Both the position numbers and the translations under genes were made by a program. Below the pieces are notes generated by a model. That model did no database searches, was not told the origin of the DNA, and saw nothing but the letters and a program-made list of their open reading frames with translations. From Nocardia arthritidis (GTDB taxonomy: Bacteria > Actinomycetota > Actinomycetes > Mycobacteriales > Mycobacteriaceae), in the NCBI RefSeq assembly GCF_011801145.1, contig NZ_CP046172.1, positions 2,976,001 to 3,040,000 on the forward strand: DNA of 64,000 nt, given 5' to 3'. This document shows positions 1-64,000 of this stretch, one piece after another. Numbering within the stretch: position 1 is the first letter of the stretch; every line of letters starts with the position of its first letter.

Positions 1-1
1 C

Positions 2-1540
2 GCGGCGATCGGGTCATGGGCGTGGTGGGTGCTCGTCGCGCTGCTGGTGCTGCTGCTCTGCGTGGGCGTCTATGACATGGTGCAGAAGCGGCATTCGGTG
101 CTGCGCAACTATCCGGTGCTCGGGCATATGCGGTTCCTGCTGGAGGGCATCCGCCCGGAGATTCAGCAGTATTTTGTGGAACGCAACTTCGACGGTCGCC
201 CCTTCGACCGCGACGTGCGCACCATGATCTACGAGCGGGCCAAGGGAATTCACGGCGAGCTGTCCTTCGGCACCGAACGCGATGTCGAGCAGGTCGGCTA
301 CGAATATCTGGTGCATTCGACGGCGCCGGTGCCGGAGCCGAAGACGCCGCCGCGGGTGCTGATCGGCGGCCCGGACTGCACCAAGCCGTATTCCATGTCG
401 CTGCTGAATGTTTCGGCGATGAGCTTCGGCGCGCTGTCGGCGAACGCGCTGCGCGCCCTGAACCGGGCGGCCGCGATGGGTGGTTTCGCGCACGACACGG
501 GCGAGGGCGGGCTCACCCCGTACCATCTCGACGGCGGCGGAGATCTGGTGTGGGAGTTGGGTTCCGGCTACTTCGGCACGCGCACCGCCGACGGCGCCTT
601 CGATCCGCACCGCTTCACCGAAACCGCGGCGCGCGAACAGGTGAAGGCCATCTCGATAAAGCTCAGCCAGGGTGCGAAACCCGGGCTGGGCGGCGTGCTG
701 CCCGCGGCCAAGGTGAGCGCGGAGATCGCGGCCTATCGCGGTGTCCCCGCGCATACGAAATGCGTCAGCCCGGCGGCACATTCGGCCTTCCACACACCGC
801 GTGAGCTGATCGCGTTCGTCGCGCGGCTGCGCGAATTGTCCGGCGGTAAGCCGGTGGGCTTCAAGCTGTGCGTCGGATCGCGCATCGATGTGCTCGCCAT
901 CTGCAAGGCGATCCAAGCCGAGGGCATCGCACCGGATTTCATCGTCGTCGACGGCAAGGAGGGCGGAACCGCGGCTGCCCCACTGGAATACGAGGACAAT
1001 GTCGGCCTGCCGCTCACCGACGGGCTGATGACGCTGCACAACGCGCTGGTCGGCACCGGCCTGCGGGACCGGATCCGGCTCGGCGCCAGCGGCAAGGTGG
1101 CCACCGGAACCGATATCGTCAAGCGGCTCATCCAGGGCGCCGACTACACCAATTCGGCGCGCGCCATGATGATGGCCGTCGGCTGTATCCAGGCTCAGCG
1201 CTGTCACACCAACAAATGCCCGGTCGGTGTCGCCACCCAGGATCCGCGGCGGGCGCACGCGCTGGACGTCGCGGACAAATCGGTGCGCGCCCAGCGCTAT
1301 CAGGAGGCGACGGTGCAGCAGGCCGTGCAGCTGATGGCATCGCTGGGAGTGGGTGAGCCCGGCGAGCTGAACCCCCATATGCTGCGCAAGAAGATTTCGC
1401 CGACGGTGGTGCAGTCGTATGCGGAGCTGTACGAGTGGCTCGCCCCCGGTGAGCTGCTGAGCGATCCGCCGCGCGGCTGGCGCATGGACTGGGCCGCGGC
1501 GGACCCGGATTCGTTCCGGCCGATGCCCGGTAAAGCATAG
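2..1540 (+). CDS. FMN-binding glutamate synthase-family protein, 5' end outside the window
   Basis: The frame is open to the left edge. Hydrophobic codons continue upstream of the first possible start (GTG at 29), so the true start probably lies outside. A membrane segment is followed by a complete glutamate synthase large-subunit type barrel: [26 protein letters not shown], and [19 protein letters not shown], whose C-x5-C-x4-C pattern binds a 3Fe-4S cluster in GltB. There is no glutaminase domain, so it is not a complete GOGAT. Members of this stand-alone, membrane-anchored family are expected to bind FMN and have no settled substrate. About 120 bp separate it from the permease downstream. 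Family call is firm; the reaction is unknown. Confidence 0.88.
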
Positions 1541-1659
1541 GAAGGGCGAATCGCCGAGAACGGGGGACACGTCCTATGAATTCTGGCCCGCTAAGGTTCC
1601 GTCGACATGCTCGCGCCCGGCCCGGGTCAGCCGGACCGGACAACACCGAGGGGACAACG

Positions 1660-3615
1660 GTGACAACGACCGCGGACCGGACGGCGACGCCCTTCCGGGA
1701 TTGGCTGCTGGAAGGCGCCACCGACGAACGCTATTCGCAGCATCCGGGTCCGATGCGCAAACCGGGTGATGCCGAACACGAGCATTCCTGGTGGAAGGTG
1801 ATGTGCCTGACCGGCGTCGACTACTTCTCGACCCTGGGTTATCAGCCGGGTATCGCGGCGCTGGCCGCCGGCGTGCTCTCACCGATGGCGACGCTGGTGC
1901 TGGTGGCGTTGACGCTGCTCGGCGCGCTGCCGGTATATCGGCGGGTGGCGAAGGAGAGCCCGCACGGCGGCGGTTCGCTGGCCATGTTCAGCCATGTGCT
2001 GCCCCGCTGGACCGGCAAGATCTTCATCCTGGTGCTGCTGGGTTTCGCGGCGACCGACTTCGTCATCACGATGACGCTGTCGGCCGCCGACGGTGCGGCG
2101 CATATCGTGGAGAACCCGTATGTGCCCAAGGCGTTCGACCATCACAACCTGCTGATCACGCTGGTGCTGCTCGCACTGCTCGCGGCGATCTTCCTGAAGG
2201 GTTTCGCCGAGGCGATCGGTATCGCGGTCGCGCTGGTCGGCACCTATCTGGCGCTGAATCTGGTGGTGGCGGTCGTCGGGCTGTACCAGGTGCTCAGTGC
2301 CAGCGGGCTGGTGGTGGATTGGACGCATGCGATGACCGCGCAGCACGGCAATGTGCTGGCCATGGTCGGCGTTTCGCTGCTGGTGTTCCCGAAGCTCGCG
2401 CTCGGCCTTTCCGGATTCGAAACGGGCGTCGCGGTGATGCCGCAGATCAAGGGCGCGCCCGGTGATTCGGAGGACAATCCGGTGACCAGGATCGCGGGCA
2501 CCCGCAAACTGCTCACCACCGCCGCGCTCATCATGAGCACCTTCCTGGTGGTCACCAGCTTCATCACCGCCGTCCTGATTCCGGAGAAGGAGTTCCAGCC
2601 GGGCGGCGCGGCGAACGGGCGGGCGCTGGCCTACCTGGCCCACCAGCACCTGGGCGATCTGTTCGGCACCGTCTACGACCTGAGCACCATCGCGATCCTC
2701 TGGTTCGCGGGTGCGTCGGCCATGGCCGGGCTGCTCAACCTGGTGCCCCGCTACCTACCCCGTTACGGCATGGCGCCGGAGTGGGCGCGCGCGGTGCGGC
2801 CGCTGGTGCTGGTGTTCGCGGTCATATCCTTCGGCATCACTTGGTATTTCGACGCCGACGTCGATGCGCAGGGCGGCGCGTACGCCACCGGTGTGCTGGT
2901 GCTGATCACCTCCGCCGCCGTCGCCGTGACGATCTCGGCGGTGCGAAAAGGCGAGCACCGCAAGGTGATCGGCTTCGGCGCGGTCTCGGCGGTATTCGTG
3001 TACACCACCATCGCGAATATTTTCGAGCGGCCGGAGGGTGTGCAGTTGGCCTCGCTGTTCATCCTCGCGATCATCGTGGTGTCGTTCGTGTCCCGGGCCC
3101 GGCGCTCGTTCGAATTGCGGGCGCTGGAGGTGACATTCGACGACGCGGCGGCCGCGATGATCGATGAGGCCGCGGCGCAGGGCATGATCCGGATCGTCAC
3201 CCACGATGTGGATCAGCGTCAGCCGGAGGAGTATCTGGAGAAGGCGGCCGAACAGCGGATAGAGAGCCACATCCCCGACGACGCGCCGATCATGTTCCTC
3301 GAGGTGATCGTCGGCGACGCATCGGATTTCAGCACCGAGCTGCGGGTCAACGGAATCGAGGTGGGTGGCTACCGCATTCTGAGCGTCGAGGCCACCGCCG
3401 TCCCCAATTCGATCGCCGCCATTCTGCTGGCCGTCCGGGATCGCACCGGGCTGGAGCCGCACGTGTATTTCGAATGGACCGAAGGCAATCCGCTGGTGAA
3501 CCTGCTGAAGTTCATGTTCGTCGGCGAGGGCGAGGTGGCGCCGGTGACCCGGGAGATCATCCGGCGCGCGGTGCCGAATCCGGCCGAACGGCCGCACGTG
3601 CACGTCGACAGCTGA
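1660..3615 (+). CDS. APC-superfamily amino acid/polyamine-type permease
   Basis: A 651-residue inner-membrane transporter. The start is GTG 1660, because GAGGGG lies just upstream; an in-frame ATG at 1576 gives 28 extra Arg/Pro-rich residues without a ribosome site. The N-terminus (to about residue 45) is hydrophilic. Roughly twelve hydrophobic segments then run to about residue 480, with the APC-like stretch [14 protein letters not shown] near the first helix. The last 170 residues are a soluble cytoplasmic domain of alternating beta/alpha character. Substrate cannot be read from the sequence; amino acid or polyamine uptake is inferred from the superfamily. Confidence 0.85.
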
Positions 3616-3729
3616 TCCGAACCGCCGAGTGCGGCAACGGTTATCCCGAGCGGTCGGGTTTCGGCATTGCTACCATCGGGATGCCGCGCGGGATGGGGGT
3701 AGCCCGGTGGCGCGGACCGGAGGGGTGCG

Positions 3730-5346
3730 GTGGACGACGGCGCGCGGGCCAGGCTGGCGCGGGCATGGTGGCAGGAACTGGCCGAGGTGTCCTATCTGCC
3801 GATGCCGGCGCGCGCGGCCCGGCGGCTACTCGCCAGGCTGGTAAGCGATTTCGCGGCCGCGCTGGCCGCCGAACCATTCGACGCCGACGCGGGTGCGCCG
3901 ATCGGGGCGGCGCTGGTCGAGGCGCGGCTCACCGGCGCACCGGTGCTCACCACCTCGGCGCGGGTGCTCGCGGAGCTGGCCGGGCCCGATGCGGCCCGAT
4001 TCGCCGCGCTGCTCGCGGCTTTCGGGCGCGGCTACGGGGAAGCGTTGCAGCAGCGGCGATTTCGTGGCCGCGATGCGCTGGCCATGGACCAGGCGCGCCG
4101 CGCGGCCGAGGAACGGTTCCGGGTGGTGTTCGACAATGCGGCGGTCGCCATCGCGGTGGGCAGCGTCGACGGCACGGTCGTCGACGCCAATCGCGGGCTC
4201 GCCGATATGGTCGGCGTGCCGGTCGACTGTTTGCGCGGCCGTTCGGTATATGACTTCGCCCATCCGGACGATCGCGACGAGATCCGGAAACTGGTGTACG
4301 AGAAGCTGATTCCGGCGGGGGAGGGCACGGTGAACATGGAGCTGCGCACCGTGCGACCGGACGGCGGCCATGGCTGGGTCACCTTCGCCGTCACGTTCGT
4401 GCGGGGGATCGGCCGGGATGACGATTACCTGCTCGCGGTCGGCGTCGACAGCACCGAACAGCACCGGATGCAGGACGAACTGCACCGGCAGGCGCGCAAC
4501 GACCCGCTGACCGGCCTACCGAACCGGCGTCACCTGTTGGAGCGAATCGAACTGCTGCTCACCGGGAACGGCGCGGAACGGCTCGGCCTGTGCTTCATCG
4601 ATCTCGACGGGTTCAAGGACATCAACGACCGCTATGGGCACGGCGTCGGCGACCGGTTGCTCGCCGCCGTCGCACAGCGGTTGTGCGAAAGCGCCGCCCC
4701 GCAAGACGTTCTGGTGGCCCGCATCGGCGGCGACGAATTCGCCGCGCTGATCCCGCCGCCCGCCGACGACGACCGGGTCGCCGCGGTCGCCGAGGCCATG
4801 CTCGCCGCGCTGGCCCGGCCGGTTCCGGTCGGCAACAAGTTGCTGCGGGTCACCGCGAGCATCGGCGCGGTGACCGCGAGAGCCGCGGGCACACCGGCGG
4901 AATCGTTGTTCGACGCCGCGGATACCGGGCTCTACCAGGCCAAGGCGGACGGTAAGAGCCGCTGGGTGCGCAAACCGGGCCTTTCTGCGCCGTGCGGTGA
5001 CCTACCTGGTGGCCGAGGCCGGTATCACCCAGTTTCTCGACCTCGGTTCGGGTATTCCGACGGTCGGCAATGTGCACGAGGTGGTGCACGCGCACGATCC
5101 GGCGGCCCGCGTCGTGTACGTCGACATCGATCCGGTGGCGGTGGCGATGAGCCGCATGATGCTCGACGGAAATCCGGCCGCCACCGCGGTCCGCGGCGAT
5201 GTCAACGATATCGACGCGGTGCTGCGCGATCCGGAGGTCACCGAAATGCTCGACTTCGACCGGCCGGTCGCGGTGCTCGCGGTGGCGCTACTGCATTTCC
5301 TGCCCGATACCGCCCGGCCCATCGAAACCATTGCGCGCCTGCGTAA
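3730..5346 (+). CDS. PAS-GGDEF diguanylate cyclase, C-terminus disrupted
   Basis: GTG 3730 starts a protein with an N-terminal helical region (residues about 1-115), a PAS domain (about 130-240; FRVVFDNAAVAIAVGSVDG, WVTFAVTFVRG) and a GGDEF domain (about 255-410) with intact RIGGDEFAAL, the catalytic signature for making c-di-GMP. I see no RxxD inhibitory site at the usual place before GGDEF. Recognisable homology stops at DTGLYQAKADGKSRW (about nt 4966). The remaining 120 codons to the stop are an Arg/Gly-rich out-of-frame reading of a methyltransferase gene. Actinobacterial proteins with this N-terminal layout commonly continue into an EAL phosphodiesterase domain, which is absent here. A truncated cyclase with a nonsense tail is the simplest reading. 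Confidence 0.75.
   Translation: MDDGARARLARAWWQELAEVSYLPMPARAARRLLARLVSDFAAALAAEPFDADAGAPIGAALVEARLTGAPVLTTSARVLAELAGPDAARFAALLAAFGRGYGEALQQRRFRGRDALAMDQARRAAEERFRVVFDNAAVAIAVGSVDGTVVDANRGLADMVGVPVDCLRGRSVYDFAHPDDRDEIRKLVYEKLIPAGEGTVNMELRTVRPDGGHGWVTFAVTFVRGIGRDDDYLLAVGVDSTEQHRMQDELHRQARNDPLTGLPNRRHLLERIELLLTGNGAERLGLCFIDLDGFKDINDRYGHGVGDRLLAAVAQRLCESAAPQDVLVARIGGDEFAALIPPPADDDRVAAVAEAMLAALARPVPVGNKLLRVTASIGAVTARAAGTPAESLFDAADTGLYQAKADGKSRWVRKPGLSAPCGDLPGGRGRYHPVSRPRFGYSDGRQCARGGARARSGGPRRVRRHRSGGGGDEPHDARRKSGRHRGPRRCQRYRRGAARSGGHRNARLRPAGRGARGGATAFPARYRPAHRNHCAPA
4960..4975 (+). other. Junction between truncated GGDEF and methyltransferase reading frames
   Basis: GGDEF homology in frame 1 ends at about 4966. 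Methyltransferase homology in frame 2 (residues CANRAFLRRAV) starts at about 4967. Neither the end of the first gene nor the beginning of the second is present, as expected for a deletion breakpoint. No repeat or mobile element is visible at the join. A sequencing or assembly error alone would explain a frameshift but not the loss of both gene parts. Confidence 0.55.
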
Positions 5347-5614
5347 TTCATTGGCATCGGGCAGCTATCTGGCGATCTCGCACGCCGGGAACGAGGGCCC
5401 GCCGGACCAGATGGCCGCCGCGCTGGAGCTCTACCGCCGCACGCCGACTCCGATGGTGCTGCGCTCGCGCACCGAAATCGCCGCTTTCCTGGCCGGATTC
5501 GAGCTGGTCGAACCGGGTCTGGTGTATCTGTCGCAGTGGCGGCCCGATCCGGACGATATCGTCGAGGTGCGCGATTTCGACGGCTATGTGGGGATCGGGC
5601 GCGTGGCGCGCTGA
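4997..5614 (+). CDS. SAM-dependent methyltransferase (DUF574 type), N-terminally truncated
   Basis: Motif I of a Rossmann methyltransferase is present (FLDLGSGIPTVGNVHEV), followed by VVYVDIDPVAVA, the acidic motif binding the SAM ribose, and VALLHFLPD. In-frame homology extends upstream of the GTG at 4997 to about 4967 (NRAFLRRAV). The family's usual first 65 or so residues are missing, because the upstream DNA belongs to the GGDEF gene in another frame. The 205-residue remainder keeps the cofactor core, but the N-terminal helices that form part of the substrate lid are absent. It may be a pseudogene or be translated from internal GTG 4997. Substrate unknown. Confidence 0.65.
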   Translation: MTYLVAEAGITQFLDLGSGIPTVGNVHEVVHAHDPAARVVYVDIDPVAVAMSRMMLDGNPAATAVRGDVNDIDAVLRDPEVTEMLDFDRPVAVLAVALLHFLPDTARPIETIARLRNSLASGSYLAISHAGNEGPPDQMAAALELYRRTPTPMVLRSRTEIAAFLAGFELVEPGLVYLSQWRPDPDDIVEVRDFDGYVGIGRVAR

Positions 5615-5620
5615 GTTGCG

Positions 5621-6322
5621 TTACCGCACTTGACGTTTGGTGATCACCACCGGCTTCGTCTCGGTGGGGATCGCGTCGAATGCCGACCGGGGGACGCCGA
5701 AGGCGGCGGCGAGGACCTCGCGCGGGACCGCGTTGAACGCGCCGACGATGCCGATATCGTCGTTCGGTTCCTTTGCGCTGGTGTTGAATACGACCAGCAC
5801 CTCCAGCGGTGCGGTGGCGTCCGGATTTTCGAAGTAGTGGAAGAAGCCCTGCGGCGCGAAGACCAGATCGCCCTTGCCCGCGTCGAAGACGTCGTTGCGG
5901 TAGCCGCCGTCCGGATGGGTGCCGAGGATGGTCCAGCGCGCGGTGCCGGAGATCACGAAGTTCAGCTCCCACGCGGTCGGATGCCAGTGTGGTTCGCGCA
6001 CGCCGCCCGGTTCGAGCCGGACGAAGTACACCGATCCGCTCTGCCCGGCCAGCACCGGGAAGTTGTCCTCGTGCGCGCCCTGCAGGGTGCCGCCGTCGAA
6101 CCGGTTGGGTTCGGTGGCGGTGAGGTGGAACAGGTGGGGTGCGGTGTTGAGGTTGTCGTCCAGCGCGGCGGTGTTGGGGAGTTGATCCGCCGCGGCGGTC
6201 GATGCGTCGGCGACCAGTGCCGCGCCCACCGCGGCGCCGCCCAGCGCGGCGGCGCCGGCGCCGAGTAGCGCGCGCCTGTTCGGTTGGGCCGCAGTGTTTT
6301 CCGGTGTCGAATCGGTGGTCAT
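5621..6322 (-). CDS. Tat-exported cupin-domain protein
   Basis: A 233-residue protein with a twin-arginine signal (NRRALLGAGAAALGGAA, residues about 15-45) and a following Ala-rich cleavage region. The cupin barrel holds the metal-binding pattern HWHPTAWELNFVISG (His, His, Glu) and a later FFHYFEN histidine, resembling oxalate decarboxylase and germin-like bicupin halves. Export in folded form fits a metal cofactor loaded in the cytoplasm. It stands alone: convergent with the methyltransferase remnant and divergent from the lipase gene across 400 bp. The exact reaction is not determined. Confidence 0.82.
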   Translation of the reverse strand: MTTDSTPENTAAQPNRRALLGAGAAALGGAAVGAALVADASTAAADQLPNTAALDDNLNTAPHLFHLTATEPNRFDGGTLQGAHEDNFPVLAGQSGSVYFVRLEPGGVREPHWHPTAWELNFVISGTARWTILGTHPDGGYRNDVFDAGKGDLVFAPQGFFHYFENPDATAPLEVLVVFNTSAKEPNDDIGIVGAFNAVPREVLAAAFGVPRSAFDAIPTETKPVVITKRQVR

Positions 6323-6722
6323 ATGCGGCGTCCTCCATTTTCCGGGTATGCGCGGAGAATCGGGTTCAGGTTATCGGTAGGCTATCGATGTTCGGCCGTT
6401 TTACGCACTGCCATTGTCCGCGAGTTCCGGCGGGTATGCGCGATGGTCGTCATCTTTTCAATCGGAAGCGTTCGACAGTGCTGAACGCCGGAAACGACGC
6501 GTAAACACTGGGTGCGGTTTCGCGTATCGATCTGTACATCGACCGGCCAGAAGCCGGGCCGGACCGGTTCACCTGACCGACCGATGATCATCGTCACGGC
6601 TAATTCTTGGCGAAGTGGCTTTACGGTGTACTCCAACTGGACGTATGACCATTACTGTGGCTGCGCCGGTCACTCGAAATCCCTCGGGGGTACACCCGAA
6701 AGTTCCAGGAAGAAGCACGTCA
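6323..6722. promoter_or_regulatory. Divergent 400-bp intergenic region (cupin / lipase)
   Basis: No convincing gene is present; the short open frames here lack ribosome sites and coding bias. It must hold the promoters of the two exported proteins transcribed away from each other. A TACACCCGAAAG stretch and AGGAAG lie directly before the lipase ATG; I could not assign a reliable -35/-10 pair. Confidence 0.4.
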
Positions 6723-7751
6723 ATGAAACGCAATTTCCGCACGCCGCGCGCCGTCGCGGCGATCATGGCAGCCGCGATCGTCGGGATCGGGTCGAATGCC
6801 GCGGTGGCCATGGCGGATCCGGGTAACGGTGTCGGCTCGCACGCGTCGGACACCGTCGGCTACGGCCCGGAACTCACCGACGAGGCGGCCGCCTTCGCCT
6901 ACGGCCTGGCCAATCCGGATGTCGCTCCGCAGGGTGCGAACAACTGGTCGTGCCGCCCCGACGCCACCCACCCGCGCCCGGTCGTACTGGTGCACGGCAC
7001 CTGGGCCAGCGCGTACGGCGCGTACGCGTACATGTCGCCGCGCCTGGCCAAGGCTGGATACTGCGTCTTCACCTTCAATTACGGCCGGGCCGACGCGCCG
7101 GGCGCCGGGTTGGTGCAGCCGACCATCGGCGCCACCGGCTATATCGAGGATTCCGCCGCGCAGCTGGCCGCCTTCGTCGATCGCGTGCGCGCCGTCACCG
7201 GCACCGCGCAGGTCGACGTCATCGGGCATTCGCAGGGCGGTGTGGTGATCCGGCAGTACCTGAAGTTCAACGGCGGCGCCGACGCGGGCGATCCGTCGCG
7301 CAACAAGGTGAAGAAGGTGATCACCTTCGGCGCGACGAACCACGGCACCACGCTGAGCGGATTGGGCAGCCTGCTGGGCGTTTTCAAGAATGCGGGCCTG
7401 GACCTGAGCGCGCCGACCGAAACGCTGATCGGCCACGCCGGCATCCAGCAGCTCATCGGCTCGCCGGTGCTGACCGAGCTGAACGCGGGCGGCGACACCA
7501 TGCCGGGCGTCGAGTACACCATCGTCGCCGACCGCTACGACGAGGTGTCCAGCCCGTACACCCGCACCTACCTGCAGGCGGGTCCGGGCGCGCAGGTGCA
7601 CGACGTATTGCTCCAGGACGGTTGCGATCTGGACACCTCCGACCACAACTCGATGATGTTCTCGCCGCGCGCCACCTCCATCGCACTGCAGGCGTTGGAT
7701 CCGGTGGGTCACCCGAATCTGGTGTGCTCCCTCAACCCGTGGTTGCTCTGA
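6723..7751 (+). CDS. Secreted class-2 lipase/esterase (EstA/LipA-like)
   Basis: A 342-residue alpha/beta hydrolase. ATG 6723 is chosen because AGGAAG precedes it and it begins a classic Sec signal (MKRNFR, hydrophobic core, AVAMADP, cleavage near residue 30). The oxyanion region is PVVLVHGTWAS, and the nucleophile elbow is IGHSQGG with Ser as catalytic residue. Asp and His follow towards the C-terminus (DGCDLDTSDHNSM region). The GHSQGG elbow and the short mature length match the actinobacterial class-2 lipase family that hydrolyses triacylglycerol or other esters outside the cell. Confidence 0.88.
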   Translation: MKRNFRTPRAVAAIMAAAIVGIGSNAAVAMADPGNGVGSHASDTVGYGPELTDEAAAFAYGLANPDVAPQGANNWSCRPDATHPRPVVLVHGTWASAYGAYAYMSPRLAKAGYCVFTFNYGRADAPGAGLVQPTIGATGYIEDSAAQLAAFVDRVRAVTGTAQVDVIGHSQGGVVIRQYLKFNGGADAGDPSRNKVKKVITFGATNHGTTLSGLGSLLGVFKNAGLDLSAPTETLIGHAGIQQLIGSPVLTELNAGGDTMPGVEYTIVADRYDEVSSPYTRTYLQAGPGAQVHDVLLQDGCDLDTSDHNSMMFSPRATSIALQALDPVGHPNLVCSLNPWLL

Positions 7752-7809
7752 GTCGATAGTTCGAATCGCCCGTGCCGGAATATGTTCCGGTGCGGGCGAT
7801 TTCGGCGGT

Positions 7810-8412
7810 CTATCCGGCGGCCAGCCCGTCGAGGACGATGCGTAGATTGCGTTGCCACTGGTCGGAATCGGCGGTAAGCCCCAGCGTGTGCTCGCCGCTC
7901 GTCGCGCCCGCCAGCGCGAAAGCCACGTCCGCCCAGGCGATATCGGCGCGCATCGCGCCGGCCGACTGTGCCCGCTCGACCATGGCGCGCAGTTTGCCGC
8001 GCAGGTCGGCGAGTGTGCGCTCCAGGCAGGGTTCGGCGCCCAAAGCCGCTGCGACACCGCAGCTTTCGGCGCGCAGCCGGGCGTATTTCGTGGCGAATCC
8101 GGTGAATCCGCGCCAGGCGTCGGGGTCGGCGAGTCCGTCGTCGGCGGCGGCGAGTATTTCGTCGAGCACCTCCTCCAGTACGGCCCGCAGCAGCGCCTCG
8201 CGGGAGGAGATCCGGCGGTAGAAGGTGCCTTTGCCGACTCCGGCCCGCCGGGCGATCTCCTGCGCGGTGACCTCGACGCCGATCTCCGCGACGGCCTCGC
8301 GCGTCGCGGCGACGAGGCGTTCCAGATTGCGGCGGGCGTCGGCCCGCGGCGGGCCGTCCTGCTCCGCCAGCAGTCGATCGATCGCCGTCGTTGCGGCGTC
8401 GCGTGCGCTCAT
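7810..8412 (-). CDS. TetR-family transcriptional repressor
   Basis: A 200-residue regulator starting at MSARDAA. Its N-terminal helix-turn-helix (VTAQEIARRAGVGKGTFYRRI, residues about 38-60 by eye) is typical of TetR/AcrR. The C-terminal helical part is the ligand-binding dimer domain; its ligand is unknown. It is transcribed away from the oxidoreductase gene. Two 23-bp dyads lie between the two starts, so it most likely represses itself and the oxidoreductase. Confidence 0.9.
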   Translation of the reverse strand: MSARDAATTAIDRLLAEQDGPPRADARRNLERLVAATREAVAEIGVEVTAQEIARRAGVGKGTFYRRISSREALLRAVLEEVLDEILAAADDGLADPDAWRGFTGFATKYARLRAESCGVAAALGAEPCLERTLADLRGKLRAMVERAQSAGAMRADIAWADVAFALAGATSGEHTLGLTADSDQWQRNLRIVLDGLAAG

Positions 8413-8428
8413 GACCGGCAAGCCTACC

Positions 8429-8451
8429 AAGTGGACTCTGTGGGTCCGGTT
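8429..8451. promoter_or_regulatory. TetR operator O1 (imperfect)
   Basis: AAGTGGAC-N7-GTCCGGTT: arms are 8 bp, 6 of 8 pairs match. It has the same length and spacing as the perfect dyad 37 bp downstream (centre to centre). It sits 17 bp upstream of the regulator's start codon. Confidence 0.6.
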
Positions 8452-8465
8452 AGCGTAGCGTGCTT

Positions 8466-8488
8466 AAGCGGACCACATGAGTCCGCTT
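8466..8488. promoter_or_regulatory. TetR operator O2 (perfect dyad)
   Basis: AAGCGGAC-N7-GTCCGCTT, a perfect 8-bp inverted repeat directly upstream of the GAGGAGGAG ribosome site of the oxidoreductase. Repressor bound here would block transcription of that gene. Confidence 0.72.
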
Positions 8489-8504
8489 ATTTCGAGGAGG
8501 AGCA

Positions 8505-9608
8505 ATGGCGGATCCGATTCGCGTCGGCATCATCGGGGCCAATCCGGAGCGGGGCTGGGCGGTGCGCGCGCACATTCCGGCGCTACAAGCGCTGCCGGAT
8601 TACAAGATCACCGCGGTCGGCACCAGCAGGCCGGAAAGCGCAAGGGCCGCCGCGGAATTGGTGGGCGGCGCGCACGCGTTCACCGATCCGCGGCAGCTGG
8701 CCGAACATCCCGACGTCGATCTGGTCGCGATCACGGTGAAGGTGCCCGCGCACGCGACGCTGATCCGCGCGGCGCTCGCGGCGGGAAAACACGTCTATTG
8801 CGAATGGCCGCTGGCCCTGACCACCGACGAGGCCGTCGAGCTGTCCGGTATGGCCGCGGCCGCGGGCGTTCGGCATGCCGTCGGATTGCAGGCCCGGTAC
8901 GCCCCGGAGATCCGGCGGGCCCGCGATCTCATCGCCGAAGGCTATGTGGGGGAAGTGGTTTCGGCCACCGTCTACTCGCCGCGCGGCAAGGGCGCCGGCA
9001 CGACGGTACCCGGCTGGGTGGCATACACCCTGGACGAGCGCAACGGCGCGGGCGTGCTGGAGGTGGCGGGCGGGCACACCCTCGACGCCGTGCGGTATCT
9101 GGTGGGCGATTTCGCCGAGGTGTCCGCGCAGCTGTCGATTCGGCACCCGCACAACACGATCGCGGAAACCGGCGAGCGGATCGCGGTCACCAGCCCGGAC
9201 CACGTGCTGCTTACCGGCGCGCTCGATGGCGGTGCGGTGATCTCGGCGCATATCCATGACGCGAAGCTGACCGACGATCCGACCCGCGTCGCGATCTCCG
9301 GCACCGAGGGCGATCTGGCCATCGTCTCCGATGCGCGCCCACTGGGCGGCATCCAGATGAGCGAGCTGCGCCTGTTCGGTTCCCGCGGCGTACACGGAAC
9401 CTGGCGGGAACTAGGCGAAAGAACCGGTCTCGCAGCGGAACTCGGCACCGAACCACGGAATGTGGCCGGGCTCTACGCGGCGCTGGCCGAGGATATCCGC
9501 ACTGGTGCGCATACGGTGCCCACCTTCGCGGACGGGGTTCGCGTGCATCGGCTGCTGGACACGATCCGCCGGTCCGCCGAATCCGGTCGTCGGCTGAGCG
9601 CCCGCTGA
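8505..9608 (+). CDS. Gfo/Idh/MocA-family NAD(P)-dependent oxidoreductase
   Basis: A 367-residue enzyme with an N-terminal Rossmann domain (VGIIGANPERGWAV, the glycine-rich nucleotide loop) and a C-terminal alpha/beta substrate domain. In place of the classical EKP it carries CEWPLALTTDEA, a variant seen in Gal80-like members. GAGVLEVAGGHTLDAVRYL supplies the usual histidine. A GAGGAGGAG ribosome site precedes ATG 8505. Control by the divergent TetR protein is likely. Substrate (sugar, polyol or other) is not evident. Confidence 0.85.
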   Translation: MADPIRVGIIGANPERGWAVRAHIPALQALPDYKITAVGTSRPESARAAAELVGGAHAFTDPRQLAEHPDVDLVAITVKVPAHATLIRAALAAGKHVYCEWPLALTTDEAVELSGMAAAAGVRHAVGLQARYAPEIRRARDLIAEGYVGEVVSATVYSPRGKGAGTTVPGWVAYTLDERNGAGVLEVAGGHTLDAVRYLVGDFAEVSAQLSIRHPHNTIAETGERIAVTSPDHVLLTGALDGGAVISAHIHDAKLTDDPTRVAISGTEGDLAIVSDARPLGGIQMSELRLFGSRGVHGTWRELGERTGLAAELGTEPRNVAGLYAALAEDIRTGAHTVPTFADGVRVHRLLDTIRRSAESGRRLSAR

Positions 9609-9764
9609 AACCTTGGGCCACAAGGTATTTCGCTCGGTCGCGGCGCGTTGGTGGCGGACCGGGCGGTAGCGGGCGCGAATATGAAAATGGGCGTCGTTTG
9701 CTTCGCGAGATCAGTCGAATTTCGCGAACCGGGCGGGCCCGCGCCATTGTGGAAAGACAATAAA

Positions 9765-9801
9765 TCGCGCCCCAGGGGATGGTGGAAACCCTGGGGCGCG
9801 A
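9765..9801 (-). terminator. Rho-independent terminator of lsr2
   Basis: A perfect 13-bp GC-rich inverted repeat with an 11-nt loop (arm TCGCGCCCCAGGG). On the minus strand it is followed by a T-rich stretch (ATTTATTG). It begins 14 bp after the lsr2 stop. Confidence 0.82.
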
Positions 9802-9814
9802 CCGGGTGGATTTG

Positions 9815-10159
9815 CTACTTCTGTGCGTTGTTGTAGGCGGCGACCACATCCGCGGAGATTCGGCCACGGGCCGAAACCTTGTGGCCGTTCTTGCGGGCCC
9901 ATTCACGGATTGCCAGCGACTGGTCCCGATCGACCGTGGAGCGGAAATCTTTCCCGGCGCCACGGGTCTTCGTCTTGAGACGGCCGGTGCGACGGGCGTT
10001 GTCCGCCCACGGCTCCAGGGCGGCGCGCAGCTTGCCCGCGTTCTTGGTCGACAGATCGATCTCGTAGGCCACGCCGTCGATTGAAAAGTGAACGGTCTCG
10101 TCCGCCTTCGATGTGCCGTCGAAGTCGTCGACCATCGTGACGGTTACTTTCTTGGCCAT
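9815..10159 (-). CDS. lsr2: Lsr2 nucleoid-associated protein (xenogeneic silencer)
   Basis: 114 residues starting [15 protein letters not shown], the family hallmark. The N-terminal half is the dimerising beta domain ([28 protein letters not shown]). The C-terminal DNA-binding domain has [18 protein letters not shown] with the RGR minor-groove hook. Lsr2 bridges AT-rich DNA and silences acquired genes in mycobacteria and relatives. The start is chosen over an upstream in-frame start because CTAAGGA lies 9 nt before this ATG. It is monocistronic, with its own promoter and terminator. Confidence 0.96.
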
Positions 10160-10197
10160 GAGGCAGTCCTTAGGGTAGGTGCGGGTATTTCCTTCGA

Positions 10198-10226
10198 ATG
10201 CTAATGCGGATACCCAATTATTCCAA
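10198..10226 (-). promoter_or_regulatory. Candidate lsr2 promoter
   Basis: On the minus strand, TTGGAA (-35) and TAGCAT (-10) are separated by 17 bp. They lie about 38 bp upstream of the lsr2 ATG, in DNA clearly richer in A/T than its surroundings. Confidence 0.45.
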
Positions 10227-10329
10227 ATCCCATTCAATCGAGTTTGCTATGGCCGGTTGTGGATTTTGCAATGCGGCGGATTCTTTCGGTTCCGCGGCCC
10301 GGTTCGCGCTCCGGCCATACGCTGGCTGC

Positions 10330-11037
10330 ATGGTGAACCAGACCAGTACGCAACCGTCCCGCAGGCACGACCACCCCTTCGTGCCGTACGCACCGCCCCG
10401 CCTCGATCAGACCGAGGGCATCCTGCGCGGCGAGACCTTCCACGAATTCCTCGAAACCCGGCGCAGCGTGCGATTCTTCGCCCCGGATCCGGTTCCGCGC
10501 AGGATGATAGAACTCGCCGTCGCGGCGGCGAATACCGCACCGTCCGGCGCGCATCACCAGCCGTGGAAGTTCGTCGCGGTCGCCGATCCAGCGGTGAAAC
10601 ACCGGATTCGCGTCGCGGCCGAAGAGGAGGAGCGGATCAACTACGAGGGCGGGCGGTTACCCGAAGCCTGGCGTGCGGCATTGGCGCCACTGGAGACCAA
10701 CTCGGACAAGTCCTATCTGGATGTGGTTCCGTGGATCGTGGCGGTTTTCGCGGAGAAGAGCACCCCGCAACCCGACGGTTCGCTGCGCAAGAACTACTAC
10801 GTCAACGAGAGCGTCGGCATCGCGTGCGGAATGTTCATCGCCGCGCTGCATTCCATGGGCCTCGCGACGCTCACCCATACCCCCAATCCTATGGGCTTCC
10901 TCTCCGAGATTCTGGGGCGTCCGGGTTCCGAACGCCCTTACATCCTCTTCCCGGTGGGCTATCCCGCGCCGGATTGCGAGGTACCGGATCTGAGCCGTAA
11001 GCCGCTGCGGGCGGCATTGGAGTTCTACCCGGAATAG
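10330..11037 (+). CDS. Nitroreductase-family flavoprotein (iodotyrosine deiodinase-like)
   Basis: A 235-residue protein beginning at ATG 10330; the frame continues upstream but without coding character. FMN phosphate-binding RRSVRFFAPDPVP and the NTAPSGAHHQPWKFV stretch are characteristic of nitroreductases. The NESVGIACGMFIAALHSMGL helix and GYPAPDCEVPD tail resemble the deiodinase/BluB-like branch. It probably reduces or dehalogenates a small aromatic using FMN. It converges with the TerD-AIM24 gene, 2 bp from its stop. Confidence 0.85.
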   Translation: MVNQTSTQPSRRHDHPFVPYAPPRLDQTEGILRGETFHEFLETRRSVRFFAPDPVPRRMIELAVAAANTAPSGAHHQPWKFVAVADPAVKHRIRVAAEEEERINYEGGRLPEAWRAALAPLETNSDKSYLDVVPWIVAVFAEKSTPQPDGSLRKNYYVNESVGIACGMFIAALHSMGLATLTHTPNPMGFLSEILGRPGSERPYILFPVGYPAPDCEVPDLSRKPLRAALEFYPE

Positions 11038-11039
11038 CC

Positions 11040-12572
11040 TCAGCCGAAGAGCCCGCCCAGTATTCCGCTGTTTTCTCCGGCGCGTTCCCCGCCGCCCGCG
11101 CCGCCGATGATCCCACCGGTGGGAACTTCGGACGGTTGCACGATGACGAATCCGTGGCCGGAGAACGACAGCGTGATTCCCTCACCGGTGCTGCGCCCGA
11201 TGAGCCTGCCGAGCCCGAACGAATCATTGCGTTTGATTCCGGTCTGCAGGCTCGACGACCAGGCAACCGCGGCCTGCGGATCGGCATAGGTCGGCTGATC
11301 GACGTTCAACACCACCGGATGGCCGTGCGTGGTGATGGCGATGCGGCCGCGTCCGGTGAAAACACAGTTGAAAAGGCCCGCATTACTGGTGAATCCGGCC
11401 GCGCCCTGCACCATGCGGATGTTATAGGTGAGCGTCGGGTCGAAGGCGAGCACATTGGCGCCGTTGATGGTGAGTCCGTCGGTGCCGTCCAGATCGATGA
11501 TGTGCACATCGGTGGCGGCATTGGCGAGGAATAGATCGCCGCGGCCGGACACCTTCATCAGCGGCACGCCCTCACCGGTGAGCCGCTGCTGAATCGCCCG
11601 TCCGATACCGCCGGCGCCTAGCGCCTGGAAATGCAGATCGCCCTGGTAAGCGACCATCGAACCGGCGCGGGCCATGACCTCGCCATTGAGCCCGACGCGA
11701 ATCATCTTGCTGCCCTGCACCTGAATGCCGGCGCCCGCGACCTCGGCGTGCTTCTGGGCGAATAGTTCGCTCTGCATGGGCATGGCTCCTTGCTGGAATG
11801 CGGGCTGGGCGGGTGTCGGGTATGGGGGCGGTGCACCGTATGCGGGTGCCGCCGGATTCGGGACCGGAGGGTATTGCCCGGCCGGTGGATTGGCAGGAGG
11901 GTATTGCCCGGGCGGCGGATATGGGGCACCCGGCGGAATCTGCGACTGTGGAATCCGCGCATGCGGAATCGGTGCCTGTGGATTCTGCGCGCCAATGGGA
12001 TTCGGCGTGCCGGGCGGAACCACTGCCTGCGGATTCGGTGCCGCAACCGGATTCGGCGGCGGCGCGGGTTCCGGCTCGTCGTCGACGTTCACCCCGAATG
12101 CGGTGGCGATTCCGGCCAGACCATTGTCGAAACCCTGGCCGACGGCCCGCACCTTCCACGCACCCGCGCGGCGGTATATCTCGACGCATACCACCGCGGT
12201 CTCGGTGGTGAGCCCGGTCATCGGGAAAGCGAGTGCGCCGGAATCGGATTCGATGGTGGCCCGCAGCGTGCCGACGCCCGCGAAGGTCGCGGGACCGCTG
12301 CCGTCGAGGCTGGCGGTGATCACCACCTTGTCGATATCGGCGGGCAGCGCGGAGGTTTGTACATCGACGACGTCACCGGCGCCGCGGCCGTGCCGGTAGA
12401 CGACGCCGGGGCCGACCGGTTGGTTGAAGAAGATGAAATCGCCGTCGGACCGCACCTTTTCGTTCGCGCCGAGCAGCAGCGCCGATACGTCGACACCGGC
12501 GGAGCAGGTGACGGTGATCGAGAGCCGGTCGGCTGGAGCCGGGCGATTCTCGCCGCGGGCAAGTGTCGTCAC
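11040..12572 (-). CDS. TerD-AIM24 fusion protein
   Basis: A 510-residue protein from GTG 12572 (GGGGGA upstream). Residues about 1-165 are a TerD stress domain with the calcium-binding hallmark SDGDFIFFNQP, also VVCVEIYRR and VGQGFDNGL. About 165-270 is a Pro/Gln/Gly/Tyr-rich linker. About 275-500 is an AIM24/TRAP-like beta domain (MIRVGLNGEVMARAGSMVAY, LKVSGRGD-like, GTGR-rich turns). TerD proteins bind calcium and act in tellurite and envelope stress; the AIM24 function is unclear in bacteria. A much longer open frame upstream (to 13364) is non-coding. Confidence 0.85.
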   Translation of the reverse strand: MTTLARGENRPAPADRLSITVTCSAGVDVSALLLGANEKVRSDGDFIFFNQPVGPGVVYRHGRGAGDVVDVQTSALPADIDKVVITASLDGSGPATFAGVGTLRATIESDSGALAFPMTGLTTETAVVCVEIYRRAGAWKVRAVGQGFDNGLAGIATAFGVNVDDEPEPAPPPNPVAAPNPQAVVPPGTPNPIGAQNPQAPIPHARIPQSQIPPGAPYPPPGQYPPANPPAGQYPPVPNPAAPAYGAPPPYPTPAQPAFQQGAMPMQSELFAQKHAEVAGAGIQVQGSKMIRVGLNGEVMARAGSMVAYQGDLHFQALGAGGIGRAIQQRLTGEGVPLMKVSGRGDLFLANAATDVHIIDLDGTDGLTINGANVLAFDPTLTYNIRMVQGAAGFTSNAGLFNCVFTGRGRIAITTHGHPVVLNVDQPTYADPQAAVAWSSSLQTGIKRNDSFGLGRLIGRSTGEGITLSFSGHGFVIVQPSEVPTGGIIGGAGGGERAGENSGILGGLFG

Positions 12573-12878
12573 GATAGACCGTCCCCCTGCTGGTGGAATT
12601 GTCCAATTCTCCAACGGTTCACCACTCAAGTGTGTCCCGTGTGCGCGCGGCGCGTCCACTTGCCCCCTCGGCCCTGTGTCGAAGTCCCCGGTACGAACGG
12701 TTCGGTCTGGTCCAGCATGCCGCGCTGGCTTTACAATTCGCAGGTCGGATGCTCGCGAACTCCGCGGTGCAGCGGATTTCGGCTCCTGGATCGCGAGCGC
12801 GCGGGCCCGGCGCGAAGTAGGCTCGGTGTGTCGAATCATGCCGCGACAGCGAAGTATTGGTTTCCGTGAGGGGGAACA
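12573..12878. promoter_or_regulatory. Divergent intergenic region, TerD-AIM24 / EspC-like operon
   Basis: A 306-bp region with no supported gene. It carries a 14-bp near-palindrome close to the TerD-AIM24 start and GAGGGGGAACA immediately before the EspC-like GTG. Promoters for both directions must be here; no strong consensus hexamers were recognised. Confidence 0.4.
12596..12609. promoter_or_regulatory. Small palindrome upstream of TerD-AIM24 gene
   Basis: GAATTG-TC-CAATTC, 6-bp perfect arms with a 2-bp spacer, 24 bp upstream of the GTG start. It is a possible operator; no regulator is assigned. Confidence 0.3.
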
Positions 12879-13202
12879 GTGGACACGCTGAAGCTCGACC
12901 CGGCGGCGATGGCCGCCTACACGAAGATCGCGGAGACGGTTTCGCAGCAGCTGGCATCGGCGGCGCAGGTCGCGGGCGGCGCGGTGAATCCGGAGCGATT
13001 GTCGGCCGATCTCGGATTGATCGGCGCCCAGTTCGCCCAGCGGTTCACGGCGGCGGTGACGGAACATCAGCAGGCGCTGTCCACCGCGGGCCGCCTGGTC
13101 GCCGCCTATGGTGCGGTGCTGCGCGGATACAGCGCGGATATGCACGCCTCCGATGTGGATACCGCCGCGAAGCTCGACCGGGCGAAAGGGGAACTGGCAT
13201 GA
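12879..13202 (+). CDS. EspC-like small helical protein (type VII secretion associated)
   Basis: 107 residues from GTG 12879 with GAGGGGGAACA before it. The protein is two amphipathic helices rich in Ala/Gln/Leu with no Cys and no Trp, ending in a charged tail. Its size and pattern (LDPAAMAAYTKIAETVSQQL, AAYGAVLRGYSADM) resemble the EspC/WXG100-like substrates of mycobacterial ESX systems, although the WXG turn is absent. Its stop overlaps the next gene's start (ATGA). It probably forms a helical hairpin dimer with a partner. No ESX ATPase is in the window. Confidence 0.65.
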   Translation: MDTLKLDPAAMAAYTKIAETVSQQLASAAQVAGGAVNPERLSADLGLIGAQFAQRFTAAVTEHQQALSTAGRLVAAYGAVLRGYSADMHASDVDTAAKLDRAKGELA

Positions 13203-14560
13203 GGAGATTGGCCACCCTGCGGCGGCGCCCCGCCGCGGCGCCCACCCGAGAACCGGTCCGCCGGACAACTTCCAGCGATCCCGAGGTGGATCCGCCGATC
13301 GTCGCCGCGCTCGTGCAGCCGATGCTGCGGCTGCGCGCATCGCTCGGCACCGGCGCGTCCACACCCGATCCGGCCATCACCCGAGCCCTTTCCGCCGCGT
13401 CGGCGCAGGCGGCCGATACCGAGGGCCCGCACCGCGACGGTCTGCACGCCCTGGAATCGACCTGGTCCTCGACCGGCGCCGACGCCGCCGTGCCCGCGCT
13501 GCGCACCACCCAGACCCAGATCGGCGACATCTCCGATCGCGGACCGGCCTACCTGTCGGTGCTTTCCGCTGCTCAGTCGACGAGTTCGCGTGCGGCGCAA
13601 CGGGTCGACCAGATCATCGCCGACTTCCGCAGGGATGCCAAGCAAATTCTGGGCAATGCTTCGTCGGCGCCGGAGGCCGATGCCGTGATCGCGCGGGCCA
13701 CCCAGGCGCTGCGCGATGCCGTCAGCACGGTGCGGGCCGCGCAGACCGAAATGGACACCCACACCCAGACCCTCGACGGTATGGGCCCGCTCACCGTCAC
13801 CCAACCGGCGGGCATCGGTACGACGCCGTCCACCCAGTACGTCCCGGGCACCGGAATCGGCACGGGCGTCGGCACATACGGCACCGGCGTTCCCGGTCAG
13901 CAGCTCGATCCGGTGCAGGCCGCGCAGTTGCAGGTCCAGCAGCAGCTGATCTCGGCGGGCGTGCAGGTCGGCACCGCGGCCATCAATGCGGGCGTCAACA
14001 TCGGCACCCACCTGATCGATAAGATCGTCGAAATCGGCACGCACGCCATGGATACCGTCGGCTCGTCGGTGGACAAGGTGATCGATAAGGCGATTCCGGA
14101 GTTGATTCATCCCGGTTCCACCCAGCCACAGGGTACGAGCGGCGACAATCCGAGCACCGGCACGCCGGGTACGCCCGGGGTTTTCGACTTCGGCAAGGGC
14201 ACCGGGACCGGTAACGCCTCCGCGCCCGCGCCGTCGTCACCCCTTATCGCGCCGAACGCGCCGAAACCGGCCCCGAATCCGGCGCCGTCCCAACCGCCCT
14301 TCCAAACTCCCGCCGCCGCGGATCGACCACCCGCTCCCGCACCTGCCAAACCCGATCCGGCACCCGCGCCCGCGCCCAAACCGTCGGCCGACACTCAGGC
14401 CCAGCCCGCACCGACCGGCGGCATGGTGGTGCCGGCGGTGCCGGGCGGCGGCGATCAGGAACACAAACCGAAGGACGGTCAGCTCGGGGTGACCGTGCCC
14501 GCGGCGCAGGAGACGGTTCCGGTCGCCGTAATCGGCGACTTCGGCGATGACACGCTCTGA
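13199..14560 (+). CDS. Alanine/proline-rich helical protein, partner of the EspC-like gene
   Basis: 453 residues from ATG 13199. Residues about 25-200 are helical and coiled-coil like (ISDRGPAYLSVLSAAQSTSSRAA region). About 200-310 is Gly/Thr/Gln-rich with a helix (AAQLQVQQQLISAGVQVGT). The C-terminal 130 residues are low-complexity Pro/Ala/Lys. The layout (helical head, disordered Pro tail) recalls ESX-secreted Esp/PPE-like proteins, but no PE or PPE signature is present. I do not recognise a family. Translationally coupled on both sides. Confidence 0.7.
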   Translation: MRRLATLRRRPAAAPTREPVRRTTSSDPEVDPPIVAALVQPMLRLRASLGTGASTPDPAITRALSAASAQAADTEGPHRDGLHALESTWSSTGADAAVPALRTTQTQIGDISDRGPAYLSVLSAAQSTSSRAAQRVDQIIADFRRDAKQILGNASSAPEADAVIARATQALRDAVSTVRAAQTEMDTHTQTLDGMGPLTVTQPAGIGTTPSTQYVPGTGIGTGVGTYGTGVPGQQLDPVQAAQLQVQQQLISAGVQVGTAAINAGVNIGTHLIDKIVEIGTHAMDTVGSSVDKVIDKAIPELIHPGSTQPQGTSGDNPSTGTPGTPGVFDFGKGTGTGNASAPAPSSPLIAPNAPKPAPNPAPSQPPFQTPAAADRPPAPAPAKPDPAPAPAPKPSADTQAQPAPTGGMVVPAVPGGGDQEHKPKDGQLGVTVPAAQETVPVAVIGDFGDDTL

Positions 14561-15500
14561 TTCGAACGAGCCCGGCCAGGAACACAATCCGTTCGACACC
14601 GGTCTACCCATGCTGCGGTTGCCCGCCAAGTCGCAGCCGAAGCGCAAGGTGCGCCGCGGTTCCGGCCGGCGCGCGCCGCGACCGGAGCCGAACCAGGGAG
14701 TGAGAGCGGTGCGCGGCGACGAGGATTGGCAGCGCTGGCTCGATCCGGCGCCGGAAAAGCCGGTGATCGAGCCGGAGCCGGAGCCGGGCCGGTACCGACG
14801 CGACCCGGCCGACGCCGAACCGTATGAGGAGAACCGCACCGTCGTGCCGTCGATCATCGACCGCACCGGCGGCAATCCGGGGCTCGGGCTGCGGCGGCCG
14901 CGGCGGCGCGACGAACCGGCGAGCAGCGGGAATCGGTTGCTGCCGGTATTGATCGCGCTGGGCGTGACGGTGGCGATCGTCGCGGTGGTGCTGGTGGCGT
15001 TCAAGGCGTCCGGCAAGACGAAACATCCGTTGGCGCCGACCACCTCGTCGGTGGCCGCGCAGCCGACGGCGGGTTCGTCGGCCGCCGCGACGAGCGAGCC
15101 GGCGTCGGCGGTGGCGACGCCGGGCTGCGCGCAGCAGCGGACACCGGATGTGGTGTCCGGTACCGATCCCGGCGGCACCGGTGATGGACCGTCGGCGATC
15201 CTCGCCTTCGAACGCGCCTACTACGTGCAGCGTTCCGGATACGCGGCGCGCGCCGTCGTCGCCCCTGACGCCACCGTGCCCCCAGCCGAACAGATCCAGC
15301 GCGGGATCAATCAGATCGCGGACGGCACCCGCTACTGCGTGCGGATCACCCCGACACCCGGCGGCGACGGCGGACAGACGCGGTGGCAGGTGCAGCTCAC
15401 CCAACAACAGCCGGGGCAGGATCCGCAGACCTTCACCCAGGTGATCACCACCCGCACCACCGCGGATCGCACGCTGATCACCGCGATCAGCGCCGGCTGA
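14547..15500 (+). CDS. Single-pass membrane protein of the EspC-like operon
   Basis: 317 residues, overlapping the preceding gene by 14 bp. Residues 1-125 are hydrophilic, Arg/Pro/Glu-rich and cytoplasmic. A single membrane helix follows (LLPVLIALGVTVAIVAVVLVA). The rest is external: a Ser/Thr/Ala-rich spacer and a C-terminal domain of about 110 residues with two cysteines (TPGCAQQ, RYCVRI) that could form a disulfide. Last gene of the three-gene unit. It may anchor or receive the exported partners; function unknown. Confidence 0.72.
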   Translation: MTRSDSNEPGQEHNPFDTGLPMLRLPAKSQPKRKVRRGSGRRAPRPEPNQGVRAVRGDEDWQRWLDPAPEKPVIEPEPEPGRYRRDPADAEPYEENRTVVPSIIDRTGGNPGLGLRRPRRRDEPASSGNRLLPVLIALGVTVAIVAVVLVAFKASGKTKHPLAPTTSSVAAQPTAGSSAAATSEPASAVATPGCAQQRTPDVVSGTDPGGTGDGPSAILAFERAYYVQRSGYAARAVVAPDATVPPAEQIQRGINQIADGTRYCVRITPTPGGDGGQTRWQVQLTQQQPGQDPQTFTQVITTRTTADRTLITAISAG

Positions 15501-15687
15501 CGCACAGCCCACAGAATTGGTTGTTGCGCAAGCCTTTCCGGCTGATTAATGTCGCCGGTGGACGCGCGAAGACACAGTTCGGTATGGGTTAGTCCGAACG
15601 GCGCTTGTCGCTCGAGCAGCGCACCCCCCACGGGTGCCACCTGTGCGTTCCTTCCATTGTTGCGTTATGTGAAGGGACGAATTCGTC

Positions 15688-16875
15688 ATGCTCCATGTCA
15701 TGATCGCCGGCGCCGGATTGGGCGGGATGGCGCTGGCCCAGGGGTTGCGCCGGGCCGGAATCGAGGTCACCGTCTTCGAACGGGATGCGACGCTCACCGC
15801 GCGGCGGCAGGGTTACCGGCTGCATATCGATGCGCTCGCCCACGCGGCGCTGCGCCGGCTGCTGCCCACCGAGAACTTCGAATTCCTCGACGCCACAGCC
15901 GGTTTGCCGAAACCTCGGTTCACGGTGCTGGACCGAGACAGCCTCGACGCGGTCTTCGTGCAGGACTCGACCGAGCCCATCGATCTGGCGGTGGACCGGC
16001 TGCTGCTGCGGCAGACCCTGCTCGCGGGCATCGAGGACCGGGTCGTCTTCGGAAAACAGCTGTGCGACTACGAGATCGGCTCCGACGGGCGGATAACCGC
16101 GCGATTCGCGGACGGCGACACGGTCACCGGTGACGTGCTGATCGGCGCCGACGGTGTGAATTCCGCTGTGCGCCAACAATATCTGCCGAACGCCAGGGTG
16201 GTCGACACCGGGCTGCGGGCACTGTACGGAGTGGTACCGCTGACGGCGGAGGTGCGAAACCTGTTGGACGACAACATGTTGGGCATCTTCACCATCGTTC
16301 CGGGGCCGGAGCGGACGCATTTGGGCGTCGCGCCGGTCGAATTCCGGGAATCGCCGGAAACCGCGGCGGCACGGTTGACGCCGACGCTGCGTCCGCTGTC
16401 CACCGCCGACTACCTGACCTGCTCCTTCGGCGCCCGCGCCGAATGGTTCGGCCTGCCGGACACCCGGCTCCTCCGCGAGCTCGACGGCCCGGCCCTGCAT
16501 TCGATAGTCGTTGCCGCGGTAGCGAATTGGCATCCGCGGTTGCGCGCCGTCGTCGACCGGATCGATCGGTCGGCGATGTTCGCGCTACAGATCCGCTCCG
16601 CCGTCCCGATCGCCCCATGGCCGACAACCCCCATCACGCTGCTCGGCGACGCCATCCACGCGACAAGCCCCGCCGCGGGCGCGGGCGCCTGCGTGGCCCT
16701 GCGCGACGCCGCCAACCTCCGCGACGCACTCGTCGAGGCCGCCACGAACGGCAACCTCATTGCGGCCCTGCGCAATTACGAACACCAAATGATCGACTAC
16801 GGATTCGCCGCCGTCCGCCTCGGCGCCACCAACGGCACCCGCTTCCTCGGCCAGGACCCCCTCCCGATCGACTGA
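15688..16875 (+). CDS. FAD-dependent monooxygenase (PHBH fold)
   Basis: A 395-residue group A flavin monooxygenase. The N-terminal dinucleotide loop is IAGAGLGGMALAQGL, the middle DG-type motif is VLIGADGVNSAVR, and the C-terminal ribityl-binding motif is TLLGDAIHATSPAAGAG followed by the ALRDAANL helix. Such enzymes hydroxylate or epoxidise small aromatics and antibiotics with NAD(P)H. It stands alone between the EspC-like operon and the DUF4231 gene. Substrate unknown. Confidence 0.87.
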   Translation: MLHVMIAGAGLGGMALAQGLRRAGIEVTVFERDATLTARRQGYRLHIDALAHAALRRLLPTENFEFLDATAGLPKPRFTVLDRDSLDAVFVQDSTEPIDLAVDRLLLRQTLLAGIEDRVVFGKQLCDYEIGSDGRITARFADGDTVTGDVLIGADGVNSAVRQQYLPNARVVDTGLRALYGVVPLTAEVRNLLDDNMLGIFTIVPGPERTHLGVAPVEFRESPETAAARLTPTLRPLSTADYLTCSFGARAEWFGLPDTRLLRELDGPALHSIVVAAVANWHPRLRAVVDRIDRSAMFALQIRSAVPIAPWPTTPITLLGDAIHATSPAAGAGACVALRDAANLRDALVEAATNGNLIAALRNYEHQMIDYGFAAVRLGATNGTRFLGQDPLPID

Positions 16876-16898
16876 GCGCGGCCCGTCGCGTCGGGGCC

Positions 16899-17324
16899 CT
16901 ACTCCTCCGGCTGCTCGAATTCGGCTGCCCAGTCGGTATTCTCGGCCGCGACGATGGCCTCGACGCGCTCGGCCAGCAGCGTGCGGCGGTTGCCGCTTCG
17001 ATAGGGGCCGCTGTGCGTCAGGTAGAGGTGCTTCTCCCGTTTGAGCGCCTCGGCGGTCAGGCGGTAGCGCAGCCAGTTGGACTGCCACTGATACAGCTGC
17101 TGCGCCCCCTCCGCGACGACGATCGAGGCCGCGATGATCGCGGTGAGCACGGCGGGCGCGGCGAGGGCCGCGACCGGCACCGCCGCCCCGACCACGATCT
17201 GCCCCAACTTCACCAGCTTGTACATTCGTTGCGCCGCAGCGCTTCTCGCGCTGTACCACTGCAATTGCTCAACAAGCCGTAACCACACCGGGTCGGTCTC
17301 GACGCCCGGTCCAGGTGTCTCCAC
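16899..17324 (-). CDS. DUF4231 two-helix membrane protein (SLATT-like)
   Basis: 141 residues starting GTG. An N-terminal cytoplasmic helix (WLRLVEQLQWYSARSAAAQR) precedes a hairpin of two adjacent membrane helices (IVVGAAVPVAALAAPAV, LTAIIAASIVVAEGA). A conserved helix LRYRLTAEALKREKHLYL and C-terminal LLAERVEAIVAAEN follow. This matches the DUF4231 pattern, related to the SLATT two-TM domains that act as pore-type effectors next to nucleotide-signalling and STAND systems. It diverges, 103 bp away, from the first gene of the conflict island, so it may belong to it. Pore activity here is inference. Confidence 0.72.
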   Translation of the reverse strand: METPGPGVETDPVWLRLVEQLQWYSARSAAAQRMYKLVKLGQIVVGAAVPVAALAAPAVLTAIIAASIVVAEGAQQLYQWQSNWLRYRLTAEALKREKHLYLTHSGPYRSGNRRTLLAERVEAIVAAENTDWAAEFEQPEE

Positions 17325-17427
17325 ACACCACTCATAGCACGGGAATCCGCCGCGCGGGTGCGAAAAACCATCCGGGCACTAGCATTGTTCGTACGACGCG
17401 GCTGAGGGGTGCGGGAGGTGCGTCAGC

Positions 17428-18072
17428 ATGGGTGAGGAGATCGAGGCGGCCGACGGCATGTTGAATATCGCCGCGACTGCGCTCGCGACGAATTCGCTCG
17501 GCCCCGGTCGCCGGGCCGTCGTCTGGGTGCAGGGCTGCCCGTTCAGCTGCCGCGGATGTATTGCGCCGGAATGGATTCCGTTCCGGACGCAGCGGCTGGT
17601 CCGGCCCGGTGAGCTGGCGGCCGAACTGTTGCGCGGACCAGCGTTCGACGGGCTTACGCTCAGCGGTGGTGAGCCGATGGCGCAGGCCGCCGGGCTGGCC
17701 GAGTTGGTGCGGCACGTGCGCGGTGAAAAGGATGTCACCGTCGTCTGTTTCACCGGCTTCACGTTGCGGCGGCTGCGGCGCGACCCGCCACTGCCCGGGG
17801 TTGCGGAGCTGCTTTCGGTGGTCGACGTGCTGATCGACGGCCAGTACGTGGTCGCGCGAAACGACGGGCGCGGGCTGCGCGGCAGCACCAACCAGCGGGT
17901 GCACCGGCTGACCGATCGGCTCCGGGACTGCGGCTACGACTTCGAAAATCGGCCGAGGTCTGCCGAATTGCGAATAGACGAGCGGGCGGTGACGCTGATC
18001 GGTGTCCCGCCGCCCGGACTGTTGGAAACGCTGGACGAGGTGATCGACGGTTTGCCGGGCGGTGCGCGATGA
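17428..18072 (+). CDS. NrdG-like radical SAM 4Fe-4S protein
   Basis: 214 residues; GGGAGGTG precedes ATG 17428. The radical-SAM cluster motif C-x3-C-x2-C is at Cys37, Cys41 and Cys44 (VQGCPFSCRGC), with the SAM-binding GGEP at about residue 80. Size and order match the small NrdG-type activases (Fer4_12), which generate a glycyl radical in a partner, but no anaerobic ribonucleotide reductase gene is nearby. It overlaps the SEFIR gene by ATGA, so the two are cotranslated. A role in modifying a component of the island is an inference. Confidence 0.85.
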   Translation: MGEEIEAADGMLNIAATALATNSLGPGRRAVVWVQGCPFSCRGCIAPEWIPFRTQRLVRPGELAAELLRGPAFDGLTLSGGEPMAQAAGLAELVRHVRGEKDVTVVCFTGFTLRRLRRDPPLPGVAELLSVVDVLIDGQYVVARNDGRGLRGSTNQRVHRLTDRLRDCGYDFENRPRSAELRIDERAVTLIGVPPPGLLETLDEVIDGLPGGAR

Positions 18073-19184
18073 CCGGCGCGGTACGGGTGTTCATCTCATA
18101 CGCCAAGGCGGATCGGGCGCACTCCGACGCGGTACGAAACCTGTGGAACTTCTTGCGGCAGAACGGAATCGACGCCAGGCTCGACCTTCCCGCCGCCGGT
18201 CGACGACAGGATTGGCCGGTCTGGATGCAGCGTGAGATCGAGGCCGCGGATTACGTGCTGGTGGCAGCTTCGGCCGCATATCGAGCCAGCTCCGACCGGC
18301 GGGCCGCGAACGGAGCGGGCCGGGGCGCGAACTACGAGGCCGCACTGCTGCGCGAATTGATCTACGCCGATCGGGAAAAATGGTACGGCCGCATTCTTCC
18401 GGTGCTGCTGCCCGGCGCGACGGCCGACGATATTCCGGTATTCCTCGGCCCGTACTCGGGCAGCAAGTACACGGTGCGGGATTTCACCGTCGCCGGCGCG
18501 GAGAAGCTGCTGCGGGTACTCACTCGGCAACCGGAGGATCCGGAACCGATGATGGCGAAAGGCGTTCCGAAACTGCCACCGCGTTCGAGCGGATTACCCG
18601 GGGCTACCGGAGAATTGGCCGTCGCGTTTCTCGGTGCGAGTCCCTTCGACATCGCGCTCGGCCGGGTGCGCGGCGATCGGGAATTCCAGGCGATTGCCCG
18701 GGTCGCGCGGCGGGGTGGTTTGCGGGTCGCGGCCCGAACATTGAGTACTGCGGGCGATATCGGGAAGCTGCTGGAGGAACGGCCGGATATCGTGCACTGC
18801 TGCGGCGCATTCCGCAGCGCGGACCGCGCGATCCTGCTCGCGGATCCGACCGCGCAGCCGCACGTCATCTCGATCGACGGGCTGGTCCAGCGGATCGGTC
18901 TGGCGAGGGAATATGGGCGGCCGCTACCGCGGGTGATCGTGTTCTCCATCGGTGCGAGTGCGGAATTCGCCACGGATTTCACGGATTTCGCCGAGACCGT
19001 GATCGCGTGGCGCGGTGCGATCGACGCCGACTGCGCTCGTTCCTTCGGTTCCGTGTTCTACGGGGCGCTCGCTCGCGATCCGCACTGCGATATCCGCGGC
19101 GCCGCGCGGTTGGCGGCCCGCGATACGGCGGCAGGTAACGGTTGCGACACTTTTGCCGACCAGATGGTTCTATTGGGTGACTGA
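18069..19184 (+). CDS. SEFIR domain fused to an inactive CHAT-like domain
   Basis: 371 residues. Residues about 5-140 are a SEFIR (TIR-related) domain: VFISYAKADRAHSD, DWPVWMQREIEAADYVLVAAS, then NYEAALLRELIYAD and ILPVLLPG. A Pro-rich linker leads to a CHAT-like (caspase-fold) domain at about 183-345: LAVAFLGASPFD, RPDIVHCCGAF, VIVFSIGAS, IAWRGAIDADCARSFG. In active CHAT proteases the two key motifs read VHFSGHG and NACYS; here the histidine aligns with Ala247 and the cysteine with Gly295, so catalysis is not expected. It likely serves as a binding or scaffold module beside the SEFIR adaptor. Confidence 0.78.
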   Translation: MTGAVRVFISYAKADRAHSDAVRNLWNFLRQNGIDARLDLPAAGRRQDWPVWMQREIEAADYVLVAASAAYRASSDRRAANGAGRGANYEAALLRELIYADREKWYGRILPVLLPGATADDIPVFLGPYSGSKYTVRDFTVAGAEKLLRVLTRQPEDPEPMMAKGVPKLPPRSSGLPGATGELAVAFLGASPFDIALGRVRGDREFQAIARVARRGGLRVAARTLSTAGDIGKLLEERPDIVHCCGAFRSADRAILLADPTAQPHVISIDGLVQRIGLAREYGRPLPRVIVFSIGASAEFATDFTDFAETVIAWRGAIDADCARSFGSVFYGALARDPHCDIRGAARLAARDTAAGNGCDTFADQMVLLGD

Positions 19185-19256
19185 GTCCCGTTCTCTCGCC
19201 GGATAATTCGCGGGAAGTGTAAAAGTCAACCCATCGGAAACCGGGGCGAACTCCCG

Positions 19257-19262
19257 TATACT
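19257..19262 (+). promoter_or_regulatory. Candidate -10 of the seven-gene operon promoter
   Basis: TATACT lies 62 bp before the ATG at 19324, within a 139-bp gap (the only sizeable gap between 17428 and 30923). No strong -35 was found at 17 bp (TCGGAA). The position suggests that the operon can be transcribed apart from the two genes upstream. Confidence 0.5.
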
Positions 19263-19323
19263 CGCGCTGGCAACGAAGCGCGGAATTCGACCGCGCCGAT
19301 CGCCGAAGTGGGGTGGGAGAGCT

Positions 19324-20706
19324 ATGAGTGGCCGTAAGCGAATCTATGTCGCGGAAGCGGATTGGAATAGGTTGCAGGCCGATGCGCGCAAATTGGCGCA
19401 GGTGAACCGAGATCTGCCGAAGCTCGTCGATCAGCTACGCACGCAGACCGAGCGGGACCTCGCGCATTCCATGGCCGAGGTCGAGGCCAGACACGATCGC
19501 TTCGAGACGGCGCTCACCGACTTGAGCGATGCGACCCGGGCGGCCGAGGAGCGCACCGCGCGGCGGCTACGCGACACCTCGTCGGCGATCCTGTCCCGGG
19601 TGCGCGATCAGCATGCCCGCCTGCGCGGTGAAACCGCCGCGGCGCTTCGCAAGGACCGGGAAACCTGGCAGCGCGAACTCGCGGACGAACGGGCAAGGCG
19701 CACCGAACAATTGGCGGAATTGGATCGCAAGGTGACCGCGCTCGCGGACGATCGGTCGCGCGCCGCGCGGCTCACCGAAACCTATCTGAACGACGCAGCG
19801 ATACTGCGCGCCCAAGTGGCCGAGTTGCCGCACGAACGGTACTTGCCCGGCAAATTGGCTGAACTGGATGCGAAACTGCGGTCCTTGCAGGCCGATCGGG
19901 ACGGCGGCGGGTTGGATGCGTTCCTGCTCGCCAACGCGCGGGACTTCTGTCAGGAGATGGGCGCGCTGCGCTCCGAACTCGTGCTGCTCGACACCGAATG
20001 GCGCGCCTGCCGCATCGCGGCGGAGACCGAACTGCTCCGCCTGCAGGGCGTTATCGAAGGCAATGCGACGCTGGACCCGGAAATCATCTTCGAAACGGGC
20101 GAGGCGGTGGCGCGGCCCGATGTCGACTACTGGTCCAGGGGCGCACTGAAAAGGCTTGCCGCAGAAGTGACTACGCTGCTGGCGCAGGTGCGTGACGATG
20201 AGCTGCCGCTGACGACCGATGCGCTGCGGGAGCTACTCGCGAGCCGGGTGCCGGAATTGGACCGGCGGCTCGATTCGGTGGTGGAGCAGGCGGTTACCGG
20301 ATTGCGCTCCTCGCAGCTGCGCGCGAATCTTGCCGACCTCATCGCCGATGCGCTGGACCGCCGCCACCATTATCAGGTGGTCGAGAGCGATGTCGGCTAC
20401 GCGGACGCCGATCAGCGCGGGGCATTTCTGGCCAAGAGCGCCAACCACGTCACCGGCAGCGAGATCGTCATCGAGGTGGCGCCGGGGGAGACCGACGACC
20501 GCCCGCCGACGGTGCGGCTGCACAACTTCGACGGCGACGTCGCCGAGGAGGAGCGGACGGTGCGCACGGTATCGATCCATGACAGCGTCCTGGAACGTAC
20601 GGGCATCGATCTGCGGTCCGCGGAGGAGGCGTCGGAGCCGGATGTTCGGGTGCGGGACGTCGCACAGTTGGTCCGACGGAAGGGCATGGCCACCGAGGCG
20701 GTGTGA
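19324..20706 (+). CDS. Long coiled-coil protein, first gene of the conflict operon
   Basis: 460 residues; GGGAGAGCT precedes the ATG. Residues about 10-160 and 170-230 are strongly charged heptad-rich helices (RTQTERDLAHSMAEVEARHD, RKDRETWQRELADERARR). The C-terminal 120 residues are a small mixed domain (HHYQVVESDVGYADADQRGA, SEIVIEVAPGE, TVSIHDSVLE) with acidic patches. No known enzymatic motif. Coiled-coil subunits of this kind occur in NTPase-based conflict operons as scaffolds. Its stop overlaps the possible GTG start of the AAA gene. Confidence 0.8.
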   Translation: MSGRKRIYVAEADWNRLQADARKLAQVNRDLPKLVDQLRTQTERDLAHSMAEVEARHDRFETALTDLSDATRAAEERTARRLRDTSSAILSRVRDQHARLRGETAAALRKDRETWQRELADERARRTEQLAELDRKVTALADDRSRAARLTETYLNDAAILRAQVAELPHERYLPGKLAELDAKLRSLQADRDGGGLDAFLLANARDFCQEMGALRSELVLLDTEWRACRIAAETELLRLQGVIEGNATLDPEIIFETGEAVARPDVDYWSRGALKRLAAEVTTLLAQVRDDELPLTTDALRELLASRVPELDRRLDSVVEQAVTGLRSSQLRANLADLIADALDRRHHYQVVESDVGYADADQRGAFLAKSANHVTGSEIVIEVAPGETDDRPPTVRLHNFDGDVAEEERTVRTVSIHDSVLERTGIDLRSAEEASEPDVRVRDVAQLVRRKGMATEAV

Positions 20707-20720
20707 ACAGGGGCGAAGCG

Positions 20721-23288
20721 ATGACCGAGTATCCACCGGGGCGACCGGCCGCGCCGATGGCGATGCCCGAGCGGCTGACCGGCGCCACCCGGCCGCTTCC
20801 CGGCGAACCGTTCTGGGTTCTGCACGGCTCCGGTTTGTCCGATCTGCTCGTCGGCGCCGATCTGCGGCCGCGGTCGGTGGAGGAAATGCTTTGGGAAATA
20901 TTGCATTTCGAAGGCTACGAGCGGATCGTCTTCAGCGACTACCGACAGCCGGTGTACTTTCGGGATGCGCGCTCGCGCGGGCTGACCCGCGGCGCCGATC
21001 CACCGCCTTCCGAATCATCTAGGCGGACAAGTCGTTTCGCTGGACCACTCGGCAAAGCGATGCTGTTGGATACCCGGACGGCCGAGCGGGTCGCGCCCGC
21101 ACTGCCGCGCGGCGCCGCCACCGACACCGAGCGGCTGCGGATGCTCGACGGTCTGATGACACAGCCCGCGCCGCGCACCGCCGTGGTGGTGCTCGCGGCC
21201 GAGACCTGGCTGCCCGATATGCCGCCGGAGGTGCAGCGCTCCGCCGCGGAAATGTTCGTCCGGTGGAGCTCGGGCCGGGCGGCGACGCGCAATACCTGTG
21301 TGCTGCTGTTCAATCGAACTGAATTCGCCGGCGTCGTAGAACTGCTGCATCAGCAGAGCTATGCGCCGCAACTGGCTGATCGAATGGCCGAATTGGCGAG
21401 CCGCCCTGTGCCGGTGATCGGCCGGATCGACGACCCGGCCGAGGCCGAACTCGGCAGGCTGGTGCACTACGTTCGACTGCTGAACGGATTGCGCATCGGC
21501 GATTGGGCCGGCCTCGGTCACCTTATGAGAGTGATGGCGGCACAACGGCTTCAGGTCCGGAACTGGTGGCCGGAGTTGGTGTCCTGTGCGGAACGGGATA
21601 TACCGCTGACCGTCGCCGCGCTGGAACGGGACGGGCTGATCAAGGTGGTAGTGCCGGAGAGCCGGGATATCTGGCGCGAACTCGATGGCATGGTCGGGCT
21701 ACGGCCGGTCAAGGAGTTCTTCGTCGCGCATCGCAGCGCGCTGGCGGCCGAGGCGGCGTTGCGAGTGGCCGGACGCGGCACCGGACGCGAACCGGTTTCG
21801 CCACATCTGATCTTCCGTGGCAGTCCCGGAACCGGAAAAACGATGGTGGCCAGGATGATCGGGGAACTCTACCGCGATCTCGGGCTGCTGCGCCGCGGGC
21901 ACCTCGTCGAGGCGAAGGTTTCGGATCTGGTGTCGCCGTATGTCGGTGACACGCCGACCCGAACAGAAGCGGTGGTGCGGCGCGCGCTCGACGGCGTGCT
22001 GTTCATCGACGAGGCCTACCGGTTGAACAGCGACCGCGGTCTGGAAGCGGTGAACGTACTGCTCGCGGATATGGAGAATCTGCGGGACCGGCTGGTCGTC
22101 ATCTTGGCGGGCTATCCGGACCGGATGGCCGACCTGCTCACCTGGAATGAGGGGCTGTCCAGCAGGATCCCGCCCGGCAATCGGGTCGAATTCCCGGATT
22201 TCGAACCGGATGAGCTGCTGACGATTCTGCGTCAGCAGATCGAGGACCGGATCGGGATTCCTTGTGCGCCTGAACTTCTCGAAGAATTGCGGGCGGTCAC
22301 CCGCAATCTGTACCTCACCCGTGACGAGACATTCGGCAACGCACGCACGATGCGCGAACTCGCCGCGGACATCCTGCGGGGTTGGGCGGTGCGGACGCGC
22401 CCGACACCCGGCTGCGATATCGCACCGGCCACGATCGACGACATTCCGCCGCATTACGAGAAATACCGTAAGCACGCCGAATCGCTGGATCTGGTACTCG
22501 CCGAACTGGATCCGATGATCGGCCTGGGCGCGGTCAAGCAGGCCGTGCGCGAACTCGCGCTGGTGCTGCGGCTGCGCCAGCAGCAACCGCACCGCCGCAG
22601 TGAACTCGCCGCGCCGCACATGCTCTTCCTCGGTCCGCCGGGTACCGGCAAAACCACGGTCGCGCGGTTGATGGGCCGGATCTTCGTCGCGCTGGGTCTG
22701 CTGGTCAAGGGGCATGTCGTGAGCGTGACGCGGGCAGATCTGGTTGCCGGCTACGTCGGGCAGACCGCCGAGAAGACGCGGGCCAAGGCGATGGAGGCGC
22801 TCGACGGCGTGCTGTTCGTCGACGAGGCGTACGACCTCGCCGGACGCGGCGCCAACGATTTCGGGTCCGAGGCCATCACCGAACTGGTCGCTCTCATGGA
22901 GAACTATCGCGGCCGATTGTCGGTGATCGCGGCCGGTTACCCGCGGGAGATGATGTTGTTCGAACGAGCCAATTCGGGATTGGCGTCGCGGTTCACCCAC
23001 CGCCTCGAGTTCGCGAATTACACGGTGCCGGAACTGCGCTCGATCTTCGAATACATGGCGCACCACGAACATTTCGAACTCGCCGAGGGGACGCAGGCCA
23101 GGGCGGTGCGCTGGCTGGAGGCGGAGCGCGAGGCCGAGGGCGAATACTTCGGCAACGGCCGGTCGGTGCGGAAATTGCTGGGCCTGGTCGAGACTCGGCT
23201 CGCGGTGCGCATCGGCGGACTGCCGCCGGATCAGCTGGCCGCGCACAGCACGCTGATTCTTCCCGTCGATGTGCCGGAGCCGGAATGA
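20721..23288 (+). CDS. Double CbxX/CfqX-type AAA+ ATPase
   Basis: 855 residues from ATG 20721 (GGGGCGAAG before it; GTG 20703 overlapping the previous stop is an alternative). Residues about 15-300 look like a degenerate P-loop/AAA module without a Walker A. Two CbxX-type AAA+ modules follow: the first with FRGSPGTGKTMVARM and VLFIDEAYRL, the second with FLGPPGTGKTTVARL and VLFVDEAYDLAG, each with an AGYP sensor segment and SSRIPP or LASRFTHRLEF arginine regions. It probably forms a ring or hexamer acting as a remodelling or switch ATPase. It overlaps the vWA-like gene by 4 bp. Confidence 0.88.
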   Translation: MTEYPPGRPAAPMAMPERLTGATRPLPGEPFWVLHGSGLSDLLVGADLRPRSVEEMLWEILHFEGYERIVFSDYRQPVYFRDARSRGLTRGADPPPSESSRRTSRFAGPLGKAMLLDTRTAERVAPALPRGAATDTERLRMLDGLMTQPAPRTAVVVLAAETWLPDMPPEVQRSAAEMFVRWSSGRAATRNTCVLLFNRTEFAGVVELLHQQSYAPQLADRMAELASRPVPVIGRIDDPAEAELGRLVHYVRLLNGLRIGDWAGLGHLMRVMAAQRLQVRNWWPELVSCAERDIPLTVAALERDGLIKVVVPESRDIWRELDGMVGLRPVKEFFVAHRSALAAEAALRVAGRGTGREPVSPHLIFRGSPGTGKTMVARMIGELYRDLGLLRRGHLVEAKVSDLVSPYVGDTPTRTEAVVRRALDGVLFIDEAYRLNSDRGLEAVNVLLADMENLRDRLVVILAGYPDRMADLLTWNEGLSSRIPPGNRVEFPDFEPDELLTILRQQIEDRIGIPCAPELLEELRAVTRNLYLTRDETFGNARTMRELAADILRGWAVRTRPTPGCDIAPATIDDIPPHYEKYRKHAESLDLVLAELDPMIGLGAVKQAVRELALVLRLRQQQPHRRSELAAPHMLFLGPPGTGKTTVARLMGRIFVALGLLVKGHVVSVTRADLVAGYVGQTAEKTRAKAMEALDGVLFVDEAYDLAGRGANDFGSEAITELVALMENYRGRLSVIAAGYPREMMLFERANSGLASRFTHRLEFANYTVPELRSIFEYMAHHEHFELAEGTQARAVRWLEAEREAEGEYFGNGRSVRKLLGLVETRLAVRIGGLPPDQLAAHSTLILPVDVPEPE

Positions 23289-25198
23289 CCTCGACCGTCA
23301 TGACCTGTCCGGTATGTCTCGGCGCGATCGGCGACGAGGCGGCCTGCGCACGGTGCGGGTGGGTGCTGTCCGCCGGACCGTGGCTCGGCCCGATCGGCGA
23401 CGCGGTGCGCGACCGGTTCGATCGGGAAATCGCAACGGTGGCACGGCGTTACGACCTGTCGGCGGTCGCGCGGGCAGGAGTGCTCGGTGTCGCGGATGAG
23501 TTGGTCGCCGAAATGTGTGCGCTGGTGCGTGGCGGCGAAGCCGCCGAGGACGAGCTGGCCGCGGTGCGGGTCGGGGTCGAAGTCCCTGCGCGGCAGTCGG
23601 TTTGGGAGGCATCGGTGCGGGCGCTGGTGTGGGTGAGCATGGAACCGTTGCGGCGCACGCTGGTTCTGATCGATATCGGATACGAGGACGTCCGGGTGCT
23701 CGAGTTGTCCATCGATCCGTTGGGTGCGCCCGTGACCGATGGTCCGCCGCACCGGATTCAGTGGGGGTCGCTGTTGACCGAGCGGCCCGAGTCGGATGCG
23801 GCGGCGATGCTGCTGCTGGCGGGCGGTATCGGGGAAGGCTATCCGCCCGGATACGGCATCGACGCCGCCGCATGCGCCCGGCTCCTGCCGACGGCATCCG
23901 GTTCTCATTCCAAAGTGCAAGTACTGCACCATCTTTCGGGATGGGCGATGCCGGACCGGATCGCCGCCCGGTTCGCTCCGACCGTTGCATGGGTGCATGG
24001 GCCGGTCGATGACCGGTTCGCCGCCGCCGGGGTGCGTGGGCGGCAGCTCGATGACCGGGTCGCGGTCGCCGAGGTGCACGGGCCGCGGCTCGACGAACGG
24101 TTCGCCGGGGTGCTCGCCGCGCAAATGCCGCTACTGACCCAGCACGGGCTCGTCGTCGTCGAGGTCGATGCGGCCGGGAATACCCGTCCACGGGTGCATC
24201 CGCTGTTCCGGGCGGGGGCCACCGCGGCATCCACGCGAGTCGCCTCGGCGGACATCGCTGTTCCGGGCGATGCGAGCGAACTCGTGCTCGCCGTTGTCGC
24301 CGGCGCCGTGGACACCCCGCCGCACCGGTGCACACCGATCGTCGTTGCCACCTGCCCGATGCCCGACGAGCCCACCGCCACACTGGAATTCATGCTAGGC
24401 GGGCCGGGCGAGGTGATCATCTCCAGACCACAAGGGAGCCGCACCGACTCGGTCGCGCTGTCCGGCTGGCCCGCCGTACTCGATGAGATCCCACCGGTCC
24501 ACCGGCCGTTGCGACACGCATTGGATCTGGTCTTCGCCATCGAATTGGGTGGTACCGAAACAGCTTTGGCGCACCGCCGGAAGCTGATCACCGCGACGAT
24601 CGATCTGCTCGCCGATCGGCGCCCCGGTCAGGGCGCGGTGCGGGTCGCGCTCATCGGCTATGCCGACCACGTGGGACACGGCAGGCAGCGAGTGCTGCGG
24701 ATACATAACTTCGAAGCGCTCGACACCGCCCGGAGGGCCGCCGAAAACCTCAGCGCCACACCGCTGATCGAGCCATGGGCGGCCCCGCTGGAGGACGCCC
24801 TCGCGGCCGCGGCCCGGCTGGCCTGGCGGTCGTCGCCGGTCGAGCGGCGCATGGTGATCGTCGGCAGCCGTCCACCGCACCTGCCGACCCACGACGACGC
24901 GGCGCGCTGCCCCAACGGCCACGACTGGCGCGAACAACTGAAACGCGGAAAGGATTCGGGTGTGCGATATCTCGCGGTCTGGGATCCGCCGGCCGGGATG
25001 GATGCCGATAGCGCGACCACCAGGCGAGCCATCAAGGTGTGGCAGCAGCTCAGCGCGCCGCACCGGACGATTCGACTCAGCGGCGCCGTCGCCGAATTCG
25101 TCGCCATCCGCGCCGATCTACTAGGGCGAGTGGAACGCACCGCGCCCCTGCGATTTCCGATTGTGCCCGGGCGAACAGATCAGGAGAACATTCGATGA
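23285..25198 (+). CDS. Zinc-ribbon / vWA-like protein
   Basis: 637 residues starting ATG in an ATGA overlap. An N-terminal zinc ribbon (C8-V-C11, C21-R-C24) is followed by about 380 residues of beta-rich sequence without a known family. A C-terminal von Willebrand A-like fold starts near residue 405 (ALDLVFAIELGGTETALAHR, VRVALIGYADHVG, PLEDALAAAARLAWR, RRMVIVGSRPP). The metal-site DxSxS of vWA is replaced by ELGGT, so the MIDAS looks degenerate. In related operons, vWA proteins pair with an AAA ATPase, as the coupled upstream gene suggests. Confidence 0.72.
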   Translation: MTSTVMTCPVCLGAIGDEAACARCGWVLSAGPWLGPIGDAVRDRFDREIATVARRYDLSAVARAGVLGVADELVAEMCALVRGGEAAEDELAAVRVGVEVPARQSVWEASVRALVWVSMEPLRRTLVLIDIGYEDVRVLELSIDPLGAPVTDGPPHRIQWGSLLTERPESDAAAMLLLAGGIGEGYPPGYGIDAAACARLLPTASGSHSKVQVLHHLSGWAMPDRIAARFAPTVAWVHGPVDDRFAAAGVRGRQLDDRVAVAEVHGPRLDERFAGVLAAQMPLLTQHGLVVVEVDAAGNTRPRVHPLFRAGATAASTRVASADIAVPGDASELVLAVVAGAVDTPPHRCTPIVVATCPMPDEPTATLEFMLGGPGEVIISRPQGSRTDSVALSGWPAVLDEIPPVHRPLRHALDLVFAIELGGTETALAHRRKLITATIDLLADRRPGQGAVRVALIGYADHVGHGRQRVLRIHNFEALDTARRAAENLSATPLIEPWAAPLEDALAAAARLAWRSSPVERRMVIVGSRPPHLPTHDDAARCPNGHDWREQLKRGKDSGVRYLAVWDPPAGMDADSATTRRAIKVWQQLSAPHRTIRLSGAVAEFVAIRADLLGRVERTAPLRFPIVPGRTDQENIR

Positions 25199-26253
25199 CC
25201 GGCCCACAACAGCCACCGCCGCCCGCCCAGATGCGCCTGGGCATCTGGGGTCCGCCCGGCAGCGGGAAGACCACCTACCTCGCCGCGCTCAAACTCGCCA
25301 CGCTACGCAGCGAACTGCCCGGGAACTGGATCATGAACGGCGCCGACGATGTTTCGACCGCCTTTCTCGAGGAGTCGATGCGCAAACTCACCGAGGATCG
25401 CACCTTTCCGACCGCCACCGAGAAACATAAACATATGCTCTTCCGCTTCACGGGTGAACAGCACATGGTGCGCGGAACCCTCATCAAGCGTGATGTAGTG
25501 GAGCGCAACGCGTTCGAGTTGGATGTGCTCGATGCGCCGGGCTGGCTCTTCGGCCTGCAGGAGGATCGGCCGCAGCACGACGCGGATGCGTCGGCGATGA
25601 AACTGCCGGATGACGGGGGCCTCGCCTTTCCGGACGAGCCGGAGAGTGAACTCGAATTACCGGATGCGGTGACCAACGATATCGAGGAGCTCGTCGATCA
25701 CCTGCAAATGTGTCAGGGCATCATCTATCTGTTCGATCCGGAGCGTGACAGTCGCGAGGGCGACGCCTTCAAGTACTTCCACCCGATTCTGGAGAAACTG
25801 GCCGCACGGATCTTCCAGGGCGGCTATCCGGGTACTCGGCTGCCGCAATGGGTCGCCGTATGCATCACCAAATTCGACCAGCCGAATATCTATAAGCTGG
25901 CGCGCCACGGCGGGTTCACCGTGCAGAGCTCGCAGCCACCGTATCTGCCGATGGTGGAGAACTGGCGGGCTCCGCACTTCTTCGAATGGCTGTGTAAGGA
26001 TGAGCAGACCAACACCGATCTGGTGGCGCGAGGGCTGCGAAACCACTTCGATCCGGCCCGTCTCGGCTATTTCGTCACCTCGTCCATCGGGTTCTACGTG
26101 ACCAACGGCCGGTTTCGGTTGCATGATTTCCTCAATGTGGAGCGGGTCGGCTCCGGTACCGGCAGCGACTTCCGTATCCGGGGCAAGGTATATCCGATCA
26201 ACGTGCTGGAGCCGCTGATCTGGTTACACGAAAGCCTGCGAGCGACGCGATGA
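25195..26253 (+). CDS. Small P-loop GTPase of the conflict operon (double-GTPase type)
   Basis: 352 residues; AGGAGAACATTCG precedes ATG 25195, overlapping the previous stop. The P-loop is GIWGPPGSGKTTYLAAL, the switch/Walker B region is DVLDAPGWLFG (DxPG), and the base-specificity segment is ITKFD. An acidic insertion (DDGGLAFPDEPESELELPD) lies between. The layout and the partner gene fit the double-GTPase (DO-GTPase) proteins described in NTP-dependent biological conflict systems, which act with a GAP1 partner; that assignment is from memory of the family. It is likely the molecular switch of the operon. Confidence 0.8.
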   Translation: MTGPQQPPPPAQMRLGIWGPPGSGKTTYLAALKLATLRSELPGNWIMNGADDVSTAFLEESMRKLTEDRTFPTATEKHKHMLFRFTGEQHMVRGTLIKRDVVERNAFELDVLDAPGWLFGLQEDRPQHDADASAMKLPDDGGLAFPDEPESELELPDAVTNDIEELVDHLQMCQGIIYLFDPERDSREGDAFKYFHPILEKLAARIFQGGYPGTRLPQWVAVCITKFDQPNIYKLARHGGFTVQSSQPPYLPMVENWRAPHFFEWLCKDEQTNTDLVARGLRNHFDPARLGYFVTSSIGFYVTNGRFRLHDFLNVERVGSGTGSDFRIRGKVYPINVLEPLIWLHESLRATR

Positions 26254-28781
26254 CGGATTCCGAGGCGCTGGCGGGTTGGGCGATCGTCAGCAAACCACCG
26301 GGGAGTTACGCCGACTATTCGGTGCTGGCCGCGAGTCGCGCTCCGTATTCGGAGCGCGATATCAAAGTGCTTGTGCTCGGCCGCAACCCGGGCAACAGCC
26401 CGTCGCCACAGGATCCGGAGCCCGCTGCGCTGCCATGGGTATGGTTTCAACCCGCGGCGATCAATGACATCAGCTATCTCGGCATCACCATCCGGAGCTG
26501 GACAAAGGAGGTGGACGCCACCAACCGGCCCATTGCGATCAATCACTTCTGCTGCTTACCGCTGGATGAATTCATCACCGCGGGTTGGGGTTTCATCGAT
26601 TTCTATCAGGCCGCGATGCGCTTGCGACCGACAATCGACGCGATGCGGCCCGGCGACGACCAACAGATCCCGGTCCAGCTGTCCGCACCGCAACCACGTC
26701 CGACCGGGAGCTGGAACGAGGACGCGTTGCGTTATGCCGCCGCCGCGCTGCTCGACAAGGAGCGCAACGTCGCGTTACTCAGCGGCCCAACAAAGCTGGA
26801 ATCGCGGCTGGCACTGTTGGATTCGATAGCGGAGTTGCTGCCGCGCGGGGCCAGAGGGTGGTTGACCGCCAGCGCATGGGCGGAGTTCGGCGGCAAATAC
26901 CGGATCGCCCTCACCTTCGCCCAGGGGGGTCGAGCCGGTGACGTGACCGTCGATGTGCGGACCGCCGCGGTGACCGGACCGGTGCTCTCGCCGGCGGCCG
27001 CGAATTATCAGGCCGCGCTCGGATTGCTTTGCGCTAAGCACGGAACCGATGGGCTGGCGCACCGTCTCGCACAACTGACCGGATTGCGTGAGCGTGGCGC
27101 GGGATCGGCTCTGGCGGCCCTCGAAGATATGGACCTGCCCGATATCGTCCACAGCAGCGCGGTGAGACGGTGTCTGCGACTGGAACAACTGCGCAAGCTG
27201 TGGGCGCAGGGGAAGGCCGAAACACTCGGCGTGGACCGGCTCGGTGCGGTGCTGACAGCCTATCTCGACCGCGCGGGGGTGGTGGATATGGTGAACGACC
27301 GGGAAAACTTCACGAGGTCTTGGAATTTCGTTGTTCGAGAGGTCGGCACATCGACGTTACACGAGGCGCTGACGCGGGCGTTCGGACGACTGTTGCGCGC
27401 CACGCCTGGGGAGGAAACCCTCTGGCGGCTAGCCGATTTCGCGCGGAGACTGGATGCCGGGCGCGCATTCGCCGAAGTGCTGCGGACAGAATCGTCTTCT
27501 GATCTGTTCGGTCGCGACGAAGTAGCCGGTGCCATTGTCGACTTGGTGGCGGAATCGTATTGGACCACGCTGCTGGCGCCGACGATTGTCGCGGCACCGA
27601 GGTTGACGGCGGCGGCGATCCGAGCCGTCTTCGTGACGAAGCAGGGCGCTGGGGCGCAATGGCCGCACGAGCTGGACCAGGTGAGTAGTTCGGATGCGTT
27701 GTGGCAGCGGGCAAGTCGCCTTTTCCAAGGTCTCGCGCGCCGGACCGGCGGTCTGCAGCCCGCGGATATCGAGGAGCTGTGGCGGGCGGATCCGACGCTG
27801 GTCCACGAGCTGCTGAATATCGCCCGCGCCGAACGGTCGGACCAACTCGGCATTCTGGTGAGCGCGTTATTGCCACTCGCGGAAGGGAATTCGGCAATCG
27901 CACTACCACAGTCGTTGATCGACGCGCTTTGTTCGCTTCCGGTGTCCGACCCGGCCCAGCAGGCGCGGATCGACTTTCTCGCCTATCGCAATGGCGGGCA
28001 CCCAAAGCGTGGGCTGGAAACCGGAGAGGCGTACCGCAGAGCACTGCTGGACATTTCACGCCGAGAACGGTTGACCACAGATGAGCGGGCGATCTTGCTC
28101 GACTTCGTGGCCGATCGGCTCCAACCGGGTTGGGCCACAGAGGATGGTGGGTCGATACTCGATCTGCTGTGGCAGCTCAGTCATCCGGATGGTGCGACGA
28201 GCGTCGTCACCCACCTCCTCCGGAGAGCGGTCGCGGAGGAGGTGGGGCGCTCCGGCGATCGCCTGATCGGCGAGCGTGCCATGCATTTGTGGATGACCGA
28301 AATCGATAAGGATCCGGAGTCGGCGCGGATCGCCGTACAACTGCGGGTGCGTCGGCTTTCGGCCGAAACGCCGCTCGACGACGTCGCCGCGATCGTGGCC
28401 GACCTCTACCGCCACGAAGTACGGGAGCATGAGCTGATCGCGATCCTCGAGCAACGCGGTTGCGTGTGGCATCCGACTCAGTGCCTCGAAATAGCCGCCA
28501 GAACGACCGCGATTCTGGCGTGGCAGCGGCTCGAGGAGCCGCCGCACACGCCGGGGATGTGGCTGATAGCCGCGCGCATGGAGGGCAGGCTCGGCGGCAG
28601 GCCGAGTTCGGACGACGTGCGGGCGCTGGATGCGGTGGCGCAGGCGAAACTCGATCTGTGCCGGGCAGTACTGGCGGCGACACGAAACTCGGGCGAGGCT
28701 ACCCGCATTCGCCGGGCGGCCGATACAGTGCGTCAGTTCGTGCCCGGGCTGGGTAGCAAGGATTCCGGTGCGGATCGCTGA
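26250..28781 (+). CDS. GAP1-like GTPase-associated protein
   Basis: 843 residues, coupled by ATGA overlap to the GTPase. An N-terminal domain of about 200 residues (WAIVSKPPGSYADYSVLAAS, INDISYLGITIRSW, AINHFCCLPLDEF) precedes a nucleotide-independent middle region (ERNVALLSGPTKLESRLALL) and a long all-helical C-terminal part from about 260. It has no P-loop or membrane helix. Its position next to the GTPase and its layout match GTPase-associated protein 1 (GAP1-N/M/C) of conflict systems. It probably reads or controls the GTPase state. Confidence 0.72.
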   Translation: MTDSEALAGWAIVSKPPGSYADYSVLAASRAPYSERDIKVLVLGRNPGNSPSPQDPEPAALPWVWFQPAAINDISYLGITIRSWTKEVDATNRPIAINHFCCLPLDEFITAGWGFIDFYQAAMRLRPTIDAMRPGDDQQIPVQLSAPQPRPTGSWNEDALRYAAAALLDKERNVALLSGPTKLESRLALLDSIAELLPRGARGWLTASAWAEFGGKYRIALTFAQGGRAGDVTVDVRTAAVTGPVLSPAAANYQAALGLLCAKHGTDGLAHRLAQLTGLRERGAGSALAALEDMDLPDIVHSSAVRRCLRLEQLRKLWAQGKAETLGVDRLGAVLTAYLDRAGVVDMVNDRENFTRSWNFVVREVGTSTLHEALTRAFGRLLRATPGEETLWRLADFARRLDAGRAFAEVLRTESSSDLFGRDEVAGAIVDLVAESYWTTLLAPTIVAAPRLTAAAIRAVFVTKQGAGAQWPHELDQVSSSDALWQRASRLFQGLARRTGGLQPADIEELWRADPTLVHELLNIARAERSDQLGILVSALLPLAEGNSAIALPQSLIDALCSLPVSDPAQQARIDFLAYRNGGHPKRGLETGEAYRRALLDISRRERLTTDERAILLDFVADRLQPGWATEDGGSILDLLWQLSHPDGATSVVTHLLRRAVAEEVGRSGDRLIGERAMHLWMTEIDKDPESARIAVQLRVRRLSAETPLDDVAAIVADLYRHEVREHELIAILEQRGCVWHPTQCLEIAARTTAILAWQRLEEPPHTPGMWLIAARMEGRLGGRPSSDDVRALDAVAQAKLDLCRAVLAATRNSGEATRIRRAADTVRQFVPGLGSKDSGADR

Positions 28782-29994
28782 GCAGCCGTGCACGCCGATC
28801 GGAATCGACATCGGAACCGTGTATACAAAGATCGCGACCGATCCAGGAACACCACCGTGGCAAGAACCAACACCATGGCGCGACGCGGGGCCGGACGCCG
28901 CGATCGCTGACCTGCTGCGATTGCTGACCGGTCGCGGGCCCGGCACGCTGGAACTCGTTGTCGCGGTACCGGATCGGTGGACCTACGACGGTCCGGACGA
29001 GCCGCTTCGCGCACCGGAAGACACCGCCGTCGGCAATCGGTGGCGCACCGCGCTGCTGGCGGCGGGGTTCGCGAGGGTGCGGTTGGTCGCGCGCCTGCAC
29101 GGCTTGGCGGCCGTGCTCGGCGGACCTGACGGTTGCCGCCTGCTGTGCGATATCGGATCCGGCAACATGTCCGCCGCCGTCGTCGAACGGTCCGGGTCGG
29201 CCGTACGACTCATCGATGTCGCGCACCGGGATATCGGTGAATTCGAGCCTGCGGCAGCCATGCTCGGCCCCGGCCGGACACCGGGGCTACTGGCCGCGCT
29301 GCACCGGGAGCGCCTGATCCGCAGCCGGCGGGCGCAGCTGGTGCTCGACCGGGCCGAGCGGATACCGCGCTATCTCGGCACGACGGTGTATCTGCCCGGC
29401 GCACATGGCGATTCGATCGACGCCGAATCGGCGGGTGCGGCGCTGCGCCCGATCGCCGACCTCGCTGCCGGGCTGCTGCGCGAGTTGCTGGCCGCGACCG
29501 GCGATCCGCTGGACGAACTGGTTTTGACCGGTGGAAACGCGCTCGGCTCCGTGGTTTCCAGTGCGGCGGCCGCCGTATCGGACCGGATCCACTCGGTCCG
29601 CGTGCTGCCACCGGGCACGAACGCCGAAGGCGCGCTGCGTATCGCGCGCGGAGAGGTCGTACCGATGACCGGATACCCGCATACGATCGGCCTGGTTTCG
29701 CACCGGATCCGGTACGGGCGGCTGGAATCGGTCATACTGCCGGTTCCGGCCGCGGGTGCGGCGTTGGAAGTGGAAGTCGTCGAGAGCCAGGGGGTTTCGC
29801 CGGTGATACGGATGCGACCGAACAATGCCGGGGCATGGGTCGATTGCGCGCCGAGCGAGCTACGGGTGCCGCCGGGGCGCTATCGGGTGCGGGTACTGAC
29901 GCGGCGCTCGCGCGACGGGATGCTGAGTTTCGCGGACGCGCACGGGGACGCGGTGCTGGAACTGCCCATCGCGGCACAGCGGCGTCCGGCATGA
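28768..29994 (+). CDS. Hsp70/actin-fold ATPase-like protein
   Basis: 408 residues from GTG 28768, overlapping GAP1 by 14 bp. The actin/Hsp70 motifs are visible: phosphate-1 PIGIDIGTVYTKIA, phosphate-2 RLLCDIGSGNMSAAVVE and adenosine motif DELVLTGGNALGS. The C-terminal 100 residues form a small beta domain (PHTIGLVSHRIRYG, RYRVRVLTRR) rather than the full substrate domain and lid of DnaK, so this is a shortened relative. It may provide ATP-dependent conformational control within the complex. Confidence 0.8.
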   Translation: MRIAEQPCTPIGIDIGTVYTKIATDPGTPPWQEPTPWRDAGPDAAIADLLRLLTGRGPGTLELVVAVPDRWTYDGPDEPLRAPEDTAVGNRWRTALLAAGFARVRLVARLHGLAAVLGGPDGCRLLCDIGSGNMSAAVVERSGSAVRLIDVAHRDIGEFEPAAAMLGPGRTPGLLAALHRERLIRSRRAQLVLDRAERIPRYLGTTVYLPGAHGDSIDAESAGAALRPIADLAAGLLRELLAATGDPLDELVLTGGNALGSVVSSAAAAVSDRIHSVRVLPPGTNAEGALRIARGEVVPMTGYPHTIGLVSHRIRYGRLESVILPVPAAGAALEVEVVESQGVSPVIRMRPNNAGAWVDCAPSELRVPPGRYRVRVLTRRSRDGMLSFADAHGDAVLELPIAAQRRPA

Positions 29995-30923
29995 CCGATG
30001 ACCCATGTGCCGCGATTCGCGCGATCGTCGGCAACGGCACGGATCCCCTTGCGGCGCTTCGGGTGCTGCGGCACGCCATCATATGGTCGGCGGCCACCGT
30101 CGCCGCGGCGCTCTCCGGATCCGGCGATGAGCCGGGAACCGACGATGCCGCACTGGAATTGGTGATCGCCGTCGACGACGCCGTGGCCGAGGCCGACCTG
30201 CTCGTCGACGTGGTCCCGAGACTCGCGGACCACGCGCTGGCCGGGGTCCGGGTCACCGAATATCTGCGGCGCCAGATCGACGCGCTGGTAAGTCTTTCCG
30301 ACCAGGTCGCCGCCGCCGGGCATGAGTATGAGGCGGTGCGCGATGTGGAGGCCGAGCTGATAGCCAGTGGCGCCGAACACGATCGGCTCACCGCCCGGCT
30401 CGCGGAGCTGACCCGGCTGCGCGAACTCGCCGACTCGCTGCCCGAACTGCGGGACATGCATGATGAGCTCACCCGGCGGGAGTCGGCGATGCTGGCCGAG
30501 ACCGACGCGGCCGAAGCGGCCCTGCTCGCCACCGCCGAACGGGTCGGCGCGCTGAGCGCCGAACGGCTTTCGCGGCTCGGGACCAGCACCGCCGAAGCGC
30601 TTACCCGACTGCGCGACACCGAATCGCGTTGGGCGGCGGTGGCCGCACAGTTCGCCGACGCCGAGCGCAAGGTAACCAAGCTGCGCGACGAATACCTGGT
30701 GCTGTCCGCCGCTTTGCGAGCGCATGCCGAGGTCGACGCCGATCTGACCGCCAGGCTCGACGGCGCTGAGCGCGGCTCGGTAACCGACCGGGTCCGCACC
30801 GTGCTGGCCGACGTCCAGTCGCTGCTGGATCAGGTAGACACCGCACTCGGCGATACGCTCGCCCGCTACGACCGGATCAATGCCGAGGCCCATCGGGAAC
30901 TGCACTGGCGGGAGGATTCCTGA
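29991..30923 (+). CDS. Coiled-coil protein, last gene of the conflict operon
   Basis: 310 residues, ATGA-overlapping the Hsp70-like gene. After an N-terminal globular part (about 1-95), almost the whole remainder is heptad-repeat helix (DVEAELIASGAEHDRLTARL, SLPELRDMHDELTRRE, VRTVLADVQSLLDQVDTAL). No transmembrane segment or enzyme motif. Its last 47 bp overlap, tail to tail, the end of the oppositely transcribed NB-ARC/TPR gene. Confidence 0.78.
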   Translation: MTDDPCAAIRAIVGNGTDPLAALRVLRHAIIWSAATVAAALSGSGDEPGTDDAALELVIAVDDAVAEADLLVDVVPRLADHALAGVRVTEYLRRQIDALVSLSDQVAAAGHEYEAVRDVEAELIASGAEHDRLTARLAELTRLRELADSLPELRDMHDELTRRESAMLAETDAAEAALLATAERVGALSAERLSRLGTSTAEALTRLRDTESRWAAVAAQFADAERKVTKLRDEYLVLSAALRAHAEVDADLTARLDGAERGSVTDRVRTVLADVQSLLDQVDTALGDTLARYDRINAEAHRELHWREDS

Positions 30924-33900
30924 GTTCCGCCGCAATGATTTCGGCGTCCGCACGGCAGCGCGAATGGTCGGCGCCGCCCGTCCGTCGGTAGATCGCGACG
31001 GCGATCGCGATCTGCCCGTATGCCGCGGCGAGGAATCCGAGATCGCGCAACGCCAGCGCATAGCGGTGTCGAATCGCGGCCCGGTCGATATCCGAAACAT
31101 TCGGATGGACAAGCAATTTCGCCATATCCCTGCGCAGGGTACGGGCGTCGCGCCGACCGGTTGTCGATGGGCGGCCGATCGCTGGGTACGGCAGTCGATT
31201 TGTCGGCTCGATCAGGGGATTGTTTTCGCCCGCAATTGCTTTCGAGTTCGAATCGGTCGCGGTCGGCCGCGCTTCGAGTAGATCGGCGGGCCGCGGATCC
31301 GCCGAGGAGTCAGGTGCATCGCCGCACGTCACAAGCGCATTCGACTCGGCCGATGTCGAATCCGATTCCCTCGTACCAGGTTCCGGAACCGGCTCGGCCG
31401 AGACGGGCCGGTCGCCATCGCCGCGCAGGTAGGCGGACCACGGATCATCCACGGAATCAGGCAGATCGACAGCCGGGCCGCTAGGGGATACCGGAGACGC
31501 ATCCTCGGATTCGAGGTCGATGACAGGCGGCGTGGCGGGTTCTGCGGCGTTCAACTCCTGCGCGATCACGCTCAGCCCCCGGCGGATTCGGGCCGCGAGA
31601 GGACCGTCGCGGTCCTCGGGTGCGAGCTCGGCGAGGGCGAGTTGCAATTCCCGTTCCGCGTCCGCGTAGTTGCCGCACTCGTGCGACAACTCGCCGAGAT
31701 CCATATGCGCGGCGGCCGAATCGACTCCCGTATCGCCTAATTCGGCGAGTCGCGCGGCGACGGAGGTGAGCAGTTCCAGTGCCTCGGCATGCCTGCCGCC
31801 CTGCGCGCGGATCGCATCGCAGAGTGCCCAGCGCACCACCTCGATGTCGTGCTCGGAGTCGGATAGTGAGCGCAGCGTGGACAGCACCTCACGTAGCTCC
31901 CGCTCGGCCTCGGCGGGCCGGCCAAGCGTCAAGTGGATCAGCGCGAGCATGACCTGAGCGGGCAATGGCCGTGCCGCGTCGCCGTCGAATCGCAGCGAGT
32001 CGATGAGCGAGATCAGGTCGCGCTCTGCATCCAGGAAGCGTCGCTGCTCACACAGCACTTGAACCAGCGTCGAGCGCAGCGACCAAATGGTCTCGTGATC
32101 CCTGCCGTACAGGCGTCCCTGGACATCAATCGTGTCCCGCAGCAGCTGCTCGCATTCGGCGAGATCGCCGTTGCGCCGCGTGATGTGCGCGAGCGCCGAG
32201 CGGGCGTACACGGTCTGCGGATGATCGGTGCCGAGCGCTGCGATCTGATCGCGCAGCAGTGCGCGCAGCATCGCCTCGGCCCGCGGATTGTCCCGATCGG
32301 ATTCGATGATCAATTGGGCGTAGACCAGACGGTTGTTCAACACCATCAGATCGTTCGGCCCGAAGAGCCGGGTCTGCCGTTCGATCAGCTCCTCGATCGC
32401 CCCGGCACCGCCGACGGGATCGTAGCGAAAATGCCTGAAGGCCGCGCTCATCCGGATGTTGACCACGGCGCTGCTGTTCTCGCCGACGGATTTCGCCATC
32501 GCGTCGGCGATGGCGAGCACCCGTTGTTCGTCGCCGACCGGATCCTCGTCGGCGAGGTCAGCGCCTCTGGTGTTGATCAGGGCCGCCAACCCGAGCAGCG
32601 CCATCGGATGTTCCGGATTCAGCGCGTCGCGCTGAATCCGGAGCAGTTCGCTCAGCTGAATCTCGGCGCCGCCGGTATCGTTCAGCAGCCGCAGTATCGC
32701 GAGCAGCGCCATGCGGGTGGCGAGGGTGTGCGGACTGTCCGGTCCGTACCGCCGCTCCTGCACCCGCAGCACCGCACGCAGCTCGTCGCGCGCCTCGCCC
32801 AGCCTGCCCTGCCCCGCCGTGACCTCGGCGAGCACCGCACGGATGACCAGCACCGCCGGATGGTCGCGGTCCTGGTCGACCTCGGCGAGCCGGGCGTCCA
32901 GTGCTAGGCCCAATTCCCTTGCGGCCTCATCATATCGACCGGTCGTATTGAGCAGGCGGCCGTAGCCGAGGTGCGTTTCGGTCGCCGCCTCGGCGCAGAT
33001 GCCGCGGGCATGATCGTCGAGCAGCTCGCGGTACATGGACTCGGCCTCCGCCGTGCCACTGGTCGCCAGGGCCTGCGCAAGTTGCAGTCGAACGCCTATC
33101 AGCAGTTTGTCGTCGGGTGGTAACAACGCGCGGGCATCGGCAAGCAGGGTGCGCAGTTCGCTGCACACCACGGTGGCATTGCCCTCGGCCCCGTTCACCA
33201 CCGCGGCGCCGAGCCGGGATTCCAGGTGGACGCGGATATGGTCGACATCGTGCCCGAGCGCGAGTGCGGCCGACCGAAGCAGGGCGAGTTCGATCAGCGT
33301 GTGCGCATCGCGCAGCGCGCCGTCCACGAATAGATAGCCGGCACACGTGCTTGCCGCGTCGACCGCGCGGGCGAGTGTGTCGGCGGATTCGTCCGGCAGG
33401 CGCTCCAGCACGCCGCGATGCAGCGACGGCAGCGTCGACCAGCGTCGTTCACCATCGGATGGCTTTGTCACCGAAGTGAATTCGGCGAGCAGACCGACCG
33501 CGGTGGTCCACACGGCCGCGCGGTCTGGACCGCTGTCCCTGCTCGCCGCGACGACCTCGGCGAGCAACGGATGCAATGCGACGCAATCGCCGTGCGCGGT
33601 ATCGTCCTCGGTTGCCGCCAACTGATCCAGCAGCGCGTGGGTTCGCATATTCCGGACGATCTGATCCAGGGCGGTCTGAGTGAGATCCGCGGCGGGCGGG
33701 CCGAGCGGGGCCAGCGGCGCACCGGCGACGAGCAGCCCGAGATCGATCGGATGCGGCGAGCCGTAACACGAAAGCAGTTGCAGCAGTTGGCGAGCGGCCG
33801 GCATACCGTGTTCGGCCAGCAGGCGCAGCGTCAGCTCCCAGGTCAGGCGGACGGAGCGGCGAGCGTCCGCCTCGTCGTCCGGGTCGGCCGGTGTCGGCTC

Positions 33901-34749
33901 GCCGGCATCGAGCAGTGCCAGATCGTCGCGGACCGCGGCGCCGTATGCGGCGAAGGTGCGGTATCTGGCGAGCGGATCGCAGAGATAGCCCCCCGCCAGG
34001 CGCAGGGCGAGCGGCAGTCCGCCCAACTGTGCCGAGAGCAGCGCCGCATCCGTCGGATCACCGGCGTTCGGGGCCCGCTCCAGCAAAAGTGCGGCGCCGT
34101 CGGCGTTTTCGAGCGGGTTCACCCGGTGCAGCCGCGCCGCGTCGCCCCACGGATGCTGGTCGCCGCGCCGCGTGGTCACCAGCACCAGACCGGCCCGGCC
34201 GGGCCGGATCCAACCGGTTCCGTCGTAGTGGTCGGCCGATGCGCCCAGCAGTTGACCGCGGCGCAGATCGTCGACATTGTCGAAGACGAGCAGCCAGCGC
34301 CGGTCCGCGGATTCGAGGCCGCGCCAGACCAATTCGCGCACCTGGCCGTAATCCGACTGTGCGGCACGCAGTTCGCGCGGTGGGACGCCGCATGCCGCGG
34401 CCACCGCGAGCATCGACCGCGCCACCTCGGCGCCGCGGACCCAGTACACATCGATGCCTTGATCCCTGGCTTGCACCGCGAGCCACAGCGCGAGCGAACT
34501 CTTTCCGCCGCCGGCGATTCCGTGCAGCACGATGATCGGCGCGCCGTCTTGTCCGAGCGCCGCGTTGAGCGTCCGTTTGAGGGTGTCGCGGCCGTGCAGG
34601 ACGGGTGGTGTCAGGCCGAAGGGCGGCTCGGTAGTCGGTTGTCCAGCCGATGCCGGACCGTTCGCGAAGGCATCGGCGAGACCGCCCGCGGCGGTGTAAT
34701 AGTCGAACAACCCGGGGCGGGCGGGCGCCACGGCACCCTCGTCGGTCAT
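30877..34749 (-). CDS. NB-ARC/STAND NTPase with TPR array
   Basis: 1290 residues from the ATG at 34749 (GGGGGATTCGG before it; an ATG at 34824 with GAGGCGG is possible, adding 25 residues). The NB-ARC P-loop is VLHGIAGGGKSSLALWL, with Walker B WLLVFDNVDDL, VLVTTRRGDQ and GGLPLAL helices. From about residue 400 to 1050 a TPR superhelix follows (DHARGICAEAATETHLGYGR, ERRYGPDSPHTLATRMALL, RDHETIWSLRSTLVQVL repeats). A disordered acidic/Pro tail leads to a last TPR-like helix pair. STAND proteins are switch sensors that oligomerise when the repeat domain binds a trigger. No effector domain is fused. Confidence 0.85.
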   Translation of the reverse strand: MTDEGAVAPARPGLFDYYTAAGGLADAFANGPASAGQPTTEPPFGLTPPVLHGRDTLKRTLNAALGQDGAPIIVLHGIAGGGKSSLALWLAVQARDQGIDVYWVRGAEVARSMLAVAAACGVPPRELRAAQSDYGQVRELVWRGLESADRRWLLVFDNVDDLRRGQLLGASADHYDGTGWIRPGRAGLVLVTTRRGDQHPWGDAARLHRVNPLENADGAALLLERAPNAGDPTDAALLSAQLGGLPLALRLAGGYLCDPLARYRTFAAYGAAVRDDLALLDAGEPTPADPDDEADARRSVRLTWELTLRLLAEHGMPAARQLLQLLSCYGSPHPIDLGLLVAGAPLAPLGPPAADLTQTALDQIVRNMRTHALLDQLAATEDDTAHGDCVALHPLLAEVVAASRDSGPDRAAVWTTAVGLLAEFTSVTKPSDGERRWSTLPSLHRGVLERLPDESADTLARAVDAASTCAGYLFVDGALRDAHTLIELALLRSAALALGHDVDHIRVHLESRLGAAVVNGAEGNATVVCSELRTLLADARALLPPDDKLLIGVRLQLAQALATSGTAEAESMYRELLDDHARGICAEAATETHLGYGRLLNTTGRYDEAARELGLALDARLAEVDQDRDHPAVLVIRAVLAEVTAGQGRLGEARDELRAVLRVQERRYGPDSPHTLATRMALLAILRLLNDTGGAEIQLSELLRIQRDALNPEHPMALLGLAALINTRGADLADEDPVGDEQRVLAIADAMAKSVGENSSAVVNIRMSAAFRHFRYDPVGGAGAIEELIERQTRLFGPNDLMVLNNRLVYAQLIIESDRDNPRAEAMLRALLRDQIAALGTDHPQTVYARSALAHITRRNGDLAECEQLLRDTIDVQGRLYGRDHETIWSLRSTLVQVLCEQRRFLDAERDLISLIDSLRFDGDAARPLPAQVMLALIHLTLGRPAEAERELREVLSTLRSLSDSEHDIEVVRWALCDAIRAQGGRHAEALELLTSVAARLAELGDTGVDSAAAHMDLGELSHECGNYADAERELQLALAELAPEDRDGPLAARIRRGLSVIAQELNAAEPATPPVIDLESEDASPVSPSGPAVDLPDSVDDPWSAYLRGDGDRPVSAEPVPEPGTRESDSTSAESNALVTCGDAPDSSADPRPADLLEARPTATDSNSKAIAGENNPLIEPTNRLPYPAIGRPSTTGRRDARTLRRDMAKLLVHPNVSDIDRAAIRHRYALALRDLGFLAAAYGQIAIAVAIYRRTGGADHSRCRADAEIIAAELRNPPASAVPDGPRH

Positions 34750-34999
34750 CCGAATCCCCCAATCGGTTGAGCGGCCGCGAATCGGCGATCGATTCGTCCG
34801 CTGTATTTCCTTGGACGACATCATGATTGTCCGCCTCGATCCGCCGAAAGATACCGGATCGGCGCGGTTCGGGCGTCGCTGAAACGGTGTATCCTGCTGA
34901 TGTAGCGGGGAGTTCGTTCGAGATCTATTGGTGCTCGGCTATTTTCGGGGGCTATCCGCTGCGGCCTACTCCGCGACGTTATGAAAAATACTGTTTTAC

Positions 35000-35644
35000 A
35001 TGTCGAATGTGCTGCATTGCCGACAGTCGTCCGATTGCCGCGATCCACTGTGCCGAGATAGCGCGCGAATTACTCGGAGCGCAACGAACGGTCACGGCGG
35101 TCCACCGCCACCACGCGTGGTATTCGATATCGATTCCGCTGTCGTACCGGTCGGTGCGACGGTGACGGTTGGTTGGTCCGCCGATGAGCCACACCGGGTT
35201 CGGGTCATCGCGCCCGACGGCCAGCGGGCCGACACCGGGAGTTACGTCTGGGCTGGGCAGCACCAGATCGTCGTGCGACGGCCTGGTGTGCTTCGCGCCG
35301 AGGCGTATGCACCGACCGGTCGGATTACCTGCGCGTGTACCCGAATCGTGGTGTACGACAACGCTCCCGAGCGATTGCGTCCCCGGATCGGCCGGGCCGA
35401 TGGGCCATCGACGACGATCGCGCGGTTGCCGGGTCTGACCGAACTCGCCGCGACCGAGACCGCGCCGCGGCCGCTGATGCCCGCCATCCATCCGCTGCCG
35501 GAATGGGCGAGTCCGCCACGCTTTTGGCGAATCTTGTTGTCCGGCAAACTCTTCACACCGGCATTCCGTCCGGCGGGGCGCTGCTGGCCGGAATCCGACC
35601 GCGCGTTCACCGACTTCATCGGAAAAGGCAGGGGGACACGATGA
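35000..35644 (+). CDS. Beta-sandwich-like protein upstream of DUF4407 gene
   Basis: 214 residues; the start is uncertain, as no ribosome site is seen before ATG 35000. The core (about 40-120: VVFDIDSAVVPVGATVTVGW, VRVIAPDGQRADTGSYVW, QIVVRRPGVLRAEAYAP) has the strand pattern of an Ig-like or beta-sandwich domain. The N-terminus holds several Cys. It is coupled by ATGA to the DUF4407 gene. No recognised family. Confidence 0.55.
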   Translation: MSNVLHCRQSSDCRDPLCRDSARITRSATNGHGGPPPPRVVFDIDSAVVPVGATVTVGWSADEPHRVRVIAPDGQRADTGSYVWAGQHQIVVRRPGVLRAEAYAPTGRITCACTRIVVYDNAPERLRPRIGRADGPSTTIARLPGLTELAATETAPRPLMPAIHPLPEWASPPRFWRILLSGKLFTPAFRPAGRCWPESDRAFTDFIGKGRGTR

Positions 35645-36981
35645 TCCGGCGTTGGCTGGTCGGGCTGATCGGAGTACGCGCGGAGTTGCTGCGCGAAACC
35701 CCGGGCGACACGTTCCGCTACATCGCGATGGCAGGGGTGCTTTTGACCACCGCCGCGATAGCCGCTGTCTCTGCGACTTTCGCTCTGCAAATGGCGGTGC
35801 ACGTGGCGTTGCCATGGGCGATATTGCTTGGAATTGCCTGGGGCATAGTCATTCTCAATCTCGACCGGCTGCTGGTCATCAGCATGACCAGGCACAGCGG
35901 CTGGAAGGCGAATCTGCTGGCCGCGGTGCCGCGGCTGGCGCTGGCCATCCTGCTAGGCGTGGTGATCTCGACGCCGCTGGTGCTGCGGATCTTCGAGCCC
36001 GAGATCAATACCGAGATCCAGGTGCTCAACAGCGCGAAGAAGGCGGACTTCGAGAAGCATCTCGACGGGGTGCAGCGCTACAACGAGATTCCCGGCCTGG
36101 AACAGGAGTTGGCGAAGCAGAACGCCGTCGCGGCAAAGGATCCGAATGCGGTCGAGCAGAACCCGGCGGTCGTCGACCAGCAGAAGCGCGTGGACGCGGC
36201 GCGTGCCGCGCACGATAAGGCGTTTGCCGACGCCTACGGTGAGATAGTCGGCACTTCGGGCACGCACGTGCCCGGTGTCGCCGAGGCGGCGCGCGAGGCG
36301 CAAGCGAAGGAGCAGCACGCCAAAGCGGAATTGGATCAGGCCGAGGCCGATCTCGCGGCGGTCAAGGCCGACGCCAAGAACGCGGCGCAGACGGATTCGG
36401 CGAATGCCAAAGCGGCCGCCGACCGGATCCAGCACGATATCGACCAGCGGAATTCCGAAAAGAACAGGGAGATCCAGGAGTTCTCTGCCTCGGTGAGCAA
36501 CGATGACGGCCTGCTCGCCCGGTTGGAAGCGCTGAACGCGCTCAGCGACCAGCGCCCGGACCTCGGCACCGCACAGATGGCCCTGTTCCTGCTGTTCCTC
36601 TCCATCGAGGTCCTGCCGGTCTTCGTCAAACTGCTGCACCTGTTCGGCCCGCTCACCGAATACGAAAAGCTCAGTGCCAGAACCGAAGCGGCCGCGGAAC
36701 GGGAAGCGGCGAAGTCGATGGCCCGCCGCGAGAACACCAATGATTTCCTGGAGAACCTGCGCATGGATCTCGAACAGGACCAGGCGCAACGGCAATTCGA
36801 CGCGGGCGTGCAGGCGAACAAACTACTGGTCGATGAGCAATTGGCGATCGCTGAGCAGGAGATCCGCCGCTGGAGCGCCCGGGAATCGGAGCGCCGCAAT
36901 TACCGTGCGCCACGGAGTTTCGATCCGCCGCCGGAATCGCCGATACCCGGCCGGGACGGAAGCACCTTCCGTCCCAATTGA
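35641..36981 (+). CDS. DUF4407 membrane protein with central coiled coil
   Basis: 446 residues from ATG 35641. Two N-terminal membrane helices (MAGVLLTTAAIAAVSATFAL, VALPWAILLGIAWGIVIL), the family segment NLDRLLVISM, a third helix (LALAILLGVVISTPLVLRIF), a long Lys/Ala/Glu coiled coil (about 120-285), then a fourth helix (ALFLLFLSIEVLPVFVKLL) and a charged tail. This is the DUF4407 layout, of unknown role. The stop lies 2 bp from the stop of the SEDS gene on the other strand. Confidence 0.85.
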   Translation: MIRRWLVGLIGVRAELLRETPGDTFRYIAMAGVLLTTAAIAAVSATFALQMAVHVALPWAILLGIAWGIVILNLDRLLVISMTRHSGWKANLLAAVPRLALAILLGVVISTPLVLRIFEPEINTEIQVLNSAKKADFEKHLDGVQRYNEIPGLEQELAKQNAVAAKDPNAVEQNPAVVDQQKRVDAARAAHDKAFADAYGEIVGTSGTHVPGVAEAAREAQAKEQHAKAELDQAEADLAAVKADAKNAAQTDSANAKAAADRIQHDIDQRNSEKNREIQEFSASVSNDDGLLARLEALNALSDQRPDLGTAQMALFLLFLSIEVLPVFVKLLHLFGPLTEYEKLSARTEAAAEREAAKSMARRENTNDFLENLRMDLEQDQAQRQFDAGVQANKLLVDEQLAIAEQEIRRWSARESERRNYRAPRSFDPPPESPIPGRDGSTFRPN

Positions 36982-36983
36982 AT

Positions 36984-38399
36984 TCAGCGGCGGATGTGTT
37001 CGGTTTGGGCTTCGGCGATGTTGCCGGGCGGGCGGGGTGGGGGTGTGGTGGCGGAGCGGGCGTCGTGGGAGATGCGGATGAGTAGGGCGACGATGATGTA
37101 GTTGGCGAGTAGGGATGAGCCGCCGTAGGACATGAAGGGGGTGGTGAGGCCGGTGAGCGGGATGAGTTTGGTGACGCCGCCGACCACCACGAACAGCTGC
37201 CAGGCCAGGGTGAAGGCGAGTCCGCCGCCGAGCAGTTTGCCGAAGGCGTCGCGGGTGCTCAGGGCGGCGGTGAAACCGCGGATGGTGAGCACGAGGAAGA
37301 CGGCGATGATCGCGGTGAGCCCGACCAGGCCGAGTTCTTCACCGATGGTGGAGATGATGAAGTCGGTTTTGGCGAATGGGACGATCTGCGGGCGGCCCGC
37401 CCCGATGCCGGTTCCGGGTATGCCGCCGGTGGCGAGGCCGAACAGGGCCTGCGCGATCTGATAGCCGGTGGTGTTGTAGGTGGCGAACGGGTCCTGCCAC
37501 ACCTGGACGCGCACCCGGACGTGCCCATATAGGTTGTAGGCCAGTATCGCGCCGACCGCGAACATGCCGATCCCGATGAACAGCCAGGACACCCGGCCGG
37601 TGCCGATATAGAGCATGGCCAGCACGGTGCCGAAAATCAGCAGCGAGAAACCCAGGTTCTTCTCGTAGACCAGCACGATCACCGCGACGAACGTCACCAG
37701 CAGCAGCGGCCCGAGATCCCGCAGTCGTGGCACGGTCATCCAGAGGAACCGTTTACCCGCGATGGTGAACAGATCCCGGTTCGCGACCAGGAAGGCGGCG
37801 ATGAAGATCAGCAGCAGCACCTTGGCGAATTCGCCGGGCTGAATGGAGAACCCGCTCAGCAGAATCCAGCTTTTACCGCCATTGACCTCGCTGAACCTGC
37901 TCGGCAGCACGGCGGGTATGAGCAGCAGCACCACACCGGCCAACCCGCAGGTGTACCCGTATTTCGCCGGTTGGCCGTGATCCTTCACCACGATCAGCGT
38001 CGCCGCGAACAGGGCGACGCCGATCCCGGTCCAGATGAGCTGACGCATCGCATCGGACGACGAGCCGCCCGCCCCCGTATCGTCCGACAGCGCGGCGGCC
38101 CGGTCCAGCCGCTCGATCAGCACCAGACCGATCCCGTTCAATGCCACGACGCACGGCAGGATCACCGGATCCGCGCGCGGCGCCCAGAACCGCACCGCGA
38201 GGTGCGCGCACAGCGCGATCGCCGCGAATACGCCGAGCGCCGACACCATCGGACCCGCGCCGATGCTGGTGCTCAGCGTGAATCCGGCGAATGCGGTGAG
38301 CGCGACGGCGGCGACGCACAGCAGTAGTTCGGCGCGCCGTGGATGCGCCATTCCGGTCCGTTCCGGGACCCGGTCGCGAAAGATGGTTTCGGGGTGCAT
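36984..38399 (-). CDS. SEDS-family glycosyltransferase/flippase (FtsW/RodA/SpoVE paralog)
   Basis: 471 residues with about ten membrane helices. Conserved SEDS stretches are visible: GGKSWILLSGFSIQPGEFAKV, YEKNLGFSLLIFG, the GIPGTGIGAGRPQIVPFAKTDFI loop, EELGLVG and LTTPFMSYGGSSLL. SEDS proteins polymerise lipid II into peptidoglycan together with a class B PBP. No PBP gene is adjacent, so this is a stand-alone paralog rather than the one of the pknA/pknB cluster. The start could also be the ATG at 38351 (MAHPRRAELL). Confidence 0.88.
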   Translation of the reverse strand: MHPETIFRDRVPERTGMAHPRRAELLLCVAAVALTAFAGFTLSTSIGAGPMVSALGVFAAIALCAHLAVRFWAPRADPVILPCVVALNGIGLVLIERLDRAAALSDDTGAGGSSSDAMRQLIWTGIGVALFAATLIVVKDHGQPAKYGYTCGLAGVVLLLIPAVLPSRFSEVNGGKSWILLSGFSIQPGEFAKVLLLIFIAAFLVANRDLFTIAGKRFLWMTVPRLRDLGPLLLVTFVAVIVLVYEKNLGFSLLIFGTVLAMLYIGTGRVSWLFIGIGMFAVGAILAYNLYGHVRVRVQVWQDPFATYNTTGYQIAQALFGLATGGIPGTGIGAGRPQIVPFAKTDFIISTIGEELGLVGLTAIIAVFLVLTIRGFTAALSTRDAFGKLLGGGLAFTLAWQLFVVVGGVTKLIPLTGLTTPFMSYGGSSLLANYIIVALLIRISHDARSATTPPPRPPGNIAEAQTEHIRR

Positions 38400-38554
38400 C
38401 GTTCACCACCCTGCCGGGTCGAGGTGCGGCCGGGGACACGGCCTTGCGCCGAACATCACCCCTCGACCCTAGCGTGCGCGCGCGGGCGGTGGCGTCCGCC
38501 GGGACACTCGCGCCCGATGGTCGCGCCGCGTGTGGATCGGCGCATACTGCTCGA

Positions 38555-39532
38555 GTGAGCTGGATCGAGACCCCGCTGACCGGCGGCTCCGCATTGACAT
38601 CGTGGCATTGGGACACCTCGGCCGTACTGGTCACCGCGGTACTCGGCGCGGCCTACTGGGCGGCGTGGTCGGTGGCCCGCAGGCGCGGGACCGCGGTGCG
38701 CGGTGGGCGGGCCGCATCCTTCCTCGCGGTGGGGCTCGGCGTCTGGCTGCTCACCGGGATCAGCGTGATCGGCGTCTACTCGGACACGCTGTTCTGGGTG
38801 CGCGCGCTGCAGATGCTGCTACTGCTGTACGTGGTTCCGTTCGGGTTGGCCGCGGGCAAGCCGGTGACGGTGCTGCGTGATGCGCTCGGTCCCGCCGGAC
38901 AGGCCCGCGTCGACCGCGTGCTCGCGAGCGGATTCGCCCGTGCCATCACTTATCCCGCGGTGTCCTCGCTGCTGATCCTGGCGACACCGTGGCTGTTCTA
39001 CCTGTCGCCGTGGTTCGAGGCGGTGCTGCGTAACGGCTGGGCCGATGTGCTCACCAGGCTGCTGGTGGTGGTGATCGGATTCCTCTACTTCTATTCCCGG
39101 TTACAGGCCGATCCGGTGCCGCGCCGCTTCACCCAGTCGATTTCGCTGCTGATCACGGTGTTCGAATCGCTGGCCGACGGCGTGCTCGGCATCGTGCTGT
39201 GGCTGGGTCCGCTGCTGGCCGCCGGCTACTACGCGGAGGTCGGCCGCACCTGGGGGCCGGATGCCCGGATGGATCAGATCATCGGCGCGGGCGTCATCTG
39301 GCTGCTCGGCGATGTGCTCGGCCTACCCTTCCTGCTGGTGCTGATGCGATCGTTCGCGGCCGATGAGCGCCGCAAGGCCGCTCAGGTCGACGCCGAACTG
39401 GATGCGGCGGAAGCGAAGCGGCGGTCGCGGCGCACCGTGCGCGCCGCCGCGCCGGAACCGGAGGACGAGCCGCAGGCGTCCGGGCTCTGGTGGGAAAACG
39501 ATCCGCAACTGCGCGAACGTTTCCGGCGTTGA
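38555..39532 (+). CDS. CtaG-type cytochrome c oxidase assembly protein
   Basis: 325 residues from GTG 38555 (the frame is open further up but Arg-rich and non-coding). About seven membrane helices carry the caa3-type CtaG pattern: WHWDTSAVLVTAVLG at the start, WVRALQMLLLLYVVPFGLAAG, FYLSPWFEAVL, and a final helix before a hydrophilic tail with an Arg-rich stretch. CtaG-like proteins help deliver copper to cytochrome oxidase. The usual HM-rich motif is weak here. Confidence 0.7.
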   Translation: MSWIETPLTGGSALTSWHWDTSAVLVTAVLGAAYWAAWSVARRRGTAVRGGRAASFLAVGLGVWLLTGISVIGVYSDTLFWVRALQMLLLLYVVPFGLAAGKPVTVLRDALGPAGQARVDRVLASGFARAITYPAVSSLLILATPWLFYLSPWFEAVLRNGWADVLTRLLVVVIGFLYFYSRLQADPVPRRFTQSISLLITVFESLADGVLGIVLWLGPLLAAGYYAEVGRTWGPDARMDQIIGAGVIWLLGDVLGLPFLLVLMRSFAADERRKAAQVDAELDAAEAKRRSRRTVRAAAPEPEDEPQASGLWWENDPQLRERFRR

Positions 39533-39557
39533 GGGACCCGAATTCCGTTGCGGCGGT

Positions 39558-40403
39558 TCAGCCGAGGCCGACCAGCTGATAGCTGACCTCGACCAGGCGG
39601 CGGGTCAGCTCGTCGTCGCGTGCGCGGCGGGAGGGCGTTTTCGGTTGCCGCCGTTGGAAATAGCGGCCGGTGACATCGGCGAGGTCGGGGTCGGCGGCCA
39701 ACTGGGTGAGCGCGCGCCCGCCCTCGTCGGCCGAGATCATGAAGATCCGTTCGGCGACGGCCAGGAACGGTTTGGCGAACCAGGGCATGGATTTCCAGAT
39801 GCCGGTGGCGACCGCGCCCGGATGGAAGGCGTTGACCGTCACCCCCGAGCCGGCGAGCCGGTCCGCCAGCGCGCGTGCGTACAGGATGTTCGCCAATTTC
39901 GAACGGCTGTAAGCCTTTTCGCCGGAGTATCCGCGATGCATGCCGAGATCGGCGAAGTCGATGGCCGCGCCGTAGTGCATGACCGAGGAGGTGAACAGGA
40001 TGCGCGCCGGTGCGCTGTCGCGCAACAGATCCACCAGCAGTTCGGTGAGCAGGAAGCCGCCGAGGTGATTGACCGCGAAGGTGGCCTCGATTCCGTCGGC
40101 GGTCTCGGTGCGGCTGCCGAAATAGCCGCCCGCGTTGTTGGCGAGCACATCGAGCCGGTCGTACGTGGCGAGCACCGTCTTCGCGAGCGCGCGCACCTCG
40201 GCCTGTATCGCGAGATCGCAGCCGATGGTGTCCACCGCGCCCGCGCCCGCCGCGCTCACCAGCGCGGCGGCGTCGGCCAGCTTCTCCGGATTGCGCCCCA
40301 CCAGGACCAGTCGGTCGCCGTATGCGGCCAGCTGTCGCGCGGCGGCCAAGCCGATGCCCGAGGTCGCTCCGGTGATGAGGATCGTCCGCACGGGATTCAC
40401 CAT
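39558..40403 (-). CDS. Short-chain dehydrogenase/reductase
   Basis: 281 residues from the ATG at 40403. Rossmann TGATSGIGLAAARQL (TGxxxGIG), the ANNAGGYFG motif (NNAG), catalytic Ser in ILFTSSVMHYG, and YSRSKLANILYA supplying Tyr and Lys. The tail FHPGAVATG is typical of retinol-dehydrogenase-like SDRs. Substrate unknown. Confidence 0.88.
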   Translation of the reverse strand: MVNPVRTILITGATSGIGLAAARQLAAYGDRLVLVGRNPEKLADAAALVSAAGAGAVDTIGCDLAIQAEVRALAKTVLATYDRLDVLANNAGGYFGSRTETADGIEATFAVNHLGGFLLTELLVDLLRDSAPARILFTSSVMHYGAAIDFADLGMHRGYSGEKAYSRSKLANILYARALADRLAGSGVTVNAFHPGAVATGIWKSMPWFAKPFLAVAERIFMISADEGGRALTQLAADPDLADVTGRYFQRRQPKTPSRRARDDELTRRLVEVSYQLVGLG

Positions 40404-40786
40404 GGCACAGGGCGCGGCCGCAGAATGATCACGAATAGCACTGCTGTAGTGGGGATTCGGGGTGAATGCGCTGGTCGGTTCCACCTGCCCGGTGTGGCAG
40501 GCGGACCGGGACTCCGGCGGTAGGGGTGTGTTCAGGGGCCGCGACGGCTGTGTCGGATCACAGTCCAAATCACGAAAGTTGTTGCGGCGGATCGTATGCG
40601 GGACATACCCGGGTCCGGGTAGGGTGGTTGCACCCGGCAGCCGTGCCGAACCTGTTGCGTACCGGCTGGATTCAACGGGCTCAGATGCCCGCGCTGCGAC
40701 GATGCTGCTCTTGCGCGCACCCCAGCTCCACCTTCCGGGGTGCCGTATACACCCAGTCGGCGCACCCGATCCACGAAGGACCGAGT
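40404..40786. promoter_or_regulatory. Intergenic region between SDR and LuxR genes
   Basis: 383 bp between divergent genes with no supported coding sequence. An open frame from 40466 runs into the LuxR gene but has no coding character before 40787. The region holds a GC palindromic stretch (CCCGGGTCCGGG) about 40610 and AAGGA before ATG 40787. Confidence 0.35.
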
Positions 40787-42481
40787 ATGTTGCAGCACAA
40801 CGGTTTTACCGCCGAACTCCTGGTCGACGCCGACCGGCCCGAACCGGTCGGCGCACTGCTCAGCGACGCCGAGACGGCGGCGGCGCACGACGAGATCGAC
40901 CGCGCCGTCGAATTGTTCGAACGGGCGTTCCGCGCGAGCGGACGCGAAGGTGGCCGCGCGGCGATCTGCACCCGGCTGGTCGCGCTCGAATGGCGGACGA
41001 ATCCATCGACCCGCACCCGGAATTTCACCCGGCTCGCCGCCGCGCTGTCCGCCGGTGAGGTGCCGGACGCCGAACTGCCCCAGGTGCTTCCGCATCTGCT
41101 CTGGCACGGCTGCGGCGCCGAGGCCGACCGCGTCCTGCTGCGGTTGACGCGGCCGTCGGCCGCAATGCCCGCGCCGGAGCAACTCGAATTCCTGGGCCAC
41201 TGGCTGCGTTACACCTATCCGGTGCATGCCGAACGACATCCGGCCCTGGTGAACCGCACCGCCAGATCGGTGGATATCGGCGCCGGCGACGATTCGCCGC
41301 ACCGGCAGGCGGCGGCCATGCTCGGGGCGATGTTCACCGGTTCGGTGGAGCGGTCGGTCGCGCTCGCACAGCGGGTGCTCGCCGGGCACCGGCTCACCGA
41401 GCCCACCGTGGAACCCCTTGCCGCGGCGGTGTATTGCCTCATCTACGGCGGCAGGCTGGACCGCGCCGAGGCGTGGTGTGAGGCGCTCGCGGCGCAGGCG
41501 CAGGCCAGGCACGCGCCGACCTGGCGGGCCATCTTCACCGGGCTGCGTGCGGAAACCCTGGTGTGCAAGGGCAATCCGGGCGCGGCGGTGCGCTATGCGG
41601 CGCTGGCGCTGAATCAGGTGCCCGCCGAACATCTCGGCGTCTGGATCGGGACGCCGGTCGCCGCGCTGGTGCGGGCGCTCACCATGCTCGGCAGGTACGG
41701 CGAGGCCGATGCGCAACTGCGTAGGCCGGTGCCGCGGGCGATGTTCGAATCCCGTTTCGCCCTGCCGTATCTGCGGGCACGCGGACGGCACAGTTTGGCG
41801 ACGGGGCGGATCGGGGAGTCGCTGCGCGCATTCCGGCGCTGCGGGCAGCTGATGCGGCGTTGGCGGATGGATTATCCGTGGCTGGTGCCGTGGCGCAACG
41901 AGATCGCGGCCGCCTACCTGAGCGCCGGAAATCACGACCAGGTACGGCGATTCGCGACCCTGCACCTGGATCTGCTCGGCGGTCCCGACGGGCATCCGAC
42001 CGGCGGCACCTCGCTGCGGCTGCTGGCCGCGACCGCGGACCGGTGCAGGCGCATCGGCATGCTGCGGCGTTCGGTGGCGATCGCCCGCACCGGCGGCTGC
42101 GACCTCGAATTGGCAACGGCGCTCGGCGAACTCGGACGCGCCCACCGCGCTGTCGGCGACAACGAGAAGGCGTGGGCGTTGCTGCGCGAGGCCACCGGCC
42201 TTGCCGAATCTTGCGGCGCGGCAATGCTGTCGCGCGAGTTGACCGGTGAGCCGCAGCGGCCGACGCCGCCCGCCGAACCGCAGGCGCCCGCGAATCTGCT
42301 GACACCCGCCGAGCGTCGCGTCGCCGAACTCGCCGCCGTCGGCAGGCGCAACCGGGAAATAGCCGCCGCGCTCTCCATCACCACCAGTACCGTCGAACAA
42401 CACCTCACCCGCGTGTACCGCAAACTGGCCGTCTCGCGCCGGGGCGAACTCCGCTTCGCGCTGCCCGCACAGCCGTATTGA
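40787..42481 (+). CDS. LuxR-family transcriptional regulator with helical repeat sensor
   Basis: 564 residues from ATG 40787 (GAAGGA 7 nt before it). Residues 1-480 form TPR-like helical repeats (GRLDRAEAWCEALAAQAQ, MLGRYGEADAQLRRP, IGESLRAFRRCGQLMRR) with no P-loop, unlike LAL/MalT proteins. The C-terminal 65 residues are a LuxR helix-turn-helix: LLTPAERRVAELAAVGRRNR, EIAAALSITTSTVEQHLTRV, YRKLAVSRRGEL. It lies just before the peptide-binding lipoprotein gene. Target genes unknown. Confidence 0.85.
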   Translation: MLQHNGFTAELLVDADRPEPVGALLSDAETAAAHDEIDRAVELFERAFRASGREGGRAAICTRLVALEWRTNPSTRTRNFTRLAAALSAGEVPDAELPQVLPHLLWHGCGAEADRVLLRLTRPSAAMPAPEQLEFLGHWLRYTYPVHAERHPALVNRTARSVDIGAGDDSPHRQAAAMLGAMFTGSVERSVALAQRVLAGHRLTEPTVEPLAAAVYCLIYGGRLDRAEAWCEALAAQAQARHAPTWRAIFTGLRAETLVCKGNPGAAVRYAALALNQVPAEHLGVWIGTPVAALVRALTMLGRYGEADAQLRRPVPRAMFESRFALPYLRARGRHSLATGRIGESLRAFRRCGQLMRRWRMDYPWLVPWRNEIAAAYLSAGNHDQVRRFATLHLDLLGGPDGHPTGGTSLRLLAATADRCRRIGMLRRSVAIARTGGCDLELATALGELGRAHRAVGDNEKAWALLREATGLAESCGAAMLSRELTGEPQRPTPPAEPQAPANLLTPAERRVAELAAVGRRNREIAAALSITTSTVEQHLTRVYRKLAVSRRGELRFALPAQPY

Positions 42482-42658
42482 TCGAGCTCTGTACCAGCGG
42501 CGGGAGTTTTGTCCGTTAAGTCCTTGCCGGTTATGGGGACAAGACCGCGCGCAATGGATACTGTCCGAGGTCATTACGAGGCGACTCGCCGACACCCGAT
42601 GGTTCCGCCATCGGCGTGCCGCACGGGTCTCCTCGCCATGCAGTATCGGGAGAGCATT

Positions 42659-44257
42659 TTGAGATTCACCAGAGTAAGTACCCTGGCCGCCATCACGGTG
42701 ATGGTGGCGAGCTTCGGGTTGGCGGCCTGCTCGTCGAGCGACAGTGCCGAATCGGGCGTCGTCACCGTGAACGCGGGCGAACCGCAGAACCCGTTGGTGC
42801 CCACCAACACCAACGAGAATATGGGCGGCCGCGTCGTCGACCGGTTGTTCGCGGGCCTGAAGTACTACGACGCCGACGGCACGGCGCACGACGAGATGGC
42901 GCAGTCGATCGAGACCAGCGACCGGCAGCACTACAAGATCACCATCAAGCCGGACTGGAAGTTCTCCGACGGCACCCCGGTGACCGCCAAGTCCTTCGTC
43001 GACGCCTGGAACTACGGCGCACTCGGCACCAACGCCCAGCTGCAGAACTGGATATTCGCGCCGATCGTCGGCTTCGACGACGTGCAGGCGAATCCGCCCA
43101 AGGCGCAGACCATGTCGGGTCTGAAGGTGGTGGACGACAAGACCTTCACCGTCGATCTGACCCACCCGTCGATCGATTTCGTGCTCTCGCTCGGCTTCGC
43201 GCCGTTCTATCCGCTGCCCGATGTGGCGTTCAAGGATATGAAGGCATTCGGCGAGAACCCGGTCGGCAACGGCCCGTACAAGTTCCAGAAGTGGGACCAC
43301 AACGTCAGGATCGAGTTGCGGCCCAATCCGAACTATCACGGCGGCCGCCCGCCGAAGAACAAGGGCCTGGACTTCGTGATGTACCAGACCTACGAGACCG
43401 CGTACGCGGATCTGCAGGCCGGTAACCTCGACGCGCTCGACACGATTCCGGACAACGCGCTGACCACCTTCAAGAAGGATCTCGGCGACCGCGCGATCAG
43501 CAAGCCGACCGCGCAGAACCAGCACATCGGCATCCAGTCCAACGTGCCGCACTTCGCGGGCGAGGAGGGTGCGCTGCGGCGCAAGGCGATCTCGATGGCG
43601 ATCGATCGGGCGACCATCTGCGACAAGATCTGGAAGGGCACCAAGATCCCGGCCCGCGACTTCACCGCGAGCACGCTGCCCGGCTTCCAGGCCGATCTGC
43701 CCGGCTCGGAGGCGCTGAAGTTCGATCCGGAAGGGGCCAAGAAGCTGTGGGCCCAGGCCGATGCCATCTCGCCGTGGTCGGGCAAATTCGAGATCGCCTA
43801 CAACTCCGACGGCGGCCACCAGGCCTGGATCGAAGCGGTGGCCAACAGCGTCAAGAACACCCTCGGCATCGACGCGGTCGCCACGCCGTACCCGACGTTC
43901 AAGACCATTCGTGATCTGATCAACAAGAAGTCGATCGGCAAGGCCTTCCGGTACGGCTGGCAGGGTGACTACCCGGCGATGATGGAATTCCTCACCGCCT
44001 TCTACCTCAGCAGCTCCGGCACCAACAACTCCGACTACAAGAACCCGCAGTTCGACCAGCTGCTGGCACAGGCGCAGGCCGCGCCCACCGAGGCGGAGTC
44101 GTACAAGGTGATCGGGCAGGCACAGACGCTGCTGTTCAAGGAGATGGCCGACATCCCGGTGCTCGACTACGTCGCGAACGCGGGCCGTTCCGACAAGGTG
44201 AAGAAGGCGCCGCTGGCCTGGTCCGGGCTGTTCGATTTCGAAAATATCGAGAAGTAA
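42659..44257 (+). CDS. Peptide ABC transporter substrate-binding lipoprotein (SBP_bac_5), orphan
   Basis: 532 residues from TTG 42659, chosen because GGGAGAG lies just before it and it opens a compact lipoprotein signal (LRFTRVSTLAAITVMVASFGLAACSS; lipobox LAAC). Family 5 binding motifs follow: PDWKFSDGTPVTAKSFVDAW, GNGPYKFQKW, AISMAIDRATIC and QGDYPAMMEFLTAF. Such lipoproteins bind oligopeptides or similar ligands for an ABC importer. No permease or ATPase gene follows, so partners must be elsewhere. ATG 42638 is a possible earlier start. Confidence 0.85.
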   Translation: MRFTRVSTLAAITVMVASFGLAACSSSDSAESGVVTVNAGEPQNPLVPTNTNENMGGRVVDRLFAGLKYYDADGTAHDEMAQSIETSDRQHYKITIKPDWKFSDGTPVTAKSFVDAWNYGALGTNAQLQNWIFAPIVGFDDVQANPPKAQTMSGLKVVDDKTFTVDLTHPSIDFVLSLGFAPFYPLPDVAFKDMKAFGENPVGNGPYKFQKWDHNVRIELRPNPNYHGGRPPKNKGLDFVMYQTYETAYADLQAGNLDALDTIPDNALTTFKKDLGDRAISKPTAQNQHIGIQSNVPHFAGEEGALRRKAISMAIDRATICDKIWKGTKIPARDFTASTLPGFQADLPGSEALKFDPEGAKKLWAQADAISPWSGKFEIAYNSDGGHQAWIEAVANSVKNTLGIDAVATPYPTFKTIRDLINKKSIGKAFRYGWQGDYPAMMEFLTAFYLSSSGTNNSDYKNPQFDQLLAQAQAAPTEAESYKVIGQAQTLLFKEMADIPVLDYVANAGRSDKVKKAPLAWSGLFDFENIEK

Positions 44258-44269
44258 CCGGTTCTCGGT

Positions 44270-44301
44270 GTGTCCGGCTCACCGAGCGGTGAGCCGGACA
44301 C
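44270..44301. terminator. Bidirectional terminator between SBP and GH114 genes
   Basis: A perfect 14-bp inverted repeat with a 4-nt GAGC loop (arm GTGTCCGGCTCACC). It lies between two convergent stop codons, 12 bp after the first. No T-run follows, as usual in high-GC terminators. Confidence 0.7.
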
Positions 44302-44313
44302 GGAATCGGTTGT

Positions 44314-45135
44314 CTACGGACAGGTTTCGCGCCAGGCGTCGAGTCCCCGATGTTTGTGTATCGAGGACAGACCCAGGCTCTTCGAGATCGGGCAGAACTC
44401 GTCGAGGCCCAGCTTGTACTCGGCGTGGAACACCGGTTTGTTCTGTGCGATAAAGGGTTTCAGCGCATCGCATTCGCCCTGCTCGGCGCATTCCTCGTTG
44501 ACCTCGAAGTCGTAGCTGTCGACGAGATCGGTGATCTGTTCGAGGTCGTTCTTGAGGCCGATGGCCAGCCCGCGCTCATGAGCCAGGCCGACCAGCATCT
44601 TGTTGTAGGCCAGCTGGTCGTCGGAACTCAGCTGTTTGCCGCCGAACAGCGCGTCGGGTTGCGCGAAGACGTCCTGCAAATCGGGTTCGACACCGTCGAA
44701 ACCCTTTGCCTTGCACTGATCCATGCGGGCCGCCATGATCGGCTGCAGCACGCTGATCTGGCGGATGTCCAGCCACTTCTCATCCGGCCAGTCCTTCAGG
44801 TTCGGGCCCTTCACCGAATCCGGGAACTTGTCGCTGTCCGGCCTTTTCGGCTCCCAGGAGCCCGCCGACATGTAGCAGATCGCTTTGCGTCCCCGCTGGT
44901 GCAGGGTCTGCACGGTATCGGCGGGGTTCTCGAACAGGTCGATGTCGTATACCTGTGCGTCGATGGACAGGTCGGTGACCTTGTCGTGCAGGTTCCACTG
45001 CCAGGTCAAACCCTTTGCCGGATGCCACCATCCGCCGGGGTCGGCGTTTGCCGCCGAAGCGCCACAGGTCGTGGCCACCGCCGCGACGGCGACGGCCGCG
45101 AACCGCAACCATTTTGTAGATCGAGTGAAAAGCAT
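44314..45135 (-). CDS. Secreted GH114-type (endo-alpha-1,4-polygalactosaminidase-like) protein
   Basis: 273 residues; ATG 45135 starts a Sec signal (MLFTRSTKWLRF, hydrophobic core, ASAANADP). The mature protein has the TIM-barrel motifs of the TM1410/GH114 family: YDIDLFENPADTV, ICYMSAGSWE, FDGVEPDLQDVF and IGLKNDLEQITDLV. Such enzymes cleave galactosaminogalactan-type polymers or are glycan-binding relatives. It is probably extracellular; substrate not proven. Confidence 0.83.
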   Translation of the reverse strand: MLFTRSTKWLRFAAVAVAAVATTCGASAANADPGGWWHPAKGLTWQWNLHDKVTDLSIDAQVYDIDLFENPADTVQTLHQRGRKAICYMSAGSWEPKRPDSDKFPDSVKGPNLKDWPDEKWLDIRQISVLQPIMAARMDQCKAKGFDGVEPDLQDVFAQPDALFGGKQLSSDDQLAYNKMLVGLAHERGLAIGLKNDLEQITDLVDSYDFEVNEECAEQGECDALKPFIAQNKPVFHAEYKLGLDEFCPISKSLGLSSIHKHRGLDAWRETCP

Positions 45136-45254
45136 GGCGCGACAATAGTTCCGGAAATTTGCTGCCGCCTTCCCACATTTGGTGGGTCTTGGTATGGCGG
45201 GGCCCGCCGACTTGTGACTCACGGCGTCGCGCCGTCGGCTACCGTGACCGGGTG

Positions 45255-48089
45255 ATGCTCTGTCGGATCCTCGGACCGGTCGCGGTCGAGGTGGACGGCG
45301 CGGCCGTCGAACTCGGTGGCCCGGTGCCGCGGCGGCTGCTCGCGGCGCTCTCGACGGGTATGGGCGCACCGCTGGACGGCGCCGAACTCGCCGAGCTGGT
45401 GTGGGGTGCGCAGCAGCCGAACGACGTCATGAAAACCATTCGGGTGGTGGTGCATCGGCTGCGGGCGGCGCTGGGGCCGCGCGGACGCGAATGGATCGCC
45501 CCGGCACCGGGCGGGTACCGGCTCGCGGCCGGGCCGGGCGGCGTCGATCACGAGCTGTTCGCCGACGGGGTGGCAACCGGTTTGCGGGCGCTCGCCGCGG
45601 GCCGGGCGGCCGAGGCGGCCGAAGCGCTGGAGTCGGCGCTGCGGCTGTGGCGCGGCAGGCCATGGCCGGAATTCGACGAATCGGCGGCGGTGGCGGCGAG
45701 CCGGGCCCGGCTGCTGGAATTGCGCGAGGTGGCGCTGGAGGAGTTGCAGGCGGCGCGGCTGGAATGCGGTGAAACCACCCAGGCCGTTGTCGCGTTGAGC
45801 GGTGCGATCACGGAGACGCCGTATCGCGAACGCCGGTGGGAATTACTGGCATTGGCGCTCTACCGCAGCGGGCGGCAGGCTCAGGCGCTCGCCGAACTGC
45901 GTCGGGTGCGCGACCTGCTCGTCGACGAGCTCGGCGTGGAACCGGGACCGGCGCTGCGCGAGCTGGAACGCCGAATGCTCGGGCACGATCCGGAGCTGTT
46001 GCTGGCCGGATCACCATCCCACCGCATCGAGACCACCGAAAGCGCTGGCGCGCAGCGTGTTCCGATGGTGCCGCGGCCGCTGTCCGCGCTGATCGGGCGG
46101 GGCGGCGAACTGCGCATGCTCGATGAGCTGCTCACCGCGCGGCGGTTGGTCACGGTGATCGGGCCCGCCGGCGTCGGCAAGACCCGCATCGCCGTGGAAT
46201 ACGCGGCCGAGCGGCCGGATGTCTGGCTGGTCCGGCTCGCCGACATTCACGGCTCGGCGGCCATCGCGCCGACGATCGCCGCCGCGATCGGATTGTCCGG
46301 CGTCGCGGGTGATCCGATGACGGCGGTATGCCGCGCGCTCACCGGGCAGCCGGGGCTGCTCGTGCTGGACAACTGTGAGCATCTGGTCGACGAGCTCGTC
46401 CCGATCGTCTCCGAATTACTCGCGCACGCAAGCGGTTCGCGCGTGCTGGCGACCAGCAGGCAAGCGCTCGGCATCGCCGGTGAACAGTTGATGCCGTTGC
46501 GGCCGTTGTCCGTCGACGCGGCGGACGGCCGGGCGGGTGCGGCCGTCGAGCTGCTGTTCGAGCGGGTGCGTGCCGGTCGCGCCGACTGGCGACACACCCC
46601 GGCCGACGCCGCGGCGGCCCGCACCATCTGTCGCGCGCTCGACGGTCTGCCGCTGGCCATCGAACTCGCCGCGGCGCGCGAGCGCGCACTCGGATTGTCA
46701 ACTATCGCAACGCATCTGCACGACCGCGTCGACGTGCTCGCGCCGACCGCGCGCGGCTCGCTCTCACCGCACGATTCGCTCGGCGCCGCCATCGAATGGA
46801 GTATCGATCTGCTCGACTCCGCCGATCGCGCGCTGCTGCTGCGGCTCTGGCCGTTCGAGGGCGGATTCACCTGGCAGGCGGTCGAATCCGTGCGAACCGA
46901 CCGCGGTGGCGCGGTGCTGGCCGGGCTGGCGGCGCTGGTGGACCGCTCGGTGCTCACGGTCGACCTCGGCAGCGGCCGATACCGGCTGCTGGAGACCATC
47001 CGGCGCCACTGCCGCGACGCCGATCCGGATCCGACGGCATCGCTTGCGGCGCACGCGGTTTGGGTGCGTGAGCTGGCGCGCGGGCAGGCGGCGTTGCTCA
47101 CCGGGCCGCGGTCGAGCTCGGCGGCCGCGCTGCTAGCGGCCGAAATGGCCAATATCCGTGCGGGTTTCGACCACGACCTGACCCATCATCCGATCGAGGC
47201 GCTGCGCACGGCCGGTGCGCTCGGAAATATGTGGGTCACGATCGGGTCCGTGCCGGAGGGCATGCGGTGCATCCGGGCCGCGCTGGCCGCCTGCCCAGAC
47301 GCGGCGGCCGTCGACCGGGCCGGTGCGATGATCGCGCTGTCCATATGCGAACTGCATGCGGGTGACGCGCGAACCGCGCTGCGGCTGGCCGAATCGGTGA
47401 TCGAATCGCTCGACGAATCCGATCCCGCACATGAGATGCCGCTGCTGAAGGCCTATTCCCGCCAATGCAATGCGCTGGCCGACCTGGTCGATCTGGCGGC
47501 GCTGCGCCCGGCGCATCGGCGTTTCCGGATGGCCGCGGCGAGCCCGAACGCGCCCGACGATATGCGGGTCAATGCCGGGCTCGGTGTGGCCATCATGCGG
47601 TTCCACGACGGGGATGTCGACGGCGCGGCCGAAACCATGCGCGCCAACGGTGAATTCGCGCGCGAGTGCGGATATCTGTGGGGCGAGGGCATTTCCGAAC
47701 TGCTGCTGGCCTGGCTGCTACTCGGCCGGGTCGTCGCCGAGCCGGACCGGATCCTCCGGGTATTCGCGCACCTCACCTCGGCGGTCGCGGCATTCGAACG
47801 CCAGCCCAACGCATCCGAGGTGCTGGTCTGTCTCTACGCGGGCGTGTGCGCCCTGATCCTGTCGGACCGCGCGGAGATCGCGCTGCGCCTCTACGCGGCG
47901 GTGCGCGCGCACGCCGCCCGGATCGGCATCGATCCGTGCCGCTATCTGCGCCTCGCCGGACCCGAGGTGGCGGCAAGGGTGAACGCGGTGCTCGACGCCG
48001 CCCAGCCCGCCGCCCGAACCCCGGCCTGGCAGACCATGATCGGACTCTTCCACGACGCGGTCGGCGAGCTCGAAACCCGCGGTACCTAG
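45255..48089 (+). CDS. SARP/AfsR-type regulator with BTAD and AAA ATPase domains
   Basis: 944 residues from ATG 45255 (GTG 45252 alternative). Residues 1-95: winged-helix DNA-binding domain (LDGAELAELVWGAQQPNDVM, GGYRLAAGPGGVD). Residues 100-245: bacterial transcriptional activation domain (WRGRPWPEFDESAAVAASRA, LYRSGRQAQALAEL). From about 280: an NB-ARC-like ATPase with P-loop VIGPAGVGKTR (303-310), Walker B-type LLVLDNCEHLVDELV and GLPLAIELAAAR. The C-terminal 350 residues are helical repeats. SARP proteins activate secondary-metabolite or stress genes. No biosynthetic cluster is visible beside it. Confidence 0.88.
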   Translation: MLCRILGPVAVEVDGAAVELGGPVPRRLLAALSTGMGAPLDGAELAELVWGAQQPNDVMKTIRVVVHRLRAALGPRGREWIAPAPGGYRLAAGPGGVDHELFADGVATGLRALAAGRAAEAAEALESALRLWRGRPWPEFDESAAVAASRARLLELREVALEELQAARLECGETTQAVVALSGAITETPYRERRWELLALALYRSGRQAQALAELRRVRDLLVDELGVEPGPALRELERRMLGHDPELLLAGSPSHRIETTESAGAQRVPMVPRPLSALIGRGGELRMLDELLTARRLVTVIGPAGVGKTRIAVEYAAERPDVWLVRLADIHGSAAIAPTIAAAIGLSGVAGDPMTAVCRALTGQPGLLVLDNCEHLVDELVPIVSELLAHASGSRVLATSRQALGIAGEQLMPLRPLSVDAADGRAGAAVELLFERVRAGRADWRHTPADAAAARTICRALDGLPLAIELAAARERALGLSTIATHLHDRVDVLAPTARGSLSPHDSLGAAIEWSIDLLDSADRALLLRLWPFEGGFTWQAVESVRTDRGGAVLAGLAALVDRSVLTVDLGSGRYRLLETIRRHCRDADPDPTASLAAHAVWVRELARGQAALLTGPRSSSAAALLAAEMANIRAGFDHDLTHHPIEALRTAGALGNMWVTIGSVPEGMRCIRAALAACPDAAAVDRAGAMIALSICELHAGDARTALRLAESVIESLDESDPAHEMPLLKAYSRQCNALADLVDLAALRPAHRRFRMAAASPNAPDDMRVNAGLGVAIMRFHDGDVDGAAETMRANGEFARECGYLWGEGISELLLAWLLLGRVVAEPDRILRVFAHLTSAVAAFERQPNASEVLVCLYAGVCALILSDRAEIALRLYAAVRAHAARIGIDPCRYLRLAGPEVAARVNAVLDAAQPAARTPAWQTMIGLFHDAVGELETRGT

Positions 48090-48232
48090 GCCGGGCGCCG
48101 CCCGACGACGGTGACGATCAGCTGCGGAATATCGTGCCAGCCGGGCGATCCGGCGATTTCGTAAAAGCGGGCGAGGTCTTCGGCACTGCCGCCGCTTCCG
48201 AGTCCGGTCATTCGCGCATCATCGCACGCCAT
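48086..48232 (-). CDS. Short open frame, possible remnant of a larger gene's C-terminus
   Basis: 48 codons on the minus strand (alternative ATG at 48211 gives 41). The translated end (DLARFYEIAGSPGWHDIPQL, then IVTVVGRRPA) has normal codon bias and looks like the C-terminus of a larger protein, possibly a methyltransferase. No ribosome site or N-terminal domain is present. It sits directly downstream of the alpha/beta hydrolase gene on the same strand, next to one of two 23-bp direct repeats. Low confidence as a functional gene. Confidence 0.3.
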   Translation of the reverse strand: MACDDARMTGLGSGGSAEDLARFYEIAGSPGWHDIPQLIVTVVGRRPA

Positions 48233-48253
48233 TGCGTCGCAACGGGATTCAGA
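48231..48253. repeat. 23-bp direct repeat, copy 1
   Basis: Identical at 22 of 23 positions to 49211-49233. It includes the stop codon (TCA on the plus strand, 48249-48251) of the alpha/beta hydrolase gene. Core AACGGGATTCAGA is exact in both. Confidence 0.75.
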
Positions 48254-49124
48254 CGTTGCTCACGGCGTGGGCCAGCAGGGCGCGCAGGATCGGTTCGGGT
48301 TCGGTCCACAGCAGCGCGCCGCCGATGCCCGCGACCAGGTGCCGGGTCGCGGACGGGATTCGTTGGGCGAGACCGGCGCCCAGGTCGGGGGAGTGGCTGG
48401 TGTCCTGTTCGCCATACCAGATGTCGACCGGGATCCGGATCGCCGCCAGGTCGATATTCCAGTGGTCCATGGCGAGCGCGGTATCGCGCGCATAGCCCGC
48501 TGGACCCTGCGCGAAGGCCTCGTCCAGCGCCGAACGGTATGCGGCGGCGAAGGTTTCGTCGCGGTAGACCGCGAGATCGCTGTCCGGGCTGCCCGCGAGC
48601 ACCATGTCCACCATGGCCTGCGGCGTGAACTCGGCGAAAATCCGCTCGGCGGCAACGGGATCGGTGATCGCGGTATCGATCAGCTGTCGCAGCTGCTGCG
48701 GCAATACGTCGGCGAACCGCGGTTCGGCCACCTCGTCGGCGGGGGATACCAGCGCAAGCGCGGTGATGACCCCGGCAGCGGCGCAGGCCAGCGCGAACGG
48801 CGCGCCCTGCGAATTGCCCACCATCAGCGGCCTGCCGAGGTCCCTGCTCCGGGCGAATGCGGCGATATCGGTCGCGAAATCGGTGAACGTGCGGCCCGGA
48901 TGCGGCGTCGACGCGCCGAGTCCCGGCCGGTCGACGGCGATCAGGCGGATATCGAGCGCATCGACCACCGCGGCGCCGAATCCGAGCCGCCTACTGGTCG
49001 CCGCGCCGGGCGAGAACAGCACCGGCGTACCGCCCGCCGGGCCCCATTCCGCCCAGCCGAGCGACCTTCCGTCCGGGAGGGATTCGGTACCGGTGCGGGC
49101 TGGCTCGACGACGAAGGTGCTCAT
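48249..49124 (-). CDS. Alpha/beta hydrolase
   Basis: 291 residues from the ATG at 49124 (GGGGGCC upstream; the ATG at 49133 is possible). Catalytic Ser in MVGNSQGAPFALACA, acidic residue in WYGEQDTSHSPDLG, and oxyanion region in VLFSPGAATSRRLGFG. The catalytic histidine is not clear; the usual GH stretch reads TRHLVAGIGGALL, so His in RHL is the best candidate. Function not identified. The gene is bracketed by the 23-bp direct repeats. Confidence 0.8.
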   Translation of the reverse strand: MSTFVVEPARTGTESLPDGRSLGWAEWGPAGGTPVLFSPGAATSRRLGFGAAVVDALDIRLIAVDRPGLGASTPHPGRTFTDFATDIAAFARSRDLGRPLMVGNSQGAPFALACAAAGVITALALVSPADEVAEPRFADVLPQQLRQLIDTAITDPVAAERIFAEFTPQAMVDMVLAGSPDSDLAVYRDETFAAAYRSALDEAFAQGPAGYARDTALAMDHWNIDLAAIRIPVDIWYGEQDTSHSPDLGAGLAQRIPSATRHLVAGIGGALLWTEPEPILRALLAHAVSNV

Positions 49125-49210
49125 GGCCCCCATTCTGTCGCCGACCTTTTCGACGAGTTCACCACGGGGCCGCACAGTATGACCGGCGCCACTGACCATC
49201 CGACGGCGGC

Positions 49211-49233
49211 ATTGCGCCGCAACGGGATTCAGA
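49211..49233. repeat. 23-bp direct repeat, copy 2
   Basis: Second copy, 980 bp from the first. It covers the stop codon (TCA 49229-49231) and 3' flank of the 96-residue gene. One mismatch with copy 1 (C at the seventh base instead of T). Confidence 0.75.
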
Positions 49234-49519
49234 TCCGGTACGGCGGGAAGTAGTGGGCCCAGACCTGGCCGAGGGCGCGCAGTAGCTCCTCGGGGAGCAG
49301 GTGGGCGATCTCCGGGCAGAGGTGCGCGTGTGCGCCGCAGGTTTCGCACCAGACGCGGGTCATCCTCGGGTCGGCGGCGAGCGCCGCGGCGATCCAGTCG
49401 GGGCGCAATCGCTCGTTGGTGAGGGTGGCGACCCAGCGGTCACCGTGTCCGTCGGAGTCGCGGTGGGTCGCGTTGACAACCGTTACCGGAAAGAGCGGTT
49501 GGTTCCGCACGTTGATCAT
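49229..49519 (-). CDS. Small hypothetical protein with a Cys/His cluster
   Basis: 96 residues from ATG 49519 (AAAGGTG about 10 nt before it). The C-terminal half holds WCETCGAHAHLC, a possible metal site (three Cys, two His). No signal peptide or membrane helix. Unrecognised family; coding supported by ribosome site and codon bias. Confidence 0.6.
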   Translation of the reverse strand: MINVRNQPLFPVTVVNATHRDSDGHGDRWVATLTNERLRPDWIAAALAADPRMTRVWCETCGAHAHLCPEIAHLLPEELLRALGQVWAHYFPPYRI

Positions 49520-49682
49520 GGCGGATAACACCTTTCGGAAAAGGTATGGGTAATTCTGGCCGGTATGCGGTCTGGTCGATAACGGAAAAATTGCAGGTGG
49601 TAACCGCAATCAACGGTAACTCGCGCGGGTGCCCTGGACAAGGGGACAGCGAGGTGCCGGAATTGTCCTGAAATTCGGGGTT

Positions 49683-51032
49683 TCAGAGTGTGGAATGTCC
49701 GTAATTCATTGTCGGCCAGCGCGGCCCGGCCTCGGTCGGATAGCCGAGTTCGGCAAGGTAATCACGGTAGGCATCCTGTGTGGCCTGCAGCCGATCGAGG
49801 CGCAACCGCCCGGGATCCCGCGCATACATATCGAGGCCGAGCCGGGTCCACAGCCGCGTCGGCGGCAGTTCGGCGCCGCCCGGCGGTATGAATTTCCGCA
49901 CCTCGTCGAGTGCGGCGATGGCGCTGGCCAGCCAGGTCGCCACCTGGTCGCGTTCGGCGCCGTCCAGCAGATACGGATTCGGCGGTACGGCGGCGGCGTA
50001 TTCGTCGGCCACCCACAGCCAACCGCCCGCATCGATCAGCTGGGATGGCAGCGCGCCGCCGAATTCGAGATCGCCCGAAGGGGTTTCGGTGTCATCCGGC
50101 AGCAGGAAGGTGAATTCGCGAGGCTCGAAGCAGGTTTCGCAGGTTCCGGTGTATCGCCGGACGAATCTTCCGTCGGCCAGCGGATGGAGAGCATCGGCGC
50201 GTTCGAATCTGGTGTCGCCGCAGTCGCACGGCGTCATGTCCATGAAGACGTGCGCCTCGCGGGTGGTGCGGGAGATGGGCAGGTCGAGGTCGGGTTCGCC
50301 CGCGGCGTGATCGGAACCGGAGTCGAACCAATCCGGCTCGTCGGTCAGTAGTGGGTCGCGCCATTCTGATTCCGTGGCGGCGTGATTCGGTGGGGAGCTG
50401 AACCTATCCGGCTCATTGGTCAGTAGTGGGTCGCGCCATTCTGATTCCGTAGCGGCGTGATTCGGTTGCGAGTCGAACCTATCCGGCTCGGCCACCGGCA
50501 GTGGGTGGCGCGCTTCCGGTTCCGCCGCAACGGTATCCGGTTCCGGCGTGGGTGCGGCAGGTGGCAACCGTAGCGCCGCCGTCGCCGGGAATTCGGCTTC
50601 CGGCAGGCGCAGCGCCGCGGTCGCGTCCGGCGCGGGCCCAGCCGAATCAGCTTGCGCCGCATACGCGTTCGGCGGCTCTGCGGCGCCTGGCTGCCAGGTG
50701 CGGCGCTCCGCGAGCGTCAGCCCCATCGCGGTGGCCGCCGAGATCGCCCGGTCACCCCACCACGGCACCTCGGTGCCCGCGACCTTCATGGTGGTCGGCA
50801 CGTCGATGCTGACGGCCCAACCGGCGCCGTCGCGCCACAGCTTCAGCGCCATCGAGTTCGTATTTCGTTCGGGGCTGCCGTGATCCGGGATCTCCCTGGA
50901 GCCGAACGCGCCCGCGGACTGTTCGGCGAGCCGGACATTGCCGCGCAGCCCGAGCCGCTGCCGTAATTCGTCCAACCGGGTTTGGTCGAGCTGACCGGAA
51001 AAGGTCAGCAGTAGGCGACGTTCCACCGTCAT
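49683..51032 (-). CDS. Hypothetical protein with internal 25-residue tandem repeats
   Basis: 449 residues from the ATG at 51032 (GGAG before it; earlier in-frame starts exist). An N-terminal mixed domain (MTVERRLLLTFSGQLDQTRL, DGAGWAVSIDVPTT) is followed by a Pro/Ala/Glu-rich region with about four 25-residue repeats (EPDRFSSPPNHAATESEWRD). A C-terminal domain has a two-CxC/CxxC cluster (CDCGDTRFERAD, GTCETCF), likely zinc-binding. No known family. Next upstream on the same strand is the Toprim gene (126-bp gap). Confidence 0.68.
   Translation of the reverse strand: MTVERRLLLTFSGQLDQTRLDELRQRLGLRGNVRLAEQSAGAFGSREIPDHGSPERNTNSMALKLWRDGAGWAVSIDVPTTMKVAGTEVPWWGDRAISAATAMGLTLAERRTWQPGAAEPPNAYAAQADSAGPAPDATAALRLPEAEFPATAALRLPPAAPTPEPDTVAAEPEARHPLPVAEPDRFDSQPNHAATESEWRDPLLTNEPDRFSSPPNHAATESEWRDPLLTDEPDWFDSGSDHAAGEPDLDLPISRTTREAHVFMDMTPCDCGDTRFERADALHPLADGRFVRRYTGTCETCFEPREFTFLLPDDTETPSGDLEFGGALPSQLIDAGGWLWVADEYAAAVPPNPYLLDGAERDQVATWLASAIAALDEVRKFIPPGGAELPPTRLWTRLGLDMYARDPGRLRLDRLQATQDAYRDYLAELGYPTEAGPRWPTMNYGHSTL
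50343..50492. repeat. 75-bp tandem repeat inside the coding sequence
   Basis: Two units (50343-50417 and 50418-50492), alike at roughly 90% of positions by eye. The unit length is a multiple of three, so each adds 25 codons without a frameshift. Decayed copies flank them. Confidence 0.8.
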
Positions 51033-51157
51033 CGTTTCTCCGAGCTCCCGCACGCCATCCAGCATTACCATTCCATCCGGTCGGCGCGACTCGAGCATAG
51101 CGGGCAATACGTTGCGCGGACCGTAATTCGGCAATCCGAGTGACCCGAATCGTGCCG

Positions 51158-52063
51158 CTATGGCAGCCGAAAGTGGTTGTCGAGCACCGGAACCGGATCG
51201 AGTTCGGCGATCTCGTGGCCCGCGTCGCAATGTTCGGTGAAATCCTTGCCGTCCCGGGCCTGGAGGATCCGGATATCGCGGACCAGCGGACGCAGCGTCG
51301 CGGCGACCCGGGCGGCGTGCCGGTATCCGGGGGCGTCACGGTCCGCGACGATCAGCACCCGCCGCCCGCCGCGGAACCAACTCGCGTGCGCCGGTTGCCA
51401 ATTGAGCGCGCCACCGGCGTTGCAAGTGGCGGTGAGCCCGGCGTGGTCGGCGGTGCGGACATCCTCCTCGCCCTCGCAGACATAGATGTCGACGCCGTTC
51501 GCGACGGCCGCGAGCAGGCCCGGCAACAGGAACGGTATGGGTGCGAATCCACCGGGCCGCCAACCGGATTCGGTCATCCTGGCCTGCCAGAAGGTTTTCG
51601 ACCTGCCGGATTCGTGCGGCGTGTGCATGCGCACCACCATGCCGACGGGCCGCCCGCCGGGATCGCGGTAGAAGTACCGCGCCACCATGCGCGGCGGGCC
51701 GAGCGCCCGGCCGGGATCGGTCCGGTGGCTGGTGAGCGGCAGGCCCGCGGCGAGCAGCGCTCGATCGACCAGGGACCGCTCGCCGGTACGGGCCGAGGTA
51801 CGAGCCACCGGATGCGCGCCCGGCTGGTCGTACAGGTCTCGTACCGTGAGCCCGAGCCGCTCCAGCACCATTTCGTCGGGGCATCCGGCGAAGCAGCGGA
51901 CCACGGTCTTGCCGCGCTGCCGGTTGTAGATCACCCCGAGCGACGGATGATGCCTGCGGCCGTCGCCCTCGTGCACCGGGCACAGGTAGCGCAGCCAGTC
52001 GCCGCTGCGGGTACCTCGTCCGGCGATCCGATCCAGTGCGTCGGTAATCGTTTCCCAGGACAT
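51158..52063 (-). CDS. CHC2-zinc finger / Toprim primase-like protein
   Basis: 301 residues from ATG 52063 (GAGGAGGAGCGCC before it). The N-terminal zinc-binding module is LCPVHEGDGRRHHPSLGV, then VVRCFAGCPDEMVLERLGL (Cys/His ligands as in DnaG). A Toprim fold carries YVCEGEEDVRTADHAG (the Glu) and VLIVADRDAPGYRHA (DxD). No RNAP-like primase core or helicase is present. Such small primase-like proteins are usually found in integrative elements and plasmids, but no integrase or replicon is visible nearby. Confidence 0.8.
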   Translation of the reverse strand: MSWETITDALDRIAGRGTRSGDWLRYLCPVHEGDGRRHHPSLGVIYNRQRGKTVVRCFAGCPDEMVLERLGLTVRDLYDQPGAHPVARTSARTGERSLVDRALLAAGLPLTSHRTDPGRALGPPRMVARYFYRDPGGRPVGMVVRMHTPHESGRSKTFWQARMTESGWRPGGFAPIPFLLPGLLAAVANGVDIYVCEGEEDVRTADHAGLTATCNAGGALNWQPAHASWFRGGRRVLIVADRDAPGYRHAARVAATLRPLVRDIRILQARDGKDFTEHCDAGHEIAELDPVPVLDNHFRLP

Positions 52064-52121
52064 GGCGCTCCTCCTCGCCACCATCAATTGTCCAGGGAAT
52101 GCGCGATCCCGGCCAGCCGCT

Positions 52122-52499
52122 TTATTTGAGCGCGGTGCCCGGGGATTCCGGCACGGTGCGGGTGATCTGGTCGATGCCGAGCACTCGGCCGTCGGGCGCC
52201 AGCCGCCCGAACATCCAGATCTCGGTCCGGATGACCGCATTGTCGCGCATGGTGCCGGAGAGTATGTAGTGCGCGGCGATGCGATCGCCGTCGACCAGCG
52301 CGTCGTGCACGTTGTCCGGCTGGTCCGCGAGCAGTGGCCTGGTCACCGTGCCGCACTCCATCTCGTGCCCGGACACCGTCGGGCACCGGTCGGCAGCCGC
52401 GGGTTCCGCGGTACCGCATCCGACGACCAGAAGCGCCGTCAGCAGCGCGGTGCACAGCGACCCCAGGATCTTCCTGCGCGTTCTCCGAACTCCTTTCAC
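52122..52499 (-). CDS. Small lipoprotein
   Basis: 125 residues from GTG 52499 (an earlier start at 52547 is possible). Signal MKGVRRTRRKILG with a hydrophobic core and lipobox VVGC; the mature part begins GTAEPAAADRC. The mature part shows the strand pattern of a cystatin/SnoaL-like fold (HYILSGTMRDNAVIRTEIWM, VLGIDQITRTVPE). Two further cysteines may bridge. Weak match to an NTF2-like lipoprotein. Confidence 0.6.
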   Translation of the reverse strand: MKGVRRTRRKILGSLCTALLTALLVVGCGTAEPAAADRCPTVSGHEMECGTVTRPLLADQPDNVHDALVDGDRIAAHYILSGTMRDNAVIRTEIWMFGRLAPDGRVLGIDQITRTVPESPGTALK

Positions 52500-52676
52500 C
52501 ACAACACCGGAAACCAGCCTCGGGCCCGGTTGTCGGGGCGGGTGCAAAGCAGTGGCAAAGGGAGGTCAGAACTGGATTCTTACCTGCCTTTGTCATTCGG
52601 CTAACCGGCCGTTGTCGCGGCGCGGACAGGGTTGCCCTATGACGAAAACGCAGCCGATGGTGACGGCGGTCACGAA

Positions 52677-53423
52677 ATGAACGATCCGGTACCGGCATTA
52701 TCGCTACCACCCGGCAACAATGACGCGGTGAGCACTCCGAACTCCCCGGCCTCGGTCCTCGTGGTCGAGGACGATCCGCATGTCCGCAGCACGCTGGACC
52801 AACTGCTGCGTTTCGAGGGCTACCGGGTACATCTCGCCGCCGACGGCATCGAGGCGCTGGAGCTGCTGGAAAAGCAGCGCCCGGATCTGGCCGTCGTCGA
52901 TGTGGTGATGCCGCGCCTCGACGGCCTGTCGCTGTGCCGGAGTCTGCGCAGGCGCGGCGACCGGCTGCCGATTCTGGTGCTCACCGCGCGACATCAGGTC
53001 GGTGACCGAGTCGCCGGACTCGATGCGGGCGCCGACGACTATCTGGCCAAACCGTTCGCCGCCGACGAACTGCTGGCCCGGCTGCGGGCGCTGCTGCGGC
53101 GCAGCGTATTCGACGCCGATCCCGGCACGCTCGCGGTCGGCGATCTGGTCCTGGACCCGGCCACCAGACAGGTGCGCCGCGGCGAGCGGCCGATCGAACT
53201 CACCAGAACCGAATTCGACGTGCTGGAGCTGCTGCTGCGCAACGAGCGAATCGTGTTGAGCCGCAACGCGATCTACGAGCACATCTGGGGTTACGACTTC
53301 GCCACCGATTCGCGGTCGCTGGATGTGTACATCGGCTATCTGCGGCGCAAGACCGAGGCGGGCGGCGAGCCGAGGCTGATCCACACCATCCGCAACGTCG
53401 GCTACACCATCCGAGCCGAATGA
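52677..53423 (+). CDS. OmpR/PhoB-type response regulator
   Basis: 248 residues. Receiver: acidic pair VVEDDP, phosphoacceptor Asp75 in [13 protein letters not shown], Lys125 in YLAKPF. The C-terminal winged helix carries [21 protein letters not shown] and [10 protein letters not shown]. It is related to PrrA/MprA of mycobacteria but not clearly either. It overlaps the kinase by 4 bp. The start is not settled: ATG 52677 or the GTG near 52727, neither with a strong ribosome site. Confidence 0.88.
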
Positions 53424-54754
53424 TGTTGCGCGCCAGGATAACCCTCGTCGTCATCGTCGTCGCCGTCGCGGCGATCGCGTTCACCATGGCCAGCTCCTAT
53501 CGCGGCGTCCGCGACCTGGTCGCGGACCAACTCGATCGCGGACTGAACGACCGTCTCGACGCGGTGTCGGCGCTGCTCGATACCGGCCGGACGCTGCCGC
53601 CGCGCTCCGATATGACCGAACAACTGCTGCTGCCCGACGGCTCGGTCCGCCCGCTCACCCCGGGCGCGGCCGCGCTGCCGGTATCGGCCGCCGACCGCGC
53701 CGTCGCCGACACCGGAATCGGCACGGCCGCGGCCGATATCGAGCTGGACGGCGAGCCGTGGGGCACCCTGACCAAACCGCGCCAGGGCGGCGGCGCGATC
53801 ATGGTCGGTCACCGGTATGCGATATCCGATCGGATCGAGAACGAATTCTTCTGGCGCACAGGCGGAATCACCGCACTCGCGGTCGCGGTGTCGGCGTTGC
53901 TGAGCTGGTTGGCGATCGGCCGCATCCTGCGCCCGGTGCGGCGACTGCTCACCGCGACCGAACACATCGCGGCCACCAACGATCTGACGACCCCGCTGCC
54001 GAAGGCGGGCCGTGACGAAATCGGCAGGCTCACCGGAAGTTTCGCGGCCATGCTGACCGCGCTGCGCCGGTCGCGGGACCAGCAGCACCGCCTGGTGCAG
54101 GACGCCAGCCACGAGCTGCGCACCCCGCTCACCTCCATCCGCGGCAGCGCCGAACTGCTGCAGCGCGCCCGCGGCAGGCTCGACCCTGCCGACGAGCGGC
54201 AGGTGCTTTCCGTGCTCGTCCAGGAGTCGGCCGCACTCGACACCCTGGTGGCCGAGCTCGTCGAGCTGGCCACCGACCAGCACACCGCCGAGGAGCCGGT
54301 GCCGGTGGATCTGCCGGAGCTGGCCGAGGACTGTGCCGCGAACCATCGCATGCGCACCGGCCGCACCATCACCGTCACCGCGGCGGAGCCGCTGCCGGTG
54401 CGGGCCCGGCCGCGCGCCATCGCCCGCTGCGTGGACAACCTGATCGGTAATGCCGCCAAGTTCAGCCCGGCGGATACGCCGGTTCGCATCGTCATCCGGG
54501 GCGCCGAACTCGCGGTGCACGACGACGGACCCGGTATCGCGGCCGCCGACACCACCGCCGTCTTCGACCGCTTCTACCGGTCCGCCGCCACCCAGGGCAC
54601 CCCGGGATCCGGACTCGGGCTCGCCATCGTCGCCGATATCGTCGCGGCGCACGGCGGCAGCGTCTTCGCCGAGCCGGGGCCGGGCGGGCGGGTCGGTTTC
54701 CGGCTGCCACCGCAGGATCGACCGCGCCGCACCGGGCTGCTCCGGCGCACCTAG
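53420..54754 (+). CDS. Sensor histidine kinase of the two-component pair
   Basis: 444 residues. Membrane helix about 5-25, external sensor about 26-150, second helix about 151-171 ([17 protein letters not shown]), HAMP, then HisKA with [12 protein letters not shown] (phosphorylated His), N-box [14 protein letters not shown]-boxes HDDGPGIA and GSGLGLAIV. It phosphorylates the coupled regulator. Signal unknown. A large hairpin follows its stop. Confidence 0.9.
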
Positions 54755-54812
54755 GGCGCGTCCTCGAAGTCCCATCCGGCGCATCCGGCCGAACTTCGAG
54801 GACGCAGCCTAG
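54751..54812. terminator. Long hairpin after the sensor kinase gene
   Basis: 20-bp arms (one 2-bp mismatch) around a 22-nt loop. The inner 13 bp (GCGTCCTCGAAGT and its complement) are perfect, and the outer CTAGG/CCTAG closes the stem. The left arm includes the kinase stop codon. Probably a terminator. Confidence 0.6.
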
Positions 54813-54921
54813 CCGGGGAGTGAATTTCTACAAGACCGATGCGAATCGCCGGGGCAGACTCTCGGCCATGCGGCGTCCACCGGGATGCCGTGCCTCGTCC
54901 CCGACCGATGAGAGTGGCGAA

Positions 54922-55761
54922 ATGGCCGAAGAACTAGGTGTTGCCTCGGTGAACGGAATTCGCGTTCACTACCGGATCAGCGGATCCGGCCCCGCGCTGG
55001 TGCTGCTGCACGGCTGGCCGCAGACCGGACTGTGCTGGCACCGGATCGCGCCCGACCTGGCCGCGACGCATACGGTGATCGCGCCGGATCTGCGCGGCTA
55101 CGGCCGCACCGACAAACCGGTCGGCGGCTACGACAAACGCACCATGGCCGCGGATATCGCGGGCCTGCTCGAACACCTCGGCGTGCGGACCGCGGCGGTG
55201 GTCGGGCACGATCGCGGTGCGCGAGTCGCGCACCGGTGGGCGCTCGATCGTCCCGATCAGGTCACCAAATTGGCGGTGCTGGATGTGATTCCCACCCGCG
55301 AGGTGTGGCGGCTGATGAACGCCGATATCGCGCGCCGCTATTTCCACTGGCTGTTCCACCTCCAGCCGGATCTGCCGGAACTGCTTGTGGGACAGAATAT
55401 TTCCGGCTATCTGCGGTACTTCTTCGAACATTGGACGGTGAACAGGCACGGGTTGACCGAGGAAGCCGTCGACGAATACATCCGCGCCTTCAGCGTGCCG
55501 GGCGCGCTGCGCGCCGGATTCGACGACTACCGCGCCGCCGAACTGGACGCCGAACACGACGACGCCGATGCCGAGCGGTCGCTGCGGCAGCCGGTGCTGG
55601 CCCTCTGGGGTTCCGGCAGCTTCCTGGAAAAGCTTCCGGCACTGGATATCTGGCGCAAGTACGCCGACGACGTGCAGGGCGGCCCGATCCCGGACTGCGG
55701 CCACTTCATCGCCGAGGAGCGCCCGGAGGTGCTGGTGGACCGGTTGCGCGCCTTCCTCTGA
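54922..55761 (+). CDS. Alpha/beta hydrolase (haloacetate dehalogenase/epoxide hydrolase type)
   Basis: 279 residues from ATG 54922. HGWPQTGLCWHRIAP (HGxP oxyanion), the nucleophile Asp in VVGHDRGARVAHRW (GHDRG), DLRGYGRTDKP, and a late DCGHFIAEERPE (His). This motif set belongs to the haloacetate dehalogenase/soluble epoxide hydrolase branch, which uses Asp rather than Ser. Substrate unknown. Its stop touches the next gene's stop (TGATCA). Confidence 0.87.
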   Translation: MAEELGVASVNGIRVHYRISGSGPALVLLHGWPQTGLCWHRIAPDLAATHTVIAPDLRGYGRTDKPVGGYDKRTMAADIAGLLEHLGVRTAAVVGHDRGARVAHRWALDRPDQVTKLAVLDVIPTREVWRLMNADIARRYFHWLFHLQPDLPELLVGQNISGYLRYFFEHWTVNRHGLTEEAVDEYIRAFSVPGALRAGFDDYRAAELDAEHDDADAERSLRQPVLALWGSGSFLEKLPALDIWRKYADDVQGGPIPDCGHFIAEERPEVLVDRLRAFL

Positions 55762-56334
55762 TCAGGACGGCGGCGCCCCGATCATCTGCACATGCGTTCC
55801 GTCCCAACGAAATTGGACGTGGGTGTAGGTGCCGTCGGGGCAGGCGTCGCAGCTGCCGGGCGTCTTGTAGGTGAGCCCGACCGTCTCGTCCGTGGTGTGT
55901 TCGGGGTCGAATGCGGTGAAGCCGTAGGCCTTCGGGGTCGCGGTGCCGATGTATTCGCCCTTGTGGAAGAGCAGTGCGTGTTCCGGTGAGCTGGCGGTGG
56001 CCTTCTCGATCGGCACGATGGCGACCGATAGCGTCGCGCATGTATCGAAATCGCCTGTATACGAGCGTGATTCGGTGGACCACCGGGCGCCGGTGACCGA
56101 CTCGGCGGGTAGTCGGGAGACGGCGGATCTGACGATGGGCGAGCCGAGGTTCACCCCGCACTGCTGCCCCGGCTGCCCGGATTGCGATGCCGCGGCGGTG
56201 GATCCGGGCGGCGCGGCCACCGGAGCCTGTCTGTTGGTCTTGACCGGTTTCGCCGGTTCACCGGCCGAACCGCAACCGGCGAGTTGGCCGGCGCCGAGCA
56301 GAATCGCTGCCACGATCACCGTGCAACGCAACAT
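55762..56334 (-). CDS. LppP/LprE-family lipoprotein
   Basis: 190 residues. Lipoprotein signal MLRCTVIVAAILLGAGQLAGC (lipobox LAGC), Pro/Ala-rich spacer, then the LppP/LprE domain: CGVNLGSPIVRSAVSRLP, FDTCATLSVAIV, HALLFHKGEYIGTATPKAYG and VQFRWDGTHVQMIG. The family is confined to mycolic-acid-containing actinobacteria; role unknown. Confidence 0.87.
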   Translation of the reverse strand: MLRCTVIVAAILLGAGQLAGCGSAGEPAKPVKTNRQAPVAAPPGSTAAASQSGQPGQQCGVNLGSPIVRSAVSRLPAESVTGARWSTESRSYTGDFDTCATLSVAIVPIEKATASSPEHALLFHKGEYIGTATPKAYGFTAFDPEHTTDETVGLTYKTPGSCDACPDGTYTHVQFRWDGTHVQMIGAPPS

Positions 56335-56435
56335 GATTCGATAATCCCTTCCGCGGTTGCCGCCGACCTGATCGACCCCGCGTCATCGTGTTCGCAAGCA
56401 ATGATCCGCCGGACGGGGGTTCCGTGCACGGTGGT

Positions 56436-56468
56436 CCGTTCCCGGGATGGAGGGGATTCCGGGAACGG
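56436..56468 (-). terminator. Hairpin downstream of the exported beta protein gene
   Basis: 10-bp perfect inverted repeat (CCGTTCCCGG and complement) with a 13-nt loop, 26 bp beyond the stop at 56495. It also lies upstream of the LppP/LprE gene. Confidence 0.45.
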
Positions 56469-56494
56469 GCCGGACGTTCAGTGAACAGAGCGGA

Positions 56495-57031
56495 TCAATG
56501 CGCCGAGCCGCTGCTCGCCGAACCGGTATTCGTCGCGGGCCCGGTCGCCGGAACGACGCTGAAATCGGTGCACCAGCCGCCGGCGCCGCCGGTGGACTGG
56601 CAGGCCACGTACAGTGTGGGGCTCGTCGCGGTGAATGTGCCGCTGACCACCGTCGGCGTCGAAGAGCCGACCTGCTGACTGACGTAGGGGATGCCGTTCG
56701 GCCCGTCCAGTGCGATGGCGAGCACCGATCCGCCGCTCGGGTCGGCCCAGACCAGCACCGAGAAGATGTAGCGCCCGCCGGTGACCACCCCGACATCCTG
56801 GCCGACGTAGCCGTTGTCGCCGGTGCGCGCCGCGGTGCGGCCGTCGACGGAATCCGTTGTCGCATTGTAGATGTGGGCCGACCACCGGCCGAGGCCGTTC
56901 GCGAAGTCGGGATCGGCGACCAGATTGTCGGCCGGGCTCGCACCGCCCGCGACCGCGGCCGCCGCGCATAGATATCCGGCCGTGGCCAGTGCGGCCGCGC
57001 CGCGGGTTGCGCACCGGAACACCTCGAGCAT
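56495..57031 (-). CDS. Exported beta-sandwich (carbohydrate-binding-like) protein
   Basis: 178 residues from ATG 57031 with GAGGAGGACCC before it. Sec signal (MLEVFRCATRG, core, AAAVAGGASPAD), then a single domain starting NLVADPDFANGLGRWSAH, the opening typical of CBM4/9-like galactose-binding folds (GRYIFSVLVWAD, SGTFTATSPTLYVACQS). Two Cys probably pair. It may bind glycans outside the cell. Confidence 0.72.
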   Translation of the reverse strand: MLEVFRCATRGAAALATAGYLCAAAAVAGGASPADNLVADPDFANGLGRWSAHIYNATTDSVDGRTAARTGDNGYVGQDVGVVTGGRYIFSVLVWADPSGGSVLAIALDGPNGIPYVSQQVGSSTPTVVSGTFTATSPTLYVACQSTGGAGGWCTDFSVVPATGPATNTGSASSGSAH

Positions 57032-57131
57032 CGGGTCCTCCTCGATTCGCACAAGCCAAACCGCAGGTCGCGGCAGTCTATCCCGCTGCGGGGCGGTGAT
57101 CCGGTAAGCCGGCGCGCCCGGCGCGCCCGGC

Positions 57132-58004
57132 TCAGCCCAGTGATTCGGCGGCGGCCGCGGCGATGGCGGCGGCGACGCCGGTGAGCGCGGGGGAGTCCAA
57201 CCGCCACTGCTGCCAGTACAGCGGAACGTCGATATGCGAATCCCCGTCGATCCGGACGAGGTCGGCGGTGAGTTGGGCGTCCGGCAGCATGCCCCAGCCG
57301 AGCCCGAGCCGCACCGCCGCGGCGAATCCGGCCGACGACGGCACATAGTGTCGCGGCGGATCGACGGGATGCCTTGTCCGCCTGCGGATTTGGCGATCCT
57401 GTAAATCGTCCTTGCGGTCGAACAGCACCACCGGCGCGGTGGCGTATGCCCGGGCGGCGGGCCGATCGGCGAACCAGGCGTCGGCGAATTCCCGGTTCGC
57501 CACCGGGCGGTAGCGCATCGCGCCGAGCCTGCGCACCCGGCAGCCCTGCACCGGCTCGGCCGTCGAGGTGATGGCCGCCATCACGGTGCCATCGCGCAGC
57601 AGCCGGGTGGTGTGCTCCTCGTCCTCGCGGTGGATTTCGAAGCACACCCCGGCGGGTGCGGCCGCCAGCGCGGGCAGCACCCAGGTCTCCAGCGAGTCGG
57701 CGTTCACGGCGATGGGGACGCGGACCGGCCGGTCGGTGGGGCGATCGTTATCGCCGAGCTCCCTCGCGGTGTCCTCGGCGAGCAGTGCGACCTGCCGGGC
57801 CATGCGCAGTACGGCGAGCCCGGATTCGGTGGCGCGCACCGGTTTCGTGCGCTGCACCAGGATGCGGCCCGCCGCGTCTTCCAGCGCCTTGATCCGCTGA
57901 CTCAGCGCCGACGGGGTGATTCGCAGCCTGCGCGCCGCGGCCTCGAAGGTGCCCTCGGTGAGTGCGGCGTCGAGCGCGCGGAGCTGGTCGAATTGCAGAT
58001 CCAT
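57132..58004 (-). CDS. lysG: LysR-family regulator, LysG/ArgP type
   Basis: 290 residues. N-terminal winged helix FDQLRALDAALTEGTFEAAA, LRITPSALSQRIKALE (the LysR helix-turn-helix), then the effector-binding domain. The ArgP/LysG subfamily is supported by the divergent exporter of the LysE/ArgO family 73 bp away, the standard lysG-lysE arrangement. It activates the exporter when basic amino acids accumulate. Confidence 0.85.
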   Translation of the reverse strand: MDLQFDQLRALDAALTEGTFEAAARRLRITPSALSQRIKALEDAAGRILVQRTKPVRATESGLAVLRMARQVALLAEDTARELGDNDRPTDRPVRVPIAVNADSLETWVLPALAAAPAGVCFEIHREDEEHTTRLLRDGTVMAAITSTAEPVQGCRVRRLGAMRYRPVANREFADAWFADRPAARAYATAPVVLFDRKDDLQDRQIRRRTRHPVDPPRHYVPSSAGFAAAVRLGLGWGMLPDAQLTADLVRIDGDSHIDVPLYWQQWRLDSPALTGVAAAIAAAAAESLG

Positions 58005-58077
58005 ATTCAGAGATTCTAATGATAGTTAAGAATATTTAGTTTGCCTGCCGATCGTTTACGGCCGTAGGTTCGATGGC
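58005..58077. promoter_or_regulatory. lysG/lysE divergent control region
   Basis: 73 bp, distinctly AT-rich (TTAAGAATATTTAG around 58028-58041). A LysR-type protein would bind here; a T-N11-A site is likely but I could not fix it. Confidence 0.5.
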
Positions 58078-58698
58078 ATGACGGCTTCATCGGCGGTACT
58101 TGCGGCCGTCTCGGGTTTGGGTTTCGGGCTGTCGCTGATCGTGGCGATCGGCGCGCAGAACGCGTTCGTGCTGCGTCAGGGGTTGCGCGGGCAACACGTC
58201 TTCGCGGTGGTCGCGGTGTGCGCGGTATCGGATATCGTGCTGATCGCGGCGGGTATCGGCGGCTTCGGTGCGGTGGTCGCCGCCGTGCCCGCGGTGCTGG
58301 TGCTGGTGCGCTACGCGGGCTCGGCGTTCCTGGCCGGGTACGGATTCCTTGCCGCGCGAAGGGCTTTCGCGAATTCGGCGCTTATCGCCGACGCGGGGGC
58401 GACCATGGCGCTCGGTGCGACCGTGGCCACCTGCCTGGCGCTCACCTGGCTCAATCCGCATGTGTACCTGGACACCGTGCTGCTGCTCGGCTCCTTCGCC
58501 AACGGGCACGCGAGTCAGGACCGCTGGTTCATCGGTCTCGGGGCGATGGCCGCCAGCGTGCTGTGGTTCGCCGGCCTCGGTTACGGCGCGCGGCTGCTCG
58601 GCCCGCTGTTCGCCAGGCCGATCGCCTGGCGGATCCTCGATTCGCTCATCGCGCTGGTGATGCTCACCCTCGCCGTCGGTCTGCTGCTGTCGCGGTGA
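58078..58698 (+). CDS. lysE: LysE/ArgO-type basic amino acid exporter
   Basis: 206 residues with six membrane helices. Signature GFGLSLIVAIGAQNAFVLRQG in the first helix, VSDIVLIAAGIGG, and LTWLNPHVYLDTVLLLG later; all are characteristic of LysE exporters of lysine and arginine. Divergent from lysG. Confidence 0.92.
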   Translation: MTASSAVLAAVSGLGFGLSLIVAIGAQNAFVLRQGLRGQHVFAVVAVCAVSDIVLIAAGIGGFGAVVAAVPAVLVLVRYAGSAFLAGYGFLAARRAFANSALIADAGATMALGATVATCLALTWLNPHVYLDTVLLLGSFANGHASQDRWFIGLGAMAASVLWFAGLGYGARLLGPLFARPIAWRILDSLIALVMLTLAVGLLLSR

Positions 58699-58917
58699 AC
58701 ATTCGGTGTGCGGCCCGCGGCGCGCTCACTTCGAACCTGTGAATCGCGTCGCGACAGTTTCGCCGCGGTGCGCTAGTTTCGTGCCCGACAACCGCATGCC
58801 CGTCCGTTCCGGATGGGTGACGGCAATGCTTTTGCCCGGGAGGAGCACGCTCAGTGGGGATCCATCGGATGATGGGATCGGTTCGGGGTTGGTTGATTCG
58901 GTGCGGGGTGGTCGCCG

Positions 58918-59052
58918 GTGAACAGTCGGTCGTTGGTGCTGTGCGTGGCCGTCATCGCGGTCATGGCGGCGTGGGTGATGCGCTCCCGGCGCAATAGCGA
59001 AATAGATTGCGAGCGTGACGATTTCGGTTCGGAACTACTTCTCGGGCGGTGA
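58918..59052 (+). CDS. Small single-helix membrane protein
   Basis: 44 residues from GTG 58918: MNSRSLVLCVAVIAVMAAWV gives one membrane helix, followed by RSRRNSEID and an acidic tail. GGTGG precedes the start. Coding bias is acceptable, and the positive-after-helix charge pattern is that of a real membrane protein, but the length is too short for certainty. It ends 30 bp before the amidase. Confidence 0.4.
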   Translation: MNSRSLVLCVAVIAVMAAWVMRSRRNSEIDCERDDFGSELLLGR

Positions 59053-59081
59053 CCTGCCCCGGGGTGGCCTACGGTGGGGCC

Positions 59082-59882
59082 ATGGAATTTTGTTTGCCGC
59101 GAGCGGGTTTGGTGATCGCCGCGTCCGGCGCGCTCCTCGGCGGTTGCGCGGGTGAGGCGGCGCAACCGCCGAACCCGCCGCCCACCGGCGCGCCGTCCTC
59201 AACCGCCGGTGCGCCGTCGTTCACTCCGGTCGCCGCGCAGCGGGTTGTCGTGCTCGATCCCGGCCACAACGGCGGCAACGGCGCGAATCCGGCGGCGATC
59301 AATCGGCAGGTCCCCGACGGTCGCGGAAAAACCAAGGCGTGCAATACCACCGGCACCTCGGCCAGGGACGGCTATCCGGAGCACGCGTTCAACTGGGCGG
59401 TCGCCGAACAGGTGCGGGATCTGCTCACCGCGCGCGGCCTGCGCGTCGTCATGACCAGGAACGACGATTCCGGCGTCGGTCCATGCGTCGACGAGCGGGC
59501 CGCCATCGGCAACCGCGGCGACGCGGCGGCGGTGGTCGCCATTCACGCCGACGGCGCGGATGGCGCCGGTGCGCACGGCTTTCATATCGCCTATTCCGCG
59601 CCGCCGCTCAACGCGGCGCAGGGCGAACCGTCGGTCCGGCTGGCGAACACGCTGCGCGACACCATGGTCGGCGCGGGCTTCGCGACGTCGAGCTACGTCG
59701 GCTCGGCCGGACTCGATCCACGGGCCGATCTGGCCGGGCTGAATCTGTCGGAGCGACCCACCGCGCTGGTCGAATGCGGGAATATGCGCGATCCCGGTGA
59801 TGCGGCGCTGCTCGAATCCCCGGATGGCCGCGCCCGCATCGCGGCGGCCATCGCCGCCGGTATCACCGCTTATCTGGGTTGA
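59082..59882 (+). CDS. Exported N-acetylmuramoyl-L-alanine amidase (Rv3717-like)
   Basis: 266 residues from ATG 59082. Signal with lipobox-like LLGGC (possible lipoprotein), Pro-rich linker, then Amidase_3: VVVLDPGHNGGNG (zinc His), ACNTTGTSARDGYPEHAFNW (second ligand Glu/His), VVAIHADGADGAG (His) and ALVECGNMRDPGDA (catalytic Glu). The CNTTGT and GYPEH insertions match Rv3717 of M. tuberculosis, a zinc amidase that cuts peptide stems from peptidoglycan without an SH3 or LysM module. Confidence 0.9.
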   Translation: MEFCLPRAGLVIAASGALLGGCAGEAAQPPNPPPTGAPSSTAGAPSFTPVAAQRVVVLDPGHNGGNGANPAAINRQVPDGRGKTKACNTTGTSARDGYPEHAFNWAVAEQVRDLLTARGLRVVMTRNDDSGVGPCVDERAAIGNRGDAAAVVAIHADGADGAGAHGFHIAYSAPPLNAAQGEPSVRLANTLRDTMVGAGFATSSYVGSAGLDPRADLAGLNLSERPTALVECGNMRDPGDAALLESPDGRARIAAAIAAGITAYLG

Positions 59883-60207
59883 CAAAAATCGGCCTTGTTA
59901 GCAAACTCTATAGTAATTATACGGACGACCAGTTTATTGCTGATCGTCAGCCTATATAACTGGGGAGAATTTCTCGAAGGTCCACTTCCCTGCCGGTCCG
60001 GCGCGGATTTTCCTCTGAAAATAGGGATTCTCACATCCTGTCCGCGCAAAGGATAGGCAACTCGGTCATGTAAGTAAAGCTTCTTTTACGCTTTCTGGCC
60101 GCCACGCACCCCTTCGTGGGCCAATTTGGACCGGCTGACCTGCGAATATGGTCGATTGTGATCTGCATTATGTTGACCAGGATTCTGGACAAATCCACGA
60201 TTACTCC
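59883..60207 (+). promoter_or_regulatory. AT-rich non-coding region
   Basis: 325 bp without a supported gene (an open frame from 60148 adds 20 codons to the next gene). It is clearly richer in A/T than the window (for instance TAGTAATTATAC, CCTATATAAC, AAATAGGG). Such DNA is what Lsr2 binds preferentially. Promoter hexamers TTGACA (59879) and TATAGT (59909) are visible but too far apart to be a pair. Confidence 0.45.
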
Positions 60208-60555
60208 ATGACCTTCGGCAAACTTTCAGCAAAAGTTGGACGCCGGGCCCCGCGCATCAGCGCGGGCGTTATCGGTGGAACCGGGCTGTTGTTGCTGTTC
60301 GCGGCCCAGGCCGATCTTCTGATCGCTGCGCCGAGCGCGGTCGCCGATCCGGAAATCCCGGGATGCTCCTCGGATTACTCGGTGTCCAACGAAATGACCA
60401 TGAAGTGTGAGCCGGGCTCCGGACAGGGGCAGCACGCCTTCATCCGGTGCCGCGATCTCGTCGGCATCGCACACACCCACATCGGTCCGACCATCGGGTC
60501 GGATGGCGGTTGGTCCAGGGCGGTCTGTGCCCCGGGCGAAAACGGTCCGGCCTGA
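60208..60555 (+). CDS. Small secreted protein
   Basis: 115 residues from ATG 60208. N-region KLSAKVGRRAPR, hydrophobic core (ISAGVIGGTGLLLLFAA) and a cleavable site after SAVADPE suggest export. The mature 65 residues contain four Cys (GCSSDY, MKCEPG, FIRCRDL, VCAPG), consistent with two disulfides, and a VGIAHTHIGPTIG stretch. No known family. No clear ribosome site; start not certain. Confidence 0.6.
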   Translation: MTFGKLSAKVGRRAPRISAGVIGGTGLLLLFAAQADLLIAAPSAVADPEIPGCSSDYSVSNEMTMKCEPGSGQGQHAFIRCRDLVGIAHTHIGPTIGSDGGWSRAVCAPGENGPA

Positions 60556-60653
60556 ACATTTTCCGGACCCAGCTCTGCCTTTTCGCGCCGAATGCCCGTA
60601 ATGCGGTAGCCCAGGGCGATGGCGCGTTCGCAGCCCAAAGAAAGGCTCGAATC

Positions 60654-63600
60654 ATGCGCGTTGTGATGGAACGTTCGCGAGAAACCAAAGCATCGGCGAA
60701 ATGCCGCAGGGACGCCAAGCGCGCCCGCCGCGGCATGTACGCCGCCGCCACCTTCGCCTCCATGGCCACGGTCATGATGGCCGGACAGGCCGCCGCGGAG
60801 GCGCCGGACGGCCAGCAGGCGCCGGTATCCCCGCAGGCGCCCGGTATGAACCGGGGCGCGGCCGTGGGCCAGACGCTTCCCGGCACCGCGGGCGCCGTCG
60901 CCGGACAGTTGCTCGATCCGTCCCAGCAGGCCGCGCTGAACGGCGCGCTCGGGGCGGCGGCCCAGGTCGTCGCGCCGACGCCCATCGGCTCCCAGGTCGG
61001 CGCGGCCATCGACGCCTTCCAGGCGGGTGGCGCGCCACAGGCGCCCGCACCGATGCAGCGGCCCGAACCGGCCCAGGCGGGCCAGCCCGCGACCACCCCG
61101 GTCGTCGGCGGCACACCCGCGCCCGCCGGTTCGCCCGCGGCGATCGCGAACCAGGTCGTCGGTATGGTCCCCACCCCGGTGGCCGAACTCGCCGCGACCG
61201 CCGCACAGATCGCCGTGGCCAAACTGCCGCTGGAACAGCTGGCGGGCTGGGCGAACACCACCTTCCCCGACGGTCCGATGCGCGGTCCGGTCGATGATCT
61301 GCTCGGCTTCGTCCAGCAGGCCACCGAACTCGCGGGCGCACGCCGCGAGCGCGCGAACCCGACCATCGACGATCTGATCGATCAGGCCCGCACGGTCTTC
61401 GGCTTCCCGAAGGACGGTCCCGACCCGACCCAGGCGCTGCGCGACCTGCTGGTCGGCCCGGCCGTCGGCAAGAACGACCCGATGGCGGGCATCGCGCCCG
61501 GACTGGCCGCGCTCGTCGCGCCGGTGCTCGGTTTCGCCGCGCCGCACCTCGACGGCCTCGCCCCGGTGCTCGGCTTCCTCGCGCCGCTGCTGGCCATCGC
61601 CTCGAATCCGGTCGGCGCGATCGGCGCGGTGCTGACCACGCTGCGCGATCAGGTGCAGGGTTTGCTCGGCGACAGTAGGCACAATGCGGCGCTGCCCCTG
61701 CTGACATTGCCGGTGGTCGGGCTGTTCGCGCTCGTGCCGCTGCTGTTCGCCGGCGGTATCGCGGTCGTCGGGGCGCTCGCCCTCGGCGCGGTGGTGCTCG
61801 GCGCGCTCCTGTTGGCGCCCTTGGTGATCGGTGCGCTCGTCATCGGCGGCGCGATCCTGGCCGTGCTGGCCATCCCGGTGCTGGTGGTGCTCGCGGTGAT
61901 CGCGATACCGGTGCTGATCATCGCGCTTCCGGTCGCCTTCATCGCGTTCCAGGTGCTGGCACCGTTCATCCTGGCCGGTGGCCTCGCCCTGTTCGCGGCG
62001 GCGGTGGTCGGCGGCGCGGCGGTGGCGGTCGTCGTGCTGGCACTCGGGCTGGCGGTGCAGATCACCGGATTCGTTCTGTTGACCGTATTCGCCGCGCTGG
62101 CAACGATTTTCCTGCCGTTCCTGGGCCTGATCATCGCACCGCTCGCGTTTACCGCCGCGCTCGCCTGGCTGGTGCTCGGTGGAATCGGCGTCGCCGTCGC
62201 GTTCTTCGGCGTCCTCGGCATCGCCGCGCTGGTGAGCGCCGCGGTGTTCGCGGTGGTCGGTGTGCTGTCGCTGTTCACCCCGTTCGGGCTGATCGCGATT
62301 CCGATCCTGCTCGCGCTCGGTGCGGCCGCCGTGATCCTGATGGGTGCGGTCGGACTGGCCGGTGGTGCCATCTTGGCCGCGCTCGGCTTCGTCGAGCTCG
62401 TCGCGCTGGGCATTGTCGGCGGGGCCGCGGTGACCGTGCTGCTGGCACTGGTTCTGGTGGTCAGCACCATTCTGGCGGCGGCCGACGTGGTCGTTTGGGC
62501 CGCGTTGTCGGCCGCGACGCTGATCGTCGGCGCCCTCGGCATGGCGGCGACCGCGCTCGCCGTCGCCGGCGGGCTGATCGCCACGGTCGCGATCATGATC
62601 GGCGTGCCGATCATCGGGCCGCTGCTGGCACCGCTGCTGTTCATCGCACTGGTCGCCATCCCGGCCTCGTTGGGCCTGGTGTTCCTGTTCGGCGCGTTCA
62701 CCTTCGGGGCGATGCTCACGTTCGTGTGCACGAGCCTGATCCTGTTCGGCATCGCGAACCTGGCCGGCGTCGCGCTGGTCGCCTCGCTGGTGTTCATGAT
62801 CACCATGCCGTACGCGATTCCGATCATTCTGTTGGCCGACCTGGCCTTCGCGATCATCGTCGGTGCCGGGCTGGCCGCGCTCGCGGCGGCGAACGTGGTC
62901 TTCACCTGGTTCTTCGGCGGCGCGGCCGCGCTGGCGGTGCTCGCCTTCGGACTGGCCGCCGCGGCGACGGTGTTCGCCGGTGGGCTGGCCATCGGCGTGG
63001 CGTCGTTCGCCCTGCTGACCCTGGGTGCGTTCGCGTTGATCATCATGAACCCGCCGCTGGCCCTGCTGGCGCTGCCGGTGATCTTCGGCGGCCTGTTGCT
63101 GAGCGTGCTGGCCACCCTCGGCACGGTGGCCGTGGTCTCCAGCCTGGTGACCGGGCTCGTGGCCTTCCTCGGGTTCGGCCTCATCGCATCCTGGGTGGGC
63201 TTCGGCATCCTGCTGCTGGGCACCTTCATCGCGGTGTCGTCGGTGTTCCCGCCGTTCCTGCTGGTCAGCATCCCGGTGGCGGCCGTCGCGTTCGTGGCCA
63301 TCATGGCTCTGGCCATCGCGACCGGCATTGTCTTCGGCGCCGGTATCGGGGCAATCCTGCTGGCGGGCAACGTGATCGCGATCGCCCTCGGCATCGCCGC
63401 GGTGATCGCCACCGCCGCGGTCGGGTTGGCGGGATTCGTCTTCGCCGCCGCGCTGACGCTGCCGTTCCTGATCTTCGGCCCGCTGGCGCCGGTGGTCTCG
63501 ACGGCACTGATGCCGATCATCGCGCTGGCTCTCGCGGCCATCTGGTCGCCCGTGCTGGCGGCCGGACTCACGGTGGCCGCCGCCGCCATCGCGATCCAGC

Positions 63601-64000
63601 TGTTCGGTCTGATCGGCCTGCCGATCCTGGCGGCGATCGTGCTCGGCGGCCTCACCTTGGCGGCGAAGGGTCTTTTCCTGACCCTGCTCCTGGTCACCGC
63701 GCCGCTGAGCTTCGTATCGCTGTTCCTGCTCGCCGCGATCGCGCTGCCGATCCTCGGGCTGGCCGCGGTCGGTGCTCTTGCGCTGCTCGCGCTGCCGGTG
63801 CTCGCGGTGATCGGTATCCCGCTGCTCGGTTTGGCCGCGCTCGGTGCGCTCGCCGTGCTGGCGGTGGGTGCCGCGGTGGTGCTCGGCCCGCCGGTGCTCG
63901 CGGTCCTGGCGGCGATCGCGATCCCGCTGCTCGGTCTGGCCGCACTGGCCGCCGTCGCGGTGGTGGGCGGTGCGTTCGTGGCGGGCATCGTCGCGGCCGT
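60654..64000 (+). CDS. Giant hydrophobic exported protein, 3' end outside the window
   Basis: Open for 1115 codons to the edge, with AGAAAGG before ATG 60654. Residues 1-50: long basic N-region and signal-like helix (TFASMATVMMAGQAAAEA). Residues 50-145: Pro/Ala/Gln-rich. About 145-340: helical soluble region (VPTPVAELAATAAQIAVAKL, MRGPVDDLLGFVQQA, ARRERANPTIDDLIDQARTV). From about 343 onward come at least 770 residues of almost pure Ala/Leu/Val/Ile/Gly/Phe with Pro or Gly about every 20; I count only four charged side chains. Near the end, similar units recur (IGIPLLGLAALGALAVL, IAIPLLGLAALAAVAVV). No known transporter family is recognised. The opposite strand is also open because the two frames share wobble positions, but only this one has a start, ribosome site and signal. 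Confidence 0.78.
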   Translation, partial: MRVVMERSRETKASAKCRRDAKRARRGMYAAATFASMATVMMAGQAAAEAPDGQQAPVSPQAPGMNRGAAVGQTLPGTAGAVAGQLLDPSQQAALNGALGAAAQVVAPTPIGSQVGAAIDAFQAGGAPQAPAPMQRPEPAQAGQPATTPVVGGTPAPAGSPAAIANQVVGMVPTPVAELAATAAQIAVAKLPLEQLAGWANTTFPDGPMRGPVDDLLGFVQQATELAGARRERANPTIDDLIDQARTVFGFPKDGPDPTQALRDLLVGPAVGKNDPMAGIAPGLAALVAPVLGFAAPHLDGLAPVLGFLAPLLAIASNPVGAIGAVLTTLRDQVQGLLGDSRHNAALPLLTLPVVGLFALVPLLFAGGIAVVGALALGAVVLGALLLAPLVIGALVIGGAILAVLAIPVLVVLAVIAIPVLIIALPVAFIAFQVLAPFILAGGLALFAAAVVGGAAVAVVVLALGLAVQITGFVLLTVFAALATIFLPFLGLIIAPLAFTAALAWLVLGGIGVAVAFFGVLGIAALVSAAVFAVVGVLSLFTPFGLIAIPILLALGAAAVILMGAVGLAGGAILAALGFVELVALGIVGGAAVTVLLALVLVVSTILAAADVVVWAALSAATLIVGALGMAATALAVAGGLIATVAIMIGVPIIGPLLAPLLFIALVAIPASLGLVFLFGAFTFGAMLTFVCTSLILFGIANLAGVALVASLVFMITMPYAIPIILLADLAFAIIVGAGLAALAAANVVFTWFFGGAAALAVLAFGLAAAATVFAGGLAIGVASFALLTLGAFALIIMNPPLALLALPVIFGGLLLSVLATLGTVAVVSSLVTGLVAFLGFGLIASWVGFGILLLGTFIAVSSVFPPFLLVSIPVAAVAFVAIMALAIATGIVFGAGIGAILLAGNVIAIALGIAAVIATAAVGLAGFVFAAALTLPFLIFGPLAPVVSTALMPIIALALAAIWSPVLAAGLTVAAAAIAIQLFGLIGLPILAAIVLGGLTLAAKGLFLTLLLVTAPLSFVSLFLLAAIALPILGLAAVGALALLALPVLAVIGIPLLGLAALGALAVLAVGAAVVLGPPVLAVLAAIAIPLLGLAALAAVAVVGGAFVAGIVAA

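Follow-up and report, generated by a model that had tools for sequence, protein, structure and literature searches.

The closest described counterparts of the locus considered here are the DO-GTPase/GAP1 systems, particularly their GAP1-N2 type with Hsp70, and the MoxR-vWA ternary conflict systems, one type of which, that of FtsH, includes a radical SAM gene, both as set out in the main text of PMC7159879. The words CbxX, SpoVK, SEFIR, CHAT, NB-ARC and NrdG are absent from that main text, and an unlabelled instance may stand in its supplements or figures. In the open-licence literature, the relevant papers on DO-GTPase/GAP1 comprise this one and a phage shock protein paper with a single mention, and nothing on such systems was found for DUF4407 or for DUF2997/DUF1257. 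Moreover, neither CbxX nor SpoVK is named in the best-listed papers retrieved for these names with defence, and no paper matched radical SAM, AAA and defence island in combination. A radical SAM-AAA plug-in accompanying a GTPase-type conflict system is not found in the open-licence literature searched.

The window, a 64,000-nucleotide stretch of Nocardia arthritidis (NZ_CP046172.1), carries an island whose seven tightly coupled genes (19324-30923) are present as ORFs where the sequence-only reading had placed them, with radical SAM and SEFIR genes upstream and a DUF4407 gene downstream. TerD-AIM24 and an FtsW-family gene lie in the island's own neighbourhood. Compared with the DO-GTPase/GAP1 systems as PMC7159879 presents them in its main text, the island likewise has a DO-GTPase homologue with a GAP1-like gene directly downstream, an Hsp70-type member, a membrane-associated part, conflict-type neighbours and an actinobacterial host. 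It differs in that its GTPase and GAP1-like proteins stay under the Pfam cut-offs, its zinc ribbon sits on another protein, and a radical SAM-CC1-double CbxX AAA module and DUF4407 are added. Among the window proteins scanned, Pfam matched no FNIII-repeat (GAP1-N2) or GASH (GAP1-N1) component, and GrpE, part of the Hsp70 theme of GAP1-N2, was not found beside the Hsp70-like protein. With the MoxR-vWA ternary systems of the same main text, it shares an AAA ATPase in an operon with its neighbours and, as in a subset of them, a radical SAM gene, but its ATPase is of the CbxX/SpoVK rather than the MoxR type, and a vWA domain in its E protein is unsupported.

The first module is headed by an NrdG-like radical SAM enzyme (17428..18072, on the forward strand like all genes below unless stated otherwise), a label borne out by a Fer4_12 match of 109 bits, over the cut-off, and by the radical SAM cysteine motif, CPFSCRGC. 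Against the NCBIfam model of NrdG, the class III ribonucleotide reductase activase, it misses the cut-off (88.1 of 126.1 bits). Its gene overlaps the SEFIR gene by 4 bp, and a gap of 139 bp separates the latter from CC1 (19324..20706), the coiled-coil member. The junction of CC1 with AAA2 (20703..23288) is as first described, being either a 4 bp overlap, with the GTG start at 20703, or a start 14 bp past the stop, with the alternative ATG at 20721. AAA2 is a double CbxX-type AAA+ ATPase, as had been proposed, since AAA in two stretches and AAA_lid_6 all exceed the Pfam cut-offs. It resembles CbbX, SpoVK and EccA ATPases in having two AAA domains of that family, and by sequence it matches the solved structures of CbbX (E 4.5e-43) and EccA1. 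It is distinguished from them by being double, by a specific N-terminal region of approximately 330 residues, and by missing every NCBIfam equivalog cut-off, namely CbbX (337.1/459.25 bits), EccA (343.8/466.65) and SpoVK (404.9/422.95). These are nevertheless its best families, in comparison with bpMoxR at 13.3 bits (cut-off 27).

CC1 begins with MSGxK in eight of the nine rows of alignment A5, which come from three phyla, and its first eight columns have a conservation of 0.74 against an average of 0.53. As another eight-column stretch reaches 0.83, the start was rejected as the best conserved part of the protein, and the idea that CC1 is the substrate of the radical SAM enzyme stands on weak ground for that reason. 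Among 335 genomes, CC1 was matched in four, a partly circular result as all four had supplied profile rows; beyond the source genomes of the profile, none matched at E <= 1e-15.

The second module starts with the E protein (23285..25198), whose gene overlaps that of AAA2 by 4 bp and which had been read as a zinc ribbon/vWA protein. The zinc ribbon is plausible: in alignment A6, four Cys close to the N-terminus never vary, and DZR was matched in 4 of 17 relatives. The vWA assignment of its conserved C-terminal domain is unsupported: Pfam VWA matched none of the 17 relatives, and the hhalign score to VWA_2 proteins (16.5) lies within the null, being reached by 4 of 60 shuffles, although by eye the motif order resembles vWA with E-L-G-G replacing DxSxS. 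A canonical VWA_2 protein stands beside eight relatives; a search of the window's own genome for VWA_2, run without a positive control, returned no match. The GTPase gene follows (25195..26253), overlapping by 4 bp if it starts at 25195, the gene finder having picked 25231. Its product is a divergent relative of the DO-GTPases, judged from an hhalign comparison with 12 canonical rows (E 6.4e-20, probability 99.2%, 241 columns) and motifs, including the G4 motif ‘TKFD’. It scores below the cut-off of Pfam DO-GTPase2 (17.9 of 27 bits), which 9 of 10 rows match at E <= 1 (best 2.2e-4).

The proposed GTPase-GAP1 pairing stood as regards the DO-GTPase relation and the GAP1-like gene directly downstream (26250..28781, again overlapping by 4 bp), but the match to GAP1 itself is distant. 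GAP1-M was matched in 3 of 11 GAP1-like rows (best E 0.013), the window protein not being among them. With an enlarged profile of the conserved N-terminal part of approximately 300 residues, and only with it, the hhalign score exceeds the null (39.1 against a maximum of 20.6, 0 of 60 shuffles as high) at a probability of only 27%; a smaller first alignment gave 2%. The Hsp70/actin-like ATPase-type protein (28768..29994, overlapping by 14 bp) is recognized by its motifs, read by eye, and by a profile that matches Hsp70 of Calothrix and Tychonema. Taken alone, the GAP1-like and Hsp70-like window proteins have no Pfam match, support coming only through their relatives. Against PDB, the latter gave one meaningless match (E 0.67), and a profile of actinobacterial sequences gave none; DnaK structures are matched by a profile that includes the two cyanobacterial Hsp70s and is not independent. 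The coiled-coil gene CC2 (29991..30923), the last of the operon, overlaps the Hsp70-like gene by 4 bp and the convergent TPR-NTPase gene by 47 bp. Further downstream lies the DUF4407 gene (35641..36981), confirmed in family at 242 bits, over the cut-off, with hydrophobic segments predicted from hydropathy; the sequence-only reading had placed it in the surroundings of the island, but it is a recurrent part of the system. The small ORF coupled to it (35117..35644) has, without tblastn similarity, a similar-sized counterpart at the same place in G833, a genome of another family of the same order.

Further genes accompany these modules. The SEFIR gene (18069..19184) is as had been read, with SEFIR (34 bits) and TIR_2 (43.3 bits) over the Pfam cut-offs across residues ~6-127. 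By eye, its second half reads like CHAT without the usual His and Cys, a pseudo-CHAT that Pfam CHAT does not match. This half is kept in G833 (40% over 189 aa), where His and Cys stand at the CHAT places by eye. Among ten island proteins submitted to PADLOC, it matched bSEFIR (83.8 bits, model positions 39-197 of 412), and for AAA2 the matches were all to generic AAA models, IetA (46.9 bits) being one of them. The accessory reverse-strand gene at 30877..34824 had been labelled NB-ARC/TPR; TPR_12 holds at 79.7 bits, over the cut-off, and the NB-ARC label was dropped. The protein is named STAND-type/TPR here because Pfam NB-ARC is unmatched and its P-loop region matches AAA_22, NACHT and nSTAND, like NCBIfam FxSxx_TPR (the FxSxx-COOH system TPR protein, 214.3 of 300 bits), below the respective cut-offs. 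Its homologue in G833 shares 42% over 1162 aa, and its profile weakly matches a TPR protein on a Calothrix plasmid (26 bits). Finally, the accessory reverse-strand DUF4231/SLATT-like membrane protein (16899..17324) is confirmed in family by DUF4231 (80.9 bits) and SLATT_1 (30.2 bits), both over the cut-offs. It was matched neither in the other profiled loci nor by tblastn in 15 loci; SEFIR and SLATT are absent from most related loci, the SEFIR gene being represented by its second half in G833 alone.

The island is not unique. In G833, its genes occur in the same order at 29-64% identity per gene, although of the SEFIR gene only the latter half is conserved. The cassette is also present in Streptomyces albidoflavus NRRL B-1271. 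E, GTPase and GAP1-like genes are contiguous in 16 actinobacterial loci, seven of which (G354, G355, G357, G833, G131, G158 and G904) were found by the E profile alone and supplied no profile rows; six of the 16 also have radical SAM, CC1 and AAA2. Across 17 actinobacterial loci, DUF4407 was matched in 11 (in L181, five proteins were searched), and seven yielded no Hsp70-like gene. The E protein is sparsely distributed, in 7/296 class, 5/396 phylum and 4/397 order genomes, the own genome counted in each. Weak E matches in G623 (28 bits) and G865 (21 bits) came with no other system gene, and a third such match, in G698, was left out. Congeners lack the island region at the corresponding site. 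A unique chance cluster was rejected because synteny extends to other families; the genes are not scattered in relatives.

The system consists of two separable modules. Radical SAM, CC1 and AAA genes also stand together in an Anaerolineaceae MAG, there among ordinary genes, and on a mobilizable Calothrix plasmid, where Hsp70, three GTPase-type genes and a TPR NTPase accompany them and ParA/ParB adjoin. In the trees of the GTPase and the GAP1-like protein, the loci with the plug-in do not form one clade, well supported branches forcing at least three and at least four changes, and the radical SAM/AAA module has been gained or lost repeatedly. Scanning genome contigs with the AAA2 profile listed at least 80 loci, among them the useful L022, L023 and L036; the others among the matches listed showed no more than weak GTPase scores, in L079 and L084. 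The gene finder, trained on high-GC genes, can miss low-GC genes, as in L023, most of whose genes were missed and were seen by six-frame reading. The core module is mostly chromosomal, because the GTPase had no match on phages and one distant match on 72,556 plasmids; the E protein had none on plasmids. In several relatives, CHAT, STAND/TPR, nSTAND1-WD40, kinase-WD40 and GmrSD proteins are neighbours (the Pfam neighbour scan left out the G315, G096 and G289 cassettes), and an annotated anti-phage dCTP deaminase lies near a relative on a cyanobacterial plasmid.

Since the gene order reappears in remotely related actinobacteria, with portions of the set in cyanobacteria and one chloroflexus, and since immune-type genes are frequent neighbours, the island is probably a defence machine not yet described and not a fortuitous assemblage. 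The interpretation first offered, a conflict island, is partly upheld, by the conserved order, the absence of a housekeeping assignment (AAA2 staying under the SpoVK, EccA and CbbX cut-offs) and the conflict-type neighbours, but not in its vWA and NB-ARC labels. With confidence that we put near even, we read it as an NTP-dependent conflict operon, most likely anti-phage or kin-discriminating, built from two modules; phage defence is what we infer from sequence. The core, comprising membrane-associated DUF4407, zinc-ribbon E, the DO-type GTPase, its GAP1-like partner and the Hsp70-like ATPase, would work close to the membrane as a switch, or a threshold, gated by nucleotides. In the plug-in of radical SAM enzyme, CC1 and double CbxX AAA2, the radical SAM enzyme may modify CC1 or another AAA2 partner, which AAA2 would remodel at the expense of ATP. 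A trigger could be sensed by the STAND-type/TPR protein here and, in relatives, by different STAND proteins or by kinase-repeat proteins, and would shift the switch so that effectors act on the cell, namely SEFIR/pseudo-CHAT and SLATT here and CHAT in relatives. Points against this reading are the weak GAP1 match, the loci in which the Hsp70-like gene was missed, the rarity of SEFIR and SLATT in related loci, the PADLOC outcome, the ordinary surroundings of the module in the Anaerolineaceae MAG and the mostly chromosomal place of the core module.

Hsp70, AAA and GTPase proteins are also housekeeping-type machines, and the island might instead serve filamentous actinobacteria as a developmental or stress regulator, in which chaperone-type NTPases build or dismantle membrane or cytoskeletal structure (DUF4407, coiled coils) and no enemy is involved. 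The TerD-AIM24 and FtsW-family neighbours and the near absence of E and GTPase from plasmids suit such a role, but we consider it rather unlikely, given the patchy distribution of E, the empty site in congeners, the varied conflict-type neighbours and the cyanobacterial relatives on plasmids and in defence islands. Those plasmids would fit a competition system, element against element or addictive, captured on the chromosome and not devoted to host defence, as would modules that come and go, the ParA/ParB genes adjoining the Calothrix copy, and the closeness of radical SAM relatives to AAA genes on plasmids, some of them mobilizable or conjugative. This explanation is improbable in that the complete actinobacterial cassette was found on no plasmid of the collection, where E has no match, the GTPase has its one distant match and Calothrix CC1 matched only itself. 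Radical SAM enzymes often mature peptides, and together with the matches of AAA2 to EccA and to the solved EccA1 and CbbX, this would accord with a maturation system, akin to type VII secretion, whose client is exported or sits on the cell surface. We regard that as the least probable of these explanations, since AAA2 is double, has its own N-terminal region and scores below the curated cut-offs, and in the scanned window proteins Pfam recognized neither a precursor peptide nor any component of type VII secretion.

Beyond the conflict operon, a broader and more tentative proposal is that radical SAM, CC1 and double CbxX AAA constitute an immune machine of their own, shared by Actinomycetota, Chloroflexota and Cyanobacteriota, which may predate the operon of actinobacteria. 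The radical enzyme would modify CC1 or another AAA2 client, the AAA ring would tell licensed from unlicensed complexes and fire effectors, the GTPase/GAP1/Hsp70 switch would have joined more than once, and the pairing of NrdG-like radical SAM with AAA would represent a conflict theme widespread on plasmids. If the reading as a conflict operon is true, bacterial NTP-gated immunity gains two parts, a CbxX-type AAA machine and a radical SAM enzyme, such systems are assembled from interchangeable modules that cross phyla, orphan NrdG-like plasmid enzymes acquire a concrete substrate question, and the CHAT, SEFIR and STAND-type partners link the system to the relatives that cell-death signalling of animals and plants has in bacteria. 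On plasmids, radical SAM relatives lie at most four genes from an AAA ATPase in nine of ten loci opened, two of the nine having been chosen for an AAA gene already known to be there; one of the ten plasmids is mobilizable and three are conjugative. In two of these neighbourhoods, L180 and L182, CC1 had no match among the annotated proteins tested. The likeness to the island is that a relative of its radical SAM gene lies close to one for an AAA ATPase, and the difference is in the partner genes, arranged as AAA-PIN-hypothetical-AAA-rSAM or as AAA-hypothetical or DUF1257-DUF2997-rSAM.

On the plus strand, 17428-30923 holds a radical SAM gene (NrdG-like), a SEFIR gene and then seven coupled genes, which encode in order a coiled-coil protein (CC1), a double CbxX-type AAA+ ATPase (AAA2), a zinc-ribbon protein (E), a GTPase, a GAP1-like protein, an Hsp70-like protein and a second coiled-coil protein (CC2). 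The gene junctions measure -4 to -14 bp, except for 139 bp before CC1 and for an alternative AAA2 start, and the coupled multi-NTPase cluster proposed in the sequence-only reading is borne out by ORFs and junctions. A DUF4231/SLATT gene lies before the cluster on the opposite strand; after it comes a convergent STAND-type/TPR gene, beyond which stand a small ORF and then a DUF4407 gene. The labels vWA for protein E and NB-ARC for the STAND-type/TPR protein, also assigned in that reading, received no backing from Pfam.

Profile comparison relates the GTPase to DO-GTPases (E 6.4e-20), and both the P-loop GKTT and the T/AKxD motif are present in 10 of 10 rows. The GAP1-like protein is, by its profiles, probably a distant relative of GAP1: GAP1-M was touched by 3 of 11 rows, and the N-terminal profile scored 39.1 against canonical GAP1, with a null maximum of 20.6 over 60 column shuffles and a reported probability of 27% (2% in the first comparison). 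Protein E combines a zinc ribbon with a conserved domain at the C-terminus, and searches of E and its relatives lent no support to vWA. The Hsp70-like profile matches cyanobacterial Hsp70s (48.9 and 69.8 bits), nucleotide-binding motifs are visible by eye, and one relative matches FGGY_C slightly below the cut-off; PDB searches without the cyanobacterial rows gave nothing useful.

With neighbourhood genes called by a codon-usage script and searched with one profile per component, E, GTPase and GAP1-like genes proved contiguous in sixteen actinobacterial loci: the window, the genomes G833, G315, G096, G289, G228, G130, G114, G354, G355, G357, G131, G158 and G904, the Streptomyces albidoflavus locus L022, where E is truncated by the locus end, and the Streptomyces plasmid locus L181; E is broken in G357. 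The radical SAM, CC1 and AAA2 genes are also present in six of them (window, G833, G315, G096, G289, L022). In a further locus, G028, the GTPase-GAP1-like pair adjoins an nSTAND1-WD40 gene and E is missing. Over these 17 loci, DUF4407 was matched in 11 (the window, G833, G315, G096, G289, G228, G130, G114, G354, G355 and G357). The Hsp70-like profile matched in 10 loci, among them G228 with a short remnant and L022 with a weak score (37 bits); it had no match in G096, G357, G131, G158, G904, G028 or L181 (five L181 proteins searched). Two genomes with weak E scores, G623 and G865, showed no further system gene there. CC1 matched 4 of 335 class genomes (window, G096, G289, G315), all with the radical SAM, AAA2, E, GTPase and GAP1-like genes adjoining CC1, but as these four had supplied the profile rows, the search shows only the absence of CC1 from the rest at the threshold used.

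The nearest locus, G833, belongs to another family of the same order and keeps the gene order of the window, at identities of 64% for radical SAM, 50% for CC1, 55% for AAA2, 35% for E, 52% for the GTPase, 29% for the GAP1-like protein, 33% for the Hsp70-like protein, 48% for CC2, 42% for the STAND-type/TPR protein, 47% for DUF4407 and 40% for the SEFIR protein (second half only). The cassette of this branch is therefore accompanied by DUF4407, the TPR protein and this latter half of the SEFIR protein; read by eye, the half in G833 keeps a His and a Cys at places where the window protein has neither. Neither a SEFIR domain nor a SLATT gene was found at the G833 locus, and an extra VWA_2 gene is placed after CC2.

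Other genes recur beside the cassettes. A canonical VWA_2 protein lies near them at L131 6149-7627, L022 6356-7864 and six other loci, by Pfam match in four and by BLAST similarity in eight; a search of the window genome, run without a positive control, gave no such protein. Six cassettes have DUF4407 but no radical SAM module, and a protein kinase-WD40 gene (L018 13886-15940; homologues in G355, G114 and G354) adjoins four of these. Next to several cassettes lies a further GAP1-like gene, either alone or paired with a second GTPase gene (L017 1149-4561, L018 329-2512, L020 17864-19900), and the four rows sampled from such copies form one clade in the GAP1-like tree. Long GAP1-like proteins (L017 4976-8476, L020 12064-15759) show, near residue 800, a repeat of a segment from their conserved N-terminal region (BLAST E 0.008 and 0.005).

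The window and G833 are sisters in the trees of the GTPase and of the GAP1-like N-terminus (100/100 and 100/97). The loci with radical SAM-CC1-AAA2 form no single clade, well supported branches forcing at least three changes in the GTPase tree and at least four in the GAP1-like tree, so this module was gained or lost more than once; module-bearing G315, for instance, is sister to G357, a draft genome without the module within the 34 kb read. In the window genome, genes 9815-10159 and 38555-39532 stand 28.4 kb apart. Ten same-genus loci were fetched out of 59 genomes searched: in eight, the same two genes are separated by 1.4-6.3 kb, in the same orientation, two have no match to gene 9815-10159, and none of the 12 island proteins was matched in any of the ten. 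The 28-kb stretch, which besides the island includes a TerD-AIM24 gene (11040-12572) and an FtsW-family gene (36984-38399), is additional DNA at a site that varies, and an insertion is the simplest explanation.

When 8000 candidates from a search of 5.8 billion proteins were scored, the GAP1-like protein met a single relative other than itself, and it matched 2 of 60 related genomes, its own being one; the N-terminal region of AAA2 had 14 other proteins among 8000 scored candidates, from sources including Nocardia, Lentzea, Goodfellowiella, Saccharopolyspora, Saccharothrix and Actinomadura. A search with E matched 7 of 296 class genomes, and its profile matched 9 of 35 genomes of family f32, 5 of 396 in the phylum sample (two weak) and 4 of 397 in the order sample (one weak). 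The class, phylum and order counts include the own genome and may be too low, since three or four candidates were scored per genome there, vs 34 for f32.

What these comparisons establish is architecture and history; from the protein families, we infer a mechanism in which the GTPase, GAP1-like and Hsp70-like proteins would form a switch near the membrane, radical SAM-CC1-AAA2 would serve as a remodelling module, the STAND-type protein would sense, and effectors would be of SEFIR/CHAT type. The nearest description is that of the systems of Kaur et al. 2020 (PMC7159879), and the window system may work like one of them. However, the FNIII/GASH and GrpE features given there were not found among the window proteins scanned, and the system is therefore not filed as a member. 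Searches of open-licence PMC papers yielded no description of a radical SAM-CC1-double CbxX AAA module or of DUF4407 as a conflict component.

Outside actinobacteria, a mobilizable Calothrix plasmid has genes for Hsp70, a P-loop-containing TPR protein, radical SAM, CC1, AAA2 and a coiled-coil protein with a zinc ribbon, plus three genes of GTPase type. Of these three, two give weak matches to the window GTPase profile (17.5 and 15.2 bits); the remaining one does not match it and is related to homologues of the other two. Kaur et al. (PMC7159879) describe their GTPase-centric systems as nearly completely absent in cyanobacteria. The Tychonema locus has AAA2, Hsp70-like and radical SAM genes, CC1 being unmatched in the stretch searched, and an Anaerolineaceae MAG has radical SAM-CC1-AAA2 amid ordinary genes, with neither E nor GTPase matched within the 22 kb read. 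Relatives of the Calothrix GTPases adjoin a radical SAM gene on a Geminocystis plasmid, where toxin-antitoxin genes, a gene for dGTP triphosphohydrolase and a dCTP deaminase annotated as anti-phage lie around, and Hsp70 on an Anabaena plasmid, next to CHAT and dynamin-family genes. In the cyanobacterial plasmid stretches L188 8298-14963 and L189 11100-17184, small GTPases stand with a partner protein that recurs and belongs to one common family, beside radical SAM or Hsp70 and in surroundings of defence type (dCTP deaminase; CHAT, dynamins).

An AAA ATPase gene lay at most 4 genes from the radical SAM relative in 9 of 10 plasmid loci opened (Calothrix, Geminocystis, Photobacterium, two from Paenarthrobacter, Polaromonas, Moellerella, Rhodococcus, Paenibacillus and Leisingera), a lead rather than a rate, since the ten were hand-picked from 99 plasmid records with a radical SAM match and partly AAA-guided, Calothrix having been found through its AAA gene and Photobacterium picked for an AAA gene already shown at the match. 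The exception is Geminocystis, whose nearest AAA gene is ~9 kb off. In phages, the radical SAM query matched 1,871 records; of the ten listed, those that bear an annotation are genes for anaerobic nucleotide reductase. Two plasmid layouts recur in L180, L182 and L190-L195, where the radical SAM genes are NrdG-like '4Fe-4S single cluster' genes: AAA domain-PIN-hypothetical-AAA-radical SAM in Proteobacteria (four loci), and AAA-hypothetical or DUF1257-DUF2997-radical SAM in Gram-positives (four loci).
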